Shown: positions 1 to 64,000 of the stretch, one piece after another
Layout of the letters: every line of letters begins with the position of its first letter
Numbering within the stretch: position 1 is the stretch's first letter
Assembly (NCBI RefSeq): GCF_020622265.1
Contig: NZ_JACNMQ010000002.1
Location: 124,001-188,000, forward strand
DNA: 64,000 nt
Direction: 5' to 3'
From: Halomonas sp. M20
GTDB taxonomy: Bacteria > Pseudomonadota > Gammaproteobacteria > Pseudomonadales > Halomonadaceae
Program-made: the position numbers and the translations under genes
The notes under the pieces: model-generated
The model's database searches: none
What the model was told of the DNA's origin: nothing
Seen by the model: only the letters and a program-made list of their open reading frames with translations

Positions 1-1263
1 GGACAAGCCAAGCTCGGAGCGGAAGATGTCATTGCGCAGCACGAAGCCCGCCATCAGTGCCATCCCCAGGCCGCCCAGGGGCATCATCCAGCGCGAGGTC
101 AGATAATCCAGCCAATCGAAGAAGTGCTTGCCTGCCAGGGTCCAGTCGGCGCCCACATTGAATGAAAGCATGGCCAGGGTGCTCACGATCCATAACAGGA
201 TGCCCGTGCCCCAGGAAGCCTTGATCCGGGAAATACCCTTGCTCTGGTTCAACCAGGCCACCGTCGCTTCGATCATCGAGATCGCCGAGGTCAGCGCCGC
301 CAGGGTCAGCATGACGAAGAAGGCAATCTCGAGCACTGTGCCAAGGGGCATCTGCTGAAAAGCCAAAGGTAGGCTCATGAAGATCAGTCCGGGGCCGCTG
401 TCCGGATCCATGCCGCTGGCAAAGATGATCGGAAATATCGCCAGACCTGCCATCAGCGCCACCAGAGTATCGAAAAGCGCGACACTGAAGGTGGTGCGGG
501 CAATCGACTTGTCATCAGGCAGGTAGGACCCATAGGTGAGGATCGCTCCGGAGGCCAGTGATAGGGTAAAGAAAGCCTGCCCCATGGCCGCCAGCAGCCC
601 TTCGCTGGAGAGTTTGCCGAGTTCGAACGCGAACAGGAAGTGCACCGCATCACCGAAACCGCCGGAGAACGCACCATAGGCGATCATGATCCCCAGGATG
701 AGGACCATGCCCGGCATCATCCAGCGCACGCTTTTCTCGATCCCCTCCTGCACGCCCTTGCCGACGATGAGCATCGTGGCCAAGGTTACCAGGGTGCTCC
801 AGAAACCCAGATTCCAGGGATTAGCGTTATTGGCGCCGAAGATCGCCGCCATTTCCTCGACGCTGGAGCCGGAAAGCCCGCCACTGACGGCCTTCCACAG
901 GTAGGAAACCGACCAGCCCGCCACCACCACATAAAAGGACAGAATCATGAAGCCGCACAGCATCGCCATCCAGCCGAACAGCGACCAGACACGGCTACGT
1001 CCCGATTCCTGGGCCAGGCGCCGAATCGCATCGATGGGGCTACCGCGTCCACGGCGTCCGAAACTGATTTCCGCCATCATGATGGGAATACCGATGGCCA
1101 GAATGCAGGCCAGGTAAACCAATACGAAGGCCCCACCACCATACTCCCCGGTCATGTAGGGGAATTTCCAGATATTGCCCAGTCCGACGGCGGACCCCGT
1201 CGCCGCGAGAATGAATCCCCAGCGACCAACCCACAACGTCTTGGGTTTTTCTCTTGCTGTCAT
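1..1263 (-). CDS. Sodium-dependent transporter, NSS/SNF family (3' end outside window)
   Basis: The minus-strand frame is open from an ATG at 1263 to the left edge (421 codons, no stop), so the C-terminus is missing. The N-terminus reads TLWVGRWGFILAAT followed by GSAVGLGNIWKFPY, the family hallmark of TM1 with its Na+-binding unwound segment. Further hydrophobic segments follow, with typical NSS motifs such as SFGRRGRGSP and GQAFFTLSLASGAIL. The family imports amino acids or related solutes with Na+ across the inner membrane; the substrate cannot be read from sequence. It is divergent from ktrA, with a 235-bp spacer. Confidence 0.9.
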   Translation of the reverse strand, partial: MTAREKPKTLWVGRWGFILAATGSAVGLGNIWKFPYMTGEYGGGAFVLVYLACILAIGIPIMMAEISFGRRGRGSPIDAIRRLAQESGRSRVWSLFGWMAMLCGFMILSFYVVVAGWSVSYLWKAVSGGLSGSSVEEMAAIFGANNANPWNLGFWSTLVTLATMLIVGKGVQEGIEKSVRWMMPGMVLILGIMIAYGAFSGGFGDAVHFLFAFELGKLSSEGLLAAMGQAFFTLSLASGAILTYGSYLPDDKSIARTTFSVALFDTLVALMAGLAIFPIIFASGMDPDSGPGLIFMSLPLAFQQMPLGTVLEIAFFVMLTLAALTSAISMIEATVAWLNQSKGISRIKASWGTGILLWIVSTLAMLSFNVGADWTLAGKHFFDWLDYLTSRWMMPLGGLGMALMAGFVLRNDIFRSELGLS

Positions 1264-1307
1264 GAAGCACCTGAATGGAGAGATCGTTGCGCTTTGCTAG
1301 CCATATA

Positions 1308-1325
1308 CCGTAACCCGCGTTACGG
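1308..1325. promoter_or_regulatory. Palindrome in the NSS transporter/ktrA divergent spacer
   Basis: CCGTAAC and GTTACGG form a perfect 7-bp inverted repeat around CCGC. It lies 45 bp upstream of the transporter start, between two divergent ion-linked transport units, so an operator or small transcript hairpin is possible. No regulator is identified. Confidence 0.35.
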
Positions 1326-1498
1326 CTGGAGGATTGTAGCCTTAATTCGCCGTGGATCGCGACCGCCCCGGCATGGCTCCCATGCATGCCCCCTCAACGG
1401 TCACAACACTCCGCCAACGGTGTGCCTTGTGCTAGGGTAGCCCCGGCAACGAGCCATTTGGTATGTCGTGGCGTTTTTGGCCACCAGGGAGAAAGATC

Positions 1499-2155
1499 AT
1501 GTCACGTCAGTTCGCTATTTTAGGATTGGGATATTTCGGCGTTACCGTCGCCCAGGAACTAATACGCCAGAATGATGACGTGCTGGGTATCGATCGCGAC
1601 CAGGACCGGGTCAATGCGCTTTCCAATCTGCTGACCCATGCGCTGGTCGCCGACGTATCCGATGAGCAGACGCTTTCCGAGCTGTCGTTGACGGATTACG
1701 ATGCGGTCATCATCGATGTCGATGACAACATCGAAGATAGCATGACCTGCACCTTGCTACTGCGAGAACTCGGCGTACGCGAAATCTGGGTCAAGGCGCA
1801 CTCGGATACCCATTATCGGCTACTTCGGCACCTTGGGGCGCGTCACGTCGTTTATCCGGAATATGATACCGGGGTGCGGGTGGCACAAAGCCTGCACTAT
1901 CATGCGCTGGTCGATTTCATTGACCTGGGCGATCATCAATTCGTGGTCGAACTTCAGACTACGGAGAACTTGTGCAACACCTGTGCCACGGTAGCCAAGC
2001 TCGAACTCGACGAGGACAAGCTATCCCTCATTGCCATCAAACGCGGTCGCGAGGTGTTGAAAGCACCGGACCCGGACACGCCTCTACAGGAAAAAGACAG
2101 CCTGATATTGATGGGCGATCTCGACGACTTGCGTAAGCTGGGCAACAAACTTTGA
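1499..2155 (+). CDS. ktrA: KtrA/TrkA-type potassium uptake regulatory subunit
   Basis: This 218-aa cytosolic RCK-type protein gates the K+ channel-like subunit encoded just downstream. The N-terminus FAILGLGYFGVTVAQEL is a Rossmann GxGxxG nucleotide-binding loop, followed by the acidic GIDRD at the second strand (ribose binding) and a C-terminal RCK_C-like part (about residues 135-218). An ATG at 1463 would add 12 residues, but AGGGAGAAAG lies just ahead of 1499 and the extension is not family-like, so 1499 is chosen. The gap to ktrB is 31 bp, consistent with one operon. KtrAB supports Na+-coupled K+ uptake during osmotic stress in other bacteria. Confidence 0.9.
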   Translation: MSRQFAILGLGYFGVTVAQELIRQNDDVLGIDRDQDRVNALSNLLTHALVADVSDEQTLSELSLTDYDAVIIDVDDNIEDSMTCTLLLRELGVREIWVKAHSDTHYRLLRHLGARHVVYPEYDTGVRVAQSLHYHALVDFIDLGDHQFVVELQTTENLCNTCATVAKLELDEDKLSLIAIKRGREVLKAPDPDTPLQEKDSLILMGDLDDLRKLGNKL

Positions 2156-2186
2156 TCATGTCTACTTCGCAAGGACGCTAATCAGG

Positions 2187-3551
2187 ATGAGGTTTCGCCG
2201 GCGCTTCTTCAAACCCTTGCGCTCAATGCCTCACGGCCGGGTCATTCAGCTCTCGCCTCCTGAGCTGCTGCTACTGGGCTTCGTGTTTCTCAGCCTTCTT
2301 GGCACCCTGATACTGATGTTACCGATCTCGGCCCACTCCCCGTTGAGTTGGAACGAAGCGCTGTTTACCGCCACGTCCGCTGTCACGGTAACCGGCCTTA
2401 CCGTTATCAGCACCTCGGAACTGACTTTGTTCGGGCAAGTCATGTTGCTGTGCATGTTTCAGCTGGGCGGCCTCGGTTTCATGACGTTCACTGCCATGAC
2501 CCTGATGATCATGGGCATGCGCATTCCTCTTCATCATCAAAACCTGGTCCGCGAGAACTTCAATCACACCTCGTTTCGCGATCTGACTCAGCTTGTGCGT
2601 ACCGTCGTCACCTTCACACTGCTGGCCCAAGGCGTTGGCATGGTGCTTTTGGCCAGCGCCTGGATACCCGAGCATGGGCTTTGGTGGGGGTTGTGGCTGA
2701 GCCTTTTCCATGCAATTTCGGGTTTCAACGGCGCAGGCTTCACCTTGTGGACCGACGGCCTCATCACCCAAGTGGCGGACCCGATGGTCAATGCCGCCGT
2801 CATCATGCTGATTGTCGCTGGTGGACTGGGGTTCGTGGTGGTGGCCGAAGTACGAGACAGTTTTAGAGGACACAAACTGTCGTTGCACTCGCGCATCATG
2901 CTGCATGCCACTTTCTGGCTGATCCTGGTATCCACGGTCGCCATTCTACTGCTGGAGTGGAGCAACCAGGCGACCCTCGGCGGACTCGACGGATTCGGCG
3001 TGCGCCTGCAGGCCGCACTTTTTCAGGCCGTTACTCCGCGCTCTGCGGGCCTTAACACCCTCGATACCGCCGCCCTGCGTGAGCCGACCACCTTGCTGAC
3101 CATACTGCTGATGTTCATTGGTGCAGGGCCCGGATCCGCAGCAAGCGGCATCAAGATCACCACCTTCGTCGTACTCATCCTAGTCGCTCGCTCCTTCGTA
3201 CGGGGCAGCCCGCAGCCGACGGCCTTTGGCCGTGCAATCCCCGACAGCACCGTGTTCAAGGCAATCGCCGTGGCGTTGGGGGTGTTGCTGCTTATCTTCA
3301 CCTGTCTTTTCATCCTGACCATAAGCGAACCCGGCAAGGATTTTCTCGACCTGACATTCGAGGCAGTTTCCGCCTCCGGCGCTGTCGGGCTTTCACGAGG
3401 CATTACCGATGAGCTCTCGCTTCCCGGTCAGCTTACGGTGATCGTGGCCATGCTACTTGGGCGAGCGGGGCCAATTTCGCTTGGCTATTTTCTTGCCATA
3501 AGACGCCCCCAGGGAGTGAAGTATGCCGAAGGACAGGTACATATCGGCTAG
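2187..3551 (+). CDS. ktrB: KtrB/TrkH-family potassium transporter membrane subunit
   Basis: The 454-aa polytopic protein has the four repeated M1-P-M2 units of the Trk/Ktr/HKT superfamily. Selectivity-filter-like loops include TSAVTVTGLTVIS (first repeat), ISGFNGAGFTLW (second), VTPRSAGLNTLD (third) and VSASGAVGLSRG (fourth). The third membrane unit contains GAGPGSAASGIKITTF, typical of the D3 intramembrane loop. The length fits KtrB (about 450 aa) better than TrkH (about 480). AAGGA lies 11 bp upstream of the start. It presumably moves K+ with Na+ together with KtrA. It converges on argO with only 22 bp between stops. Confidence 0.92.
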   Translation: MRFRRRFFKPLRSMPHGRVIQLSPPELLLLGFVFLSLLGTLILMLPISAHSPLSWNEALFTATSAVTVTGLTVISTSELTLFGQVMLLCMFQLGGLGFMTFTAMTLMIMGMRIPLHHQNLVRENFNHTSFRDLTQLVRTVVTFTLLAQGVGMVLLASAWIPEHGLWWGLWLSLFHAISGFNGAGFTLWTDGLITQVADPMVNAAVIMLIVAGGLGFVVVAEVRDSFRGHKLSLHSRIMLHATFWLILVSTVAILLLEWSNQATLGGLDGFGVRLQAALFQAVTPRSAGLNTLDTAALREPTTLLTILLMFIGAGPGSAASGIKITTFVVLILVARSFVRGSPQPTAFGRAIPDSTVFKAIAVALGVLLLIFTCLFILTISEPGKDFLDLTFEAVSASGAVGLSRGITDELSLPGQLTVIVAMLLGRAGPISLGYFLAIRRPQGVKYAEGQVHIG

Positions 3552-3573
3552 GCGACCAGAGCACTTCGCTCCG

Positions 3574-4176
3574 CTACTCGATGCCTGCCAGTAAACCGAT
3601 TGCTACAGCGGTCAATATCACCGCGATGAATCCATCGATGACCCGCCACACAATGGGACTCTCTAGCCTCGGCGCAAGCCAGCTGGCAGCAGCCACCAAG
3701 CCGAAGAACCAGCCGAAGGACGCGACAGCCGCCCCGAAATAAAATCCCAAGGGGCTGGCCTGGGCCGCGCCAATCGCCCCGAGCATGATCAGAGTATCCA
3801 GATAGACCTGGGGGTTGAGCAGTGTTACCGCCAGGGTTGCCAGGATCACCCGACGGCGGGAGCTTCGCAGCGCAACTCCTGCTATCAAGCCATCAGAGCA
3901 ATAGACCCGCCGCAGCGCCAACCAGGCCTGCCACAACAAGAAAGCGGCTCCTCCCAGACGCGCCACCAGCATCAACCCTTCCTGACTGGCGATCAGCCGC
4001 CCCAATCCCAGCACGCCCAACCCGATCAGCAACCAGTCGCACAGCGCGCAAATTATCGCCACGACCCAGGGATGCTCCCGCCGCAGCCCCTGGCCCAGCA
4101 CAAAGGCATTCTGAGCACCGATGGCAATGATCAAGCCGGCGCCAGTTACTAGTCCATGCAGCGCGGAAATCAGCAT
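3574..4176 (-). CDS. argO: ArgO/LysE-family amino acid exporter
   Basis: The 200-aa protein has about six membrane segments. The N-terminal GAGLIIAIGAQNAFVLGQG is the LysE family signature (GPQN/GAQNAF), and LNPQVYLDTLIMLG the second conserved block. ArgO exports arginine, and in some species lysine, from the cytosol. Next to it, in divergent orientation, is an ArgP-type LysR regulator. This arrangement is well known and makes the ArgO assignment stronger than LysE-family membership alone. Expression is probably ArgP-activated from the 101-bp shared spacer. Confidence 0.88.
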   Translation of the reverse strand: MLISALHGLVTGAGLIIAIGAQNAFVLGQGLRREHPWVVAIICALCDWLLIGLGVLGLGRLIASQEGLMLVARLGGAAFLLWQAWLALRRVYCSDGLIAGVALRSSRRRVILATLAVTLLNPQVYLDTLIMLGAIGAAQASPLGFYFGAAVASFGWFFGLVAAASWLAPRLESPIVWRVIDGFIAVILTAVAIGLLAGIE

Positions 4177-4240
4177 ACGTCTCTCGCAGGTCAGGGGTGA
4201 TTATGATATGCGAACAGGATAAAGTCGGGCCTTGAATAAA

Positions 4241-4254
4241 TTAAATTAATTTAA
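4241..4254. promoter_or_regulatory. AT-rich 14-bp palindrome in the argO-argP spacer
   Basis: TTAAATTAATTTAA is a perfect palindrome 23 bp upstream of the argP start and 64 bp upstream of argO. LysR-type regulators commonly bind AT-rich dyads in such divergent spacers. ArgP binding is inferred, not shown. Confidence 0.45.
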
Positions 4255-4277
4255 ACGCCGGGTGATTAGCTAAACTG

Positions 4278-5174
4278 ATGCTCGATTACAAACTTCTCCA
4301 AGCCTTGGCAGCAGTGGTGGGTCAGTCGGGATTCGAGCGCGGCGCGCGACACTTGGGGCTCACTCAGTCGGCAGTCTCTCAACGCATCAAGCTGCTCGAG
4401 GCGCGTCTCGGCCAGCCGGTACTGGTGCGAGCCCCTAAGCTGGCCCCCACCCCACTTGGCCAACGCCTTCTCAACCATGTTCAGCAGGTGTCGCTACTCG
4501 AGCATGATCTGCTCGAACAAATTCCTGCTCTAGGCGAGCGGGAGCAGCGTCTTCGTCTGGCAATCAATGCGGATAGTCTGGCGACCTGGTGGGCACCGGT
4601 GACCGGTGAGTTCTGTCGGCAGCAAGGGTTATTGCTGGATCTGATCGTCGAGGATCAGGACGTGGCGCTCAAACGCATGCGCGACGGCGAAGTGGCAGGT
4701 TGCATCTGTGCCACACCGCAACCGGTCCAGGGGGCACGCTCTCAACCATTGGGCAACATGCGCTACCGGGCGTTGGCTAGCCCCGATTATATAGCACGCC
4801 ATTTTCCCGAGGGAGTGAGTCTTGAAGCCTTGAGGCGGGCACCGGCCATCGTCTTTGGCCCGGACGACCAATTGCAGCACCGTTATCTAGCCTTGCACGG
4901 CTATCGAGAACCGTTTCCGCATCATCTGTGTCCCTCCTCGGAAGGGTTCCTGCATCTCGCCTGCGCCGGCATGGGCTATGGTCTGATTCCCGAACAGCAG
5001 GTAACCCGAGAGCTCGATGAGGGCTTGCTGATCGATCTCGATACCGAATGTTTTATAGACGTACCGCTCTACTGGCATTACTGGCGTCAAGGTGGCAGAA
5101 CACTAGCGGCTATCACCGATCAACTTGTGAACACCTGCTCGCGGTGGCTACCCCCCATCACGGAATCCACTTAG
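4278..5174 (+). CDS. argP: ArgP/IciA-type LysR transcriptional regulator
   Basis: The 298-aa LysR protein starts with a winged-helix domain: LQALAAVVGQSGFERGARHL, then LTQSAVSQRIKLLEARLGQP, the recognition helix region typical of ArgP. The effector-binding domain follows from about residue 90. In characterised bacteria ArgP senses arginine and lysine and activates argO; the adjacent divergent argO supports that role here. The TAG stop (5172-5174) coincides with the first three bases of a 145-bp repeat element, so the element appears to have inserted exactly at, or created, the end of the gene. Confidence 0.9.
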   Translation: MLDYKLLQALAAVVGQSGFERGARHLGLTQSAVSQRIKLLEARLGQPVLVRAPKLAPTPLGQRLLNHVQQVSLLEHDLLEQIPALGEREQRLRLAINADSLATWWAPVTGEFCRQQGLLLDLIVEDQDVALKRMRDGEVAGCICATPQPVQGARSQPLGNMRYRALASPDYIARHFPEGVSLEALRRAPAIVFGPDDQLQHRYLALHGYREPFPHHLCPSSEGFLHLACAGMGYGLIPEQQVTRELDEGLLIDLDTECFIDVPLYWHYWRQGGRTLAAITDQLVNTCSRWLPPITEST

Positions 5175-5316
5175 GCTATGTCTGAAAAGTGCCTGCGCTC
5201 GCTCATACAGCGTTGAAAATCGACTCAAAGTACTCATTTACACCGGGTAAACTCCGTCTTTTCGTCGATTTTTGCCTTGTCTGGCCATCGCTCGTCGACT
5301 TTTCAGACACAGCCTA
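5172..5316. repeat. 145-bp MITE-like element, copy 1
   Basis: The terminal repeat TAGGCTATGTCTGAAAAGT is matched at the other end by the reverse complement of TAGGCTGTGTCTGAAAAGT (18 of 19). The interior contains a second imperfect dyad (AATCGACTCAAAG... against ...TTTTCGTCGATT), so the whole element could fold into a long hairpin. A second copy of identical length lies at 59310-59454 with few differences. It has no coding capacity. It resembles a non-autonomous miniature transposable element, possibly doubling as a transcription barrier after argP. Confidence 0.8.
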
Positions 5317-5480
5317 GAGGGCACACCTTCAAATTCTGAGCTAACCTGACCCTGATGCAACATCATCAAACCATTGGATTGATGAATTAATATCAAGCGC
5401 AATGATGTTGTGGAGAGGCAAGGAAGCCTTGTCCCGAGTCCCGTATCTGACTAAATACGCACTTTGATCCGGAGTTCGGC
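5317..5480 (+). promoter_or_regulatory. Leader region of cfa with spaced inverted repeat
   Basis: The stretch between the repeat element and cfa holds CAACATCAT (5358-5366) and its complement ATGATGTTG (5402-5410), 35 bp apart. This could be an operator pair or a leader hairpin. The A/T-rich middle (GATGAATTAATATCAA) may hold a promoter, but no convincing -35/-10 pair is evident. Confidence 0.3.
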
Positions 5481-6632
5481 ATGACCAGTGATAATCGAAT
5501 TGCTCCCGTCGCCCTGCCCGACACGCGAACACGCCGTATCGTCGAGAACCTGCTCGAAGGATCCGGCATTGCACTCAACGGCGACAACCCTTGGGACATC
5601 CAGGTACACCACCCGGATTTCTTTTCTCGCGTACTACGCCAGGGCAGTCTGGGCTTTGGCGAAGCCTATATGGATGGCTGGTGGGAATGCGAGCGTATCG
5701 ACGAGATGGCCTATCGGTTGTTGCGTCACGGTCTAGGCAAACGCAACCACAAGCCGACCGAGAAGCTGATGTACCGGTTGCATAGCGGCTTCATCAATAT
5801 GCAGAGCAAGGCGCGCGCCTATATCGTCGGTGAAACCCACTACGATCTCGGCAACGATCTGTTCCAGCGTATGCTCGACTCGACCATGTGCTACTCCTGC
5901 GGCTACTGGAAAGAGGCCGACAACCTGCACGACGCTCAGGTCGCCAAGCTCGATCTAGCTGCTCGCAAGCTCAAGATCGAACCCGGCATGAAGGTGCTGG
6001 ACATTGGCTGCGGCTGGGGTAGTTTCGCCGAACACGCCGCGCGCCATTACGGTGCCGAGGTCACTGGTATCACCATTTCCAAAGAGCAGGCCGCCCTGGG
6101 CCGGGAGCGCTGCGCGGGGCTGCCAGTGGAGATCCTGCTGGAGGACTACCGCGACCTGGTCGGCCGTTTCGACCGCATCGTCTCGATCGGCATGTTCGAG
6201 CACGTGGGCCATCGCAACTACGTCACCTACTTCGACACCGTGGCGCGGCTGCTCGAACAAGATGGGTTGTTCGTGCTGCACACCATCGGCTCCAACAGCT
6301 CCGAGATCAGCATCGACCCCTGGATCAACAAGTACATCTTCCCCAACGGTATCCTGCCTTCCGCGGTGCATATCGCCCAGGCCAGCGAAGAGCGCCTGCT
6401 GATGGAGGACTGGCAGAACTTCGGCGCCGATTACGATCGCACGCTGATGGCCTGGCTGGCCAATTTCGATGCCCATTGGCACGAGATCGCCGACAATTAC
6501 AATGAACAGACGCGTCGCATGTTCCGCTACTATCTGAGCATGTGCGCCGGCTCGTTCCGCGCCCGGGACATCCAGCTGTGGCAGACGGTCTTCTCCAAGC
6601 GATGGCCCGGGCGTTACGACGCGCCGCGCTAA
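5481..6632 (+). CDS. cfa: Cyclopropane-fatty-acyl-phospholipid synthase
   Basis: The 383-aa protein matches the usual Cfa length (E. coli about 382). Its N-terminal lipid-binding part contains GFGEAYMDGWWECE. The SAM-methyltransferase part begins near residue 130 with YDLGNDLFQRMLDSTMCYSC, which includes the conserved active-site region Cys, then motif I VLDIGCGWGSFAEHAA and the GMFEHVGHRNY block. Cfa transfers a methylene group from S-adenosylmethionine to cis double bonds of membrane phospholipid acyl chains at the inner membrane, usually at stationary phase or under salt or acid stress. It is followed by the convergent phosphodiesterase gene after 39 bp. Confidence 0.95.
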   Translation: MTSDNRIAPVALPDTRTRRIVENLLEGSGIALNGDNPWDIQVHHPDFFSRVLRQGSLGFGEAYMDGWWECERIDEMAYRLLRHGLGKRNHKPTEKLMYRLHSGFINMQSKARAYIVGETHYDLGNDLFQRMLDSTMCYSCGYWKEADNLHDAQVAKLDLAARKLKIEPGMKVLDIGCGWGSFAEHAARHYGAEVTGITISKEQAALGRERCAGLPVEILLEDYRDLVGRFDRIVSIGMFEHVGHRNYVTYFDTVARLLEQDGLFVLHTIGSNSSEISIDPWINKYIFPNGILPSAVHIAQASEERLLMEDWQNFGADYDRTLMAWLANFDAHWHEIADNYNEQTRRMFRYYLSMCAGSFRARDIQLWQTVFSKRWPGRYDAPR

Positions 6633-6671
6633 TCAGCTGTGCCCGCCCCGGGGCTTTCACACATAGAGCTG

Positions 6672-8015
6672 TCACACCTCGGGCTGCTTCTCTTGCACCT
6701 TGCCACAGCCATTGGCCTTGAGGAACAGTTCACGCCCCTCGGCACCGATGCGGGGCTGGTCAGTGAAGAAGCCATTCACGCCGAGACCAAGCAGCTGGAT
6801 CACCTCGCCAGTGAGGGTCTGCGGTATGCCGTTCGGGTGCAGGGTCAGGAATTCTTCCTCGGCGCGCAGCGTATAGGGATGAACGAGCAAGCCCGCCTCG
6901 ATGGCCTGGGCCAGGAAGTCATGCACCTCGCCGGTCAAGCGTGTAGCGATCTCAGCCTTGCCATCGCCATCGGTATCGACGGGCTCGTCGAGCGTCTCGC
7001 GCAGCAGGAAGCTGTTCTTCCAGGGGCCGATGCCCTCGGCGTAGTGCTTGGCGATGTAGTCCAGCACGGCTTTCGAGATCAGATCGCCATAATCGGTCTC
7101 GGCGGTAATACCCGAACCGTCATCGACGAGGCTGGCAAGCTCGCCATAAATGGCCTTCACATCGCCGTTTTCCGCGTTGTAGATCATGTCGTAGGGCGCC
7201 GAAAAGTTGCTTTCGGGTGGCTGATAGGCGTTGGTGATATCACCCAAGAGCTGCACCAGCGGCAGGTCGACATCGAAGCTCGGCATGATCTCGTTATGCA
7301 GCTCAATCAGGTTCTCGACCTCGAAGGACTGAATGAACACCCGCTCGGGGTCGGTGAAATTCTGGTCGATCAAGGTTTCGATAAGCATCTTACCGAGGGA
7401 CATATCGATGGGGTCGCCATCGAGAAACTCTCCCTCCTTGGCAAAATAGGTCGGGTGCTTGGTTTCGGGGTAGATGCCAACCCGGCGCCCCGTGCGTTTT
7501 TCCAGGTCGCGCACCAGGGCGATGACCTCCTCGAGGGTCGGGACCTCGAACTTACCGTCAAACTTCGTATTGTCCGGGCGTGTTTCGGGGATGCGCTCTA
7601 CGGCGCGTAACGTTTTGATCTCTTCGAGGGTGAAATCCTCGCTGAACCAGCCGGTCGTGGGAATGCCGTCGATCACCTTGGTCGTCTTGCGGTCGGCGAA
7701 CTCGACACGCTCCGTCACGTCCGTGGTGCCGCTCAACTCGTTCTCGTGGCGCAGGATGAGTACCCCATCCTTGGTTGCCACCAGATCCGGCTCGATGAAA
7801 TCCGCCCCCTGCTTGACAGCGAGCTCGTAGGCCTCGAGGGTATGCTCCGGACGAAACCCACTGGCCCCGCGATGCCCGATGACGATGGGCCGATCGGCAG
7901 CGGCGAGACAAGTCTCCTCACGCTTGTGATCGTCGGCAAACACGGACGTAACGCTCAGTATCAGCGCGGGAATCAGCCCGCAGGAAAGGCTTGCTATCGC
8001 ATTCGTGCGCTGCAT
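6672..8015 (-). CDS. glpQ: Periplasmic glycerophosphodiester phosphodiesterase (GlpQ type)
   Basis: The 447-aa precursor has a signal peptide (about residues 1-27, hydrophobic GLIPALILSVTSVFA then DD). The GDPD domain begins with PIVIGHRGASGFRPEHT (catalytic HRG near residue 48), continues with FIEPDLVATKDGVLILRHE (metal-binding E/D and second His) and ends with VNGFFTDQPRIG. The enzyme hydrolyses glycerophosphodiesters such as glycerophosphocholine to glycerol 3-phosphate and an alcohol in the periplasm, feeding phosphate and glycerol use. It is longer than E. coli GlpQ (about 358 aa) because of acidic insertions in the barrel. Transcribed alone, divergent from phhB. Confidence 0.92.
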   Translation of the reverse strand: MQRTNAIASLSCGLIPALILSVTSVFADDHKREETCLAAADRPIVIGHRGASGFRPEHTLEAYELAVKQGADFIEPDLVATKDGVLILRHENELSGTTDVTERVEFADRKTTKVIDGIPTTGWFSEDFTLEEIKTLRAVERIPETRPDNTKFDGKFEVPTLEEVIALVRDLEKRTGRRVGIYPETKHPTYFAKEGEFLDGDPIDMSLGKMLIETLIDQNFTDPERVFIQSFEVENLIELHNEIMPSFDVDLPLVQLLGDITNAYQPPESNFSAPYDMIYNAENGDVKAIYGELASLVDDGSGITAETDYGDLISKAVLDYIAKHYAEGIGPWKNSFLLRETLDEPVDTDGDGKAEIATRLTGEVHDFLAQAIEAGLLVHPYTLRAEEEFLTLHPNGIPQTLTGEVIQLLGLGVNGFFTDQPRIGAEGRELFLKANGCGKVQEKQPEV

Positions 8016-8103
8016 GACGGTATTCTCCCGTTACTCGTTGCCGACGCTTACTTCATTACCAACGTCATAGCGTTTGCGTTTGTTGGCTATCAATGATGGC
8101 AAC

Positions 8104-8124
8104 CCCGAGAACGACCTTCTCGGG
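8104..8124. other. Perfect hairpin in the glpQ-phhB divergent spacer
   Basis: CCCGAGAA (8104-8111) pairs with TTCTCGGG (8117-8124) around a 5-base loop. It lies 89 bp upstream of glpQ and 166 bp upstream of phhB, with no T-run on either side, so it is not a typical terminator. Operator or leader hairpin are possible. Confidence 0.4.
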
Positions 8125-8289
8125 CAGCCACCGGCTCCCTAGCAAGAAGGATAGTCGGCAACTTGTGACAATACGATGTCATTGCGTATCGGCAATCGGC
8201 GCTCTACTACGAGAGCGAAATGCTGCCTACACTGTATGAACGGGTAGATAACGACATCCCCGATGCCACTAACCAAGCGGGGGCATTCC

Positions 8290-8646
8290 ATGAGCCAACT
8301 TTCCAAGCAATCCTGCGAAGCCTGTCGCCGCGATGCCCCCAAGGCCACTCAGGAGCAAATCGAGGCCTTCCGGCATGACATCCCCGAGTGGCAGTTGCTT
8401 GAGCGGAATGGCATCATGCAACTGGAGCGTGTGTTCACGTTTCGCAACTTCAAGCAGGCCCTCGCCTTCACCAATCGGGTGGGTGACATCGCCGAGGAAG
8501 CCGGCCATCATCCGGCGCTGCTCACCGAATGGGGCAAGGTCACCGTGACTTGGTGGTCTCATGCCATTAAGGGCTTGCACAAGAACGATTTCATTCTGGC
8601 CGCTAGAACCGACGAGGTAGCAGAGTCCAATGTTCGAGCAGATTGA
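8290..8646 (+). CDS. phhB: Pterin-4a-carbinolamine dehydratase
   Basis: The 118-aa protein carries the family signature [20 protein letters not shown] followed by WSH (the HHP and W of the active site). The start at 8290 is preferred over an ATG at 8263, because GCGGGGGC sits at the right distance before 8290 and homologues begin with a similar short SCEACR segment. The enzyme dehydrates 4a-hydroxytetrahydropterin during tetrahydrobiopterin recycling after phenylalanine hydroxylation. The next gene, an aromatic/aspartate aminotransferase, overlaps by 17 bp, giving a phhB-phhC arrangement; phhA is not adjacent. Confidence 0.92.
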
Positions 8647-9820
8647 GCGCGTACCCGGGGATGCCATCCTTGGATTGATCGAGGCCTTCAAGAAGGATAC
8701 CAATCCCCAGAAGGTCGACCTCGGTGTCGGCGTATACCGCGACGCCGAGGGTAATACACCCATCATGCGGGCGGTCAAGGAAGCCGAGGCGCTGCTGCTG
8801 AAGAACGAAACCACCAAGAGCTATATCGGCTCCCACGGCGATCCACTCTATGGCAAGGTGACCCTGCCCCTGGTATTGGGCGCCGATTCGCCGGTCATCG
8901 CCGAGCATCGTGCCAGTGCCACCCAGTCGCCGGGCGGTACCGGCGCATTGCGCCTGGCGGCGGACTTCATCAAATCCCAGCTCCCCGGCAAGGATGTCTG
9001 GGTTTCCGACCCGACCTGGCCCAACCACCTGGGCATCTTTCCTGCCGCCGGCCTCAAGCTGCACAAGTATCCTTATGTCGATGCGGAGAATCGTCTCGAT
9101 TTCGATGGCATGCTGAGCGCGCTCAAGCAGATCCCTCAAGGGGATGTGGTGCTACTGCACGCCTGCTGCCATAACCCGACCGGGTTCGATCTAACCAACG
9201 ATCAGTGGAAGCGAGTGCTCGAGGTGGTTCGTGAACGTAGCCTGCTGCCCCTGATCGACTTCGCCTACCAGGGCTTCGGCGATGGGCTGGAAGAAGATGC
9301 TTTTGGCGCCCGGTTAATGGCGGAGAACCTCGACGAAGTGCTGATCACCAGCTCCTACTCGAAGAATTTCGGTATCTATCGGGAGCGCACCGGCTGTTTT
9401 ATTGCCGTCGCCAAGAATACCGAGCAGATGGAGAACGTCCGCTCGCAAATGGCCATCGTCGCCCGGGAGAACTACTCCAACCCACCGGCTCACGGCAGCG
9501 CCATCGTCTGCGAGATTCTGACCTCCGCGGAGCTGGCAGCGGTATGGCGTGACGAACTGACCGAAATGCGTGACCGTATCAATGGCCTGCGTCGTGACTT
9601 CGTCGAAGCGCTCAAGCCCTATGGACTGGATGGCACCTTCGCCCATGTGGCCGAACAGCGCGGCATGTTCTCCTATACCGGCCTCAAGCCGGATCAAGTG
9701 GACCGGCTGCGCGATGAGTACGGCATCTACATGGTGCGTTCGGGTCGTGCCAATGTGGCCGGCCTGGCAAGCGAGAACCTGCCCTACGTCACCGAGGCGA
9801 TCGCCGCCGTCTCGAAGTGA
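8630..9820 (+). CDS. phhC: Aromatic/aspartate aminotransferase (PhhC/TyrB/AspC family)
   Basis: The 396-aa class I PLP aminotransferase has the usual family length. Visible motifs are [18 protein letters not shown] (N-terminal substrate loop), [11 protein letters not shown] (PLP contacts) and [15 protein letters not shown] with the Schiff-base Lys near residue 245. It would transfer amino groups between aromatic amino acids or aspartate and 2-oxoglutarate. The overlap with phhB suggests translational coupling and a role in phenylalanine/tyrosine catabolism, so phhC is preferred over aspC or tyrB, but specificity is not readable. Part of its 3' end is repeated at 18122-18201. Confidence 0.88.
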
Positions 9821-9938
9821 CGCTCGCCTTACAGCCACCTGCTATCTGCCCCAAGGACGCCCGGTTGGTTCAGACCGGTCGTTCTTGGGTTGGTCACCAC
9901 TCGCCTACACCTCTCACAGTGAGATACTTCAGGTTCGG
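9821..9938. other. Non-coding stretch after phhC
   Basis: The 118 bp between the aminotransferase stop and the IS30 fragment contain no credible gene. A 13-bp palindrome TCTCACAGTGAGA lies at 9912-9924. No obvious intrinsic terminator for the phhB-phhC unit is visible. Confidence 0.4.
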
Positions 9939-10100
9939 TGCGACACCGTCGCATGCCCCAGGTAAATGGCGAAAGCCCGGATTGAGTGGGTGGCTCGCAT
10001 CAACATAATGGCGGCTCGGTCTTCAGCGGTGAGATGGCGATAGGTCATGGCAATACCGTACCTGATGGGCCAGGTGCCGCACTTGGGATTTGAGACCGCC
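9939..10100 (-). pseudogene. IS30-family transposase N-terminal fragment, copy 1
   Basis: Minus-strand reading from an ATG at 10049 gives MTYRHLTAEDRAAIMLMR, then ATHSIRAFA, the N-terminal helix-turn-helix start of IS30-type transposases. Only about 36 family-like codons remain before the homology stops near 9939. About 50 bp upstream of the ATG is also shared with the fragment at 16071-16610, including GCGGTCTCAA and TACGGTATTGCCATGAC, so both derive from the same element. It is inactive. Confidence 0.7.
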
Positions 10101-10249
10101 ATGCAGCGCAATGATCATGAACCTGCTCCTGGATGTATTGCTGTAGAAGTTCTCTGGCGACCAGCAGAGAAAAACTTCTATAAGTCATCTGATCATCAGG
10201 GACCCTCCACCTATAGTTCATATGATCATCCGAATCACAATAACTATTC

Positions 10250-12298
10250 TTATTTCTTCACTACTTTATCATTTTTCAACCACCCCAAATCTTTCATCTC
10301 ATTAAAGATATGATCGACCAGCAGCGTCGCTCCAAACCGACTTAAATGGTTGCTATCGTAATATATAAGCTCTTTTTTTAATTGCGTAATACAGCGACCT
10401 GGAAGCAAAGTATCACAGAGTAAAGATGCAGGTTTTATTTTCAGAACCCTCCGATGTTCTTCAACCTGATTAAGCAGCCTATAGGATGACTGCGTACGTT
10501 CCTGAAAAACCGTATAACTAGTCGATAGAAATGAGTTTCTCTCGATACCATATATTTTCTCTTTGGCTAGCCGTGAGGGAAGATCCCAACCTACTTCGGG
10601 AACAGGATAGATCAGCACGACCCTTACACCGTTACCAACGAGTGTTCTGACCGTTTCCTGGATCAGTTTACCTATTGATTCTTTTCTATTTGGCATAGAG
10701 CTGGTTTTCACTGTTTGCCCATTTTTAACGGGAACAGCGTAGATTCTAGGTTCCTCCTCTTCTTCGATACCACCTTCCTGGTTATTAAAGGACTTGCCTT
10801 CCAACTGTAAGGGATAACGACCAATCATAAATACCGTCTTAACATTGCCGTTTTCGATAATCGAATTCAAAACCTTTTGATTAAAATTACCACAGGCTGG
10901 CCGATCACTACGGGTATAACCCGCTATTGGTAAACAGTTCGTGTAGACGAACTGCTTGACGCCCATGCCGAGAGCGCTGGCCTTCTTGATGACAGGCCCA
11001 ACTAGCGGGGTAGCTTGGCTATCCCCCCAGATGACAATCTTTTCTGCATACTCTGTATTGTATTCACAACTTTCCTCAATAGGAATTACGTGACTCGGTG
11101 TGGATTGACAACCTTCTGCATGCAGATGCCGATCATTTCGAACATCTGCAATTTGAGCAACGGTGTCATCAAGACGTCCTGGAATACCTTTGGTATAAAC
11201 GCCATAGGCACCAAAGCTGAGCATAAAAATGGATACCGCCAATGCACCAGTAAAGATCTGAGCGCGCGTAAAATTTTTTTTATGGCGGAAAGGCTGCTCC
11301 ACCCATCGCCACGAAAAATATGCAAGCACAAGAGCTAGCAAGCTCAGTAACCAGTAGTCCACACTGGAAAGTTCGTTAAAACTTCTTTCCCTTGCAAAAA
11401 CGAAGATTGGCTGATGCCATAAATAGGCGCTGTAACTGATCAAGCCGATGCCGACGATAGGCCTTAAACCGAGTAACCTGCCCGCCATATTGTCCCTCCT
11501 TGCGAACACGATCACCAACGAGGCACCCAAGATAGGAATGGTAGTCCATAGTCCCGGAAAAGGAGTCTCCTCATCGAAGGACACAATCGATAAAAGGATC
11601 AACCCCAGCCCGGTGAAGGCACCAAGGTTGTGCAACGGCATCGAAAATTTTAACTCTCGCCTGTAGCTCACAATGGCTATGATAGCACCTGCCATCAGCT
11701 CCCATACACGCGATGGAAGAAGGTAAAAGTTGGCAGAGTGATAACGCACCGAAGCCCATTCCGCTATGCTGAGGCTTATAGCAAATGCCAGGATGACCAG
11801 AAATAAAAGATAATACTTCTTGAGTGCACCAAGAAGCATCATGACCAAAGGAAAAAACAAATAGAATTGCTCTTCGACGGCCAAACTCCAGGTATGCAGG
11901 AAAGGATTCATTTCAGCCGCACCCGCGAAATATCCTGTGTTCAGAAAAAAGTAAATATTCGAGACAAACAAATTGACGGCGATTAAGCTTGCGCTTATCG
12001 CTTCGAATTCCTTCGGCAGCATCCACAACCAGGCAAACATTAGCGACACAAGGCTCACAAGAAAAAGTGCAGGAAGTATTCTTCGCGCACGTCTCTCGTA
12101 AAACGTCACTAGGGAGAATTTCTTCTGATAAATTTCATTATAGATTATATTGGTGATGAGATAACCACTAATAACAAAAAAAATATCGACTCCAATATAG
12201 CCACCACTTGCGAACTCAAATCCAGCATGGAATAAAATTACCGGTATGACCGCAAGGGCTCGTAAACCATCTACTTCTGGGCGATAACTCATGTTCAT
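10250..12298 (-). CDS. OafA-like membrane acyltransferase with C-terminal SGNH domain
   Basis: The 682-aa protein begins YRPEVDGLRALAVIPVILFH, the acyltransferase-3 signature (R/H of the catalytic region), then GGYIGVDIFFVISGYLIT and FYERRARRILPALF. About ten membrane helices fill residues 1-370. The remaining periplasmic part resembles an SGNH esterase/acyltransferase (VIWGDSQATPLVGP as block I, DSNHLSRFGATLL as the C-terminal catalytic Asp-His block). Such fusions O-acetylate surface polysaccharides. GGAGG precedes the ATG. It is the last gene of a minus-strand glycan group and is more A/T-rich than the flanks. Confidence 0.9.
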   Translation of the reverse strand: MNMSYRPEVDGLRALAVIPVILFHAGFEFASGGYIGVDIFFVISGYLITNIIYNEIYQKKFSLVTFYERRARRILPALFLVSLVSLMFAWLWMLPKEFEAISASLIAVNLFVSNIYFFLNTGYFAGAAEMNPFLHTWSLAVEEQFYLFFPLVMMLLGALKKYYLLFLVILAFAISLSIAEWASVRYHSANFYLLPSRVWELMAGAIIAIVSYRRELKFSMPLHNLGAFTGLGLILLSIVSFDEETPFPGLWTTIPILGASLVIVFARRDNMAGRLLGLRPIVGIGLISYSAYLWHQPIFVFARERSFNELSSVDYWLLSLLALVLAYFSWRWVEQPFRHKKNFTRAQIFTGALAVSIFMLSFGAYGVYTKGIPGRLDDTVAQIADVRNDRHLHAEGCQSTPSHVIPIEESCEYNTEYAEKIVIWGDSQATPLVGPVIKKASALGMGVKQFVYTNCLPIAGYTRSDRPACGNFNQKVLNSIIENGNVKTVFMIGRYPLQLEGKSFNNQEGGIEEEEEPRIYAVPVKNGQTVKTSSMPNRKESIGKLIQETVRTLVGNGVRVVLIYPVPEVGWDLPSRLAKEKIYGIERNSFLSTSYTVFQERTQSSYRLLNQVEEHRRVLKIKPASLLCDTLLPGRCITQLKKELIYYDSNHLSRFGATLLVDHIFNEMKDLGWLKNDKVVKK

Positions 12299-12320
12299 AA
12301 TCTGCTGCCTCCATGCAACA

Positions 12321-13328
12321 TTACTGTTCCCACCTCAACTCCTCGCATAATACGACCTCATTTGCAACAGATGGCTCTGGCTTAATTGTTTTTATAGAAG
12401 TGTTTAAATTCGCGATGGGCGCATCGGCAGCTTCAGCATGAGGAAAGAAAAAAACACTTTTCAATACGCCTTGCAAAACGATTTTAGCTTTGCAGAACTC
12501 CCTTTTTTTTAACAGCTTAAAAAAAAGACGCCCGACTCCATAAATCACTGACATTAACCGAGAATTATTAACGCTGTATATTCTTGAAATAAAAATTTTA
12601 TTGCGTATATAGTATTCGTGATAACGCAAGCGACTTGGGTTACTCTCCGATAGGATACTAATAGGCCCATTTTCCTGTCGCAAGTGTATTACCTCACTTG
12701 CGCCGACAAGAAAACCAGGTTTTTCTTGGGTGATTCTCAAAGTGTACTCCGTATCCTCACCCCAGATAAACATCGAGGCAATGGGCAGGCCATGCTCGGT
12801 CAAGGTCGAGCGTGGTAGCAAAATAGAAACGAAGGTGGCACGCCGGACCGGGGCTATACCGTACGCGATCATCTCCGGCCATTCCAGATAACCGATTTTA
12901 TTAGTTTTAAGACTAAGACTAGGCGTGTTGGTTACGTGACCGTTTTCGGTGAACGCGGTGGATAGGAGGTACGAATGATCGATGTTCCTATTATTTAACT
13001 CCTCATCTTTTTTTAATAAGCATTGCAGAGCGTCAGATTTTGGTATTACATCATCGTCCATCACCCAGATGAAATCGGCTTCACTCTGGTAGGCAAGACG
13101 GAAACCCACGTTGAAGCCCCCCGACGCCCCAATGTTCCGTGACAGCGTATGTATTGTCAGGTTGGGATATCCAGATTCGAGCAACAGCCGTCGAGTGTTG
13201 TCTTGACTGGCGTTGTCGATGACAATCACACCATCGCACGGTCGAGTCTGTGCATATACCGCTCCCAGACAACGTTTCAGCAAATCTTGACGATTATATG
13301 TAATAATTACAGCAAAGACCTTCTTCAT
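12321..13328 (-). CDS. GT2-family glycosyltransferase (rhamnosyl/galactofuranosyl-type)
   Basis: The 335-aa cytosolic enzyme has a GT-A fold: KKVFAVIITYNRQDLLKRCL, then IVIDNASQDNT and DFIWVMDDDVIPKSDAL (DxD-like DDD metal site), then FIWGEDTEYTLRI (catalytic ED). The ATG at 13328 follows GGGGA; an in-frame extension to 13448 is unlike the family and is rejected. It is a clear paralogue of the protein encoded at 28331-29344, with long shared blocks such as SRNIGASGGFNVGFRLAYQ. Donor and acceptor are unknown. Confidence 0.88.
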   Translation of the reverse strand: MKKVFAVIITYNRQDLLKRCLGAVYAQTRPCDGVIVIDNASQDNTRRLLLESGYPNLTIHTLSRNIGASGGFNVGFRLAYQSEADFIWVMDDDVIPKSDALQCLLKKDEELNNRNIDHSYLLSTAFTENGHVTNTPSLSLKTNKIGYLEWPEMIAYGIAPVRRATFVSILLPRSTLTEHGLPIASMFIWGEDTEYTLRITQEKPGFLVGASEVIHLRQENGPISILSESNPSRLRYHEYYIRNKIFISRIYSVNNSRLMSVIYGVGRLFFKLLKKREFCKAKIVLQGVLKSVFFFPHAEAADAPIANLNTSIKTIKPEPSVANEVVLCEELRWEQ

Positions 13329-13683
13329 AGCATATTCCCCAGCTTGACAACAGGTATTATTATTGGCTTTTCGATGGTGGGTATGCCTCCCCTGAAATAG
13401 ATCACGGCATTGCTTCCACTTTAGTAAGCGGTGCAGCACGTACGGCATCCGAACTCTGATCCGTGTCCTTGGATTGCAAGCGACTTGGATATTCGGAGAT
13501 TACGCTTTATCTGAAAATAGACTCGTAAAACGCCCAAGAGCATGATCTACGGGTTCCTGAGAGCCACCCTGCGGCAGAACGCGTCGAACGTATCGAAGTG
13601 GAATCGGCCATTCAGCTATCGAGGTCCATGTAGCCGCCATCTTTCCAGAGCTGCATGAAGAGAAGGCTCAGATAGTTATATAT
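13329..13683. other. Spacer with probable gene debris
   Basis: These 355 bp between two minus-strand glycosyltransferase genes are more G/C-rich than the genes around them and contain no intact gene. A plus-strand stretch near 13346-13460 reads as ...YYWLFDGGYASPEIDHG... to a TGA, and 13555-13675 also looks like eroded coding DNA. I do not recognise either. Given the IS remnants nearby, insertion-sequence debris is likely. Confidence 0.3.
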
Positions 13684-14790
13684 CTATGTTGTATGCTCAT
13701 AGGTACCAGTAACGCTTTCATCATGAAGCCAATTTTTTAACCTACTTTCCCAACTATAATTAGCAAGGCTTGCCTTGGCATTTTGTGAATATCGATCGAG
13801 TAATGTTTCATTGGTGAGAAGCGCTACTATTTTATTTCTCGCCTCTTGGGGGCTGTAAAAATCCACGGATATTCCTACATTGAAACGTTCTACTTCATCT
13901 GAATAACCAAACGCTTTCTCTTGAGCAATTACTGGCTTTCCATTAATCATATAATCATATAACTTTAAAGGGCTTCCAGGGCTGACCCTGTTATGGGCTA
14001 CAGGAAGTAAGCATGCGTCGGCACATTTTATTAACTCGGAGCAACCAACATCATCTAAAGGCGAGAAATTAAAAATTTTTCCACTTGGATCAACATCATC
14101 TGCAACCTCTCCTCCCCCGCATAGAATCTTAATATTATCAGAGCATTTGTCAAACTCTTCTTGCAAATCAACCAATAACTCCACTCCTCTCCATTTACTA
14201 GTAGACCCCACAAAAACTAAATATTTCACATCTTTCCTTAAGGAATATTTTTTTAGTGCTGTGTTTTTATCAATGGAAGATATTGCATCTAAGCTAGCTC
14301 CATTATATGAAACAATATCGCTCTCTTTCCCCCAGCCCTCATTAACGAAATTCTTTTTAAGCAAAGGGTTGTTGTAAATTCTAATATCAGCCATTTTGGT
14401 TGTTATAAAATTTATGCGCCACATTATATTTAAGAAACATTTAGTTATCTTGGATTTTTTTATTAAGTTCAATTCTTCAAATGGACCTGCATGCACTTCT
14501 CGCATAGTTGAAATTTTGAAGTATCTTGCTAAAGGGACCGAAATAATTCCCACATCTCCACGGCTAATATAGAGGTTTGCTAAATTCCTATTTTTTATTA
14601 CGGTTATTATGCAACGAAACTCACAAAAGAACCCTCTCAGCGCTCTTGGTAATCGTTTTTCTTTTTCATTTGGTACAATTATATCAATACGTTTACTTAT
14701 TTTTTTTAAAGCTTCTATTTTATGACGAGTCGCCCGATTTTTACCTGTTGGTATGCTGGTGTCAAAAGGACAACAATATATTATATTCAA
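13684..14790 (-). CDS. GT4-like glycosyltransferase
   Basis: About 368 aa with a GT-B architecture. The second domain carries KYLVFVGSTSKWRGVELLVD (nucleotide-sugar domain start), the LIKCADACLLPV region and SPGSPLKLYDYMINGKPVIA (family-typical E/P-rich donor site). There is no ATG at the 5' end: GGAGG lies 8 bp before a TTG at 14790 (reading NIIYCCPFD), which I take as the start; another TTG at 14796 is too close to the ribosome site. Strongly A/T-rich. Unknown sugar; probably extends the glycan repeat unit. Confidence 0.8.
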   Translation of the reverse strand: MNIIYCCPFDTSIPTGKNRATRHKIEALKKISKRIDIIVPNEKEKRLPRALRGFFCEFRCIITVIKNRNLANLYISRGDVGIISVPLARYFKISTMREVHAGPFEELNLIKKSKITKCFLNIMWRINFITTKMADIRIYNNPLLKKNFVNEGWGKESDIVSYNGASLDAISSIDKNTALKKYSLRKDVKYLVFVGSTSKWRGVELLVDLQEEFDKCSDNIKILCGGGEVADDVDPSGKIFNFSPLDDVGCSELIKCADACLLPVAHNRVSPGSPLKLYDYMINGKPVIAQEKAFGYSDEVERFNVGISVDFYSPQEARNKIVALLTNETLLDRYSQNAKASLANYSWESRLKNWLHDESVTGTYEHTT

Positions 14791-15151
14791 AGCCAATGCC
14801 TCCTATAAGAATGCCTTTCAAAGCCTGCTCTGAAGCTTACTCAGACAAATCAGCGAGCACCCCAGCAACGTAAATGAAATACTGCATAAATCCCGCCAAA
14901 GATGCCCGAGCACGCTCGGCGGGCTCGATCGCTTCTGAAGGTTCCTGGTGCGCTGGGAGAAAAGTGTCGATACCTACCTGGTAATGCTTCACTTGGCGTT
15001 GAGCATCATCACGTAGCGGGCATGCCTATCGAAATAGGCTCTAAATCCACCTCTCAGCGGTCAGAAATGACCGCTGAATGACCGCTGAAAGGTGAATGTC
15101 TATCCTGAGCGCTGTAGCCGCTCAGAGACGAATTAATCATCGACTCCTTAG
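14791..15151 (+). pseudogene. Spacer containing an IS5-family transposase 3' remnant
   Basis: Plus-strand codons around 14929-15040 read RFLVRWEKSVDTYLVMLHLA, then LSIIT, closely resembling the C-terminal end of IS5-type transposases, followed by in-frame stops. Nothing else of the transposase remains. At 15051-15095 GACCGCTGA-type repeats form a small dyad and may be the old element end. The rest of this 361-bp stretch holds no gene. The fragment separates two minus-strand glycosyltransferase genes. Confidence 0.6.
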
Positions 15152-16015
15152 CTAACGTAATTTTTTCTTGTTAAAAAACACTACTTTAAAAACTTCAGCG
15201 ATTTGTATAAATTTGACAATAAAGAGCACTTTGGCTGCTTTGATTTTATCCCTCCATGAAAAATCATCAGCCTTAATTATTTTACAAAGGCGGACAAATG
15301 GCGGAAGCAATGTAATAACAATAGCTTTCATTTTTTTATTACCTGTGGCTCCAACTCGTCCACCTATCCGCCTCTTAGCTTTATTAACAACTTGTGACAT
15401 GCAGTTTCTAGCAGGATGGTATACCACCAACCTGGGAAAGTATTTAAATTTAAAACCTTGCCTATTGGCGCGTACGCAAAGTTCATGATCGCCTCCCGAA
15501 AAGCTCGACTCATCAAATCCACCTAACTTTATGAAGCTTTCTTTTTTTATTATGAGATTAGCTGTAACTGACTTTTTTTCTTTAGCATAAGCTCTTTGAT
15601 TTATCCCAAGTATCATATCATATACTTCAAATGGATTAGGTAGCTTGCTATACTCAGGGTAAAGCTCGACATGTCCTGAAATCAAATCTAGGCTAGGATT
15701 GTCACTGATAATTCGTTCAATATTTACTAACCATTCATCATCAGGAATACAATCCGAATCTGTAAACACGAGATAAGAACCCGCCGCAATTCTTGCGCCT
15801 TTATTACGTGCCGCATAAGAACCTTCTCTTTTACAATTCAATATCTTAATTGGCGTTTTGGCTATTAACGCTCCGGGCAGTTCTTCATTAGAATCATTGT
15901 TAACAATAACAATTTCGACTAGATGCCTATCTACAGCCTGCTTGTCTATTGCTTTGATACATATTTCTAACCTTTCAAAATCTTTATAAACAGGAATTAC
16001 GATAGATAGGAGCAT
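15152..16015 (-). CDS. GT2-family glycosyltransferase
   Basis: The 287-aa GT-A enzyme starts LLSIVIPVYKDFERLEICIK, followed by VEIVIVNNDSNEE, EGSYAARNKGARIAAGSYLV and FTDSDCIPDDEWL (DxD-like metal site), then FDESSFSGGDHELCVRANRQ (catalytic block). The C-terminal 60 residues are basic and hydrophobic, suggesting membrane association. The frame is open to 16096, but the upstream codons come from the edge of the IS30 fragment starting near 16071, so 16015 is the natural start. The gene is probably cut off from its old promoter by IS insertions. Confidence 0.86.
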   Translation of the reverse strand: MLLSIVIPVYKDFERLEICIKAIDKQAVDRHLVEIVIVNNDSNEELPGALIAKTPIKILNCKREGSYAARNKGARIAAGSYLVFTDSDCIPDDEWLVNIERIISDNPSLDLISGHVELYPEYSKLPNPFEVYDMILGINQRAYAKEKKSVTANLIIKKESFIKLGGFDESSFSGGDHELCVRANRQGFKFKYFPRLVVYHPARNCMSQVVNKAKRRIGGRVGATGNKKMKAIVITLLPPFVRLCKIIKADDFSWRDKIKAAKVLFIVKFIQIAEVFKVVFFNKKKLR

Positions 16016-16070
16016 CGCTTCGGACTCAACTTTACTATAAAGAAATATATGCGGAACGGCCTCAGGTTCT

Positions 16071-16610
16071 GCGGTCTCAATGATCAAGTGCAGCACCTGA
16101 CCTATTAGATAGATACGGTATTGCCATGACTCATTGCTACCACCATCTCACTGCTTAAGACAGAGCTGCCATCATGATGTGAGTGACTCACTCGATTCGA
16201 GCTTTCGCCAATCATCTGTACCGTGCACCGAGTACCGTGTCGCAGGAAATCGATCGCCATACGGTCAACTCCATCCAGGGCTACGATGCCAGCCTCGTTG
16301 GCTACCGGGCCCACTTGACGCGCCACCGGACATGTCAGCGCCCTAAGCTGCAAACGGGCGGGGAGCTGTTTGAGGTGGTGGCTCATTTGTTGCGCAAATA
16401 CTGATCACCTGAACAGATAGCCCGCACACTGAAGCGCATGTCTCCCAACGATTCACGTCGAAAGTTCTCGCATAAGGCCATCTACAACGCGCTCTATGGG
16501 GTGCCTCGGGATAACCTCAAGAAGGAGCTCATCGCCTGTCTGCGGCAGGACAACGGCAAACGTCGGCCACGAAGCCGTGGCACGGATCAGAGCAACCAGA
16601 TTCCCGGCCT
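16071..16610 (+). pseudogene. IS30-family transposase pseudogene, copy 2
   Basis: Plus-strand homology starts with GCGGTCTCAA at 16071 and the ATG at 16122. The reading HHLTA-stop-DRAAIMM-stop gives two in-frame stops, then THSIRAFANHL, APSTVSQEIDRHT, a further break, and at 16438-16600 MSPNDSRRKFSHKAIYNALY and NLKKELIACLRQDNGKRRPR, conserved IS30 segments. It ends abruptly near 16610 where an IS630 remnant begins; the catalytic DDE domain is absent. It is in inverted orientation to the fragment at 9939-10100. Confidence 0.75.
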
Positions 16611-16614
16611 TGTA

Positions 16615-17077
16615 CCTCCGGATGGCACAGCAGATCACACACGGCCTGACAGCGATGGGCCGGGGCGTTGTCCCAGATGATACGAAGTTTGTCCGGCCAA
16701 TAGCACAGTAGCGTCTTCAGAAAAGCCGCGATGCTTGGGTCGGTGACCGTGTCCTAGATCCAGTGAAAATGGCTACGTCCTTCGCTCGAGACGGCGCCGA
16801 TGACCATGTGGCGCGGTGACTGTCCTCGCTTGCCCTTGGCGATCGGCGTTTGCTCTACGGGCGCAAAGGTCAGACGCGGTGGCCGACCGGGTCGCGGCTG
16901 TGTCTTGAGCGTTTCTTCACCGCCTTCTCGGTCCCGGAAGGCCCATTGGCTGATGGCTCCTTGAGTGACCTCCAGGCGTCGGGCGACTTCCTGCTGACTC
17001 ATGCCGTCCTTGCCCCATTTGACGGCAAGCGAACGACGATAGGTTTGAGCGAAATCCAATAACATAAATGATGTCAT
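16615..17077 (-). pseudogene. IS630-family transposase pseudogene
   Basis: The minus-strand N-terminus LLDFAQTYRRSLAVKWGKDG and SQQEVARRLEVTQGAISQW is an HTH domain. It is joined after PGRPPRLTF to VEQTPIAKGKRGQSPRHMVI, then FHWI and a stop. Reading on past the stop gives PSIAAFLKTLLCYWPDKLRI and IWDNAPAHR, the IS630 DDE signature. A large internal deletion, a stop codon and a missing C-terminus make it inactive. Confidence 0.75.
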
Positions 17078-17149
17078 GTCAGAAATCAGAGGATGTGCTC
17101 GGTCGACAGGCTATTCATTACGAAGTTCCTGCAACGTCAGTACCTTGCC

Positions 17150-17161
17150 CACACTACCGCC
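17150..17161 (-). promoter_or_regulatory. ops (RfaH-recruitment) element, stranded copy
   Basis: On the minus strand the sequence is GGCGGTAGTGTG, matching the ops consensus GGCGGTAGNNTN. It is preceded by a hairpin (CTGAGAGA ... ATCTCTCGG, 17161-17189). The same hairpin plus ops arrangement lies ahead of wza (46137-46148). Reading leftwards it would have served the minus-strand glycosyltransferase genes at 16015-10250, now separated by IS fragments. Confidence 0.7.
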
Positions 17162-17234
17162 CGAGAGATTCCTACGTCTTTTCTCTCAGGACGTCTCTTT
17201 TTGCCGAGCGATCTCCTTTCGCCCCCAACCGAAC

Positions 17235-17265
17235 TGTTACAAAAAGCCAAACTTCGTATACACGA
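17235..17265 (-). promoter_or_regulatory. EPS shared motif, site A
   Basis: Plus-strand TGTTACAAAAAGCCAAACTT, continuing to CGTATACAC, aligns with sites B (20578), C (46229) and D (53004). It is the weakest of the four. It lies 74 bp upstream of the stranded ops element, close to the 81-bp spacing at wza. Confidence 0.5.
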
Positions 17266-17289
17266 GCGTACTAACTTAGGGAAAACTGT

Positions 17290-17442
17290 GTAACCTGCTT
17301 TTTCCCATTGATCCAACGTTAGAAATTAACCTTCATAATTATTTAAAAAAACTTGAATTATCATGCCTACTAAAACTAGAAATCCGACTACCTCTCGGTG
17401 TCGGATCTCGCGTAATTAACCGCTCGTTTGATAAATAACTCA
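17290..17442. other. A/T-rich spacer before the IS481 remnant
   Basis: No gene is seen. The stretch is A/T-rich (CTTCATAATTATTTAAAAAA and similar) and may be the remains of the promoter that fed the stranded ops leader. An IS481-like end may lie near 17398-17412 (TGTCGGATCTCGCG). Confidence 0.3.
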
Positions 17443-18065
17443 GGCCGCTTGCTCTGCCATTCTTTCATCGCAGCAATCGGCGATCGATGGTGAAGCGCTC
17501 CACCATACCATTCGTTTGCGGTCGTCCCGCTTGATCAGGCGGTGTTCGATATCAAGGACTTGGCATTCCTGATCGAAGAGGTGGCGACCGCTGGGCTTAC
17601 GCTCACCCACCCATGTGAAGCGGTCGGTGAACGACTTGCCATTGTCAGTCAGCACCGTCTGGACCTTGAAGGGGGCCTTCTCTTCCATCCGTTTCATGAA
17701 CGCCCGCGCGTCCTTCGCGGACTGGCTGTGGCTGACCTCCAGATAGACCCAACACGTGGCTCGGTCGACGGCGACGTACAGATAGCGTTTCTACTGTTCG
17801 TCAGGCATCTGGGGCAGGTGCTTGATGTGATGTGCACGTAGCCCGGCTCGTAGTCCGTGAAGGCTTCGTCGCGGAGCTTCTCGTCATCGCCGGCGTCCTG
17901 CCTAGCCAGTTCTGCCAATGTCGGGACCTCACGTCGCTTGAGCATGCGATGGAGGCCCGAGCGTAACAGGTGAGGGTTCAGGAATTCACACGCTGTGATG
18001 AGGAGATCATCCAAGCCGAAGCGGAGGAACTCACGAGCCGTGATTAGCCCCGCCTCCTGCTCGGA
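17443..18065 (-). pseudogene. IS481-family transposase pseudogene
   Basis: Minus-strand reading gives FGLDDLLITACEFLNPHLLR, then EPGYVHI, a frameshift, an in-frame stop before the segment KRYLYVAVDRA, then KAPFKVQTVLTDNGKSFTDR and VLDIEHRLIKRDD, the IS481 integrase-core order. At least two frameshifts and one stop, and loss of the C-terminal part after about WWSASPSIADC, make it inactive. Confidence 0.75.
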
Positions 18066-18121
18066 AGTCAGCGTAGCTAACAGGTTGTGACACGTGTGTG
18101 ACCGGTCATAGACATCGTCAC

Positions 18122-18201
18122 GGTACCGCCATCGCCTATGTGGCCGAGCAGCGCGGCATGTTCTCTACGTCACCGAGGCAATCGCCGCCGTCTCGAAGTG
18201 A
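18122..18201 (+). pseudogene. Truncated duplicate of the phhC 3' end
   Basis: TATGTGGCCGAGCAGCGCGG and CATGTTCTC are followed directly by TACGTCACCGAGGCAATCGC and CGCCGTCTCGAAGTGA. The first part matches phhC around 9632-9672 and the second matches 9785-9820 (one mismatch in 36), so the 112 bp in between are deleted. The first block has drifted more (3-bp insertion and substitutions). It marks the far side of the IS-rich island. Confidence 0.85.
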
Positions 18202-18246
18202 TCAAAACCACGATAAACTCATGATCTTAACTTCCAAACCACTAAT

Positions 18247-18289
18247 GCCCGGCACCTTGTTTAACTTATTTGAACTGGTGCCCGGGCGT
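18247..18289 (-). terminator. Possible terminator downstream of galE
   Basis: TGCCCGGCACC (from 18247) and GGTGCCCGGGC (to about 18286) can pair with one bulge across a 20-base loop, just past the galE stop on the minus strand. There is no clear U-run after it, so function is uncertain. Confidence 0.4.
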
Positions 18290-18296
18290 TGCAATT

Positions 18297-19307
18297 TTAG
18301 TAACCGTTTGGATTTTTTGACTGCCAACGCCAGGTATCGGCCATCATCTCTTCGAGACCACACCGTGCTTGCCAGTCGAGCTCCTTCCGGGCCTTGGTAG
18401 GGTCGGCCCAGCACTCCGCCACGTCACCCTTCCTGCGTGCTTGCAGAGTATAAGGCACCCTTTTCCCGCTGATCGCCTCAAACGCCGCGACCATTTCCAG
18501 TACGGAATAACCGCGTCCCGTTCCCAGATTCCAGACGTGGGCGCCGGTGCAATTCTCAAGCACTTCTAGGGCCCTCAAATGCCCCTCGACCAGATCGACG
18601 ACATGAATATAGTCACGCACGCCAGTGCCGTCGCGGGTGGCGTAATCGGCGCCGAACACAGTGAGCTGCTCACGCTTGCCTACCGCTACCTGGGCGATAT
18701 AGGGCATCAGGTTGTTCGGCGGGCCTTGGGGGTCTTCTCCGATCTCGCCGCTGGGATGCGCACCTACCGGGTTGAAATAGCGCAACAACGCAATGGACCA
18801 GCGAGCATCCGCACGTGCCAGATCCTTGAGCACCTCTTCCACCACGAGCTTGGATTGCCCATAAGGGTTGGATGCCCTGGCCGTGGGAGCGCTCTCACTG
18901 AGCGGCATGCTTTCGGGCTCGCCATACACTGTCGCCGAAGAGCTGAATACCAGCCGATGAACACCCGCATCGGCCATGGCCTGGAACAGCGTTACGCTGC
19001 CGCCCACGTTATTAGCGTAATACGCCAACGGCTCGGCGACGCTTTCACCCACCGCCTTGAGCCCGGCAAAATGTAGGACAGCCTCGATGGTGTGTTCGGC
19101 AAACAGCTTATCCAGCAACTGCCGGTCGCGAATATCGCCTTCGATGAAGGTCAGCTGCCGCCCGGCAAGACGCTCCACTCGCCTGAGCGACTCCCTCGAC
19201 GATGTCGCCAGATTATCCAATGCCAGCACGGAATAGCCTGCCTCGAGCAGTGCCAGTACCGCATGCGAGCCGATATAGCCTGCTCCGCCGGTGACCAGAA
19301 CCGTCAT
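18297..19307 (-). CDS. galE: UDP-glucose 4-epimerase
   Basis: The 336-aa extended SDR has the usual GalE length. It shows [20 protein letters not shown] (NAD-binding GxxGxxG), [25 protein letters not shown] (catalytic Ser), [13 protein letters not shown] (YxxxK) and [18 protein letters not shown]. It interconverts UDP-glucose and UDP-galactose in the cytosol, supplying UDP-Gal for the polysaccharide. Its ATG overlaps the stop of the upstream epimerase by 4 bp (ATGA), indicating translational coupling. Confidence 0.95.
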
Positions 19308-20380
19308 GGCTCGCCCCCCTCACTCTCCAGCGCCGCGGCCTGTTTGGAGGTCGCGCCGTCTTTCAGAAAGCGGATATACCACGGCATGGCCTGGTGGATA
19401 CCGTCATTCAGCGCATGGCTTGGCGCGTAGCCAAGCAACCGAGCTGCCTTGCCGATGTCGGCCTGGGAATGGCGCACGTCGCCGGGGCGGAAGTCGCGAT
19501 AGATCGGCGCCTGGGCATAGGTAATACCCTGTTCATTCAGGGCATCGCGCAGGGCATCGAATAATTGGTTGAGCGTGGTCCGACCATTGACCGCAACGTT
19601 GAAGACTTCGGAGTGAATGTCATCATCCGCCACTGCTGCCAGCACATTGGCCTGCACGGCATTGTCCACGAAACAGAAATCGCGGCTCGTATCGCCATCG
19701 CCGTTGATGTAGACCGGTTCATCGGTGAGCATCGATGCCGTCCACTTGGGAATGACCGCCGCATAGGCGCCATCGGGATCCTGCCGAGGGCCAAACACAT
19801 TGAAATAGCGCAGCCCTACCGTCTTGCAGCCGTAGGTACGCGAGAACACATCTGCATAGAGCTCGTTAACGTACTTGGTTACCGCATAGGGTGAAAGAGG
19901 CTTGCCAATCACATCTTCAACCTTGGGCAGGCCTGGATGATCGCCATAAGTGGAGCTCGAAGCCGCGTAAACGAAGCGCTTCACATCGGCATCCCGCGCT
20001 GTCACCAGCATGTTCAGGAAACCATCGATGTTGGCGGTATTGGTGGCGATAGGATCCTTGACGGATCGCGGTACCGAGCCAAGTGCTGCCTGATGCAATA
20101 CGTAATCCACTCCCTCCATGGCGCGCTGACAATCACCAAGCTCACATATATCTCCTTCATGAAAAGAGAAGCGTGACCATTGCTCGGCGCTTACCAAGCC
20201 TTGTACTTCGTCAAGATTACGCTGGTAGCCCGTGGCAAAGTTGTCCAGCCCTACCACGGTTTGATCCAGCTTGAGCAGTTGCTCCAGAAGGTTGGAGCCG
20301 ATAAAGCCCGCTACGCCGCTGATCAACCAAACACGAGGCTGAGCCTGCAGTTCCATTTTTACCTTTTCAAAATCACTCAT
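19304..20380 (-). CDS. wbpP: UDP-N-acetylglucosamine 4-epimerase (WbpP/TviC family)
   Basis: The 358-aa SDR shows [72 protein letters not shown] (YxxxK) and [20 protein letters not shown]. This set is diagnostic of group-3 epimerases such as WbpP and TviC, which convert UDP-GlcNAc to UDP-GalNAc (and the uronic acid forms). With the divergent WbpO/TviB-type dehydrogenase at 22975 it would give UDP-GalNAcA. First gene of a two-gene unit with galE; shared-motif site B lies 198 bp upstream. Confidence 0.9.
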
Positions 20381-20577
20381 TAGACCTACACCTCGACGTT
20401 AGAACTATAAATATAATCTTATTGCATTAATATTTAAGCGACTAAAATTACGCAAATCCTATTAAATCGATAAAATTCGACGTAACAAATAATTATTTTT
20501 TACCAATCTTAGTACGATTAATTAATTAAAAAATTAATACTACATCTCATTGCCGCGAGCGCTTATCATACCACCAC

Positions 20578-20604
20578 GTTAACAAAAGTACACCTTTTGA
20601 AACA
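20578..20604. promoter_or_regulatory. EPS shared motif, site B (best palindrome)
   Basis: GTTAACAAAAGTACACCTTT followed by TGAAACA contains the perfect inverted repeat CAAAAG-TACAC-CTTTTG. The same orientation relative to minus-strand genes as at sites A, C and D suggests control of wbpP-galE, but it could also act on the plus-strand operon. Confidence 0.65.
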
Positions 20605-20767
20605 CAAGAAAAATAGGTGTAGAATATGTAATGCACTTGGCCGCAACCCCTGGTCATAAGCGCATAAATATCGATAAGGCTATATTGAATAAATGGTCGC
20701 CAAAGCGTGAAGGCATTTTTAATAATATATTTTCACGAATATTGTTAGGCCATTAATAATAGCCAAT

Positions 20768-20795
20768 GCGTGTCTGCAACAACCTGCAGACACGC
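20768..20795 (+). other. Strong stem-loop in the wbpM leader
   Basis: GCGTGTCTGCA and TGCAGACACGC are perfect 11-bp arms around ACAACC. It lies 122 bp before the wbpM-like start and is followed by CTATTCAAGAA rather than a T-run. It could be an attenuator-like or protein-binding leader structure. Confidence 0.55.
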
Positions 20796-20917
20796 TATTC
20801 AAGAATACATTGTGAAAACGTCGGGGACGTAAGTTTTTTTATGAAAATACCTCGTAAATTAGGGCGAAACACCCTTGGATATTCATGCCCGCCCCCAAGA
20901 GATTGAGGAAAAACAAC

Positions 20918-22954
<2,037 letters not shown>

Positions 22955-22974
22955 AAAACGAAGTAGGGATATAT

Positions 22975-24255
22975 ATGAATCATAAACTTGAAAAGGTACG
23001 CATCGGTATCATTGGTCTGGGTTACGTGGGTTTGCCATTGGCCGTCGAGTTCGGCAAGCAATACACCACCGTCGGCTTCGATATCAATGTCAAGCGCATC
23101 GCCCAATTGAACGACGGCATCGACACCACGCTGGAAGTCGAACCAGAATTGCTCGCCCAGGCCGAACGTTTGAGCTTCACCAACGATATCGAGCGCCTGC
23201 GCGACTGTAACGTCTATATCGTCACGGTGCCGACGCCCATCGACAAGCAGCGTTGCCCGGTTTTGACGCCGCTGCTCAAGGCAAGTGAGACCCTGGGCCA
23301 AGTTGTGGCGAAAGACGATATCGTCGTTTACGAATCGACCGTCTATCCCGGCGCTACCGAAGAAGATTGCCTACCCGTGATCGAGCGCGTCTCCGGGCTA
23401 GAGTACAATGTCGACTTCTTTGCCGGCTATAGCCCCGAGCGCATAAATCCCGGCGATAAGGAACACCGCGTCACCTCCATCAAGAAAGTGACCTCGGGCT
23501 CGACACCGGAAGTTGCGACGTTCATCGATACGCTTTACGCCTCGATCATCAATGCCGGTACCTTTCAAGCCAGCTCCATTCGCGTGGCCGAGGCCGCGAA
23601 AGTCATCGAAAATACCCAGCGCGACGTCAACATCGCCCTGATCAACGAACTCGCCGTCATCTTCAATCGCCTGGAAATAGACACCGAAGAAGTACTTCAG
23701 GCGGCCGGTACCAAATGGAACTTCCTACCCTTCCGACCCGGTTTGGTGGGTGGGCACTGCATCGGCGTGGACCCCTACTACCTGACCCATAAGGCGCAGC
23801 AAGTAGGCTATCACCCAGAGGTCATTCTCTCGGGACGACGTATCAACGACGGCATGGGTGCTTATGTCGCCGGTCAGCTCGTCAAGCAGATGATCAAGCA
23901 TTGCATTCAGGTGCAGGACTCCCGCGTACTCATCCTTGGCCTTACCTTCAAGGAAAACTGCCCCGATCTGCGTAATACCCGAGTTACCGACATTCTCAAG
24001 GAATTGGCGGACTACGACATTGCCGTGGACGTTCATGATCCGCAAGTCGACCCACAAGAAGCGCAAGACGAGTTGGGCGTACGTATCGTGGAGACCCCCG
24101 TCGCAGGCACTTACGACGCCATCATCCTGGCTGTCGCTCATCGGGAATTCGTCGAACTTGATGTCCAAAAAATCCGCTCCTGGGGCAAACCCGCCCATGT
24201 CCTTTACGACTTGAAGTATGCACTTCCCAAGGGCGCCGCCGATTTACGTTTGTGA
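22975..24255 (+). CDS. wbpO: UDP-N-acetyl-hexosamine 6-dehydrogenase (WbpO/TviB type)
   Basis: The 426-aa enzyme of the UDP-glucose/GDP-mannose dehydrogenase family begins [20 protein letters not shown], has [38 protein letters not shown] and the catalytic Cys in [20 protein letters not shown]. The pattern SPERINPGD and the length fit Vi-antigen TviB/WbpO, which oxidise UDP-GlcNAc or UDP-GalNAc to the uronic acid. With WbpP encoded divergently it would provide UDP-GalNAcA. GTAGGG sits just ahead of the ATG, and the gene starts 20 bp after wbpM. Confidence 0.92.
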
Positions 24256-24271
24256 AGAAGTGAACAAGATC

Positions 24272-25345
24272 ATGAAAATACTAATTATTGGCAACATGGG
24301 CTACGTAGGGCCCGCCGTTCTTCGTGAGCTGAGCGCACGCTATCCTTCGGCAGTGCTCCATGGCTATGACACGGCCTATTTCGCACACTGCTTGACCGGA
24401 ACTCACTATCTTCCCGAGCGGCATCTAGAGCGACAATTCTATGGCGATATACGCGCCATCACATCTGGGATGCTCGAAGGCTATGACGCCGTAGTGCAAC
24501 TGGCCGCAGTTTCCAACGATCCAATGGGTAGTCGCTTCGCCACGGCCACGGGGGACATCAATCATCGTGCCAGCGTCAGTATCGCCAAGGCGGCGGCACA
24601 GGCCGGCGTGCGCAACTTCGTCTTCGCTTCCAGCTGCAGCATTTATGGTGTTGCCAGTGGCCCGCCCCGTTGCGAAACCGATGCCGTCGCGCCCATCACG
24701 GATTATGCCAAGTCCAAGGTTCACACCGAGGAAGATCTGACGAAGATCGAAACGGACATGGTCATTACCAGCCTGCGCTTTGCCACGGCTTGCGGTATGT
24801 CCGACCGTCTACGCCTGGACCTGGTACTCAACGACTTCGTGGCAAGCGCCATCAGTCAAGGGCAGATCACCGTGCTAAGCGATGGGTCGCCCTGGCGGCC
24901 CTTGATCGATGTCACCGACATGGCTCGTGCCATCGACTGGGCCGTGCAGCGCCCGGCGGATAACGGCGGCCGCGTCTTGAGCGTCAATGCGGGTGCCAAC
25001 AGTTGCAACTATCAGGTACGCGATCTGGCCATGGCGGTGGCCGAGGCACTTCCAGGCACGACGGTGGACATCAACACCGAGGCGCCCGTAGATAGTCGCT
25101 CCTACCGCGTGGACTTCAGCCTGTTCGAACGCCTCGCCCCGGATCATCAACCGCAGAAGGCACTTTCCCACTCCATTAGCGGCTTGATCGAAGGTCTTGA
25201 GCGCATGGAGTTTGCCGATACCGAGTTCCGGTCATCGTCGCTCGTGCGCTTGCATGTCCTGCAAGGGCATATCGATGAAGGCCGTGTGACGGAAGAACTG
25301 CGATGGCAGAGACCACAGAAAACGCTGGAAAGGAGTCAGTCATGA
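24272..25345 (+). CDS. NAD-dependent epimerase/dehydratase (extended SDR), function open
   Basis: This 357-aa SDR begins KILIIGNMGYVGPAVLREL (GxxGYVG), with AVVQLAAVSNDPMGSRF, FASSCSIYGVASGPP and the YxxxK motif in ITDYAKSKVHTEEDL. An upstream in-frame ATG at 24218 lies inside the previous gene and adds non-homologous residues. The protein ends in ATGA overlap with the rfbF-type gene, so the two are coupled. It could be the 4,6-dehydratase, epimerase or reductase of the CDP-sugar pathway, but it does not look like RfbG. First member of a four-gene cassette. Confidence 0.8.
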   Translation: MKILIIGNMGYVGPAVLRELSARYPSAVLHGYDTAYFAHCLTGTHYLPERHLERQFYGDIRAITSGMLEGYDAVVQLAAVSNDPMGSRFATATGDINHRASVSIAKAAAQAGVRNFVFASSCSIYGVASGPPRCETDAVAPITDYAKSKVHTEEDLTKIETDMVITSLRFATACGMSDRLRLDLVLNDFVASAISQGQITVLSDGSPWRPLIDVTDMARAIDWAVQRPADNGGRVLSVNAGANSCNYQVRDLAMAVAEALPGTTVDINTEAPVDSRSYRVDFSLFERLAPDHQPQKALSHSISGLIEGLERMEFADTEFRSSSLVRLHVLQGHIDEGRVTEELRWQRPQKTLERSQS

Positions 25346-26118
25346 AGGTAGCGATCTTTGCCGGTGGCTTCGGTACCCGGCTCAGCGAAGAAACCACGAT
25401 TCGTCCCAAGCCGATGGTGGAAATCGGCGGCCGACCGATTCTCTGGCATATCATGAAGATCTACGCGCACTATGGCTTCAGAGAGTTCGTCATTCTGGGT
25501 GGATACCGCGTCGACTACATCCGCGACTATTTCCTCAACTATCGAGGCCACCAAACCGATTACACCGTCGACCTGAAGACCGGCAGCATCGAATGGTTAC
25601 AGAGTACCAACGAAGATTGGAAAGTCACCGTGCTGGACACTGGCGGCGACGCCATGACCGGTGGTCGCCTCAAGAAAGCCATGCCCTATTTAAGTGATGC
25701 CCCCTTCTGTCTGACCTATGGCGACGGCGTAAGCGATATCGATATCAAAGCGCTGATCGACACCCACCGTGCTTCGAAGGCCTGGTGCACGCTCACCGCC
25801 GTCTCCCAGCCCGGCCGCTACGGAGCGTTGCATCTAGATCGTTCCTCCACCCAGGTGAAGGGTTTTCGTGAAAAAGGCGTGAAAGACGGCGGCCTGATCA
25901 ATGGCGGTTTCTTCGTCTGCGAGCCGGATGTGTTCGAGCTCATCGACGGAGATCAGAGTGTTTGGGAAAACGGGCCGCTGACACGCATGGTAGAACTCGG
26001 CAAGCTGGGCTACTACCACCATAAAGGCTACTGGCAAAGCATGGACTCATTGCGAGACAAGATGGTCCTGGAAGCAGCCTGGGAGAGCGATCCCCCCTGG
26101 AAGCTGTGGAAAGACTAA
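25342..26118 (+). CDS. rfbF: Glucose-1-phosphate cytidylyltransferase
   Basis: The 258-aa nucleotidyltransferase begins KVAIFAGGFGTRLSEETTIR followed by PKPMVEIGG, the diagnostic RfbF signature, then FVILGGYRVDYIRDYFLNY, LTYGDGVSDIDI (metal-binding D), INGGFFVCEPDVFELI and YHHKGYWQSMDSLRDK. It makes CDP-glucose from CTP and glucose 1-phosphate, normally the first step of 3,6-dideoxyhexose or branched sugar pathways. AGGAG precedes 25342. The expected partner CDP-glucose 4,6-dehydratase (RfbG) is absent here. Confidence 0.94.
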   Translation: MKVAIFAGGFGTRLSEETTIRPKPMVEIGGRPILWHIMKIYAHYGFREFVILGGYRVDYIRDYFLNYRGHQTDYTVDLKTGSIEWLQSTNEDWKVTVLDTGGDAMTGGRLKKAMPYLSDAPFCLTYGDGVSDIDIKALIDTHRASKAWCTLTAVSQPGRYGALHLDRSSTQVKGFREKGVKDGGLINGGFFVCEPDVFELIDGDQSVWENGPLTRMVELGKLGYYHHKGYWQSMDSLRDKMVLEAAWESDPPWKLWKD

Positions 26119-26150
26119 ACCATGCACTTTCCCCTTAAAGAGGTAATGAC

Positions 26151-27485
26151 ATGATTCTCGTCGATACTGCGCTTGCCAAGCGCCAGGCCGAGGGCAGACC
26201 AATCCGCGTCGGCATGATCGGCGCCGGCTTTCAAGCCAGCGGCATAGGCCTGCAGATCATGACTGCCACGCCAGGCATGGAGCTTTGCGCCATCGCCAAC
26301 CGCCACCCCGCTGCGGCAATCGACATCTACCGCCAAGTCGGTCTCGAGCCCGTTCACTGCGAGACACAAAGCGCGCTCGAGACCGCGATCGCGGGCGGCA
26401 AACCCGCCGTCACCGAGGACGCCGAAGCCCTCGCCCGTGCTCAAGGGCTTGACGCAATCATCGAGGTTACCGGCTCCATCGAATTCGCCGCCCGGGCCGT
26501 ACTCAGCGCCCTGGAAAGTGGCAAGCACGTCGTGCAGATGAATGCCGAACTCGATGGTACCGTTGGCCCTATCCTAAAAGCGAAAGCGGATGCAGCCGGT
26601 GTCATCTATACCTTCTCCGATGGCGACCAGCCCGGCGTACAGATGAACCTGCAGCGGTTCGTAGCCGGTCTGGGCGTGACGCCGGTACTCAGCGGCAATA
26701 TCAAGGGATTGCACGATCCCTATCGCAATCCGGCCACCCAGGAGAGCTTCGCCAAACGCTGGGGGCAAAAGCCCGCTATGGTCGCCTCCTTCGCCGATGG
26801 GACCAAGATCTCCTTCGAGCAAGCCATCGTCGCCAACGGTAGCGGCATGCAAGTCGCGCGACGCGGCATGCTCGGCCCGGACTTTTCCGGCGGCGATCCA
26901 GGTGCGCCGCTAGTACCCATCGAGCAGACGGTAGCGGCATTCGAGGAACATCTGGATCCGACGAAGCCTGGTCTGGTGGATTATGTCGTCGGTGCCCGGC
27001 CCGGCCCCGGGGTGTTCGTTCTCGGCCACCTCGAGCATCCGCGTCAGCGTCATTATCTCGAGCTCTATAAGATGGGCAAGGGCCCCTATTACTGCTTCTA
27101 CACACCTTACCATCTATGCCACTTCGAAGTTCCCAACTCAGTGGCGCGTGCCGTGCTGTTCAACGACGCCGTGCTTGCCCCTCAAAGCGGTCCACGCGTG
27201 GGCGTGGTAGCCATGGCCAAGAAAGCATTATCGGAAGGCGAGACCATCAATGACTTTGGCGGCTTCGAGGTCTATGGCGTTGCCGAGAACATGGACATCG
27301 TGCGTCGGGAAAATTTGTTACCCATCGGCCTTGCTCTTGGTTGCACTCTGCGCCGCCCTTTGGAAAAGGATGCGCCGTTGACTTTTGATGACGTGACGAT
27401 TCCTCCGGGACGCCTGGTCGATCGTTTGTATGCCGAACAGGAACAGTTGTTCGCCACGCCTACCACCAACCCGAAACCGTTTTGA
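26151..27485 (+). CDS. NAD(P)-dependent oxidoreductase with C-terminal SAF domain
   Basis: The 444-aa protein has an N-terminal Rossmann fold (RVGMIGAGFQASGIGLQI, then IIEVTGSIEFAARAVLSALE) of the homoserine-dehydrogenase/oxidoreductase type and a C-terminal SAF-like part (LLPIGLALGCTLRRPLEKDA and VTIPPGRLVDRLYAEQEQLF). This resembles COG4091 proteins, whose reactions are largely unassigned. Set between rfbF and an RmlC-type epimerase in an operon, it probably acts on the CDP-sugar or on a two- to four-carbon branch. GAGGTAATGAC precedes the ATG; gap to rfbF 32 bp. Confidence 0.75.
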   Translation: MILVDTALAKRQAEGRPIRVGMIGAGFQASGIGLQIMTATPGMELCAIANRHPAAAIDIYRQVGLEPVHCETQSALETAIAGGKPAVTEDAEALARAQGLDAIIEVTGSIEFAARAVLSALESGKHVVQMNAELDGTVGPILKAKADAAGVIYTFSDGDQPGVQMNLQRFVAGLGVTPVLSGNIKGLHDPYRNPATQESFAKRWGQKPAMVASFADGTKISFEQAIVANGSGMQVARRGMLGPDFSGGDPGAPLVPIEQTVAAFEEHLDPTKPGLVDYVVGARPGPGVFVLGHLEHPRQRHYLELYKMGKGPYYCFYTPYHLCHFEVPNSVARAVLFNDAVLAPQSGPRVGVVAMAKKALSEGETINDFGGFEVYGVAENMDIVRRENLLPIGLALGCTLRRPLEKDAPLTFDDVTIPPGRLVDRLYAEQEQLFATPTTNPKPF

Positions 27486-27494
27486 GAGTAAGCC

Positions 27495-28043
27495 ATGATT
27501 TTTCATGAAACGACATTGAAGGACGCCTGGCTGATCGAACTCGAGCCCCGGGGCGATCAACGCGGTTTCTTTGCTCGCACAATGTGCAAGGAAGAGTTTG
27601 CCCAGCACGGGTTGTTGAACGACTTCGTACAACAAAACACTTCTTTCTCAGCCCAAAAAGGAACCTTGAGAGGGCTGCACTACCAAATGCAACCTCACGG
27701 CGAAGCCAAGCTGGTGCGCTGCCTGCGTGGTGCAATCGTCGATATTATCGTCGATGTTCGAGCCGACTCACCTACCTTCCTACAACATCAACAGTTCGAA
27801 CTTACGGATAGCAATCGCTCACAGCTTTATGTGCCCCCCGGCTATGCTCATGGCTTCCAAACACTGAGTAATGACGTGGAAGTCAGCTATCTAGTATCCG
27901 CCGCCTACTGTCCGCAAGCAGAGCGCGGGCTCCGCTATGATGACGAGCGCCTACAAATCGACTGGCCCGTACCCGTCACGGTGCTTTCGGAGAAGGATGC
28001 ACATTGGCCACTGATCGACGAAGCAACCAAACCACTGTATTAA
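27495..28043 (+). CDS. RmlC-type sugar 3,5-epimerase (cupin)
   Basis: The 182-aa protein fits the RmlC/RfbC family length. It has LIELEPRGDQRGFFAR, QQNTSFSAQKGTLRGLHYQM (catalytic His in GLHYQ) and LYVPPGYAHGFQTLS (general acid Tyr region). Classical members epimerise dTDP-4-keto-6-deoxyglucose at C3 and C5. No rmlA, rmlB or rmlD is nearby, while rfbF is two genes upstream, so it likely acts on a 4-keto CDP-sugar (as in RfbF-linked pathways). Gap to the SAF gene is 9 bp. Last gene of the plus-strand operon. Confidence 0.88.
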   Translation: MIFHETTLKDAWLIELEPRGDQRGFFARTMCKEEFAQHGLLNDFVQQNTSFSAQKGTLRGLHYQMQPHGEAKLVRCLRGAIVDIIVDVRADSPTFLQHQQFELTDSNRSQLYVPPGYAHGFQTLSNDVEVSYLVSAAYCPQAERGLRYDDERLQIDWPVPVTVLSEKDAHWPLIDEATKPLY

Positions 28044-28078
28044 ATGCCATATCCCGAGTTATCGTTAACAGGCTTCCA

Positions 28079-28110
28079 GCACAAGCGCCGATACGCAATG
28101 GCGCTTGTGC
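28079..28110 (+). terminator. Hairpin ending the plus-strand sugar operon
   Basis: GCACAAGCGCC (28079-28089) and GGCGCTTGTGC (28100-28110) are perfect 11-bp arms, 36 bp after the RmlC-type stop. There is no T-run, so it may act as a Rho-dependent or RNA-stabilising end. Confidence 0.5.
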
Positions 28111-28251
28111 AATCGGTTCAAGGTCGAGAGCGGCGATCACGAACAATAGACGATAGCGTCACCATTTGATTTCATCATCCGGGATCCTGCATCAGCGAAA
28201 CTACAGCAATTCTGCACTGTATATATTGTCCAAAAGCTTGCCATTAAAACG

Positions 28252-28279
28252 AAAAAACCGGCAACCAAAAGATTGCCGG
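28252..28279 (-). terminator. Rho-independent terminator of the wza-led operon
   Basis: On the minus strand CCGGCAA and TTGCCGG form a 7-bp stem with an 8-base loop, followed by TTTTTTCG. It lies 52 bp past the last minus-strand gene (stop at 28331), facing the convergent operon. Confidence 0.85.
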
Positions 28280-28330
28280 GAAATTGCTCCAGATAACAGC
28301 TTTATCAATCCACTTTAATGCTCAGTCAGC

Positions 28331-29344
28331 TCAAGCAACGACCTCCCTGATACAAACATTCTCTCGTGCAACCACTTTTTCCCCATCACAAGAACTATCA
28401 TAAAGCTGGCTGATAGAAACTTTTGTAGTTTCGATTGGCTCATCTGCAAATTCAGCTTCAGGGTAAAAAAATGGACTTTCACACAGTCCTTTCAAAACAA
28501 CTCCCACCTTATTAAACTGCTTTTTACGCAAGAGTAAAAGCACCAGCCTGATATCCTTATATATACAGACAAGCAACCGATATTTATTTGAAAACTTACG
28601 AGTAATAAACACGCGGTTACGTATGAAATGGCGATGATACTGTATACGGCTCCTGTTTTCTTCAGTAACTATACTGATAGGACCGCTTTTTTCTCGTAAA
28701 TGCAGTACCTTGCTAGTCGCCACCAAGTATCCAGGCTTGTCCCGTGTGATTCTCATCGTATACTCGGTATCCTCACCCCAAATAAACATGGAAGAGATGG
28801 GTACGCCATAATTGGACAACGTTTTACGTGGAATGAGAATCGAAACGAAGTTGGCGAGCCGAACCGGTACCATGCCATGCACAAGGGTCTCAGGCCAACT
28901 GGGATAGCCGATCTCGTTGTACCGCAGGTCCAGATTAGGAGGATCGTTGATCTGACCGTTTTCAGTCGTGGCTTGGGAAATCAGATACGACTTATCCAAC
29001 CCCATAATATTCAATTGTTCATCTGCCTCCAGCAACTTTTGCAACGCATCTGGTTCCGGAACGACATCATCATCCATCATCCAGATGAAATCGGCTCCAG
29101 CTTGGTAAGCCAAGCGGAATCCTACATTGAACCCCCCTGAGGCACCTATATTGCGTGACAAGGAATAAACCTTGAGATCAGGATAACCCATCTCACGCAG
29201 CATTTCTGCGGTACCGTCCGAACTGGCGTTATCGACGACAATGACTGCATCGCAGGGACGCGTTTGCGAGCAAACAGCGGCCAAACCGCGTTTCAGCAAT
29301 TCTTTGCGGTTATAGGATAAAATTACTGCAAAGACTTTATGCAT
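28331..29344 (-). CDS. GT2-family glycosyltransferase, paralogue of 12321-13328
   Basis: The 337-aa enzyme begins KVFAVILSYNRKELLKRGLA, with AVIVVDNASSDGTAEML, DFIWMMDDDVVPEPDALQ (DxD-like) and MFIWGEDTEYTMRITRDKPG. It shares most motifs and overall length with the protein encoded at 12321-13328, including C-terminal segments (FFYPEAEFADEPI against FFPHAEAADAPI), so the two arose by duplication or from a common source cluster. AAGGGG precedes the ATG. It is the last gene of the long minus-strand operon. Sugar unknown. Confidence 0.88.
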   Translation of the reverse strand: MHKVFAVILSYNRKELLKRGLAAVCSQTRPCDAVIVVDNASSDGTAEMLREMGYPDLKVYSLSRNIGASGGFNVGFRLAYQAGADFIWMMDDDVVPEPDALQKLLEADEQLNIMGLDKSYLISQATTENGQINDPPNLDLRYNEIGYPSWPETLVHGMVPVRLANFVSILIPRKTLSNYGVPISSMFIWGEDTEYTMRITRDKPGYLVATSKVLHLREKSGPISIVTEENRSRIQYHRHFIRNRVFITRKFSNKYRLLVCIYKDIRLVLLLLRKKQFNKVGVVLKGLCESPFFYPEAEFADEPIETTKVSISQLYDSSCDGEKVVARENVCIREVVA

Positions 29345-29433
29345 ACCAAGCCCCTTAGCTTAATATTGTAAATTCCTTGTACAAAAACAATCTCTAGCAT
29401 GAGCCTTAGACGAAGTTAAAACGATAGTTTAAA

Positions 29434-30225
29434 TTAACTAAACGGGTTGGGGAAAACAAAGTTAAGCTTACCGCTCTCTTTGATCAACCGCTCAACCAAC
29501 TCAAATTCCTTATCAGAAGAATGATTGAATTTCTTCTCATCGACTAACAGACTATTTTTTCCCTTAAAATAATCACTATTATGCTGCGTCTTAAAAAAAG
29601 AGAAACCATACACATCCACTCTCTTTGCATCCCCTTTGAGGGCTAATATAATCGCCAACATCCCGCTTGTGGGTCTAGACTTCAGCATATCCGAGATATG
29701 ATAATATTTTTCTGGTAATAGTTTGTAAGTCCTCAAAGTCGCCCCACCTTTAATAAAATAGTTTGCAACACAATAACCCGTGCTTTCCAAATAAAAAGGG
29801 TATATAACAGCCCCAAGTCCCTTTTTTTTCCAACGTAACGGTTCTATCTTGCCGCAATTACCGACCTTACCCCCAGGCAACAGTCCATGAAACAAAATAT
29901 CGATTTTTTCCCCATAATCCACTTCTTGGCTCTGATCAAAGTCAATCATGCGGTTAAACTTCACTACCACATCGGCTTGATCTATCTTATCTCCTAACCC
30001 CTGGCCAGATAGGTCAGCAGCAGGCCCTACAATGGCTACAATTTTATTTTCAAAAAGCGAGCTGCAAGAGACTGGCTCCATATTTTTATAGAAAAGAAAC
30101 CCAAAAGGTGAAGAAATTTTAATATATAAGTAACGAAGAATTTTTTTAGCAACACCCTCTCTTTCTTCTAGTGACTTTTCAAACAAACTCTGATATTTGA
30201 CCAATCTATAAAATAGTTCATGCAC
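29434..30225 (-). CDS. GT29-like (sialyltransferase-family) glycosyltransferase
   Basis: This 263-aa protein has an L-type sialyl motif, KIVAIVGPAADLSGQGLGDK then IDQADVVVKFNR, an S-type motif RPTSGMLAIILALKGDAKRV then DVYGFSFF, and a final H-x4-E (HSSDKE, motif VS). This order is the GT29 layout. Bacterial GT29-like proteins are scattered and most are uncharacterised; no sialic-acid or Kdo synthesis gene is in the window, so donor and specificity are open. The GTG start follows AGGGGGCG. The protein lacks an obvious membrane anchor. Located in the middle of a glycan operon. Confidence 0.72.
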   Translation of the reverse strand: MHELFYRLVKYQSLFEKSLEEREGVAKKILRYLYIKISSPFGFLFYKNMEPVSCSSLFENKIVAIVGPAADLSGQGLGDKIDQADVVVKFNRMIDFDQSQEVDYGEKIDILFHGLLPGGKVGNCGKIEPLRWKKKGLGAVIYPFYLESTGYCVANYFIKGGATLRTYKLLPEKYYHISDMLKSRPTSGMLAIILALKGDAKRVDVYGFSFFKTQHNSDYFKGKNSLLVDEKKFNHSSDKEFELVERLIKESGKLNFVFPNPFS

Positions 30226-30290
30226 AACAATTTCGCCCCCTGCGTAAGGACATTATTTTTTATAAAAACAAGAGATTAGCTATACAGTAA

Positions 30291-31229
30291 TTATAGATCT
30301 ATTTTTTTAAAATACTGTATTGTTTTATGCAGCCCTTCATCCAAATCAACTACAGGCTCCCAATCGAGACTTTCCTTTGCTAACGTAATATCGGGTTTAC
30401 GTTGCAATGGATCGTCTTGTGGTAACGGCTTGAATGTCAGTTTGCTTTTACTTCCTGTGAGTTTTATCACTTTTTCTGCAAGTTCTCTCATACTGAACTC
30501 ACCGCTATTACCGAGATTCACCGGACCGCTAAAACCATTTTCTGAATTCATGAAACGTATAAATCCCTCGATGAGGTCTTCTACATAGCAAAAGCTTCGA
30601 GTCTGGCTACCATCGCCGTAGATAGTGATATCCTCACCTTTTAAGGCCTGCACTATAAAATTGCTTACCACCCGGCCATCATCGGGGTTCATGCGCGGCC
30701 CATAGGTGTTAAAAATACGTGCTACTTTGACATTCATTCCATGCTGACGGTGGTAATCGAAAAACAATGTTTCAGCGCATCGCTTTCCCTCATCATAGCA
30801 ACTTCGTGTGCCGATTGGATTGACTTTTCCCCAGTAGGACTCGCGCTGTGGATGCTCTTCAGGATCGCCATAAACTTCACTTGTAGATGCCTGAAAAATT
30901 TTTGCGCCTGTGCGCTTGGCCAAGCCGAGCATATTAATCGCGCCGTGGACACTTGTCTTGGTAGTTTGCACGGGGTCATGCTGATAATGTACAGGGCTTG
31001 CCGGACAGGCAAGGTTATATATCTCATCGACTTCGACATATAAAGGGAAAGTCACATCATGCCGCATTATTTCAAAGTACGGGCTTTCAAGTAGATGCGC
31101 TATGTTTTCTTTACGCCCCGTAAAAAAATTATCGACACAAAGCACGTCTGCGCCTTCGTGCAATAAGCGTTCACAGAGATGCGAGCCCAAGAAGCCCGCA
31201 CCACCCGTTATCAAAACTCGTTTTTTCAT
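30291..31229 (-). CDS. uxs: UDP-glucuronate decarboxylase (UDP-xylose synthase)
   Basis: The 312-aa SDR shows [75 protein letters not shown] (YxxxK) and [20 protein letters not shown]. These are diagnostic of UXS enzymes that oxidise and decarboxylate UDP-GlcA to UDP-xylose. The UDP-glucose dehydrogenase that makes UDP-GlcA is not in this window. Xylose would thus be a component of the polymer. Confidence 0.92.
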
Positions 31230-31346
31230 TTAGATTCCTTACAAGAAGCCTGCTAAAAAATTCTAACTTACAAGTAGTAATTAAACCCGATACTGCGCAA
31301 ATGCTATGGAACGACGCGTTTATTTTAAAAAGCCAATAAATTATTT

Positions 31347-32258
31347 TTAAATTTTTTGAGAATTCGAAGAAAGTATTTTATGACTCGCTTTCATAAAGCG
31401 TCTCATAAAATACTTTGGCGAACAAAACGCTGCTATTGAAGAATTTTTTATCGCAAAAGCATAGTGTTTATTTTTCATGTCGAGTACAGCAAACTGCGCA
31501 TGATTTTTTGCCTTTATTTCTCGCCATAGTTTCTTTTTATCCGGCTCAAACCTTTGCACTTCAAAAACATGGTAATGCAATATGTGCAATAAATTTTTCC
31601 GATGTTTTTTTACGTCCCCGGATATGTTTTCAAAACCGACAACGTATTCACCCAACACCTGGTCAATACGCACAAACCTTGCACCACAATCAGCCAGTTT
31701 TAGCCAAAAATCATAATCTTCGACTATCCTGAACTCCTTGGATTCATCAAATTCTATATTATTCCTATTTATAAAGCTTTTTCTGACTGCTACCGACGAG
31801 GTGGGACAATCATTGCCATTCCTTAACAAATCTTCATATGAATTAGTCATTAAACCGCGTGTATATATGGCACGTGTAACGCGCAGGTAATCCATATTTA
31901 TATTGAGACTATGGTAGGCAACATCGATATTTACATTTTTTTGGAGGTAATCATGTAGCACCATAAGCTTTTGGGGATACCAGAGATCGTCTGAGTCCAA
32001 CAGACAGATCCATTCACCTTTAGCTTCCGAAATGCCTTTGTTCCGAGGTGTCGCTGGCCCACCCGAATTTATCATTTTATGATAACGTATGCGTGGATCT
32101 TTTAATGTATTGACAACTTGTTGCGTATTATCAGTCGACCCATCGTCAACGACAATGGCTTCGAAATCGATAAACGACTGTGCAAGTACCGATTGAAGAG
32201 TACGCAGCAACGAGTCTGCGCGATTATAAGTTGGTATAACAACGGAGAATTTAGGCAT
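31347..32258 (-). CDS. GT2-family glycosyltransferase
   Basis: About 303 aa. It starts KFSVVIPTYNRADSLLRTLQ, then FEAIVVDDGSTDNTQQVV, GGPATPRNKGISEAKGEWIC and LLDSDDLWYP (DxD), and EFRIVEDYDFWLKLADCGAR (catalytic ED). The ATG at 32258 gives the canonical N-terminus; the frame is open to 32312 with no ribosome site there. Conserved C-terminal residues are few. Probably adds one sugar of the repeat unit at the cytosolic membrane face. Confidence 0.87.
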   Translation of the reverse strand: MPKFSVVIPTYNRADSLLRTLQSVLAQSFIDFEAIVVDDGSTDNTQQVVNTLKDPRIRYHKMINSGGPATPRNKGISEAKGEWICLLDSDDLWYPQKLMVLHDYLQKNVNIDVAYHSLNINMDYLRVTRAIYTRGLMTNSYEDLLRNGNDCPTSSVAVRKSFINRNNIEFDESKEFRIVEDYDFWLKLADCGARFVRIDQVLGEYVVGFENISGDVKKHRKNLLHILHYHVFEVQRFEPDKKKLWREIKAKNHAQFAVLDMKNKHYAFAIKNSSIAAFCSPKYFMRRFMKASHKILSSNSQKI

Positions 32259-32451
32259 AATTGGTATCAACCTGAAGTATAAAAAAAGTTTATCTGCGCT
32301 GTTCTTTAGCAAAAATACAAGATTAATTCATGGGCAGCTTAAAATCACTATCCAGATATGAAATAGTAGAACAGCAACGGCCTAAAACGATCTTCTTACG
32401 CTGGTAAAAAAGTTGATTTTCTAATATCGCGTGGATTAGAGAACCACAAAT

Positions 32452-33429
32452 TTAGTATCCAAGCCCAACGTTGACAGGAGAGTATAATTTTTTATTCTGT
32501 TCCAGTGACCTTACGTTTTTCAGAAAAATTTCTAACGCACGAGCAAGATAGAAAGGCGTAGTACCTGAAACATGGGGGGTAATCAGCACATCATCACGCT
32601 GCCAGAGTTCGGATTTGCACGGAAGTGGTTGAACCTCAAAGACATCCAAGGCAGCGCCGAACAGTTTTTTCTTGTTCAACGCGTCAATAATTGCATTCTG
32701 GCTTGTCACTCCCCCACGTGATATATCAATTACCACCGCGCCGATTTTCAGCGCCTCGAAAATGCCCTCGTTGACAACACCTTGAGTCTGGCTAGATAGT
32801 GGCAGACAAACGATGAGGTAATCCGTGCGACCAAGATGGGGAGTCATATCTTCCCAGGTAACGATATGATCGAAATGCTCTACAGTGCGAACGGTACGTG
32901 AAACACCTATTACATTCATATCAAATGCTTGCGCGCGACGAGCTACCTCACGACCTACATTACCCACCCCGAGAATCGTGACCGTTCGCTCTGTCAGCTC
33001 ATCGAGCCATATTCGCTGCCAACATCTATGCATCGACTGATGCTGGAAGCGCCCAAACTGCTTAGCGAAATGCAACATAGCCCCAATGGCATATTCACCC
33101 ATGGCGGCACTATTGACACCCGAGCTCTTGCTCATCAGGAGTTCGGTCTTGTCGAAGGGCATGGACCAGATTTTCTCGATCCCCGACGACAGAAAGTGCA
33201 GCCATTTGTAACTCTTCAGTTTTGACAAGGCTTCGGGCAACCAGGGCAATGTCGGCGTGATGATGGCGTCGTAATGCGCACCTTCGAGAACCTGTGCCGA
33301 ATTACCAGCGAATTCAACGACGGACCCAGGTAGGTTCGCCTTGAAGAAAGTGACGACTTCTTCTTTCTGGCACTCGAGAACCTCCTCCTTTTGCAAAAAG
33401 AGAACTCGCTGTAGGGGCCAGCCCGTCAT
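32452..33429 (-). CDS. D-2-hydroxyacid dehydrogenase family protein
   Basis: The 325-aa protein has the NAD-binding TVTILGVGNVGREVARRA, VVIDISRGGVTSQNAIIDAL (catalytic Arg), AALDVFEVQPLPCKSELW (catalytic Glu) and VLITPHVSGTTPFYL (catalytic His), a full set for the family. It reduces a 2-keto acid to a D-2-hydroxy acid, or the reverse. It overlaps the upstream aldolase-family gene by 4 bp (ATGA). This pairing inside a polysaccharide operon suggests synthesis of a hydroxy-acid substituent for the glycan; that is inference. Confidence 0.83.
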   Translation of the reverse strand: MTGWPLQRVLFLQKEEVLECQKEEVVTFFKANLPGSVVEFAGNSAQVLEGAHYDAIITPTLPWLPEALSKLKSYKWLHFLSSGIEKIWSMPFDKTELLMSKSSGVNSAAMGEYAIGAMLHFAKQFGRFQHQSMHRCWQRIWLDELTERTVTILGVGNVGREVARRAQAFDMNVIGVSRTVRTVEHFDHIVTWEDMTPHLGRTDYLIVCLPLSSQTQGVVNEGIFEALKIGAVVIDISRGGVTSQNAIIDALNKKKLFGAALDVFEVQPLPCKSELWQRDDVLITPHVSGTTPFYLARALEIFLKNVRSLEQNKKLYSPVNVGLGY

Positions 33430-34262
33430 GAGGAGCGCCCCTTGCGCGCAAGCTCGAATACTCGTTTCCTGAGTTTTTCTTGATTGATGAGCAGCTCTTG
33501 GGAATCGAGGTTGCGCAGATCACGCTCCTTGCTGCGCAACTTGTGCAATTCATCCTGCAGGTCGATACGACTGTGCAGTTCCTCGAGTTCATTTGCACCA
33601 CCATGAAAGGCGCGCGAGAGTATCACCCAGCGGGAGCGTAATCTGAGATGCTCACTCAAGACCCACTCCGCAGGAAGCTCTCCCGAATCGAGGCGTGCCA
33701 CCCCTCCAAAGCCGTAGGCAATACCTCGCTTCTCGAGCTCATCGATAGCAGGCTCCAGCAATCTGCCCGCCAGAGGTTCGAACAAGAAATCGAGACCCAT
33801 GGCCAAGGAGAGATCGTTTAAGCCGAAATGCACTTCATCGCGCTTACCCAGGATATCCGCATAGCTGCTTATACGAGTAAGCGCCTGAGGTGTTTCCGCC
33901 AGAAACGTTATTGGTACGCGCCCATCCACAAGACGGATAAACTCTTCGACCTCCTCGGGACTACGGAACATTGGCAACATGAGCCGAGATGCCCCGCAGG
34001 CTATACTTTCATTCACTTCCTGCGCCGTTTCGGCATATAGGGGATTGACCCTCACCATGAGTTCGGCTTTCGTCAATACTCCGGCAACGGCTGTAATATC
34101 TTCAAAGGTATGCGCCGCCTTGTGGGCCGACAGATGCTTTTGGCGCTCTTCCTTGCCCAGTACTTCCATATCCACGAAAATACGGTGCACTCCACAGGAC
34201 TCGGCATATTTCGCAATACCGGGCGACGCCGTAATTAGCATCCACTGCAGTTCGTCTGCCAT
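33426..34262 (-). CDS. HpcH/HpaI-family aldolase/lyase
   Basis: The 278-aa protein has CGVHRIFVDMEVLGKEERQ (metal-binding E in the family's DxEH/E region), LMVRVNPLYAETAQEVNESI, ASRLMLPMFRSPEEVEEFI, PITFLAETPQALTRI and EVHFGLNDLSLAMGLDFLFE (conserved NDLS loop). The C-terminal 60 residues form a charged helical extension (ELHSRIDLQDELHKLRSKER...), absent from standard HpaI. Such enzymes join pyruvate, or oxaloacetate-type donors, to aldehydes, or split the products. Coupled to the D-2-hydroxyacid dehydrogenase gene and 2 bp after the initiating transferase gene. Confidence 0.8.
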   Translation of the reverse strand: MADELQWMLITASPGIAKYAESCGVHRIFVDMEVLGKEERQKHLSAHKAAHTFEDITAVAGVLTKAELMVRVNPLYAETAQEVNESIACGASRLMLPMFRSPEEVEEFIRLVDGRVPITFLAETPQALTRISSYADILGKRDEVHFGLNDLSLAMGLDFLFEPLAGRLLEPAIDELEKRGIAYGFGGVARLDSGELPAEWVLSEHLRLRSRWVILSRAFHGGANELEELHSRIDLQDELHKLRSKERDLRNLDSQELLINQEKLRKRVFELARKGRSS

Positions 34263-34264
34263 CG

Positions 34265-34924
34265 TTACAGCTCCTTATCCTCGCCGCTGTCATCCGTTTG
34301 TCTGAGACTATCGCGATAGGCACGCCAGTTTTGCGCATCGCCGCCATAAATATCGCTACGCTTGAATACGACAACGACCGTTTTCAACATTATTTTGAAA
34401 TCGTACATGATGCTGTAATTTCTGGCATATTCCGTATCCGCCTCCAACTGCTGTAGCCAGCCAAGACTGCGGCGACCTCGAATCTGTGCCAGTCCTGTCA
34501 AACCAGGGGGCACATCGAAGCGTTCCTTATAAGCTTCGCCGACGACCTCCAGTTGCTCGGGAATGATCGGTCGTGGCCCAACGATACTCATATCACCACG
34601 AGCTATGTTCCAGAGTTGCGGTAACTCATCAAGGCTAGTGTTTCTAAGGAATCGGCCTGCACGGGTAATACGTGGATCCTGATTACTGGCGACGACCTTC
34701 TCATTATGCTGATCGATGGCGTCAGGGGCTCGATCATGCATTGAGCGAAATTTATATATTCTGAACACTTCTTGATTACGTCCAATACGGCGCTGCTTGA
34801 AGAACACAGGGCCGGGGCTATCGAGCTTTATCCATAGCATAATCAATAGAAGCAAAGGTGATACAAGTATTATCGCAAGCCCGCTTAAGCATAAATCGAC
34901 TAATCGCTTTAAAAAATCCTTCAT
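34265..34924 (-). CDS. Initiating sugar-phosphate transferase (PglC/WecP-like small PGT)
   Basis: The 219-aa monotopic protein begins [20 protein letters not shown] (re-entrant membrane helix), then [20 protein letters not shown] and [25 protein letters not shown] and [17 protein letters not shown]. It lacks the long N-terminal membrane domain of WbaP/WcaJ, placing it with small PGTs such as PglC. It transfers a sugar-1-phosphate from a UDP-sugar to undecaprenyl phosphate, the first committed step. Its ATG overlaps the stop of the upstream GT4 gene by 4 bp. Confidence 0.9.
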
Positions 34925-36033
34925 ATATAACCCATTGCATTCAAGATCACTTTGTTGACTTTCTTCACGTCATACTTCTCTTCTGCAAGACGCCGAGATT
35001 CCTGCGCCATACGTCCTATTAGCGTAGGCTCGATAATGAATTTTTCCATAGCATCCGCAAGTGAATCAGCACTCCGCGGTGCAACGAGGAATCCATTGTT
35101 TCCGTCGATTACCGTCTCACGACAACCTGGCGCATCACTGGTGACAATAGCTCTTCCCATGCTCATGGCTTCTAATACGGAACGTGGCGTCCCTTCTCGA
35201 TACGAAGGCAGCACGAACACCGAGCATTTCGCCAAGCAAGGGCGGACATCGGAAACGGAGCCAATGAACTCGACACACGAGTTATTTTTCCAGTCGTCTA
35301 GTAATGCTTGATCAATCGAATGCGGTAACGACGGATCATGAGGGCCTACGGCGATGAACGTTACATCTTGGTATCGTGCCCTCAACGCTTTGGCCGCCTC
35401 GACATATTCGATGATGCCTTTCTCGGTAAGCAACCGGCCAATGAACATGAAAACCGGATTTCCGGAAGGTAGATCAGATAGCGCAAACTTCTCCGTATCA
35501 ACCCCTGAGCCATTGGTACGCACAACCTTAGCCGTATCATTTATAATTTTTAGTTGGCGGAACTCTCGTTCGTCATCTGGATTCTGAAAAAATATAACGT
35601 CATTTTGAAAAAGGCTTAATTTGTAAAGCCAAGCTACTATCTTTCGAACGAGTCCGGTTTTGACGTTTTGAGTGGTAAAGACATGCCCAAGCCCCGTGAT
35701 CATGGAAAATATCTTGGGAACGCCTGCCAGTTTGGCCGCAAGTGACCCATAAACGACGGGTTTTATCGTATAACAAAAGACCGCTTTAGGATTTTTTTTA
35801 CGCATCAACCTGAAAAGAGAGAAAAAGGTTTTAATGTCGCTCAACGGGTTAATACCTGTTCTGCCCATTTCGAAGCGAAAAATCGTAATGCCTAGCTCCT
35901 CTACTTCGGGCAAGTAATCTCGTTCGGGAACTGCGGCGGCAACAACTAGCCCCTTGGATTGCATCTCACGTATCAAATCACCGCGATTGGCTATCAAAGA
36001 GCGAGCATTGCCCGCAATGAAAAGAATATCCAA
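34921..36033 (-). CDS. GT4-family glycosyltransferase (PglA-like)
   Basis: The 370-aa GT-B enzyme has IANRGDLIREMQSKGLVVAA, KKNPKAVFCYTIKPVVYGSL, MITGLGHVFTT, then donor-domain motifs FMFIGRLLTEKGIIEYVEAA, SVFVLPSYREGTPRSVLEAM and GRAIVTSDAPGCRETV. This pattern resembles PglA, which adds GalNAc to the lipid-linked first sugar. The start is a TTG at 36033 preceded by AAGGAAATAAA. It is 1 bp from the polytopic protein upstream and overlaps the initiating transferase downstream. Confidence 0.87.
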   Translation of the reverse strand: MDILFIAGNARSLIANRGDLIREMQSKGLVVAAAVPERDYLPEVEELGITIFRFEMGRTGINPLSDIKTFFSLFRLMRKKNPKAVFCYTIKPVVYGSLAAKLAGVPKIFSMITGLGHVFTTQNVKTGLVRKIVAWLYKLSLFQNDVIFFQNPDDEREFRQLKIINDTAKVVRTNGSGVDTEKFALSDLPSGNPVFMFIGRLLTEKGIIEYVEAAKALRARYQDVTFIAVGPHDPSLPHSIDQALLDDWKNNSCVEFIGSVSDVRPCLAKCSVFVLPSYREGTPRSVLEAMSMGRAIVTSDAPGCRETVIDGNNGFLVAPRSADSLADAMEKFIIEPTLIGRMAQESRRLAEEKYDVKKVNKVILNAMGYI

Positions 36034-36034
36034 T

Positions 36035-37264
36035 TTATTTCCTTAGCTTGATTTTTAACGTGTCGAAAGAAGAGGCTGCCAAGACTACAAATAATAACAA
36101 GAATTTTGTTTTATGCCGAATTGCGGTGCCTATGTTAGTAACCCCAATTGCAAAAACGAAGGTTAAAGCGCCTAGCATTAATAACAAAGCAAGACACTCC
36201 TGCTTTCTTTTTATTCTCGACCAGCCTTTGAAAATCCTCCAGACCAAGAAAAAATACATGATGGTCGATATAAAACCTATTAAATGGTGGGGGCTACGTA
36301 TATCCCATGGAAAAGGAGAGAAAACGAAATAAACTATTCGTGCTGGTATTAGCCACGGCTGAGAAAAAGGGTCTCCAGTTGCTATTGCAGAAGGATATGC
36401 AGAGCCACCTGTAGCTTGGCGCGAAAAACGAGACTCGATCAATTCACCAACCCCTCCTGCTTGATCATCGCTCCCTACTTCTATCCCTTTTCCGAGTGAA
36501 ACGCCTCCCGCTGAAAAAGAGAATGCTAAAATAATAATCACTAAGGAAGTGGATAATTTTCCTAAATAGCTAAAATTCACCCTAGCTCCATTAAAAAAAA
36601 GCGGTATTGCGCGTAGAAACTGATAAAGCGAGTAACAACCAAGACCAACTAGCGCGCCAACCCACCCGGGGTGAATACTCGTCGCGACCCCAAAAAAACC
36701 TAAAGAGAAAAATATACTGACTTGTGACTCTTCACGTAACCATTTTGTTAAAAAATAAAGGCCAACTGCAAATGCCAAAATCGAAATTTCTTCGCGAAGA
36801 GCTATAGCTGAATTAAAAGCGGCAAACGGATAAAGTGCAAGAATCGAACTTCCCCATTGCGCGGCAACTCGACCCCACATTTTATAAATTACAACACCAG
36901 TAATAAATACTATCAGTGTTCCTGAAAGAACATTCAAGAAAGGCAACATCAACTCATGATAACCAAATATCTTGTAAAAAACCCCACCAAAAGCGCTGTA
37001 ATTTTTTGAGCTTCCTGGCTCGAAATTAGCTAGCAAATCGCTCCAACTTAACGCTGACCATAAGCGCGCTTGGTCTGTAAAAGTACCAGCATCAGAACCA
37101 CCAGGTATCGCAAAAAACCCGTAATAGTCCGCATATACTAATGCTAGTCTAAATATCAAAGCAATAAGCACAATTTCAGCTAAAAATTTATAGCGTATTT
37201 TTGCATATAACACTATGAATAAGCATAAAGCACACAGCAAAACAAGAAGCAAATAAGTAGCCAT
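36035..37264 (-). CDS. Polytopic membrane protein, candidate Wzy-type polymerase
   Basis: The 409-aa protein has about 10-11 hydrophobic segments (first two at residues 3-20 and 26-45), and a long hydrophilic loop around residues 255-305 (GGVSLGKGIEVGSDDQAGGV...). The early loop GGSDAGTFTDQARLW resembles the first periplasmic loop of GT-C-type transferases, which is an alternative reading. Position inside a Wza/Wzc operon, without another polymerase gene in the window, makes Wzy the best guess. A/T-rich compared with wza-wzc. Confidence 0.6.
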   Translation of the reverse strand: MATYLLLVLLCALCLFIVLYAKIRYKFLAEIVLIALIFRLALVYADYYGFFAIPGGSDAGTFTDQARLWSALSWSDLLANFEPGSSKNYSAFGGVFYKIFGYHELMLPFLNVLSGTLIVFITGVVIYKMWGRVAAQWGSSILALYPFAAFNSAIALREEISILAFAVGLYFLTKWLREESQVSIFFSLGFFGVATSIHPGWVGALVGLGCYSLYQFLRAIPLFFNGARVNFSYLGKLSTSLVIIILAFSFSAGGVSLGKGIEVGSDDQAGGVGELIESRFSRQATGGSAYPSAIATGDPFSQPWLIPARIVYFVFSPFPWDIRSPHHLIGFISTIMYFFLVWRIFKGWSRIKRKQECLALLLMLGALTFVFAIGVTNIGTAIRHKTKFLLLFVVLAASSFDTLKIKLRK

Positions 37265-37344
37265 AATTCACCCAACAAGGTTAGCGTTAGCGAGTTGTTA
37301 TTAAATCTTTAATTTTAATAACAACTCTCAACTCTAAAACTCTC

Positions 37345-38427
37345 CTATAAATTTTTATAGAGAGTTAAGTGCTCGTTTACGCTGCGCTCTATTTCATAGT
37401 GACTGGATAAAACAAGTGCCGACTTTGAAAGTCTCAATCTTAGCTCTTTATCATTTATTAACAAACTACATTTTTCAGAAAAATTCTGCACATCATCTGC
37501 ATTTACTACAAAACCTGACTTACATTTCTCAACAACCTCACCGCAGCTACCAACGTCGGTAACGACTGCGGGTACGCCTAAAAGGCTCGCTTCAATTAAA
37601 GAAATTGGCAATCCTTCGTAATGCGATGTAGTAACAAAGATATCGGCAGATTTTAGTAATCTAGGGATATCATTGCACTGCCCTAAAAACTTAAAACGAT
37701 CCTCGACTTTACGCTCTACCACTTTTTCCTCTAAAATTTTTCTGTATTCTTTCTTCCCTTCTCCGGCAACTAGTATTTTAAAATTTTCATTTTTTTCTTT
37801 AAGTTTTACAGCAACTTCTATAAGCATTTCGTAATTTTTAGCATGCATTAACCGCCCTGTCGCCACAATCGTTACTGTATTGCTGTCACTTTCAACCCTT
37901 GGCTTTATATTACCATTTAATCTCTCACTATCTACCGCATTATCAATACGTGCAACCTCATGATTGGTATACCCTTCTAATATTTCTTTACATTTTTTAG
38001 ATATACCTATATATCTACCCACCCTAAGATTATATAGCTTGAAAATAAAAACAGGCGCACCTGGAATTATACTATGATGTGTGTATACAACCTTGCTCCT
38101 AAAAGCACTTAAATAAACCATGGCGTAGTGCAAATGCGCATGCACAACATCAGGCTTTAAGGTATTAAGCAACTTTCCTACTTTTAAAAAATTCAACAAT
38201 AAATCTTTTTTTGAACGAGAACCCAAAATTTTATAGTCAATACCGTTTTCTTTTAATTCATTTAGAAATTTTTTTTCAAACTCAATGTCGCGACCAATGC
38301 TTTTTGCGTCAGTTAAAAAAATTATTAATACGCTATGCCCTTGACGAGCCATATGAATACAAAGGTCACGCACGTATATTTCGGCCCCCCCCGAAGCGGG
38401 GCTAGAAATAAAATGTAATATCTTCAT
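37345..38427 (-). CDS. GT4-family glycosyltransferase
   Basis: The 360-aa GT-B protein starts KILHFISSPASGGAEIYVRD, with VVHAHLHYAMVYLSAF, VVYTHHSIIPGAP, VTIVATGRLMHAKNYEMLIE (donor domain), DIFVTTSHYEGLPISLIEAS and LGVPAVVTDVGSCGEVV (E-x7-E nucleotide-sugar motif). The ATG at 38427 is preceded by TTGGAATTGC; a TTG four codons earlier is less likely. Markedly A/T-rich, in keeping with the neighbouring glycosyltransferase genes. Confidence 0.87.
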   Translation of the reverse strand: MKILHFISSPASGGAEIYVRDLCIHMARQGHSVLIIFLTDAKSIGRDIEFEKKFLNELKENGIDYKILGSRSKKDLLLNFLKVGKLLNTLKPDVVHAHLHYAMVYLSAFRSKVVYTHHSIIPGAPVFIFKLYNLRVGRYIGISKKCKEILEGYTNHEVARIDNAVDSERLNGNIKPRVESDSNTVTIVATGRLMHAKNYEMLIEVAVKLKEKNENFKILVAGEGKKEYRKILEEKVVERKVEDRFKFLGQCNDIPRLLKSADIFVTTSHYEGLPISLIEASLLGVPAVVTDVGSCGEVVEKCKSGFVVNADDVQNFSEKCSLLINDKELRLRLSKSALVLSSHYEIERSVNEHLTLYKNL

Positions 38428-38445
38428 CTGCAATTCCAAAATTGT

Positions 38446-39342
38446 TTAAAGTATCTTGCTAAAAGCATAAGCTATATATTCTCGATAATTTTCTGGTCTT
38501 GCATACAAAAATGCTCTTCTTAATATTTTATTTATTTCATATTTAGGCTGTTTATTTTTATACATTTTTTTTGCCAAGCTTAATTCATTTGCTTTTCTTC
38601 TTTTATTTAACTCTTTTTCAGAAAAGTAATTATTCGCTTCTGCCTTATCCAAAAAAATAGAAACGGCTTGGTAGTTTGCATATGCTTTATCGCTTCTAGT
38701 AAGCGAGCCCGGCCTATAGTTTCTATAGATTCCAGCGCCGACGCTTCCTTTTACGCAATAACCTTTTTTGAGCAGCTTGATCAATAAATCAAAATCTTCA
38801 TTATGGGTTAGTTCTTCATCAAACCCATCGACTTCTAGAAGTTTATTTCTTTTTATCAAATAAGAATAAACACACCCTGGAATGCCCTCATTCCTTCCTA
38901 CCAGGCTAGTAGATGGTATTCCATCAAAATCACAATGTATTACTTGTTTTTTCGTCCGACTGTTTATATAGTTTCCATAAACACCGAAATAATCGTCAGA
39001 CAAATCCTTAATTGATGAATAAAGATTTTCGATGTTACAGGGAAGCATATAGTCGTCAGCATCAAGGAAAGTTATATATTCTTGATTCGCCTTTTGTATT
39101 CCTAAGTTCCTTGCGCTCGAAGGCCCACCGTTTTCTTTTTTGAAGAATACAATATCAGGTACGCCGTTTTTATATTTTTTTACCACCTTTTCGGCATCAT
39201 CATTTTCAGAACCATCATCGATTACTACAATTTCTGCAATTTGTTTATTTTGATTTAATGCAGATTCAAGAGCTTTGTTTAAATACTCTGCATCGTTGTA
39301 TGTGGTTATTATCAGTGATATAGGGGCTTTAGGGTTGGCCAT
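38446..39342 (-). CDS. GT2-family glycosyltransferase
   Basis: The 298-aa GT-A enzyme shows PISLIITTYNDAEYLNKALE, IAEIVVIDDGSENDDAEKVV, ENGGPSSARNLGIQKANQEY and FLDADDYMLP (DxD), and EELTHNEDFDLLIKLLKKGY (catalytic ED). The C-terminal 60 residues are rich in Lys and Arg. Its ATG overlaps the preceding ParB-like gene by 14 bp, so the two are probably co-translated. Sugar unknown. Confidence 0.88.
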   Translation of the reverse strand: MANPKAPISLIITTYNDAEYLNKALESALNQNKQIAEIVVIDDGSENDDAEKVVKKYKNGVPDIVFFKKENGGPSSARNLGIQKANQEYITFLDADDYMLPCNIENLYSSIKDLSDDYFGVYGNYINSRTKKQVIHCDFDGIPSTSLVGRNEGIPGCVYSYLIKRNKLLEVDGFDEELTHNEDFDLLIKLLKKGYCVKGSVGAGIYRNYRPGSLTRSDKAYANYQAVSIFLDKAEANNYFSEKELNKRRKANELSLAKKMYKNKQPKYEINKILRRAFLYARPENYREYIAYAFSKIL

Positions 39343-40261
39343 TACATGTCCACTTCTTCGCTAATTTATTTGTAAAGGGTTGTAGGCCACTTAGGATGCG
39401 GTCAAAAATTATTTTCGCTTCCTGCTCAGATAAAAAGTTATATTTTACGGCAGGCCAGTGATGTGCCTTACTCCGAATTACTGGTTGCCATTTTTTTGTA
39501 TTAAAGTAAATAGGCACTATTTCATAATCGTTAGCTAGTAAAGCTGCTATTCGGTGCTGACCACTGTTTATTATTACCGAATATTTTTTACCTGCAACCA
39601 ATAGCACCCCATTTATTTCACTATGGCCTTCATCCCTCAAATAACCATGTTTTTTTATGGAGTCATAAATATTTATTAAACGTTCGTATTCAAACTTTCC
39701 TTTCTCATAAGAAACGGGACCAAAATGTTGCCAATCCAAAGCGCTTTTCAAATACCGATTATGCTCATGAGCTTCCATTTTATTAATGTTTATTTTACTA
39801 CGTTTTTCGTGTTTTGAAGGAATGCCAAACCAAGGCTCGATAAAATCTAAAATACTGTATTTGGCCAAACGGTCAATTTTTGATGGTTTTATTCCCCAGA
39901 GATCAATGCCATTGGCTGGCCGAAAACTCGAGTAATATTTTTCAAGAGGTGAACCTTCATAACGGCGCAATCCCGTTTTTTTATATTCATTGAGTGTCTG
40001 AATAAACGGATGTGAAGAATCTTTGGTTATAGGAAAAGCTAACAGTCCAAAGCTTCGACAGCGAGCAAGCGGTACGCTTGTTAAAAATGGCTCACCTTTT
40101 GCCTTTTCAAATGCTTGCAATGGATCGGTTAAGTACGTGTAGTCCTTAACTACTTTATTCTTTTTAAGAAGTCGTGACAAAACCTCTTCATGCCGCCCGG
40201 GTCTTCCACCGATACGGAATAGATCAATTAGTTTGAATATTTTTCGTTTATATACATTCAA
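39329..40261 (-). CDS. Unassigned protein with ParB/sulfiredoxin-like motif in glycan operon
   Basis: The 310-aa protein has no membrane segment or signal peptide. Near residues 225-255 it reads VLLVAGKKYSVIINSGQHRI then AALLANDYEIVPIYF, which resembles the ParB-fold G-x-HR-x3-AL box. The first 150 residues are basic and unrecognised. The only in-frame start is a TTG at 40261 with a weak ribosome site. Similar HR-box proteins occur in other surface-glycan clusters, to my knowledge without an assigned role. Could be a kinase-like or nucleotide-binding modifier of a glycan precursor, but no function is claimed. Confidence 0.65.
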   Translation of the reverse strand: MNVYKRKIFKLIDLFRIGGRPGRHEEVLSRLLKKNKVVKDYTYLTDPLQAFEKAKGEPFLTSVPLARCRSFGLLAFPITKDSSHPFIQTLNEYKKTGLRRYEGSPLEKYYSSFRPANGIDLWGIKPSKIDRLAKYSILDFIEPWFGIPSKHEKRSKININKMEAHEHNRYLKSALDWQHFGPVSYEKGKFEYERLINIYDSIKKHGYLRDEGHSEINGVLLVAGKKYSVIINSGQHRIAALLANDYEIVPIYFNTKKWQPVIRSKAHHWPAVKYNFLSEQEAKIIFDRILSGLQPFTNKLAKKWTCNGQP

Positions 40262-40370
40262 AACTTAGAGCGCCGTAATCAAAATAATCTAAATTAGCAC
40301 AGTGCACCATTTATCTTGAATGATACGTTAACCTAGATCAAAATTTAGTTGAGCCATTGCCATGAATCGA

Positions 40371-42176
40371 TCAAGCATGCTGTGCCATTCGCTTGAACAT
40401 GTCATTGCGCCCAACAAGATCCGCGTATTTACCCTGATCGACTACTTCTCCATGACTCAGAAGTAATATCTGGTCGCATTGTTTAACTGTTGCCAAACGA
40501 TGCGCAATCATTATGATTGTTTTTTCTCCAGAGAAGTCGTGTATGGCATTCATGATCAATTTTTCTGTAATGCCGTCCAGCGCACTCGTCGCTTCATCAA
40601 GGACTAGGACTTCGGTATCTTCATATAGCGCACGAGCAATACCAATTCGCTGACGTTGCCCTCCAGAGAGCTGCACCCCGCGCTCGCCCACAAAGGTATC
40701 CAAGCCGGCCGGTAATTCAGCGATCATTTCGTCGAGGTGGGCCAGGCTTGCCGCCCTGCGCACTCTCTGTTCGTCGATGGCTTCGAGAGGCAGGCCAAAG
40801 GCGATGTTTTCGCGAATACTTGAATCCGACAAGAAAATACTTTGTGACACGAACCCTAACTTGTTTTGCCAAGCTCGCCTGTTTTCATCGGTCAAGGGAA
40901 CACCATCGATGGCAATACACCCTGACTCCGGTTTGATTAGACCAAGTAGAATATCAATAGCCGTGGATTTTCCTGATCCTGAAGATCCCACCAAACCTAT
41001 TACCTGATTGGCGGGAATAGAAAGCGATATATTCTTGAGCGCTGGTTCTTGCTTGCCCGGATATGTAAAGCGTACCCCACGAAACTCGATACTTTGCCGT
41101 AAAGCGACCGGTTGCGCACTGCCACGCCCATCGAATCCTTCTTTCTGATAATGAGTACTGCCGGCTATCAAACCATCACGGATGGATTCAAACGCAGCCA
41201 TGTTGCCTTTTATATTGGCGATACCGACATAAATTCGCTGGAAAGCGGGCAAGAGCTTGAAGCCTGCTAATGCATAGACAGAAAGCGCGGGAAGTATGTC
41301 TCCTAGATTCCCTTGTCTAGAGTAAAGTAGATAAAGCACTAACGCGATGATGGCACCAAAGGCGATGATTTCTATTGCATAGCGAGGCATCTGGTTCAAG
41401 GCTTGGTTGACACCATGACTACGTGCGAAGGTCCTGCTGGCATCCTCAAAGCGATCGACTAGAACCTGCTGACGCCCAAGTAGCAGTGTATCCTTGACAC
41501 CTCCAAAACCATCAGACATCAGGCGAAAACGTAGCGTCTGTTGCTGTGAAATTCTTGCGCCATTATTAGTCAGTCTCTTTTTCACCAGCCGATATATGAG
41601 CAGATAGGATAAAGCAAAAAGCGAGACGCCGATGATTGCCACCATGGGATTGTAAATCAAGATGGCAACGGCCATGAGAATAACCATGACCAGCTTGGCA
41701 TTCATTTGCATCAATGGGCTGATGATGAAATTGGTTACCCTTTGGGATTCTTGAGAAATCTGGTTGATCAGTTGTCCGCTGCTACCTTCAGCATGAAACA
41801 GCCACGGCTGGTGCATGTAATGCTTGAAGAGTCGACTGGATAGCTCGGCCCCTACCTGAGAGCCGTAAAGTGCCAAGCGCCAGACGGTGTACATGGAAAA
41901 AAGTCCGGCTGCTACCAGCATGACAAATACACCGATACCTAGCCAGAATAGAAAGCTTTGGGGCGATGCGGCAGAGCTGGCTTGATAGATGCCTGCCACA
42001 AACCCCTCGCCCTGTAACTGGCTCATGTCACCCACCAGGCCCATGAAGGGCCCGATGGCAATGACGCTGGCTATTTCAGCAAATGACATACCTACGATCA
42101 GTATTTGCAGCTTGAACAGTTTCTTACGCTGCTCAAGAGTAAGCAGGTTATAAAGTTCTCGAAGGTTCTGGAGCAT
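40371..42176 (-). CDS. ABC exporter, candidate lipid-linked oligosaccharide flippase (PglK-like)
   Basis: The 601-aa half-transporter has six membrane helices in residues about 20-320 and one ATPase domain: Walker A VIGLVGSSGSGKSTAIDILL, Q-loop LGFVSQSIFLSD, signature LSGGQRQRIGIARALYEDTE and Walker B VLVLDEATSALD. Length and layout match PglK and MsbA; the location with PglC-like and PglA-like genes and no Wzx gene favours flipping of the lipid-linked repeat unit. It is 37 bp downstream of wzc. Confidence 0.85.
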   Translation of the reverse strand: MLQNLRELYNLLTLEQRKKLFKLQILIVGMSFAEIASVIAIGPFMGLVGDMSQLQGEGFVAGIYQASSAASPQSFLFWLGIGVFVMLVAAGLFSMYTVWRLALYGSQVGAELSSRLFKHYMHQPWLFHAEGSSGQLINQISQESQRVTNFIISPLMQMNAKLVMVILMAVAILIYNPMVAIIGVSLFALSYLLIYRLVKKRLTNNGARISQQQTLRFRLMSDGFGGVKDTLLLGRQQVLVDRFEDASRTFARSHGVNQALNQMPRYAIEIIAFGAIIALVLYLLYSRQGNLGDILPALSVYALAGFKLLPAFQRIYVGIANIKGNMAAFESIRDGLIAGSTHYQKEGFDGRGSAQPVALRQSIEFRGVRFTYPGKQEPALKNISLSIPANQVIGLVGSSGSGKSTAIDILLGLIKPESGCIAIDGVPLTDENRRAWQNKLGFVSQSIFLSDSSIRENIAFGLPLEAIDEQRVRRAASLAHLDEMIAELPAGLDTFVGERGVQLSGGQRQRIGIARALYEDTEVLVLDEATSALDGITEKLIMNAIHDFSGEKTIIMIAHRLATVKQCDQILLLSHGEVVDQGKYADLVGRNDMFKRMAQHA

Positions 42177-42213
42177 ACGTTACACCACTGTTAATAAAAA
42201 ATTATGGTCGCCA

Positions 42214-44445
42214 TCATTTATATGAATAATTGTAATAACCGTAACCATAGTTAGTGGCGGCCTTGCGTTCCATGGCGTTGAGTATGCATCCCTTGACCTG
42301 CACTCCTGAAGTCTCTAGCCGGCGCAACGCTACTTTCACTTCGCGCGGCGGGTTGAGACCGAAGCGCACCATCATCAGTGAGGTGCCGGCGAATTTGCCA
42401 ATAATGGCGGCATCCGTGACCGCCAGGATGGGCGGAGTATCAATGATAACCAGATCGAATTCACTACTTACCTGTTCAAGGAGGTCAGTGAAGCTTTTCT
42501 GCATCAACAACTCGGACGGGTTGGGAGGCGCGATACCACGTGAAATGTAGTACAAGCCCGGCATACCACCGTTCCTGATGGCGTGTTGAAGGTCGAGTTT
42601 TCCGGATAGCACTTCCGAAAGCCCTGCTTCCGAGCGATCATTGAATGCCATATGCACGCTGCCCTTTCGCATGTCGGCATCGATCATCAGTACTCTCTGG
42701 CCTGCCTGGGCGCATACGGCTGCTAGATTGATGCTGGTGAAACTCTTGCCGATGCCAGGGCTCGGCCCGGTTACCATAATGCAGTTGTTTTGAGCGTCAA
42801 GCATGGCGAAATGCAAGCTGGTACGCAGGCCGCGCAATGCTTCTACGGCGGTATCGGTCGGATTCACCTTGGCAAGCATTCCGCCAATAACGTTCTTGCC
42901 TTGCGTCTCGCCGCGCTGGCGGATACGTTTGACCAGTTTTTGCTGATCTTCCGACAGTGGCACGGTGGCATAAACGGGCAATCCTAAATCTTCGAGTTGC
43001 TCCGGGCTTTCTACACCGCGATTGAAGATACCGCGAATCAAGACGACACTGATTGCCAGCATTGCGCCGATGATCGTTGCCAATATGACGATAAGCGGTG
43101 TTTTAGGAGCGATCGGTGATGAGCCGACTACGGCAGAATCGATGATTCGCACATTGCCCACGGTGCCGGCCTTGGCAATATTGAGTTCTTGCATGCGATT
43201 GAGCAGTTGCACATAGATCTGCTGAGTAACCTCAACGTCCCGGGTCATGCGCAGGATCTGCTGCTGGGTCTCGGGCAAGTTACCCGTGCGCTCTTCCATG
43301 TTGGCCTTCTCGCGCTCGAGCTGGGCCTTCTTTTCCAATAATGCCGCGTAAAGCGGGTGATTCGGTGTATAGCGCCTGGAAAGTTCGGACTCTTTCAAAC
43401 GCAGTTCATTCAGGCGACCTTCGATATCGACCATACCGGAAAGCACGTTTTGCGTTTCCATGGTCAGGTTGACACTATCGCGCTCGGAACGATACTCGTT
43501 GAGTCGGCTTTCGGCATCCTGCAGTTGCTGGCGCACATTGGGCATCTGCTTTTCCAGAAAGGCCAGGCTATTTTCCGCTTCAGCAGCCTGACGCGCTATA
43601 TTCTGGGCGAGATAGACTTCGGCGATAGCATTCAGCGTGTCTTCAATTTCCCGCGGTTCGGTTCCCGTCAGGGTCAATTCCAACACCCCGGTTTCGGTAC
43701 CTTTTTGCATTACATTGAAACGAGACTTGAGTGAAGCGATCGTCGCCTGGGGGCTAAGCTTGAGTAGCTTGAACTTCGCGCCGGCAGGTGCCTGCATGTC
43801 ACCCACCCGCAGTTCGATCCAAGGATTGGTGGTTTCCAGCATTTTGCCAACCTGACCGGTACCGATGACGCGGCCCTCGGAGCCAAGTAGCCGATAACGG
43901 TTTTCGGACAATGCCTCAAGCGTCAAAGGCCTACCGACCAATTCGGGTTCGACACTCAAGGACTTGACGCTGATGGCTTCACTGCCCCAGATTTCGGGTC
44001 GGCCTTCAGCAAAACCGGGACGCGCAATGTCATTGCGTATCAGAACATCACCCAGGATGGGAAACATGCTGGGGGCTGCAACGATGTCTAGATCCTCTTG
44101 ATCAGCAGCTTGGCCAAGAATGAGCCGCGAACTGAGAATCTCCATCTGTGCAGCGGCCGTTGGCGCCTCTTCACCCAGTAACGCAGCCAGCTCTGACTTG
44201 TCGCTGGCTCCGGTTTGCTCTACCTGGACAAGCGCATCGCCTTGAAAGACCGGTGTGACGAGAAGTGAGTAAATCAACCCGGCAAGGGCGAACAAGCCGG
44301 TGACGATGAGTATTTTCCACTTATTGTCCACTAGCAATCCGAAAAGGCGACCTAGATCGACGGTATCGTCGTTCTGGCCGGTATTTCGTGTCGCCTGAAC
44401 CTGTTGTTCCTGAGACATGGTATTTCCTGAAACGAGACTGGTCAT
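42214..44445 (-). CDS. wzc: Polysaccharide co-polymerase with tyrosine autokinase (Wzc)
   Basis: The 743-aa inner-membrane protein has a Wzz domain (residues about 20-330; first helix KILIVTGLFALAGLIYSLLV) with long coiled coils, a second helix near LIVILATIIGAMLAISVVLI, and a C-terminal BY-kinase: Walker A TGPSPGIGKSFTSINLAA, Walker A' LMIDADMRKGSV and Walker B DLVIIDTPP. The tail NYGYGYYNYSYK has six tyrosines for autophosphorylation. It controls polymer length and export with Wza. The start at 44445 follows GGGAGCTGA; an extension to 44583 runs into wzb and is rejected. Starts 5 bp after wzb. Confidence 0.95.
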   Translation of the reverse strand: MTSLVSGNTMSQEQQVQATRNTGQNDDTVDLGRLFGLLVDNKWKILIVTGLFALAGLIYSLLVTPVFQGDALVQVEQTGASDKSELAALLGEEAPTAAAQMEILSSRLILGQAADQEDLDIVAAPSMFPILGDVLIRNDIARPGFAEGRPEIWGSEAISVKSLSVEPELVGRPLTLEALSENRYRLLGSEGRVIGTGQVGKMLETTNPWIELRVGDMQAPAGAKFKLLKLSPQATIASLKSRFNVMQKGTETGVLELTLTGTEPREIEDTLNAIAEVYLAQNIARQAAEAENSLAFLEKQMPNVRQQLQDAESRLNEYRSERDSVNLTMETQNVLSGMVDIEGRLNELRLKESELSRRYTPNHPLYAALLEKKAQLEREKANMEERTGNLPETQQQILRMTRDVEVTQQIYVQLLNRMQELNIAKAGTVGNVRIIDSAVVGSSPIAPKTPLIVILATIIGAMLAISVVLIRGIFNRGVESPEQLEDLGLPVYATVPLSEDQQKLVKRIRQRGETQGKNVIGGMLAKVNPTDTAVEALRGLRTSLHFAMLDAQNNCIMVTGPSPGIGKSFTSINLAAVCAQAGQRVLMIDADMRKGSVHMAFNDRSEAGLSEVLSGKLDLQHAIRNGGMPGLYYISRGIAPPNPSELLMQKSFTDLLEQVSSEFDLVIIDTPPILAVTDAAIIGKFAGTSLMMVRFGLNPPREVKVALRRLETSGVQVKGCILNAMERKAATNYGYGYYNYSYK

Positions 44446-44450
44446 ATACT

Positions 44451-44906
44451 TCAGCTCCCTAGCTTGGTTTGCCAGGCATCGGCGGCTTGGGTCAGCAATT
44501 TGTGAACATGGGCAAATGCCTCGCGGCTTTTGCGATATGGATCGGGAATCTTGCAACCCTGACTGCCACCATCCGGTAGCCAACGACCATACAGCATGGT
44601 CTTACCGGTAGCCGCGGGAGCGAGTTCACTTATATGACGCCGCTGGCCTTCACTCATGACCAGTATCAGGTCAGCGGCGTCGATCATGTCACGCGTGATG
44701 CGCCGCGAACGGTGGGCCTCCAAATCCAGCCCGGATTCCGCTGCAAACTCCTTGGCAAAAGGCGCCGCGCCACTACCTTCATGGGCTCCTGGCGCTAGCC
44801 CCGCCGACTCGATTCGCAATTCCGGTAGGCGGGCTTTGAATAACGCCTCGCCCACCGGACTGCGACAAATGTTGGCGGTGCAGACCACCAGGATGGAGTG
44901 AAACAT
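44451..44906 (-). CDS. wzb: Low-molecular-weight protein tyrosine phosphatase (Wzb)
   Basis: The 151-aa protein has the P-loop VVCTANICRSPVGEALF (C-x5-R-S) at residues about 8-16 and the general-acid loop KIPDPYRKSREAF. It dephosphorylates the tyrosine tail of Wzc, cycling assembly of the export complex. Length fits the family (about 147-150). Five bases separate it from wza and from wzc on either side, so all three are one translational unit. Confidence 0.95.
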   Translation of the reverse strand: MFHSILVVCTANICRSPVGEALFKARLPELRIESAGLAPGAHEGSGAAPFAKEFAAESGLDLEAHRSRRITRDMIDAADLILVMSEGQRRHISELAPAATGKTMLYGRWLPDGGSQGCKIPDPYRKSREAFAHVHKLLTQAADAWQTKLGS

Positions 44907-44911
44907 GGCTA

Positions 44912-46024
44912 TTAGAGCTCGCCTATGCTGGTACCGGTGATGTCACCCGGCAGCGTGGCCGTGGGTAGCAGCAGGCTGATGACGTTGTTCCAACGAGCCA
45001 ACGGCGCCGCCGTCACATACACCACGTCTTTCGGCTGCAGCGGGAAATAGGAACCCATGTTCAGAGCCACGGCGTTGGTGATATCGAGCTGATAGACGGT
45101 CGCCATCTTTTCATCACCGGCTGGCTTGCTGCGGATGACGAAGATGCCGGTAGGTTCCGCGCGCTGGTTATCCAGGCCACCGGCGCGTGCCAAGGCATCC
45201 GTCAACGAGATGCGCTCGTTGCCAACCGGGAGGTTGCCGGCGTTGCGCACTCGTCCCAGAACGGCGACGTTCTGGTTTTCCGCGCTGGGCACATGCACTA
45301 CGTCTCCCTCGCGCAGCAAGCGGTTCTGCGTCAAATCACCCTCCTTGAGCATGGCGAACAGCGACAGGGACTGCTCTTCGCCGCCGCGATTCAGGGTCAC
45401 ATCGTGCCAGTCGGCATCCGCCGTCGGCCCGCCTGCCTGACTGATGACGTCGAGTACCGTCATGGGCGTATTGGTGATGGGCACCATGCCGGGGGTGCCG
45501 ACGGCGCCGGTGACATAGGCCTTCTTGGACTTGAAGGCCGCGATGCCGACCTCGACCTGGGGCTCGGTGATGAAGTTCGAGAGGCGGCTGGTAATGATGC
45601 GCCGTACCTCATCGACCGACTTACCTTCAATCTTGACCCGCCCGATGTAAGGATAGTAGATGTAGCCATTGGGCTGGACCACGGTACCCGATTCCGTCGC
45701 GCTGCGTTCGGCACCGGCGGGAATGGTCAGCTCGGGATGGTCATAGACGACGATATTGAGCACATCGCCTGGCCCTATTTCGTATTCATAGGATGCGATG
45801 GCCTCACTCAGGTCCCGCGACATGCTCTTCGCGCCCTTGGCCTCTACTTGCTGGCGGTACTCGGCGATCATGGTAGGCGTGATCGCCTTGAGGTCCACCA
45901 GGTTGTCCAGCGGCGGTGCTTTCTCTGCCGCTTCGTAATCGATATGGCCACCCGGCGAATAGGCGCAGGCGGAGATGCTGAGCGTTAATGCTGCAAGCAA
46001 GCCAATACGTGTTGTCTTTTTCAT
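44912..46024 (-). CDS. wza: Outer-membrane polysaccharide export lipoprotein (Wza)
   Basis: The 370-aa precursor starts KKTTRIGLLAALTLSISACA, a lipoprotein signal with the lipobox around LSISAC. Then follow the export domain YEIGPGDVLNIVVYDHPELT, TVVQPNGYIYYPYIGRVKIE, EPQVEVGIAAFKSKKAYVTG (SLBB-type repeats from about residue 175) and a second SLBB region NVAVLGRVRNAGNLPVGNER. Forms the octameric outer-membrane channel for the polymer. First gene of the long minus-strand operon; preceded by ops (46137-46148) and by shared-motif site C. Confidence 0.95.
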   Translation of the reverse strand: MKKTTRIGLLAALTLSISACAYSPGGHIDYEAAEKAPPLDNLVDLKAITPTMIAEYRQQVEAKGAKSMSRDLSEAIASYEYEIGPGDVLNIVVYDHPELTIPAGAERSATESGTVVQPNGYIYYPYIGRVKIEGKSVDEVRRIITSRLSNFITEPQVEVGIAAFKSKKAYVTGAVGTPGMVPITNTPMTVLDVISQAGGPTADADWHDVTLNRGGEEQSLSLFAMLKEGDLTQNRLLREGDVVHVPSAENQNVAVLGRVRNAGNLPVGNERISLTDALARAGGLDNQRAEPTGIFVIRSKPAGDEKMATVYQLDITNAVALNMGSYFPLQPKDVVYVTAAPLARWNNVISLLLPTATLPGDITGTSIGEL

Positions 46025-46136
46025 TTTGTGATCCTGTCTAACAAATTTTCGAATTCGAAGTTTTTGGTTCGAGGATTAGGTTTAGGCCCGTAAAAAGCTT
46101 GAACCGAGAGGTGAAGTAGCGTGAATTCCTTTTTCC

Positions 46137-46148
46137 CACGCTACCGCC
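46137..46148 (-). promoter_or_regulatory. ops element (RfaH recruitment) upstream of wza
   Basis: Minus-strand GGCGGTAGCGTG is identical to the Escherichia coli ops consensus that pauses RNA polymerase and recruits RfaH. It is positioned in the 5' leader of the 18-kb wza operon, which is the expected setting. The same leader hairpin and ops occur again at 17150-17189. Confidence 0.85.
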
Positions 46149-46228
46149 CGAGAGATACTCATTGGCATTTCTCTCAGACCACTACCTAAAGGAACCGGCG
46201 CTTGGTGGTGCCTCACTGTCAATCTTTA

Positions 46229-46257
46229 TGTTACAAAAGTACAACCTTTGAACACAC
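46229..46257 (-). promoter_or_regulatory. EPS shared motif, site C
   Basis: Plus-strand TGTTACAAAAGTACAACCTT then TGAACACAC closely matches site B (20578). It is 205 bp upstream of the wza start and 81 bp upstream of the ops element. Confidence 0.65.
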
Positions 46258-46373
46258 AATATTACTAATTTGGAGCGCGTATGCATAACTGAAATTCCTA
46301 GTTCCGTGAGTATTAGTAAACTAATGTAACGCTAGATATCCATTTTACCTAATTTTTCGCAGCAAACTGCATA

Positions 46374-46421
46374 ATAAAAAGGGAAGGCGCGGCATCGGTA
46401 TGTCGCCACGCCTCCCCTTTA
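46374..46421 (-). terminator. Rho-independent terminator of the giant gene
   Basis: On the minus strand AAAGGGGAGGCG pairs with CGCCTTCCCTTT (one mismatch), followed by TTATTATG; the loop is about 20 bases. It lies 33 bp past the stop at 46454, so the giant gene is transcriptionally separate from wza. Confidence 0.85.
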
Positions 46422-46453
46422 TGCCAGCCAGCCAGCTAGCTTACTTGACTACC

Positions 46454-49400
46454 TCACTGGAACAGGTAGATCGGCTCGCTTACTCCTCCTTGGGCAAAGG
46501 CCTCGGTGGTATTGGGATCCTCGATGACTGATGCCACGAAGCCAAGAGGCAATGCGTCACTGCCATCGAAGCTATCTGTTCCGTTCAGGAAGGTGTCGTA
46601 GACGAATTCAGCAGAAGCGTCAGCGTAGCCATTTTCATCCAGCTGAATATCGGCAAACTGAAATTCCGCTGCATTGTTGGCCGGGAATGCATTGTCTTCC
46701 AGTCGCGACTCAACGATGCTTGCGATATCGTTAGTGTCATTGGTAACCGGTTGGTGGCCTTTCGTCATGACTACTCGCACCCACTCATTCGCGGGTCCTG
46801 ACACTTCCACGCTAGGCATTTCCACGAAGCTGCCATCTTCTGCGCGCTCTACATTCCCGACGCTGAGTTTCACCTCAAGGTTCTTGGATGCCTCGGTTAC
46901 CAGCGCCTGCGCACCGGTCTGACTGCCATCCCCCATCAGCTGCGCATTGGCGACACTGCCGTCGGTAAAGGCGATATAGACCTTGGAGCCGATCAGCTCG
47001 GCGCCGGACACCCCTCCTACATCCCAAGCAGGCAGCGAGTCGGTATCGACGCCCGCTTCGCCACTCTTGGACATGCCTGCAATCGAATTGGGATCCATGT
47101 CGCCACTGAAAGTGACGGTCTCACCCTGACTGAAGCCTCCATCTTCCGTTGCAGAGAACTTCACCATTGCGCCTTTATAGCCGCCGTTGACCGCGCTATT
47201 CGCAGGGTCAGGATCGTCCCCTTGCTGGAAGTAGTGCTCGTACTCGGAAGGCTGTATCACACCCGTTCCACCGGCGCTATCGATAGTGAGATCCTTGGCT
47301 GCGGTATCGCCACCCTTGCCATCCGGATCAAACACGCTGTCATCGTAGAGAGCCGAGCTCACATCGAAATAAACGGCTGCGATCTTCTTGTCACCGGTGT
47401 TGGTTATATTGAAGGAACCGCTAACGTAGTTCGAATCCTGAACATCCTCTCCATTCGGAGTGATCGTGATCACAGCAGAACCAACTTCACCCTCAGCATA
47501 TTGCTCCGACGTATCCAGATTGGCATCGGCAAACACCTGTTCCGCACTGTTCGGCACAGCTTCATTATCGGCAGCATTATTGCCTTCTGAAACGGTGACG
47601 TTCAGATACTCCCAGCGCGCTTCATAGGAATCTAGCGTCTGGTAGTCATTGGACGTCACGCCCACGGCTGTCGGGGTGTCGGCATCGAGCAGGTTGGCGA
47701 GTACAGCACTCGGCAATGCTTGTGCTTCAGCGGTAACAAAACCCTCCGTATCGTTGGCGCGCAGGCCACCGAGAACTTCATCGTCAGCACCGTAAAGCGT
47801 CACGAGAGGTGTGACCGTGCCGGCACTCTTGTCGATCTGCAGCGTCATGCCCACATTGGCAACGTCCTTCAGCCCCAGGCTTTTATCGGTCAGCAGATCC
47901 TGAAGTTCATACTGTTCATCGACAGCCTCAGGATCTTGCTTGCCATTACCATTGGACCAGAGCTGTACGATATTGCCGTTGTTGCCCCCTAGGGTGAGTT
48001 TGATCAACTCGTTTTTACCCTGACTCCCAGTGCCGAAAAGAACCCCTTGCTGTGCATAGTTGGGAATATGATCGCTGGCCAGCCCTTGAGCTTCCAGGGC
48101 CGCGGGGAAGGCATTGGAGAAGCGAGTGGCGACCTCTACCAGCGTCTGAGCGGGATCGCTCAAGTCAACGTTCTTGATAAAGTCGTTGGCACTATTGCCC
48201 TTGTATATATCGCCATCGGAGGTATTGATCACCAGCTGGCCATTCTCGACGCTGGTCACTACCGTCTCGTCGCCGATTCCCCCTAGCAGACCATCGAAGC
48301 CGCCTTGTTCCAGCGGGCTTCCCGCGGTCTCGAAGTCCAGCTCAAATGCCGTGACGTACTCGATATCGTCTTCCGTATCGGCGCCATTTCCGGCATCAGG
48401 CTCGCCCAGAGTGATGTCGAAGCTGGTTTCATAGGAAGTAACCCCGTTACCGGCGTTATCCTGATAACTTCCCTCCTTGACGCCGACGCTGAAGTTGCCC
48501 TCCGGCCAAGCGTTCGTTCCTTCGGGCGGGGTGATGACATAGGTGACGACGGCGCTCTTGCCATCATTGCCAAGCACAATGGCGTCGTTACCCTCCACAA
48601 GACTGGAAGAGGCCGGCACAATGCCAGTGAAGACCAGTTCATCACCCTGAATGGCACCGATATCGATCCCCTCGTCATCACTGAGGGTTACCGTCACCTG
48701 CAAGCCACTGTCGCTGTCAGTCGCCTCTTCAACCTGAATAGAATCGACCTGAGGAGCTACGTCGTCGACGTGAGGCGGCGTTGTATCCGTTGCTGAATCG
48801 AGGCCTAGCTGCTTGATCTCGATGGCGTTGATCTTGGGATTCTGAGCACCATGACTGAATGCCAGATTGATGACCTCGTCCTGAGCGGTGAACGTATAGG
48901 TCCGAGACAGACCGTATCCAATCAAATCTTCCTGAGACGCATCGGAACCCAGAGCCCTCTCGGCTTCGGCCAGCGGATTGATACCGGCGAAGGCCTCGGG
49001 CACGTTGCCATCTACCGCCACATCGAAGACACGGCCACCCTCCTCATTGAAGATGCCGTTCCAGTTTTCAGTGTAATACAGGGTGATCGAATAGGTGCCA
49101 CCGGCGGTTACCGGGAAGCCATATTCCAGCATCTGTTCGTCGTTGCTGTTATCGCTACGCTCATTGGTGTAAAGCTGCCAGGGCACAGTATCGTCACCGA
49201 GACCCGAGAGATCGATTTCGTTCTGCTCATCCGACGATTTGCCACTATAGGTGTCCTTGGTATTGCCCAGCAGGTATTCGAATCCGGACGTCTTGTCGCC
49301 GAGCCAGTCAGGGCCGCCGTCGGTGGCGGTGACATCATCGCCACCGGCGTTGATCCGATACAGCACACGCTCCTCGGAGTAGGTGATACGGGTACCCTGC

Positions 49401-52400
49401 TCCGTCAGCTCGATATTGAAGACACTGGCACCGCTGTCAGGATTGAAGTTCTCGAACTGGTCGCCTGTCAGACTGATCGTGGCGGTCTGCATGCTGGAAG
49501 GATCGGTAAATACCAGCTTGACCACGCCGTCTTCCATACGGTAGCTGACATCCTTGTCAGTGAGATAACTATCCAGGATCTGGATGTCGTCTTCCGGCTG
49601 GAAATCTTCCACGACACTGCCATCGATGGATGCGAAGGAACCACGAACGCTGTCTGCGCCACCTCCGCCGACAAAGGTATTGTCGCCAGAACCCGCGATC
49701 AGGATGTTGTCGCCATCATTACCAGTGACAGTGAAGTTTGCATCGGAACCGCTGCCGTCGAAGTTTTCGACGCTGTCCGCCAAAGGCGCCAGAATCTCAT
49801 CGCTACCGGTATAAACGAGGGTGTCGATACCGTCGGTGCCCTCGGCCCCGACTTCTTCTCCAGTAGTACCTACCTGGATTTCATTGCCCCGCGCTTCGAT
49901 TTCGAGATTGTAGAAGTCGATCGCAGATAGACCGTCTTCACTTGCCGCATCGAGTGCAGAGGTTTCCGCGAGGAAACCAACCGCCGCGCCAGAGGGAAGC
50001 ACTGTGTCGCCATCGCTGATGGTATGCGAGCCGGTAAGAATGTCCTGCAGTACGCCGGGCGGTAAGGAGAAACCATTGAGATCGATTGGGATGATCTTGT
50101 CATCGCCAAGACGGTAACCGGCCTCGAGTTCAAAGCTATTAGCCGTATTGACAGCAAGCTGCAGTCCAAGAGTGCTGACATCACCATCGGTCAGTTCCGG
50201 CACCGCGACACGCGCCAGGGTCGTGTAGGTATCTTCGACTTCATACCCCACCTCGAAGCCCGCGGCGAGCTCCCCATCGATGACCATGGTGCCAAATACC
50301 ATACGCACATAGTTGGCCTGGGTGCCATCGCCGAGCATCACGCCAGTAAGCTGGCCACTTACGAGGCTCTGGTCAGAGGACATCCAGTTCTTGATCTTGG
50401 AATTGATCACCAGGCTTTCGACATCATCACCCGGGTTGATGCCTACATGCATGGCGTCCCGGGCACTGTTGTCGCTACCCACTACGGTGCCACCGACGAC
50501 TTTCTTGATCTGGAAGATCGGAGCATTGCCACCAGGAATGATGTTGCCGCCAAGATCGTAAAGTCCATCTTCTTGCTGATCCGCTTCGAAATTTTCGCCC
50601 TCGGTCTTGGCATCACGGTTCGGGGTCTTGCCATCCAGAGCAGCACCCATCAGACCGGTGTCGTTGACGGTTCCCGGATAGGGGCTCTTGGTAGGATCGA
50701 AGTCGAGCACGATGCGCTCGCCGGCGGCCAGATCCATGCCGTTGTCGGCATCGAATTCAAAGGGGTCATGGATATGATCGATACCGTCCTGGTCACGATC
50801 GGTGGAATTGACGACAATGCTGCCGGCCAGGGGTACTTTGCCATTATCAGGCTGAAGTATTTCGATTGCAGGGCCGCCTTGTTTGAAGATCGTAGCCCAT
50901 ACCGAGCCCTGAAAAGCCTTTTGGCCGTTGAATGCCATGAGGTCGTCACCAATGGAAGCAAGCCCCAACGGCGCACCGCCTATATCCACCACATCGCGTT
51001 CTTCCGCCAAGCTCGGGCCGCTTCCCTCCTCATTGGACTTCATCAAGCCGTTTTCATCGCGGCCCATGATGGTCAGGTTACCTTGACCGAGACTTGCGGC
51101 GAAAATCGCCCCGGACATTTTCATGCCACTGTCGGGATCGTCGAAGATCGTCGAGGTGTATTCGGTCAGGCCGTTGATGGAGCCTTTGCCGGAATCGATG
51201 GCACCGTCGGTATAGCCCCCTTCGAGATAGTTGCCTTCGATGGGGTTGATATTAGCCACTACCGAGTCGAAGTCCCTGGGCATGCCGCTTGCACCAAGTA
51301 CCACTTCGCCATTGATTTCCTTGGGCGCATCGGGATAGTCGCTGACAAGGTAGGTTTGGCCGGATTCGGTAATGTAATACTGCTCACCCGGCGTTACCGC
51401 GATGACTCGACCTGTCAGATCACCGGCATCTGCGTTGTCGTATTTTTCTTCGACAGTGCGCAAGAAAGCCATCACGACATCATAGTCGCTGCTGTTTTCA
51501 CCCTCTTTATCAATGTTCGAGAGCATCAGGAACGAGTTTTCCACGCCATCTTCCGGGGTGAAGAGCAGCCCTGACTGACCACCGCTGGCACGGGTAGGGT
51601 TGGGATGACCGCCGTACACCAGGGTCAGCATTTCGCCGGTATCCGGATCTTCCCATTGATAGGTGGCTGCCCCGCCTTTACCTGCGGAAAGCTCACGCCC
51701 GTCTAGATCGTCCGAGCGAGTGATCTCATGAAACTGGTCATAGTTCCTGGGATCCCAACCCTTTTCTAGATTGATACTGTCGCCACCGTTGCCATCACCA
51801 TTGTTGAGATTGGTGGCGATAAAATTGGCTAGCTGCTGGTTATCGGTATAGGCTCCGCTCTCGCCGGCCTCGCCGATCGGGCGTCCGCCCCAGCTGTTGT
51901 TGGCACCGTTGTCGTAAGTCCAGACGCGACCGTCTTCCGTTACTTCAACGTCGTAGGCATTACGATAGCCTGCTGAATAGATCTGAACCGGGCCCTCAGG
52001 ATCGATCTTGCTGCCATTGAGACCATCATTACCGCCGAAAGGATCACCGGCGTCATTCTCGCCTTCGCGGGTAGGATCATCGAGAGTGGGGATGTCATAG
52101 ATATATTTGCGCCCCGATTCGGAGTCGGTAAGCACGGGCAGCGTTTTCAGCTTATCGAGGTCGACCTCGAGAATCGCGCCGCTGTAGGCGGTTTCCTGCT
52201 GGCCGGCAAAGTTGTTGGAAGGCGCACCGGTATTGGTATTACCGCCACTGGCAACAATCATACGCTCACTGATCAACTTGCCCTGGCTGTCGAGCTCTTG
52301 CACGACTTCGAGACCGTTGAGGGAGTGGTTCTCTTCGGAGCGAGCCAGGCCGCGCACAATATCCGTCGCCTGCCAGCCGGATTCGGTCTGCTCGAGACGT

Positions 52401-52843
52401 GTGATGGTGCCGGAGTTGGTGTCCAGGTTTGAATCTTCTCCATCGCCACCGGCACCAATGCGGCTATCGCTGGAGGTCACATAGACACTGACCGCTTGCT
52501 TGCCATCGATCAACACCGGGTTGCCATCGGCGTCGTACCGCGACACGACGCTGATACCCGTTACCTGCCGCTCATCACCGCTGGCGTTCGTACCGTCATC
52601 GTTGTGGTTAGTGATGCCTTTGACTTGGTCAAGAGTTTCGGCGCTGGTGACATAAAACGTGTTGGTCGGATTTTCATCATCAGGATTGGGGCTGCCAAAA
52701 GCGACGGTCAGAACCTTGATGCTGCCATTAACCTCAGTGACATAAAGTCGTCCGTCAGGGCCCCACTCCAATGCCGTAGGTTGAGATAGCGTTACCTTTC
52801 CGTTGAGATCGAGACCACTCCTGGAGAAATCGTTTGTGACCAT
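46454..52843 (-). CDS. Giant (2129-aa) acidic secreted-type protein: beta-propeller, RTX-like segment, malectin, Ig-like domains
   Basis: There is no N-terminal signal peptide; the protein is very Asp/Gly/Asn-rich, as expected for a type I-secreted or calcium-bound surface protein. Residues about 10-560 resemble a sugar-dehydrogenase/NHL-type beta-propeller (QPTALEWGPDGRLYVTEVNG; SAGYRNAYDVEVTEDGRVWT). Near residue 1040 are GNDGDNILIAGSGDNTFVGG repeats (haemolysin-type-like). Residues about 1160-1345 form a malectin domain (VLYRINAGGDDVT; SITLYYTENWN; VFDVAVDG). An Ig-like stretch (about 1355-1480), a lectin-like segment and a carbohydrate-binding-like C-terminus follow. The ATG at 52843 follows GCAGGG. 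It is probably a polymer-binding matrix protein; that is inference. Confidence 0.85.
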   Translation of the reverse strand: MVTNDFSRSGLDLNGKVTLSQPTALEWGPDGRLYVTEVNGSIKVLTVAFGSPNPDDENPTNTFYVTSAETLDQVKGITNHNDDGTNASGDERQVTGISVVSRYDADGNPVLIDGKQAVSVYVTSSDSRIGAGGDGEDSNLDTNSGTITRLEQTESGWQATDIVRGLARSEENHSLNGLEVVQELDSQGKLISERMIVASGGNTNTGAPSNNFAGQQETAYSGAILEVDLDKLKTLPVLTDSESGRKYIYDIPTLDDPTREGENDAGDPFGGNDGLNGSKIDPEGPVQIYSAGYRNAYDVEVTEDGRVWTYDNGANNSWGGRPIGEAGESGAYTDNQQLANFIATNLNNGDGNGGDSINLEKGWDPRNYDQFHEITRSDDLDGRELSAGKGGAATYQWEDPDTGEMLTLVYGGHPNPTRASGGQSGLLFTPEDGVENSFLMLSNIDKEGENSSDYDVVMAFLRTVEEKYDNADAGDLTGRVIAVTPGEQYYITESGQTYLVSDYPDAPKEINGEVVLGASGMPRDFDSVVANINPIEGNYLEGGYTDGAIDSGKGSINGLTEYTSTIFDDPDSGMKMSGAIFAASLGQGNLTIMGRDENGLMKSNEEGSGPSLAEERDVVDIGGAPLGLASIGDDLMAFNGQKAFQGSVWATIFKQGGPAIEILQPDNGKVPLAGSIVVNSTDRDQDGIDHIHDPFEFDADNGMDLAAGERIVLDFDPTKSPYPGTVNDTGLMGAALDGKTPNRDAKTEGENFEADQQEDGLYDLGGNIIPGGNAPIFQIKKVVGGTVVGSDNSARDAMHVGINPGDDVESLVINSKIKNWMSSDQSLVSGQLTGVMLGDGTQANYVRMVFGTMVIDGELAAGFEVGYEVEDTYTTLARVAVPELTDGDVSTLGLQLAVNTANSFELEAGYRLGDDKIIPIDLNGFSLPPGVLQDILTGSHTISDGDTVLPSGAAVGFLAETSALDAASEDGLSAIDFYNLEIEARGNEIQVGTTGEEVGAEGTDGIDTLVYTGSDEILAPLADSVENFDGSGSDANFTVTGNDGDNILIAGSGDNTFVGGGGADSVRGSFASIDGSVVEDFQPEDDIQILDSYLTDKDVSYRMEDGVVKLVFTDPSSMQTATISLTGDQFENFNPDSGASVFNIELTEQGTRITYSEERVLYRINAGGDDVTATDGGPDWLGDKTSGFEYLLGNTKDTYSGKSSDEQNEIDLSGLGDDTVPWQLYTNERSDNSNDEQMLEYGFPVTAGGTYSITLYYTENWNGIFNEEGGRVFDVAVDGNVPEAFAGINPLAEAERALGSDASQEDLIGYGLSRTYTFTAQDEVINLAFSHGAQNPKINAIEIKQLGLDSATDTTPPHVDDVAPQVDSIQVEEATDSDSGLQVTVTLSDDEGIDIGAIQGDELVFTGIVPASSSLVEGNDAIVLGNDGKSAVVTYVITPPEGTNAWPEGNFSVGVKEGSYQDNAGNGVTSYETSFDITLGEPDAGNGADTEDDIEYVTAFELDFETAGSPLEQGGFDGLLGGIGDETVVTSVENGQLVINTSDGDIYKGNSANDFIKNVDLSDPAQTLVEVATRFSNAFPAALEAQGLASDHIPNYAQQGVLFGTGSQGKNELIKLTLGGNNGNIVQLWSNGNGKQDPEAVDEQYELQDLLTDKSLGLKDVANVGMTLQIDKSAGTVTPLVTLYGADDEVLGGLRANDTEGFVTAEAQALPSAVLANLLDADTPTAVGVTSNDYQTLDSYEARWEYLNVTVSEGNNAADNEAVPNSAEQVFADANLDTSEQYAEGEVGSAVITITPNGEDVQDSNYVSGSFNITNTGDKKIAAVYFDVSSALYDDSVFDPDGKGGDTAAKDLTIDSAGGTGVIQPSEYEHYFQQGDDPDPANSAVNGGYKGAMVKFSATEDGGFSQGETVTFSGDMDPNSIAGMSKSGEAGVDTDSLPAWDVGGVSGAELIGSKVYIAFTDGSVANAQLMGDGSQTGAQALVTEASKNLEVKLSVGNVERAEDGSFVEMPSVEVSGPANEWVRVVMTKGHQPVTNDTNDIASIVESRLEDNAFPANNAAEFQFADIQLDENGYADASAEFVYDTFLNGTDSFDGSDALPLGFVASVIEDPNTTEAFAQGGVSEPIYLFQ

Positions 52844-53134
52844 TTTCAAACCCTGCGTAATGTGATTATGAACTCCCAACCTCTTCGTGCTGGAAGAAAT
52901 CTGCTGGACGCTCGAAAATCATCCTGTGTCACGCGTTGTAGCGAGTACGCGTTCGATGACATCGGAAATCCTAGGTCACAATCATCGCCTTTAATTACAC
53001 AAAGTAACAAGAATGGTTCTTTTGAAACAATTTGATCCAAAAATTAATACGCGATCACTTTTTGTCGATAGACTTATTCCTAATTGAGTACTAAATGGAC
53101 TCAGCAAAAGTTAGTTACATTTATAAATGCAGCA
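52844..53134 (-). promoter_or_regulatory. Upstream region of the giant gene
   Basis: No gene is seen between the giant gene start and the dadA terminator. It holds shared-motif site D (53004-53030). An A/T-rich stretch from about 53036 to 53130 is a plausible promoter zone. No ops element is present. Confidence 0.5.
53004..53030 (-). promoter_or_regulatory. EPS shared motif, site D
   Basis: Plus-strand GTAACAAGAATGGTTCTTTT followed by GAAACAA aligns with sites B and C and forms a CAAGAA/TTCTTTTG dyad. It is 161 bp upstream of the giant gene start. Confidence 0.55.
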
Positions 53135-53161
53135 CAAAAAATGCCGCTTTATCAGCGGCAT
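53135..53161 (-). terminator. Rho-independent terminator of dadA
   Basis: Minus-strand ATGCCGC-TGATAAA-GCGGCAT followed by TTTTTTGTGC is a compact perfect stem with a U-run, 26 bp past the dadA stop. Confidence 0.92.
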
Positions 53162-53187
53162 CCAGGCATTTCAACCTCTTTTGAGCA

Positions 53188-54447
53188 TCAGGCTACGTAG
53201 CGGCTCATATCTAGCCCTTTAGGGTCAATGGCCGGTTGGAGATCGCTCATCAGGTCGGCGAGCAGATGACCACTGCCACAGCTCATGGTCCACCCCAGGG
53301 TGCCATGGCCGGTATTGAGCCACAAATTGGTATATTTGGTGCCACCGACAATCGGTGTCGAGTCCGGCGTCATGGGGCGCAAGCCCGTCCAGAATTCGGC
53401 CTCTGCAATATTGCCCCCTTCAGGGAACACATCACCGATCACCATGGCGATCGTGGCACGCCGCTTCTCGAGCAGGTTCAGATCATAGGAGGCCAACTCC
53501 GCGGTGCCGCCTACGCGAATACGGTCATCGAAGCGAGAAATGGCGACCTTGTAGGTTTCATCCATCACCGTGGACTGGGGCGCACCGCCATCATCGGTTA
53601 CCGGCACGGTCAAACTGTAGCCCTTCACCGGGTAGATGGGCAGGCGAATATCCAGGTCCTTGACCAGGAAAGGCGAATAGCTGCCCAGGCACACCACGTA
53701 ACTATCCGCATTGAACTCTCCTGCGGAGGTCACGACGCCTTCGATACGATCGCCCTGGCGCTTGATACGTTGGATGTCGATATCGAAGCGAAAGGTCACA
53801 TTCAGATGATCGCGGCAATAATCCGCGAGGCGGTTGGTAAACAGGTGACAATCGCCGGTCTGATCGTCCGGAAGATGAAGGCCGCCGACGAACTTTCCTG
53901 GCACCCGCGCCAACGCAGGCTCGACGTTGACTATTTCAGAGGCATCGAGAAGCTTGTGGCGAACACCGCACTGCTCGAGCACTTGCATGTCCTTGGCCAC
54001 GGCATCGACCTGGCTTTCATAGCGAAACAGCTGTAAAAGCCCACGCTGACGATCTTCATAACGAATGCCCGTGTCATCGCGCAACTCATTGATGCAAGTG
54101 CGACTGTATTCGGCAATGCGCACCATACGTTCCTTGTTGATCGCATAGCGCCCGCTAGTGCAATTCTCGAGCATTTGCACCATGAAACGCGCCTTGGCCG
54201 AATCCATGCGTGGCTGAATCTTGAGCGGCGCATGCTCTTGAAACATCCACTTGAGCGCTTTTTGCGGAATGCCCGGTGCCGCCCAGGGCGAGGAAAATCC
54301 GAATGAAACCTGACCGGCATTGCCATAGCTGGTTTCCATGGCCGGCGAAGGCTGACGATCCAGAACGGTAACCGTATGCCCTTGCCGCCCCAGATAGTAA
54401 GCACTGGTCACACCCACGACGCCACAGCCGAGTATTAATACGTTCAT
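53188..54447 (-). CDS. dadA: D-amino acid dehydrogenase small subunit
   Basis: The 419-aa flavoprotein begins [20 protein letters not shown] (GxGxxG FAD loop), then [40 protein letters not shown] and the C-terminal [20 protein letters not shown] and [17 protein letters not shown]. These are family-typical. It oxidises D-amino acids, mainly D-alanine, to keto acids and ammonia at the inner membrane. GGGGGCAGTG precedes the ATG at 54447 (a GTG one codon earlier is possible). No alanine racemase gene is adjacent. Confidence 0.95.
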
Positions 54448-54630
54448 CACTGCCCCCAGGCAAATTTTTGTGCATTGTCATTCCGCCAGCAGCGCTCGCC
54501 AGCAAGAGGGGAAGTATAGGAAACAGTTCGGAGGAAATAGCACTCTTTTAGCGCTATAAACTTCATTTAAATGCTGTATTAAAATGCTTTACCTTTTATT
54601 TATTCTACAAAGGCAAGGTTATCAGGTGTT

Positions 54631-55959
54631 TTAAACTGTCTTGCCTCTAATTCCGATCGAGCGCCGATACAGCGCAAAAGCCAGCGCGCCTGCCAGGACA
54701 TTACCCAGCGCTGCCCCTATCGCTACACCGAGAATGCCCGCCCACTGTGCCCCAAGCCACAGACAAGGCAGATAACACACGAACAATCGCACCCCGGACA
54801 TCAGCATGGAACGTAGCGGCCACCCCAGCGCGTTCGAGGCGGACACCACGACCATGCATACTCCCAGCAGGGCGTAACTGGGCAGCAGCCCCCGTATCAA
54901 CAGAGTCAGCTCTTCGCGAATTTCAGGGTTGCCCGCCAACAGCTCTGCTACCCAGGGCGATAGCAGCGCCATCACCAGCCCCAACCCAAGTTGCCAGATC
55001 AGAACGACACGCAGCGCCAGCCACATCAGACGCCGTATCTGCTGCCAGTCGCCAGCGCCATAGCAACGCCCCAACCAGGGGGGCAAGGACATGGTCAGGG
55101 CCAGCACGACCATCAGCGATACCGTTTCCAAGCGGCTCACCAGCCCCCAGGCCGCCACTGCGGTCTCGCCCAGGGAAGCAACAATCGCCGTTGCTAGCAT
55201 TGCCGCCAATGGCGGCATGAGTTGGCCGATCATGGCAGGCCCGGCAATGCCCAGGAACGGCCGTGAGGAATAGCGTGCTTCCTGCACCAATCCTTGATTC
55301 GTGAGCCAGTCGGTATGTTTCAATCGCAGGGCGATTACCAGCAATCCGGAGCTGAACGCGATGGTCGTGGCCCAGGCAGCACCGGGCAGCCCTAGCCCTT
55401 GCCAATCCCCAATACCGAAGATCAGCAGCGGATCGAGCGCCAGATTGATAAGGCTGGTCATCACCATCATATTGCCGGGCAGACGCATCTCGCCTCGGGA
55501 GCGAAACAGGCTATAGCCAAAATAGAGCAAGGCGCCAACCCAGGCAGCCAGCAGCTGGGGCGCCCAGTAATCGCGGATTAGCGGTAGCAGCGCTTCATCC
55601 GCGCCAAGAAGGCGAAACAGTGGCGTTTGCAAAGCGCCCAATAGCAGACAAAGTACGCCGACGATCAGGCTGCCACCCAGCAGCACCAGACTGCTCAATC
55701 GTCTTGCGCGAGGCACCTCCCCTGCGCCCAGCGCTCGGGATACAAGAGCGGCAATCGCGATACCCAGCCCCACTTGAACACCGATGATCAAAAAGGAAAG
55801 CGGGAAGGTGAAGGACTGTGCCGCCAAGGGAGCGGTTCCCAGTCGCGCAACGAAGGCGCTGTCGACCAGCTGAAATCCCAGAAGTGAAAGGGCGCCAAGC
55901 GCCATGGGCCAGGTTTGCTGCCAAAGCCGATGCCTGAGTGATACTGAAGACTGACTCAC
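54631..55959 (-). CDS. MATE-family multidrug/Na+ antiporter (DinF-like)
   Basis: The 442-aa protein has 12 predicted membrane helices and the DinF-like N-terminus LGFQLVDSAFVARLGTAPLA with ALVSRALGAGEVPRARRLSS. MATE proteins export cationic drugs or metabolites in exchange for Na+ or H+. DinF-like and Wzx-like proteins share the wider superfamily, but this gene is separated from the glycan locus by dadA and lacks Wzx features, so a flippase role is unlikely. The start is a GTG at 55959 with CCGGAGC 6 bp upstream. Confidence 0.9.
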   Translation of the reverse strand: MSQSSVSLRHRLWQQTWPMALGALSLLGFQLVDSAFVARLGTAPLAAQSFTFPLSFLIIGVQVGLGIAIAALVSRALGAGEVPRARRLSSLVLLGGSLIVGVLCLLLGALQTPLFRLLGADEALLPLIRDYWAPQLLAAWVGALLYFGYSLFRSRGEMRLPGNMMVMTSLINLALDPLLIFGIGDWQGLGLPGAAWATTIAFSSGLLVIALRLKHTDWLTNQGLVQEARYSSRPFLGIAGPAMIGQLMPPLAAMLATAIVASLGETAVAAWGLVSRLETVSLMVVLALTMSLPPWLGRCYGAGDWQQIRRLMWLALRVVLIWQLGLGLVMALLSPWVAELLAGNPEIREELTLLIRGLLPSYALLGVCMVVVSASNALGWPLRSMLMSGVRLFVCYLPCLWLGAQWAGILGVAIGAALGNVLAGALAFALYRRSIGIRGKTV

Positions 55960-56019
55960 GAGTGCTCCGGATAGGGAAGTGACTTCGAGCGCTAGGCTGT
56001 CGCATCCTATGCAACGCCG

Positions 56020-56053
56020 CTGCCTCCGAGCCGCCCAGATGGCTCGGAGGCAG
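56020..56053 (-). terminator. Strong hairpin between the GGDEF-EAL and MATE genes
   Basis: CTGCCTCCGAGCC and GGCTCGGAGGCAG are perfect 13-bp arms around an 8-base loop, 85 bp past the GGDEF-EAL stop on the minus strand. No U-run follows, so it may be a Rho-type or RNA-stabilising structure. Confidence 0.55.
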
Positions 56054-56137
56054 GATGTTAGACGATTGGTAGAGGGGCTGCTGGATTATAAAGTGAGAGC
56101 GGCGGCCACAGGGTTCATCAATTGATGAACTGCTCGC

Positions 56138-58039
56138 TTACAAAGTCTGCGCCGCAAGCAGGTTATCTGCAGCCTCACTGCTCATCGGCTTGAAGAAGTA
56201 ATAGCCTTGCACCAGGTCGCAGCCCGCATCGCGCACCAATTCGAGCTGAGCCTCATTTTCCACACCTTCGGCGACGACTTCCAGGCCAAGACGGTGGCCA
56301 ATGAACACCGTTGCCTCCATGATCGCCCGATCCTGGGGTTCGGTCGGGGCATCGCAGATAAAAGAGCGATCAATCTTGATAGAGGTGATGGGAAAGCTTT
56401 TTAGATAACTCAGCGAAGAATAGCCGGTACCAAAATCGTCGATGGCTATCTTCATACCCAGGTGGTACAGACGCCATAGCCCTGCCAACGCCTGCTCACT
56501 GGCCTGAATCAATACATTCTCGGTCAGCTCGACGCCGATGTCCCGCGGGGTTAGATCATACTCGGCCATAAGGGCCTCGAGGCGCTGAAATACGCTGTCC
56601 TGGACGAACTGCTTGCCAGAGAGATTGATATCGATGCGGCGGTCCCCCAGGCCTTTCGTCTTCCATAACGCCTGCTGACGACATGCCTCGAGCATGACCC
56701 AATCCCCCACTTCATGGATCAGGTCAGAATGTTCGGCGACCTCGATGAGCTCGGCGGGAGAAACGGCGCCACCCTCTTTGGGGAACCATCTCAGCAACGC
56801 TTCGAAACTCTCGATTCTACCACTCTTAGCCGCCACCTGGGGCTGATAGTGAAGCGAGAGCTCTTCCTTGCGTAGCGCATCACGCAGGCGTTCGGTCAAT
56901 TCATACCGACGCACCACATCCCTATGGAACTGCTCATTGAAGAAGCAATAATTATTGCCTCCGGCCTGCTTGGCTCGATTCTTTGCCATATCCGCATTAC
57001 GGATCAGCTCGCTGGCGGTACTCCCGTTGACGGGGCAGAGACTGACCCCGGCACTGGCGGTGACATGCAGTTCATGGCCGGCAAGCATGTAGGGTTGGCC
57101 GAAAACCGAATGAATCCTTTCCATCAGCTCGATCGCATCGCTATCCACTTGCAGACATGGCAAGGCGATAACGAAGTCATCGCCGCCGAAGCGGGATAAT
57201 AGATCGGTATTACGCAGATGATGACGCAGACGCCGAGCCACCATCACCAGCAATTCATCGGCTCTGTCATGACCATGAGCATCGTTGATTTCGGAGAAGC
57301 GATCAATGTTGATGAACACCACCGCCAGGGGGGCATCGCGGCGCCGACTTTTATCAAGGCACTGGGCGAGTTCGGTCTCGAAGGTCTGGCGATTGGGTAG
57401 GCGGGTCAAAGCATCGAAACGGGTTACGTAATCGAGTTCACGCTGCGTCTGCTTCTGGTGCGACAGATCGACGTCGATGCAGAACATCAGTGGCTCGCGA
57501 GTATGCTCGCCGAGCATGACGTGGTGTGAAAAGACCGACACCGGTGAGCCCGACTTGCGTCTCAACTCCAATTCGCTGGCCGGGATCTCCACTCCCTCTT
57601 TTATCCACGCCCAGTGCGCCTCGATGACCTTCTCTCGCATTGCCGCTGGAATCAGCAAATCCTCGAGCCGACGCCCTGTCGCCTCGTCCCGGGTATAACC
57701 ATACAGTCCACAACTGGCCTCGTTCCAGTAGATGACCCGGCGGTCCTTGTCATAGCCCTGCACAGCTACCTTGGGCAAGCTTTCCAATAGGTTACGAAAG
57801 CGCTGTTCACTCTCATGGTGACGATGCTGTACCCGCTGAACGTCGGCGCTGAGAACTATCAACTCGTTGCGGTATAACCGGTAACCCAAGGCCACCAGCG
57901 TCGCCAGTGCGATGGCAGCAAGGAGGCTCGGCACGAACAAAGGAAGACTCAAGACCAGGAAGAACGCCAGAATAAAGGCGATTGTTCCAAGTGCGAATGG
58001 AAGCCAGGGCAAATATCGCGTAGTACCGTTATTGAACAT
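56138..58039 (-). CDS. Membrane PAS-GGDEF-EAL cyclic-di-GMP signalling protein
   Basis: The 633-aa protein has two N-terminal membrane helices (residues about 12-55), a PAS domain (about 75-190; GYDKDRRVIYWNEASCGLYG), a GGDEF domain with the variant LLSRFGGDDFVIAL near residue 283, and an EAL domain with FEALLRWFPKEGGAVSPAEL, DINLSGKQF, GVELTENVL and AIDDFGTGYSSLSYLKSFP. The EAL site looks complete, so phosphodiesterase activity is likely, while GGDDF (E to D) may be weak or act as a GTP sensor. c-di-GMP often controls exopolysaccharide production, but a link to this locus is only suggested by nearness. Confidence 0.92.
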   Translation of the reverse strand: MFNNGTTRYLPWLPFALGTIAFILAFFLVLSLPLFVPSLLAAIALATLVALGYRLYRNELIVLSADVQRVQHRHHESEQRFRNLLESLPKVAVQGYDKDRRVIYWNEASCGLYGYTRDEATGRRLEDLLIPAAMREKVIEAHWAWIKEGVEIPASELELRRKSGSPVSVFSHHVMLGEHTREPLMFCIDVDLSHQKQTQRELDYVTRFDALTRLPNRQTFETELAQCLDKSRRRDAPLAVVFINIDRFSEINDAHGHDRADELLVMVARRLRHHLRNTDLLSRFGGDDFVIALPCLQVDSDAIELMERIHSVFGQPYMLAGHELHVTASAGVSLCPVNGSTASELIRNADMAKNRAKQAGGNNYCFFNEQFHRDVVRRYELTERLRDALRKEELSLHYQPQVAAKSGRIESFEALLRWFPKEGGAVSPAELIEVAEHSDLIHEVGDWVMLEACRQQALWKTKGLGDRRIDINLSGKQFVQDSVFQRLEALMAEYDLTPRDIGVELTENVLIQASEQALAGLWRLYHLGMKIAIDDFGTGYSSLSYLKSFPITSIKIDRSFICDAPTEPQDRAIMEATVFIGHRLGLEVVAEGVENEAQLELVRDAGCDLVQGYYFFKPMSSEAADNLLAAQTL

Positions 58040-58438
58040 ATATATGACTCACCCGGCATGTTTTGCAACACAATATTACGTATTTTTAACAATTGCATAT
58101 GCCTTAAAAGCCGCCTTGAAGCGGCTCTATTCTTGGGATTAAAGCCTATGAAGAAGGAATGAGCAGCGTTTGACACATCGAAAATCTTTCAAACGCCTCT
58201 TTGAATAGTCTCTTTATGAGCATTTATCACTTTCGCAACAGCCAAAAGAATTAACTCAGTGATGCTAAAAGCCAAAAAAACGACCAGCCAGATAATCGCA
58301 ACATCCTCATATATCTCAAAAAAATGCTTTCAATGAAGAAATCAAAGTGGTTTCCCGTTAAATTACCTTTTATGTACACTTCGTTACACAAAATCAATTT
58401 GTAATTTGCCCTGCAAATCACGCTATCAGGAGAGACGA
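58040..58438. other. A/T-rich divergent spacer
   Basis: This 399-bp stretch separates the GGDEF-EAL and dioxygenase genes. It contains a small hairpin (AGCCGC-CTTGAA-GCGGCT, 58109-58126), with CTATTCTTG after it on the plus strand, and A/T-rich promoter-like DNA near 58340-58420. Short open frames here have no ribosome sites and look spurious. Confidence 0.45.
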
Positions 58439-59224
58439 ATGTCATCGGATACCCCAGCGCTCACTGAGAATATTACTGACGCAGATGTTGAGAGCTATTG
58501 GGCCCCCTCCGTGCACCGGGAAACCGAAGAGCAACATTGGAGTGCAACCCAGGTAGATGATCGGCTAAATATCGCCGAATGGAGTGAGTTTCTGAGTACA
58601 CTGCCTCGCGACCCCTACGTAAATTCGCGTTGGAAGCGCATGTCTTGGGTGCATTTACTGGAGAATGGCGACGTCGAGTGCATGGGAGAGTGCCCCATGG
58701 CTCAGGGTGGCATGTTCAACGATGCGGAGAGCATGGCCGATAAATTACGCTACTACCCGTCACTGGAGACGGCATTTACGGCGCGTGAGGATTTCAAGTC
58801 TTTTGTACGCGGCTGGGCGGATCTATGGGGCATCGGAGCCCACGAGCCTATTCTGGTTCAGTTAAACGGCGTCAAGGGCACCGGCCATCTGGACCCGCTC
58901 CAGGGGCAGGGCATTCATGCCGACGGCTGCAAATTTCTCAGCGTACTCGTTATCAAACGGGAGAACGTTACCGGGGCCACCAACCATCTCTACGCCGACA
59001 AGGCGGGAAAAAATTGCTTGGCAGACATTCAGCTCGCTCCCGGCGACATCCTGCATATTCACGACGACAAGCTGTTTCACAGCGCCGCTGCAATGACCCA
59101 AACCGATCCCACGCAACCCTTCGAACGCTTCATCCTCATCATCAACAGCCGCTTCGTCGATGGTTTCCAGAATCGAATGCTGCGGCGTCATTTCCCCGAG
59201 GCCGTCCTCAACGACGTATTCTAG
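58439..59224 (+). CDS. 2OG-Fe(II) dioxygenase of the L-isoleucine-hydroxylase (PF10014) type
   Basis: The 261-aa protein has GQGIHADGCKFLSVLVIKRE (His and Asp of the metal triad, H-x-D), then LAPGDILHIHDDKLFHSAAA (distal His) and RFILIINSRF (Arg for 2-oxoglutarate). This layout fits the PF10014 family, in which a Bacillus member hydroxylates isoleucine. The substrate here is unknown; a free amino acid, such as a precursor of a compatible solute or signal, is plausible. TCAGGAGAG precedes the ATG at 58439. Single gene, followed by a hairpin and a 145-bp repeat. Confidence 0.78.
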   Translation: MSSDTPALTENITDADVESYWAPSVHRETEEQHWSATQVDDRLNIAEWSEFLSTLPRDPYVNSRWKRMSWVHLLENGDVECMGECPMAQGGMFNDAESMADKLRYYPSLETAFTAREDFKSFVRGWADLWGIGAHEPILVQLNGVKGTGHLDPLQGQGIHADGCKFLSVLVIKRENVTGATNHLYADKAGKNCLADIQLAPGDILHIHDDKLFHSAAAMTQTDPTQPFERFILIINSRFVDGFQNRMLRRHFPEAVLNDVF

Positions 59225-59271
59225 TGGCGCTCAGTACATGAGACGCCACCGATAAAAAAAGCAAACAAGAA

Positions 59272-59309
59272 AGAGCCTACCGCTACCGAACGCCGGGCTC
59301 TATTCTTGC
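59272..59309 (+). terminator. Possible terminator after the dioxygenase gene
   Basis: AGAGCC (59272-59277) and GGCTCT (59296-59301) can pair, followed by ATTCTTG. The same stem end GGCTCTATTCTTG occurs at 58122-58134. The stem is short and the loop long, so confidence is low. Confidence 0.4.
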
Positions 59310-59454
59310 TAGGCCATGTCTGAAAAGTGCCTGCGCTCGACCATACAGCGTTAAAAATCGACTCAAAGTACTCATTTACACCACGTAAACTCCGTCTTTT
59401 CGTCGATTTTTGCCTTGTCTGGCCATCGCTCGTCAACTTCTCAGACAAAGCCTA
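59310..59454. repeat. 145-bp MITE-like element, copy 2
   Basis: Same length and order as the element at 5172-5316: TAGGCCATGTCTGAAAAGT at the left and ACTTCTCAGACAAAGCCTA at the right, with only scattered substitutions inside. Located between convergent genes, it is flanked by no obvious target duplication. Confidence 0.8.
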
Positions 59455-59478
59455 ACGGTCATCGATGCCGAGTGACAT

Positions 59479-60294
59479 TCACTCATCCCACTTAGGGGCA
59501 AAATCCGGATTGGCGATGCGATCCCCGGCATCGAGTTTATCGATCTGCGCCATCTCGTCTGGCGAGAGTGTGATATCGAGCGCTTCAAGATTGGCTTTCT
59601 GGTGCTCGGGCTTGGTCGAAGAGGGAATTACCACGATGTCACGCTGTGCGACCCAAGCTAGCGCGACCTGGGCCGCTGAAGCATCGTGGTTCTCGGCAAT
59701 CTCTTTGAGCACGGGCTCATCCATCACCTTACCTACCGCCAGAGGCATGTAGGCAGTGACCTGCAGCCCTTTGGATTGGCAATGCTCGACCAGCTTACGG
59801 TTGGCGAGAAACGGATGCACTTCGATCTGGTTGGTGACGATATGCTCCCCACCAGGCATGGATAGCGCCTCGTTGATCTGGGCAATGGTAAAGTTGGACA
59901 CACCAATGCGCTTGGTCAGTCCCTTTTCTCGTGCCTCGCTCAAGGCGCCAAGATACTCGGACATGGGCACTTCATCATTCGGCGACGGCCAGTGCAGCAG
60001 TGTCAGATCGACCTGATCCACCCCCAACTTACGGCAGCTCTCTTCCAGGCTTGCAATGAGATCGTCGTGTTCGAAACGATCCCACCATATTTTTGTCGTC
60101 AGGAATATGTCGTCCCTGGGTACGCCGCTCTGCTTGATGGCTTTGCCGACGGCTTCCTCGTTTTCGTACATCTGCGCGGTGTCGATGTGGCGATAGCCCA
60201 GCTCCAGTGCAGATGTGACGGAATCAATCACGTCCTGCTCCTTGAGGCGGAATGTGCCTAGGCCAATTACGGGTAGGATATTGGTATGCGCCAT
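59479..60294 (-). CDS. Aldo-keto reductase (DkgB-like)
   Basis: The 271-aa TIM-barrel protein shows LPVIGLGTFRLKEQDVIDSV, YRHIDTAQMYENEEAVGKAI (catalytic Asp/Tyr), FLTTKIWWDRFEHD (catalytic Lys), TLLHWPSPNDEVP (His), RIGVSNFTIAQI and VIPSSTKPEHQKANL (NADPH site). These are typical of AKR5 enzymes such as 2,5-diketo-D-gluconate reductase B, which reduce a range of aldehydes and ketones with NADPH. AAGGAGTCTC precedes the ATG at 60294; the longer frame from 60330 is rejected. Convergent with the dioxygenase gene. Confidence 0.9.
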   Translation of the reverse strand: MAHTNILPVIGLGTFRLKEQDVIDSVTSALELGYRHIDTAQMYENEEAVGKAIKQSGVPRDDIFLTTKIWWDRFEHDDLIASLEESCRKLGVDQVDLTLLHWPSPNDEVPMSEYLGALSEAREKGLTKRIGVSNFTIAQINEALSMPGGEHIVTNQIEVHPFLANRKLVEHCQSKGLQVTAYMPLAVGKVMDEPVLKEIAENHDASAAQVALAWVAQRDIVVIPSSTKPEHQKANLEALDITLSPDEMAQIDKLDAGDRIANPDFAPKWDE

Positions 60295-60444
60295 TTTAGA
60301 GACTCCTTTCGTGCATGCGGTTTGCAGCAATAATCCTTAACGCTGACTAGAAGATGGGGATGAAGGGCAGTGTTTCAAGCCCATTGCACTTCAGCCAGGC
60401 ATACCCATGCTAGACTGAACGCCCACGCTCAAACACGCATTCCG

Positions 60445-61566
60445 ATGACCGAGACCACGCATATCGTACTGGTGGGCGCAGGACATGCCCATCTACACGT
60501 CGCCGCCAATGCCACACAGCTTATCGATGCCGGCGCCCGGGTCACGCTGCTCTCCCCCGGCAACTTCTGGTACTCGGGTATGGCCAGCGGTATGCTGGGC
60601 GGTGAATACAGCGGTAACGATGACAGTCTGGAGCCGGCGACTTTGATCGAACATGCCGGCGGCCGCTTTATCGCGGATCGCGTCGTTGCCATCGATCGGG
60701 AGCAGCGGTTGCTCCATCTGGCCAAAGGCGCTCCGCTCTCTTATGACCTGCTCTCGCTTAACCTGGGTAGCCGTGTCGACGTCCCTTCGATCAGCGGCAT
60801 CGAAGACGCCAAAGGAATCTGGCCTGCCAAGCCCATTGAAGGACTCCTGCGATTACGGGAACTGCTGGAATCGGCCCTGGCCGATCCCGCCCCCTTGCCC
60901 CGACTGGCGGTCATTGGCGGCGGCCCTACCGGCGCCGAGCTCGCTGCCAATCTCCTGGCACTTAGCGAGCGTTATGGCAGAAAGTTCGATATCAGCCTGA
61001 TAAGCGCCAGCAAACGCCTCCTCGAACATGCACCGCGCAGCGCCAGTGTATGGCTGGCTCGACGGCTTCGTCGGCGAGGATTGAGAATAGAGATGTCCGC
61101 GAGCGCCGTCTCCTACGACAATGGCCAACTGACCTTGGACGATGGCATGCAACTGCCCGCGGATCATCTCATCATGGCGACAGGGCTCGTGGCGCCATTG
61201 CTGATCGGCGAGCTGGATCTTGAACATCATCCGCATCATGGTCTTGCGATCACCTCGGCGCTTCATACTCTCTATGACGATCGCATCTTTGCAGTGGGCG
61301 ACTGCGCCTGGCTGAAAGATTCCCCCTACCCCAAGCTCGGGATCTTCGGCGTGCGCCAGGCGCCGTTCCTGCTGCACAATCTTGTCGCACACTTGCGCAA
61401 TACGCCGTTTGAGGCGTTTCAGCCCCAGCACCGCTATCTATCGATACTCAATCTCGGCGATGGCCGCGGCATGGCATTATGGGGCCGCTTTTGGTGGGCG
61501 GGACGTCTGGCGATGAAGGCCAAGCGGCGGCTCGATCATGACTTCATGCAACAGTATCGCGCGTGA
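60445..61566 (+). CDS. FAD-dependent pyridine nucleotide-disulfide oxidoreductase (NDH-2-like)
   Basis: The 373-aa flavoprotein starts HIVLVGAGHAHLHVAANA (FAD-binding GxGxxH), with LSLNLGSRVDVPSISGIEDA, a central NAD(P)H loop AVIGGGPTGAELAANLLAL, DHLIMATGLVAPLLI and IFAVGDCAWLKDSPYPKLG (second FAD contact). The GAGHAH start resembles SelD-associated and NDH-2-like oxidoreductases. Physiological acceptor unknown. The ATG at 60445 is the only start that gives the family N-terminus; the ribosome site is weak. Confidence 0.85.
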   Translation: MTETTHIVLVGAGHAHLHVAANATQLIDAGARVTLLSPGNFWYSGMASGMLGGEYSGNDDSLEPATLIEHAGGRFIADRVVAIDREQRLLHLAKGAPLSYDLLSLNLGSRVDVPSISGIEDAKGIWPAKPIEGLLRLRELLESALADPAPLPRLAVIGGGPTGAELAANLLALSERYGRKFDISLISASKRLLEHAPRSASVWLARRLRRRGLRIEMSASAVSYDNGQLTLDDGMQLPADHLIMATGLVAPLLIGELDLEHHPHHGLAITSALHTLYDDRIFAVGDCAWLKDSPYPKLGIFGVRQAPFLLHNLVAHLRNTPFEAFQPQHRYLSILNLGDGRGMALWGRFWWAGRLAMKAKRRLDHDFMQQYRA

Positions 61567-61577
61567 ATCGGTGCACT

Positions 61578-62429
61578 CTAGCCCGGCGTCAGCCCCCGCA
61601 GCCGCTCTCCCCTGCGTCTGAGTAGTTCCAGCGTAGTCAGCAGCAGCATCGATAGCACCACCAGCAGGGTTGCTACTGCCAGAATGGTAGGGCTGATCTG
61701 TTCGCGAATGCCCGACCACATCTGAATCGGCATGGTGCGCTGCTCAGGCCCGGCAATGAACAGCACCACCACCACCTCATCAAACGAGGTGATGAAAGCA
61801 AATAGCGCCCCGGAAACCACGCCAGGTGTGACCAGCGGCAGCACCACCTTGAAGAAGGTGCGCGTCGGGTTCGCTCCCAGGCTGTGAGCGGCGCGGATGA
61901 GGGTAGTGTCGAAGCTCGAAAGCGTCGCCGTCACGGTAATCACGACAAAAGGAATGCCCAGCACGGTATGGGCGAGGATCACACCGAGATAGGTTTGCGC
62001 CAGGTTGATCTTGGAGAAGAAGAAGAACATCGCCGCTGCCGAAATGATCAACGGCACGATCATCGGCGAGATCAACAGGGCCATGATCGCGCCCCGGGCC
62101 GGCATGTAGCGACTCGACAGCCCCAGTGCGGCGATGGTGCCGAGTACCGTTGCCAGCAACGTCGAGGCGATCCCCACGATGAAGCTATTCTTGATGGCAT
62201 TGAGCCACTTGCTCGAAGTGAAGAAATCCTCGTACCAGCGCAGGGAATAACCTGCCGGGTCGAAGGACAGCATCGCCTCACTGAAGGTGAAATAAGGCTC
62301 GGCGTTGAAGGACAGCGGAATGATGATCAGCAAGGGTCCGATCAGGAACAGGAAGATCAATCCGCACAACATCAAAAAGACGTAGTGCCAGACTCGCTCG
62401 CCGGTCGTGGCATAAGAAGGAAGCGCCAT
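61578..62429 (-). CDS. ABC importer permease (PotC-like)
   Basis: The 283-aa inner-membrane permease has six membrane helices and the ABC permease EAA loop AAHSLGANPTRTFFKVVLPL (coupling to the ATPase). It resembles PotC-type permeases of the spermidine/putrescine group. Gap to the upstream permease is 4 bp, so the two are co-translated. Substrate not readable. The ATPase gene is not in the window. Converges on the FAD oxidoreductase gene with 11 bp between stops. Confidence 0.9.
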   Translation of the reverse strand: MALPSYATTGERVWHYVFLMLCGLIFLFLIGPLLIIIPLSFNAEPYFTFSEAMLSFDPAGYSLRWYEDFFTSSKWLNAIKNSFIVGIASTLLATVLGTIAALGLSSRYMPARGAIMALLISPMIVPLIISAAAMFFFFSKINLAQTYLGVILAHTVLGIPFVVITVTATLSSFDTTLIRAAHSLGANPTRTFFKVVLPLVTPGVVSGALFAFITSFDEVVVVLFIAGPEQRTMPIQMWSGIREQISPTILAVATLLVVLSMLLLTTLELLRRRGERLRGLTPG

Positions 62430-62433
62430 CACA

Positions 62434-63687
62434 TTACCCCAGTTTGACCTTGTCGACGCCGATCAGGCGATTGAATATCCAGTAGAACACCACCACCACG
62501 AGCAGCAGAATCGAGGCGATCGCCGCCGCCAATCCCCAGTTGAGGGAGGTCTGCATGTGGTAAGCAATGTAATTGGTGATAAAGCGCCCGGACTGGCCGC
62601 CCACCAATGCCGGCGTGATGTAGTAGCCGATCGACAGGATGAACACGAGAATACCCCCGGCAGCGATCCCCGGGATAGTCAACGGAAAATAGACCCGCCG
62701 GAAGGAAAGAAAGGGTTTGCCCCCCAGGGAGCGGGCCGCATGCATGTAGCTAGGAGGAATGGTCTTCATTACCGAATACAGCGGCAAAATCATGAACGGT
62801 AGCAGGATGTGCGTCATGGCAATGATGGTACCGGTCTTGTTGTGTATCAGCTGCCAGCGCGCCTCGTCGGCAATCACACCGAGGGCCACCATCACATCGT
62901 TGAGCACCCCTTGCGATTGAAGAATGGCAATCCAGGTGGTGGTGCGCACCAATAGCGACGTCCAGAACGGCAGCAACACCAGAATCATCAACAGGTTCGA
63001 CTTTCGCAGCGGCAGATTGGCCAGTAGAAAGGCAATCGGATACCCCAGCATCAGAGTCGCCAGGGTGATCACCGCGCTCATCCAGAAGGTGCGCCAGAAC
63101 AGTGTCGCATGGACCTGCAGATAATCCGGTACCTTGACGATCTCGCCTTGCGGTGAGTATTGGCGATCCATAGCGGCGAGATAATAGGACAAGGTGTAGG
63201 GGGATGACTCACGCTGAATCAGCCGCCAGGTGTCAAGCTCACCCCAGATGTCATTGATCTCGATCAGCGCTTCGCGATATGGCGGTTCAAGCGTACGCAA
63301 ACGACGCGCCGTGCGTGAGATAGCCGAGCGCATGCCGGATTTTTCATAGTTCAATCGGCTCGACAACAGACCCAGATTACGTTCCTTTTGACCTACTTGA
63401 AGATCTTCCACCAAGGCAGCAAACACCGGTTCATTCGGTATCACCTCTCCATTCCACTCTTCAAGAGCGGAGACGGTACGGGGCAACGTCGCCGATACTT
63501 CCGGGTTGTCCACGCTGCGCCAGAGCATGTCAAAGATCGGCATGACAAAGGCGACTCCCAAAAAGAGCAACAGCGGTGATACCAGCAGCACTGCCTTGAG
63601 TTTCGAGCGACGCACGGCCCGGCGTAGGCTAACTTTCAGCGGTACGCCGTCGGCGGTGGTCAATGGGGTAGTAGAGGAATCGGGCAT
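62434..63687 (-). CDS. ABC importer permease (PotB-like) with long periplasmic insert
   Basis: The 417-aa permease has a first helix near residue 35 (LLVSPLLLFLGVAFVMPIFD), then about 140 hydrophilic residues (LPRTVSALEEWNGEVIPNEP ... QYSPQGEIVKVPDYLQVHAT) before the second helix, and five further helices with the EAA loop AARSLGGKPFLSFRRVYFPL. Ordinary PotB is about 280 aa, so the insert is an added periplasmic domain that may contact the binding protein. GAGGCAGGT precedes the ATG at 63687. Operon order binding protein, PotB-like, PotC-like. Confidence 0.9.
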   Translation of the reverse strand: MPDSSTTPLTTADGVPLKVSLRRAVRRSKLKAVLLVSPLLLFLGVAFVMPIFDMLWRSVDNPEVSATLPRTVSALEEWNGEVIPNEPVFAALVEDLQVGQKERNLGLLSSRLNYEKSGMRSAISRTARRLRTLEPPYREALIEINDIWGELDTWRLIQRESSPYTLSYYLAAMDRQYSPQGEIVKVPDYLQVHATLFWRTFWMSAVITLATLMLGYPIAFLLANLPLRKSNLLMILVLLPFWTSLLVRTTTWIAILQSQGVLNDVMVALGVIADEARWQLIHNKTGTIIAMTHILLPFMILPLYSVMKTIPPSYMHAARSLGGKPFLSFRRVYFPLTIPGIAAGGILVFILSIGYYITPALVGGQSGRFITNYIAYHMQTSLNWGLAAAIASILLLVVVVFYWIFNRLIGVDKVKLG

Positions 63688-63735
63688 ACCTGCCTCATCA
63701 TCTGGATGGCCTATCACAAGATAACTCGCGAGGAG

Positions 63736-63766
63736 TGTCCCACCCGAAGGCTGATCGGGTGGGACA
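63736..63766 (-). other. Intercistronic hairpin between binding protein and permease
   Basis: TGTCCCACCCGA and TCGGGTGGGACA are perfect 12-bp arms around a 7-base loop, with no U-run. In ABC importer operons such stem-loops often stabilise or attenuate the mRNA so that the binding protein is made in excess; that role is inferred. Confidence 0.7.
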
Positions 63767-63785
63767 ACGGACTTGGCGCGTCAAC

Positions 63786-64000
63786 CTATTGCGACAACCA
63801 GGCATTGAAGCGCTGAGTCAGTTCATCATTGTTGTCCGCCCAGAACTCATCATCCTTGGGAATAGCGGTCTCAAAATTAGCCGGGAAAGTCGGCATATGC
63901 GGCTTCATCTCGATGCCGGTCTCGGCATGGGTCGAGACCATGTCCGATGAGGACTTGCGCGCCGGTCCATAGGAGATGTATTTGGCTTGATCCGCAAGAC
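63786..64000 (-). CDS. ABC importer periplasmic binding protein, C-terminal part (5' end outside window)
   Basis: The minus-strand frame is open from the right edge to a TAG at 63786-63788, giving 71 codons: ...LADQAKYISYGPARKSSSDM..., then EMKPHMPTFPANFETAIPKD and TQRFNAWLSQ. The YGPARK and NDELTQRFNAWL pattern fits the C-terminal end of PotD-like or related extracellular solute-binding proteins. It is upstream of the PotB/PotC-like permeases in the same operon. Substrate unknown. Confidence 0.82.
   Translation of the reverse strand, partial: LADQAKYISYGPARKSSSDMVSTHAETGIEMKPHMPTFPANFETAIPKDDEFWADNNDELTQRFNAWLSQ

What the first reader, a model, noticed from the sequence alone, without database searches (positions are those of the whole stretch)
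17235..53030. Shared inverted-repeat motif upstream of four polysaccharide transcription units
Seen directly: four places carry a related plus-strand sequence of about 27 bp, GTTA(A)CAAAAGTACA-CCTTTTGAAACA. B at 20578-20604 is a perfect CAAAAG-N5-CTTTTG dyad, C at 46229-46257 is nearly identical, D at 53004-53030 keeps the outer parts and the dyad, A at 17235-17265 is degenerate. All four keep the same orientation relative to a minus-strand gene: wza, the giant gene, wbpP-galE, and the stranded leader. Three start codons lie 161-205 bp away. Inference: a common regulator or promoter module coordinates polymer assembly, precursor synthesis and the matrix protein.
Basis: partly seen in the sequence, partly recalled or inferred. 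Interest (0 to 1): 0.78.

Follow-up and report, generated by a model that had tools for sequence, protein, structure and literature searches.

The report
Shared operator for slime-making genes
In a salt-loving bacterium, several genes for making the outer slime carry a related DNA switch just upstream, and the same kind of switch sits in front of a known type of sensor-regulator, which suggests who may turn the slime genes on together.

Summary
The four sites exist, with the stated orientation and spacing. The shared element, however, is not the CAAAAG-N5-CTTTTG dyad: that is exact in 4 of 6 B orthologues and 0 of 20 A, C and D promoters. What recurs, read along the transcribed strand, is a direct repeat of TGTA/TGTT half-sites in 10- and 20-bp steps; the wza copy is GTAA-N6-TGTA-N16/17-GTAAC in 12 relatives. 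Leave-one-group-out matrices place B, C and D above all 798,400 background positions, and A below one. Against: a wza-only model finds C and A but not B or D.

The layout is that of OmpR/PhoB-family boxes, especially the RstA box TACA-N6-TACA. A pattern merged from C and D occurs four times in 3.9 Mb: C, D, the promoter of the genome's RstA/BfmR-like response regulator, and one coding site. Nine other OmpR-family regulator regions score far lower. A and C also carry ops elements, and RfaH is encoded.

Best reading: an RstA/BfmR-type two-component system coordinates polymer export, the giant protein and, less surely, sugar precursors (B); RfaH sustains the two long operons. Nothing has been tested at the bench.

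The parts
46219..46268 (-). C: operator of the wza operon, AGTA-N6-TGTG ... TGTAAC
   Evidence: R2 (relatives' wza only) hit, E 3.5e-5 genome-wide, 25.6 bits; conserved in relatives
52993..53029 (-). D: operator of the giant gene, TGTTTC ... TGTTAC-N4-TGTA
   Evidence: R1 hit; orthologous promoters; 10-bp pair
20575..20604 (-). B: box upstream of the wbpP-like epimerase and galE genes, TGTTTCAAAAGGTGTACTTTTGTTA; weakest member
   Evidence: R1 hit; leave-one-out 25.6 bits, 0 of 798,400; not found by R2 (3.9 bits); no 10-bp pair (6.2 bits)
17224..17273 (-). A: wza-type operator in front of a leader without wza
   Evidence: R2 hit, E 0.0049 genome-wide; 34 of 44 bases identical to the C box of G009
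46137..46148 (-). ops element of the wza leader, GGCGGTAGCGTG
   Evidence: exact match; GGCGGTAG upstream of 17 of 23 wza loci
17150..17161 (-). ops element of leader A, GGCGGTAGTGTG
   Evidence: exact match
20565..20570 (-). candidate -10 (TATGAT) of the B promoter
   Evidence: TATRAT or TATGGT at this place in 5 of 5 orthologues that have the box (by eye)
44912..46024 (-). wza, outer-membrane export protein
   Evidence: Pfam Poly_export, SLBB, Wza_C
46454..52843 (-). giant acidic protein, 2129 aa, malectin domain
   Evidence: Pfam Malectin E 1.6e-11; homologues in 6 of 14 genus genomes
19304..20380 (-).
   Evidence: Pfam Epimerase
18297..19307 (-).
   Evidence: Pfam GDP_Man_Dehyd and Epimerase

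Best explanation
The sites are operators for one OmpR/PhoB-family response regulator, most likely this genome's RstA/BfmR-type two-component system (response-regulator gene on contig C7 at about 178.2 kb, followed by a histidine-kinase gene). Regulator dimers sit on head-to-tail TGTA/TGTT half-sites spaced by one or two helical turns, close upstream of the promoter, and recruit RNA polymerase in place of a good -35 hexamer. They do so at the wza export operon (C), the giant gene (D), a second wza-type leader (A) and, less certainly, the epimerase genes (B). The same kind of box lies 75 bp upstream of the regulator's own start codon, consistent with autoregulation. In A and C the transcript then passes an ops/JUMPstart element, where RfaH should load and keep polymerase going through the long operon. 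Shown: conserved tandem repeats, their scarcity elsewhere in the genome, the similar box at the regulator gene, ops elements, an RfaH gene. Inferred: who binds, activation rather than repression, RfaH action, and B's membership.
For: Invariant GTAA, TGTA and GTAA columns 10 and 20-21 bp apart in 12 wza promoters of relatives. Exact TGTA-N6-TGTA, the RstA box read on the other strand (PMC4117788 passages), in 6 of 13 wza promoters of this type, with one mismatch in 6 and with two in the window's own. Leave-one-group-out recovery of A, B, C and D. A matrix made only of A, C, D and D-paralogue boxes gives the RstA/BfmR-like gene region 15.2 bits (1 of 799,320 background positions reaches this) and nine other OmpR-family regulator regions at most 6.8. 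GTWAYNTTGTGTR occurs at C, D, this promoter and one coding place only. Histidine kinase next door. DNA-binding domain closest to solved RstA domains, receiver to BfmR. BfmRS sets K-locus capsule transcription in Acinetobacter baumannii (PMC4334535 passages). RfaH over its cut-off in 14 of 14 genus genomes.
Against: A model of relatives' wza boxes does not find B or D (3.9 and 6.5 bits; absent at E<=10). B lacks the 10-bp pair (6.2 bits). R3, trained on everything including the regulator's box, finds only the regulator, D and C at E<=10, with E 0.86, 1.5 and 7.8, so none is significant by E-value alone, and A is not among them. I knew the regulator's box when writing the pattern. The regulator is in all seven other genomes whose regulator regions were searched for it, including three without this wza box, so presence does not discriminate; its box scores fall to 5.0, 5.0 and 2.8 bits in G006, G011 and G013. 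It misses the NCBIfam RstA cut-off, 252 against 330 bits. Other regulator families were not surveyed.
Confidence: 0.55

Rival explanations
1. Another OmpR/PhoB-family regulator, for instance the CpxR/OmpR-like one at C11:247.7 kb, binds the tandem sites, and the box at the RstA/BfmR-like gene is a coincidence or a shared family preference.
For: The tandem layout is common to the family. The CpxR/OmpR-like protein has reciprocal best hits in G009, G010 and G002 and none in G006, G011 and G012, so it follows the box better than the RstA-like one, except that G013 has a wza box without it.
Against: Its own gene region has no such box (best 4.96 bits). At the three recognition-helix positions that contact DNA in Klebsiella RstA (Arg199, Val203, Arg207), only the RstA-like and the PhoB-like proteins of ten have R, V, R (by eye).
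Confidence: 0.17
2. A regulator of another family (for example LuxR/FixJ, MarR or a c-di-GMP-responsive activator) binds the sites.
For: Only Trans_reg_C (PF00486) regulators were surveyed. A GGDEF-EAL protein lies in the window at 56138-58039. The B dyad is itself kept in 4 of 6 orthologues, which fits a symmetric dimer there.
Against: Half-sites point the same way at 10- and 20-bp steps in C and D, typical of OmpR/PhoB-family boxes; the dyad is not shared.
Confidence: 0.15
3. Two separate elements: a wza-type box (A, C) and a B/D-type box (TGTTTCAAAA-N10-TGTTA), read by different regulators.
For: R2 finds A and C but not B and D; a pattern from B and D, with up to 3 mismatches, finds only B and D in the genome.
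Against: D also has the 10-bp pair seen at C; leave-one-out matrices join all four.
Confidence: 0.1
4. Chance similarity of AT-rich promoter DNA, or copies of one promoter spread by duplication, without a common regulator.
For: The regions are AT-richer than the genome (34-44% GC against 58%), and A is plainly a relative of the wza leader.
Against: Local shuffles reach the scores in 2, 0, 1 and 0 of 2000; B, C and D boxes persist in orthologous promoters.
Confidence: 0.03

Closest known systems
RstA/RstB and the RstA box
   Same: Tandem half-sites TACA-N6-TACA (TGTA-N6-TGTA on the other strand), exact in 6 of 13 wza promoters of this type; the candidate regulator's DNA-binding domain is closest to solved RstA domains.
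   Different: The targets here are polysaccharide genes; further half-sites lie 20-21 bp away; the protein misses the NCBIfam RstA cut-off; the box of the window's own wza has two mismatches.
BfmRS of Acinetobacter baumannii and the capsule K locus
   Same: A regulator with a close relative here sets transcription of a Wza/Wzc-type capsule locus (PMC4334535, passages).
   Different: No BfmR operator sequence was seen in the papers looked at, so operators could not be compared; a giant protein gene as target is not described in those passages.
JUMPstart/ops and RfaH
   Same: Exact ops elements in leaders A and C; RfaH over its cut-off.
   Different: Acts on elongation, after the operator step; absent at B and D in the window and in 6 of 23 wza leaders.
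Multi-promoter polysaccharide regulons such as syp/SypG or vps/VpsR (recalled, from no call)
   Same: One regulator, several promoters in one locus.
   Different: Other regulator families and other sites, by recall.

Membership tests
OmpR/PhoB-family tandem operator | Half-sites in the same direction about 10 bp apart | tested here: met
   A, C and D: WGTW-N6-TGTR present in 1 of 1, 13 of 13 and 5 of 6 promoters; not B, 0 of 6
OmpR/PhoB-family tandem operator | Binding by a phosphorylated response regulator | not testable with these tools
   needs binding assays
RstA box | TACA-N6-TACA on one strand | tested here: inconclusive
   exact in 6 of 13 wza promoters; imperfect in the window's A, C and D; absent in B
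RstA (NCBIfam equivalog) | Score over the curated cut-off of 330 bits | tested here: not met
   252.4 bits; hence called RstA/BfmR-type only
RstA/BfmR-type two-component system | Response regulator with receiver and winged-helix domain next to a histidine-kinase gene | tested here: met
   Response_reg and Trans_reg_C; HisKA and HATPase_c in the next gene
RstA/BfmR-type two-component system | Control of polysaccharide genes in this organism | not testable with these tools
   inferred from shared boxes
JUMPstart/ops-RfaH | ops sequence in the leader | tested here: met
   A and C; not B or D
JUMPstart/ops-RfaH | RfaH encoded | tested here: met
   14 of 14 genus genomes over cut-off
   4 of 6 B, 0 of 13 C, 0 of 6 D, 0 of 1 A promoters

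The most novel reading that the evidence does not exclude
An RstA/BfmR-type envelope system, autoregulated through the same kind of box, has become the local master switch of a Halomonas matrix programme: polymer export, a giant malectin-domain protein and sugar precursors, through operators within one locus, with RfaH as a second lock on the long operons.
Probability: 0.45. Interest if true: 0.6.

Novelty: new member of a known kind. Interest (0 to 1): 0.45.

Why it matters
If true, it gives polysaccharide-producing Halomonas and Billgrantia a named candidate regulator and exact operator positions, extends the BfmR-capsule link beyond Acinetobacter, and ties a giant protein of unknown function to the same switch. 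Each step can be tested with gene deletions, reporter fusions and one purified protein.

Tried and rejected
Dyad as the common element: rejected. A plain promoter (-35/-10) reading: only B shows a clear candidate -10 kept in its orthologues (by eye); sigma-54 and ECF readings were considered by eye only, without a call. Regulator near the sites: none of two-component type among the 30 window proteins scanned (not all window ORFs were scanned), and none seen by eye among the ORFs beside wza in L017-L020 and L023. An HTH protein (16754-17077), an ArgP-like LysR regulator (4278-5174) and a GGDEF-EAL protein (56138-58039) are in the window and were not tested as binders.

Weak hits set aside: R2 at C12:56068 (E 0.5) and the fourth pattern hit at C13:4529 lie inside reading frames. 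The R1 hit at C10:293741 (E 2.7) was read but its gene was not identified. In the genus search with R1, 15 of 15 hits with E below 0.4 are A-D sites, but of the 10 weaker hits only 3 are (many of these sites were in the training set, and up to 150 candidates per genome were scored). One of 11 Trans_reg_C hits of the own genome (C14:41716, 28 bits) gave a frame that does not look like a regulator and was dropped, leaving 10. The regulator comparison used 80 of 147 hits: all of G000, G009, G010, G013, G006, G011 and G012, 1 of 9 of G005, 8 of 12 of G002, none of G001, G003, G004, G007 and G008. Matrix training left out the Billgrantia and H. korlensis wza boxes and the decayed D boxes of G002 and G013.

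Literature: searches on Halomonas polysaccharide regulation listed 10, 10 of 20 and 8 papers; by their titles and abstract starts none describes this operator or regulator, and none was opened except PMC4334535. The ops search listed 15 of 77 papers, none of which holds the word Halomonas. Searches for a BfmR binding motif led to none; PMC5967708 was searched for six motif terms and holds none. Papers seen as passages: PMC4117788 and PMC4334535; the others as search listings only.

Full report
What was checked. The window lies in a Halomonas genome (G000, 3.9 Mb; 14 genomes of the genus searched; nearest named relative found 'Uncultured Halomonas sp. isolate 2-214', 96% in Wza).

What the shared element is. 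Upstream of wza, 12 promoters of relatives keep a block that reads along the transcribed strand GTAA-N6-TGTA-N16/17-GTAAC; G4 T5 A6 A7, T13 G14 T15 A16 and G35 T36 A37 A38 are invariant. The three half-sites point the same way, 10 and 20 or 21 bp apart. The dyad bases fall between them and vary. D orthologues keep TGTTKCAAAA-N10-TGTTAC-N4-TGTA in four genomes (G000, G009, G010, G005) and have decayed in G002 and G013; B orthologues keep TGTTTCAAAAGGTRTACTTTTGTTA in four genomes, a changed form in G002, and nothing recognisable in G013. The exact dyad is in 4 of 6 B, 0 of 13 C, 0 of 6 D and 0 of 1 A promoters; TGT-N17/18-TGTWA is in 5 of 6, 12 of 13, 4 of 6 and 1 of 1.

Is it more than chance. 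Leave-one-group-out matrices score B, C and D above all of 798,400 background positions, and A above all but one. Local dinucleotide shuffles reach the scores in 2, 0, 1 and 0 of 2000 for A, B, C and D. Model R1, which contains these sites, has A, B, C and D as its only own-genome hits with E<0.03, then one at 2.7. Against: R2, built only from relatives' wza promoters, finds C (E 3.5e-5) and A (E 0.0049) genome-wide, but neither B nor D. So A and C are one box; D is tied to them by its 10-bp pair; B is tied mainly to D.

Who binds. No two-component regulator is among the window proteins scanned. The tandem layout is that of OmpR/PhoB-family regulators, and TGTA-N6-TGTA is the classic RstA box on the other strand (PMC4117788, passages); it is exact in 6 of 13 wza promoters of this type, namely the six Billgrantia and H. 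korlensis ones. I then compared the gene regions of the ten usable OmpR-family regulators of this genome. A matrix made only from A, C, D and D-paralogue boxes gave 15.2 bits to the RstA/BfmR-like one and at most 6.8 to the other nine; 1 of 799,320 background positions reaches 15.2. The site, CTCGTAACCTTGTGTAGCAAGGTGTAGCATTG, holds CGTA, TGTA and TGTA in 10-bp steps and starts 75 bp before the start codon. By eye the block is present in 8 of 8 orthologues fetched, but under this matrix its score falls from 15.2 to 13.8, 12.5, 9.5, 8.2, 5.0, 5.0 and 2.8. The pattern GTWAYNTTGTGTR, merged from C and D with N where D orthologues vary, occurs four times in the genome: C, D, this promoter and the start of a proC-like coding region (reversed control: 1 hit). 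I had seen the regulator's box before writing that pattern. R3, trained on all these boxes, has three hits at E<=10: the regulator, D and C, at E 0.86, 1.5 and 7.8 (150 of 193 candidates scored), so these are the best places in the genome but not significant by E-value alone.

The candidate. Its DNA-binding domain is closest to solved RstA domains (2naz E 2.7e-45, 2mlk and 4nhj about 1e-28), its receiver to BfmR and RstA. It misses the NCBIfam RstA cut-off (252 against 330 bits), so I call it RstA/BfmR-type. A histidine-kinase gene follows. In Acinetobacter baumannii BfmRS sets K-locus capsule transcription (PMC4334535, passages). It has reciprocal best hits in all seven other genomes searched for it (G009, G010, G013, G006, G011, G012, G002), including three without this wza box, so the wiring, if real, is specific to a lineage while the regulator is general.

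Second layer. A and C carry exact ops elements (with one mismatch allowed the count in the window, 4, is what chance gives, so the support is position and conservation). GGCGGTAG lies upstream of 17 of 23 distinct wza loci; the six without are the Billgrantia and H. korlensis ones (L017 left out as the same place as L005). RfaH is over its cut-off in 14 of 14 genus genomes.

Mechanism by step. Shown: conserved tandem boxes, their scarcity elsewhere, a similar box at the regulator gene, ops and RfaH. Inferred: binding by the RstA/BfmR-type regulator, activation close to the promoter, autoregulation, RfaH action, and B as a member. Verdict: a new member of a known kind, with a concrete and testable regulator; overall confidence 0.55.

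Noticed in passing
window 9820-18165: About 8.3 kb with glycosyltransferase, acyltransferase and HTH genes and leader A have no colinear match in the nearest relative G009, where the flanks adjoin. Leader A resembles the wza leader (box 34 of 44, ops hairpin 39 of 47 bases) but has no wza behind it.
   Followed up: partly
window 46454-52843; L037, L038: The giant protein (2129 aa from ATG, no cysteine, 17% Asp+Glu, malectin domain; RTX repeat below cut-off) has homologues in 6 of 14 genus genomes; second copies in G009 and G002 have TGTRAG-N4-TGTAA just upstream.
   Followed up: partly
L010, L011, L012, L015: wza genes of another type carry instead a short inverted repeat TTAC-N3/4-GTAA upstream of ops (by eye), perhaps another arrangement of the same half-site.
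   Followed up: no
G000:C7:564547-564800 (L039, L040): Two short stretches 63-65% identical to the N-terminal part of the giant protein lie elsewhere in the genome.
   Followed up: no
L043: The orthologue of the B epimerase gene in G010 is reported with one in-frame TAG.
   Followed up: no
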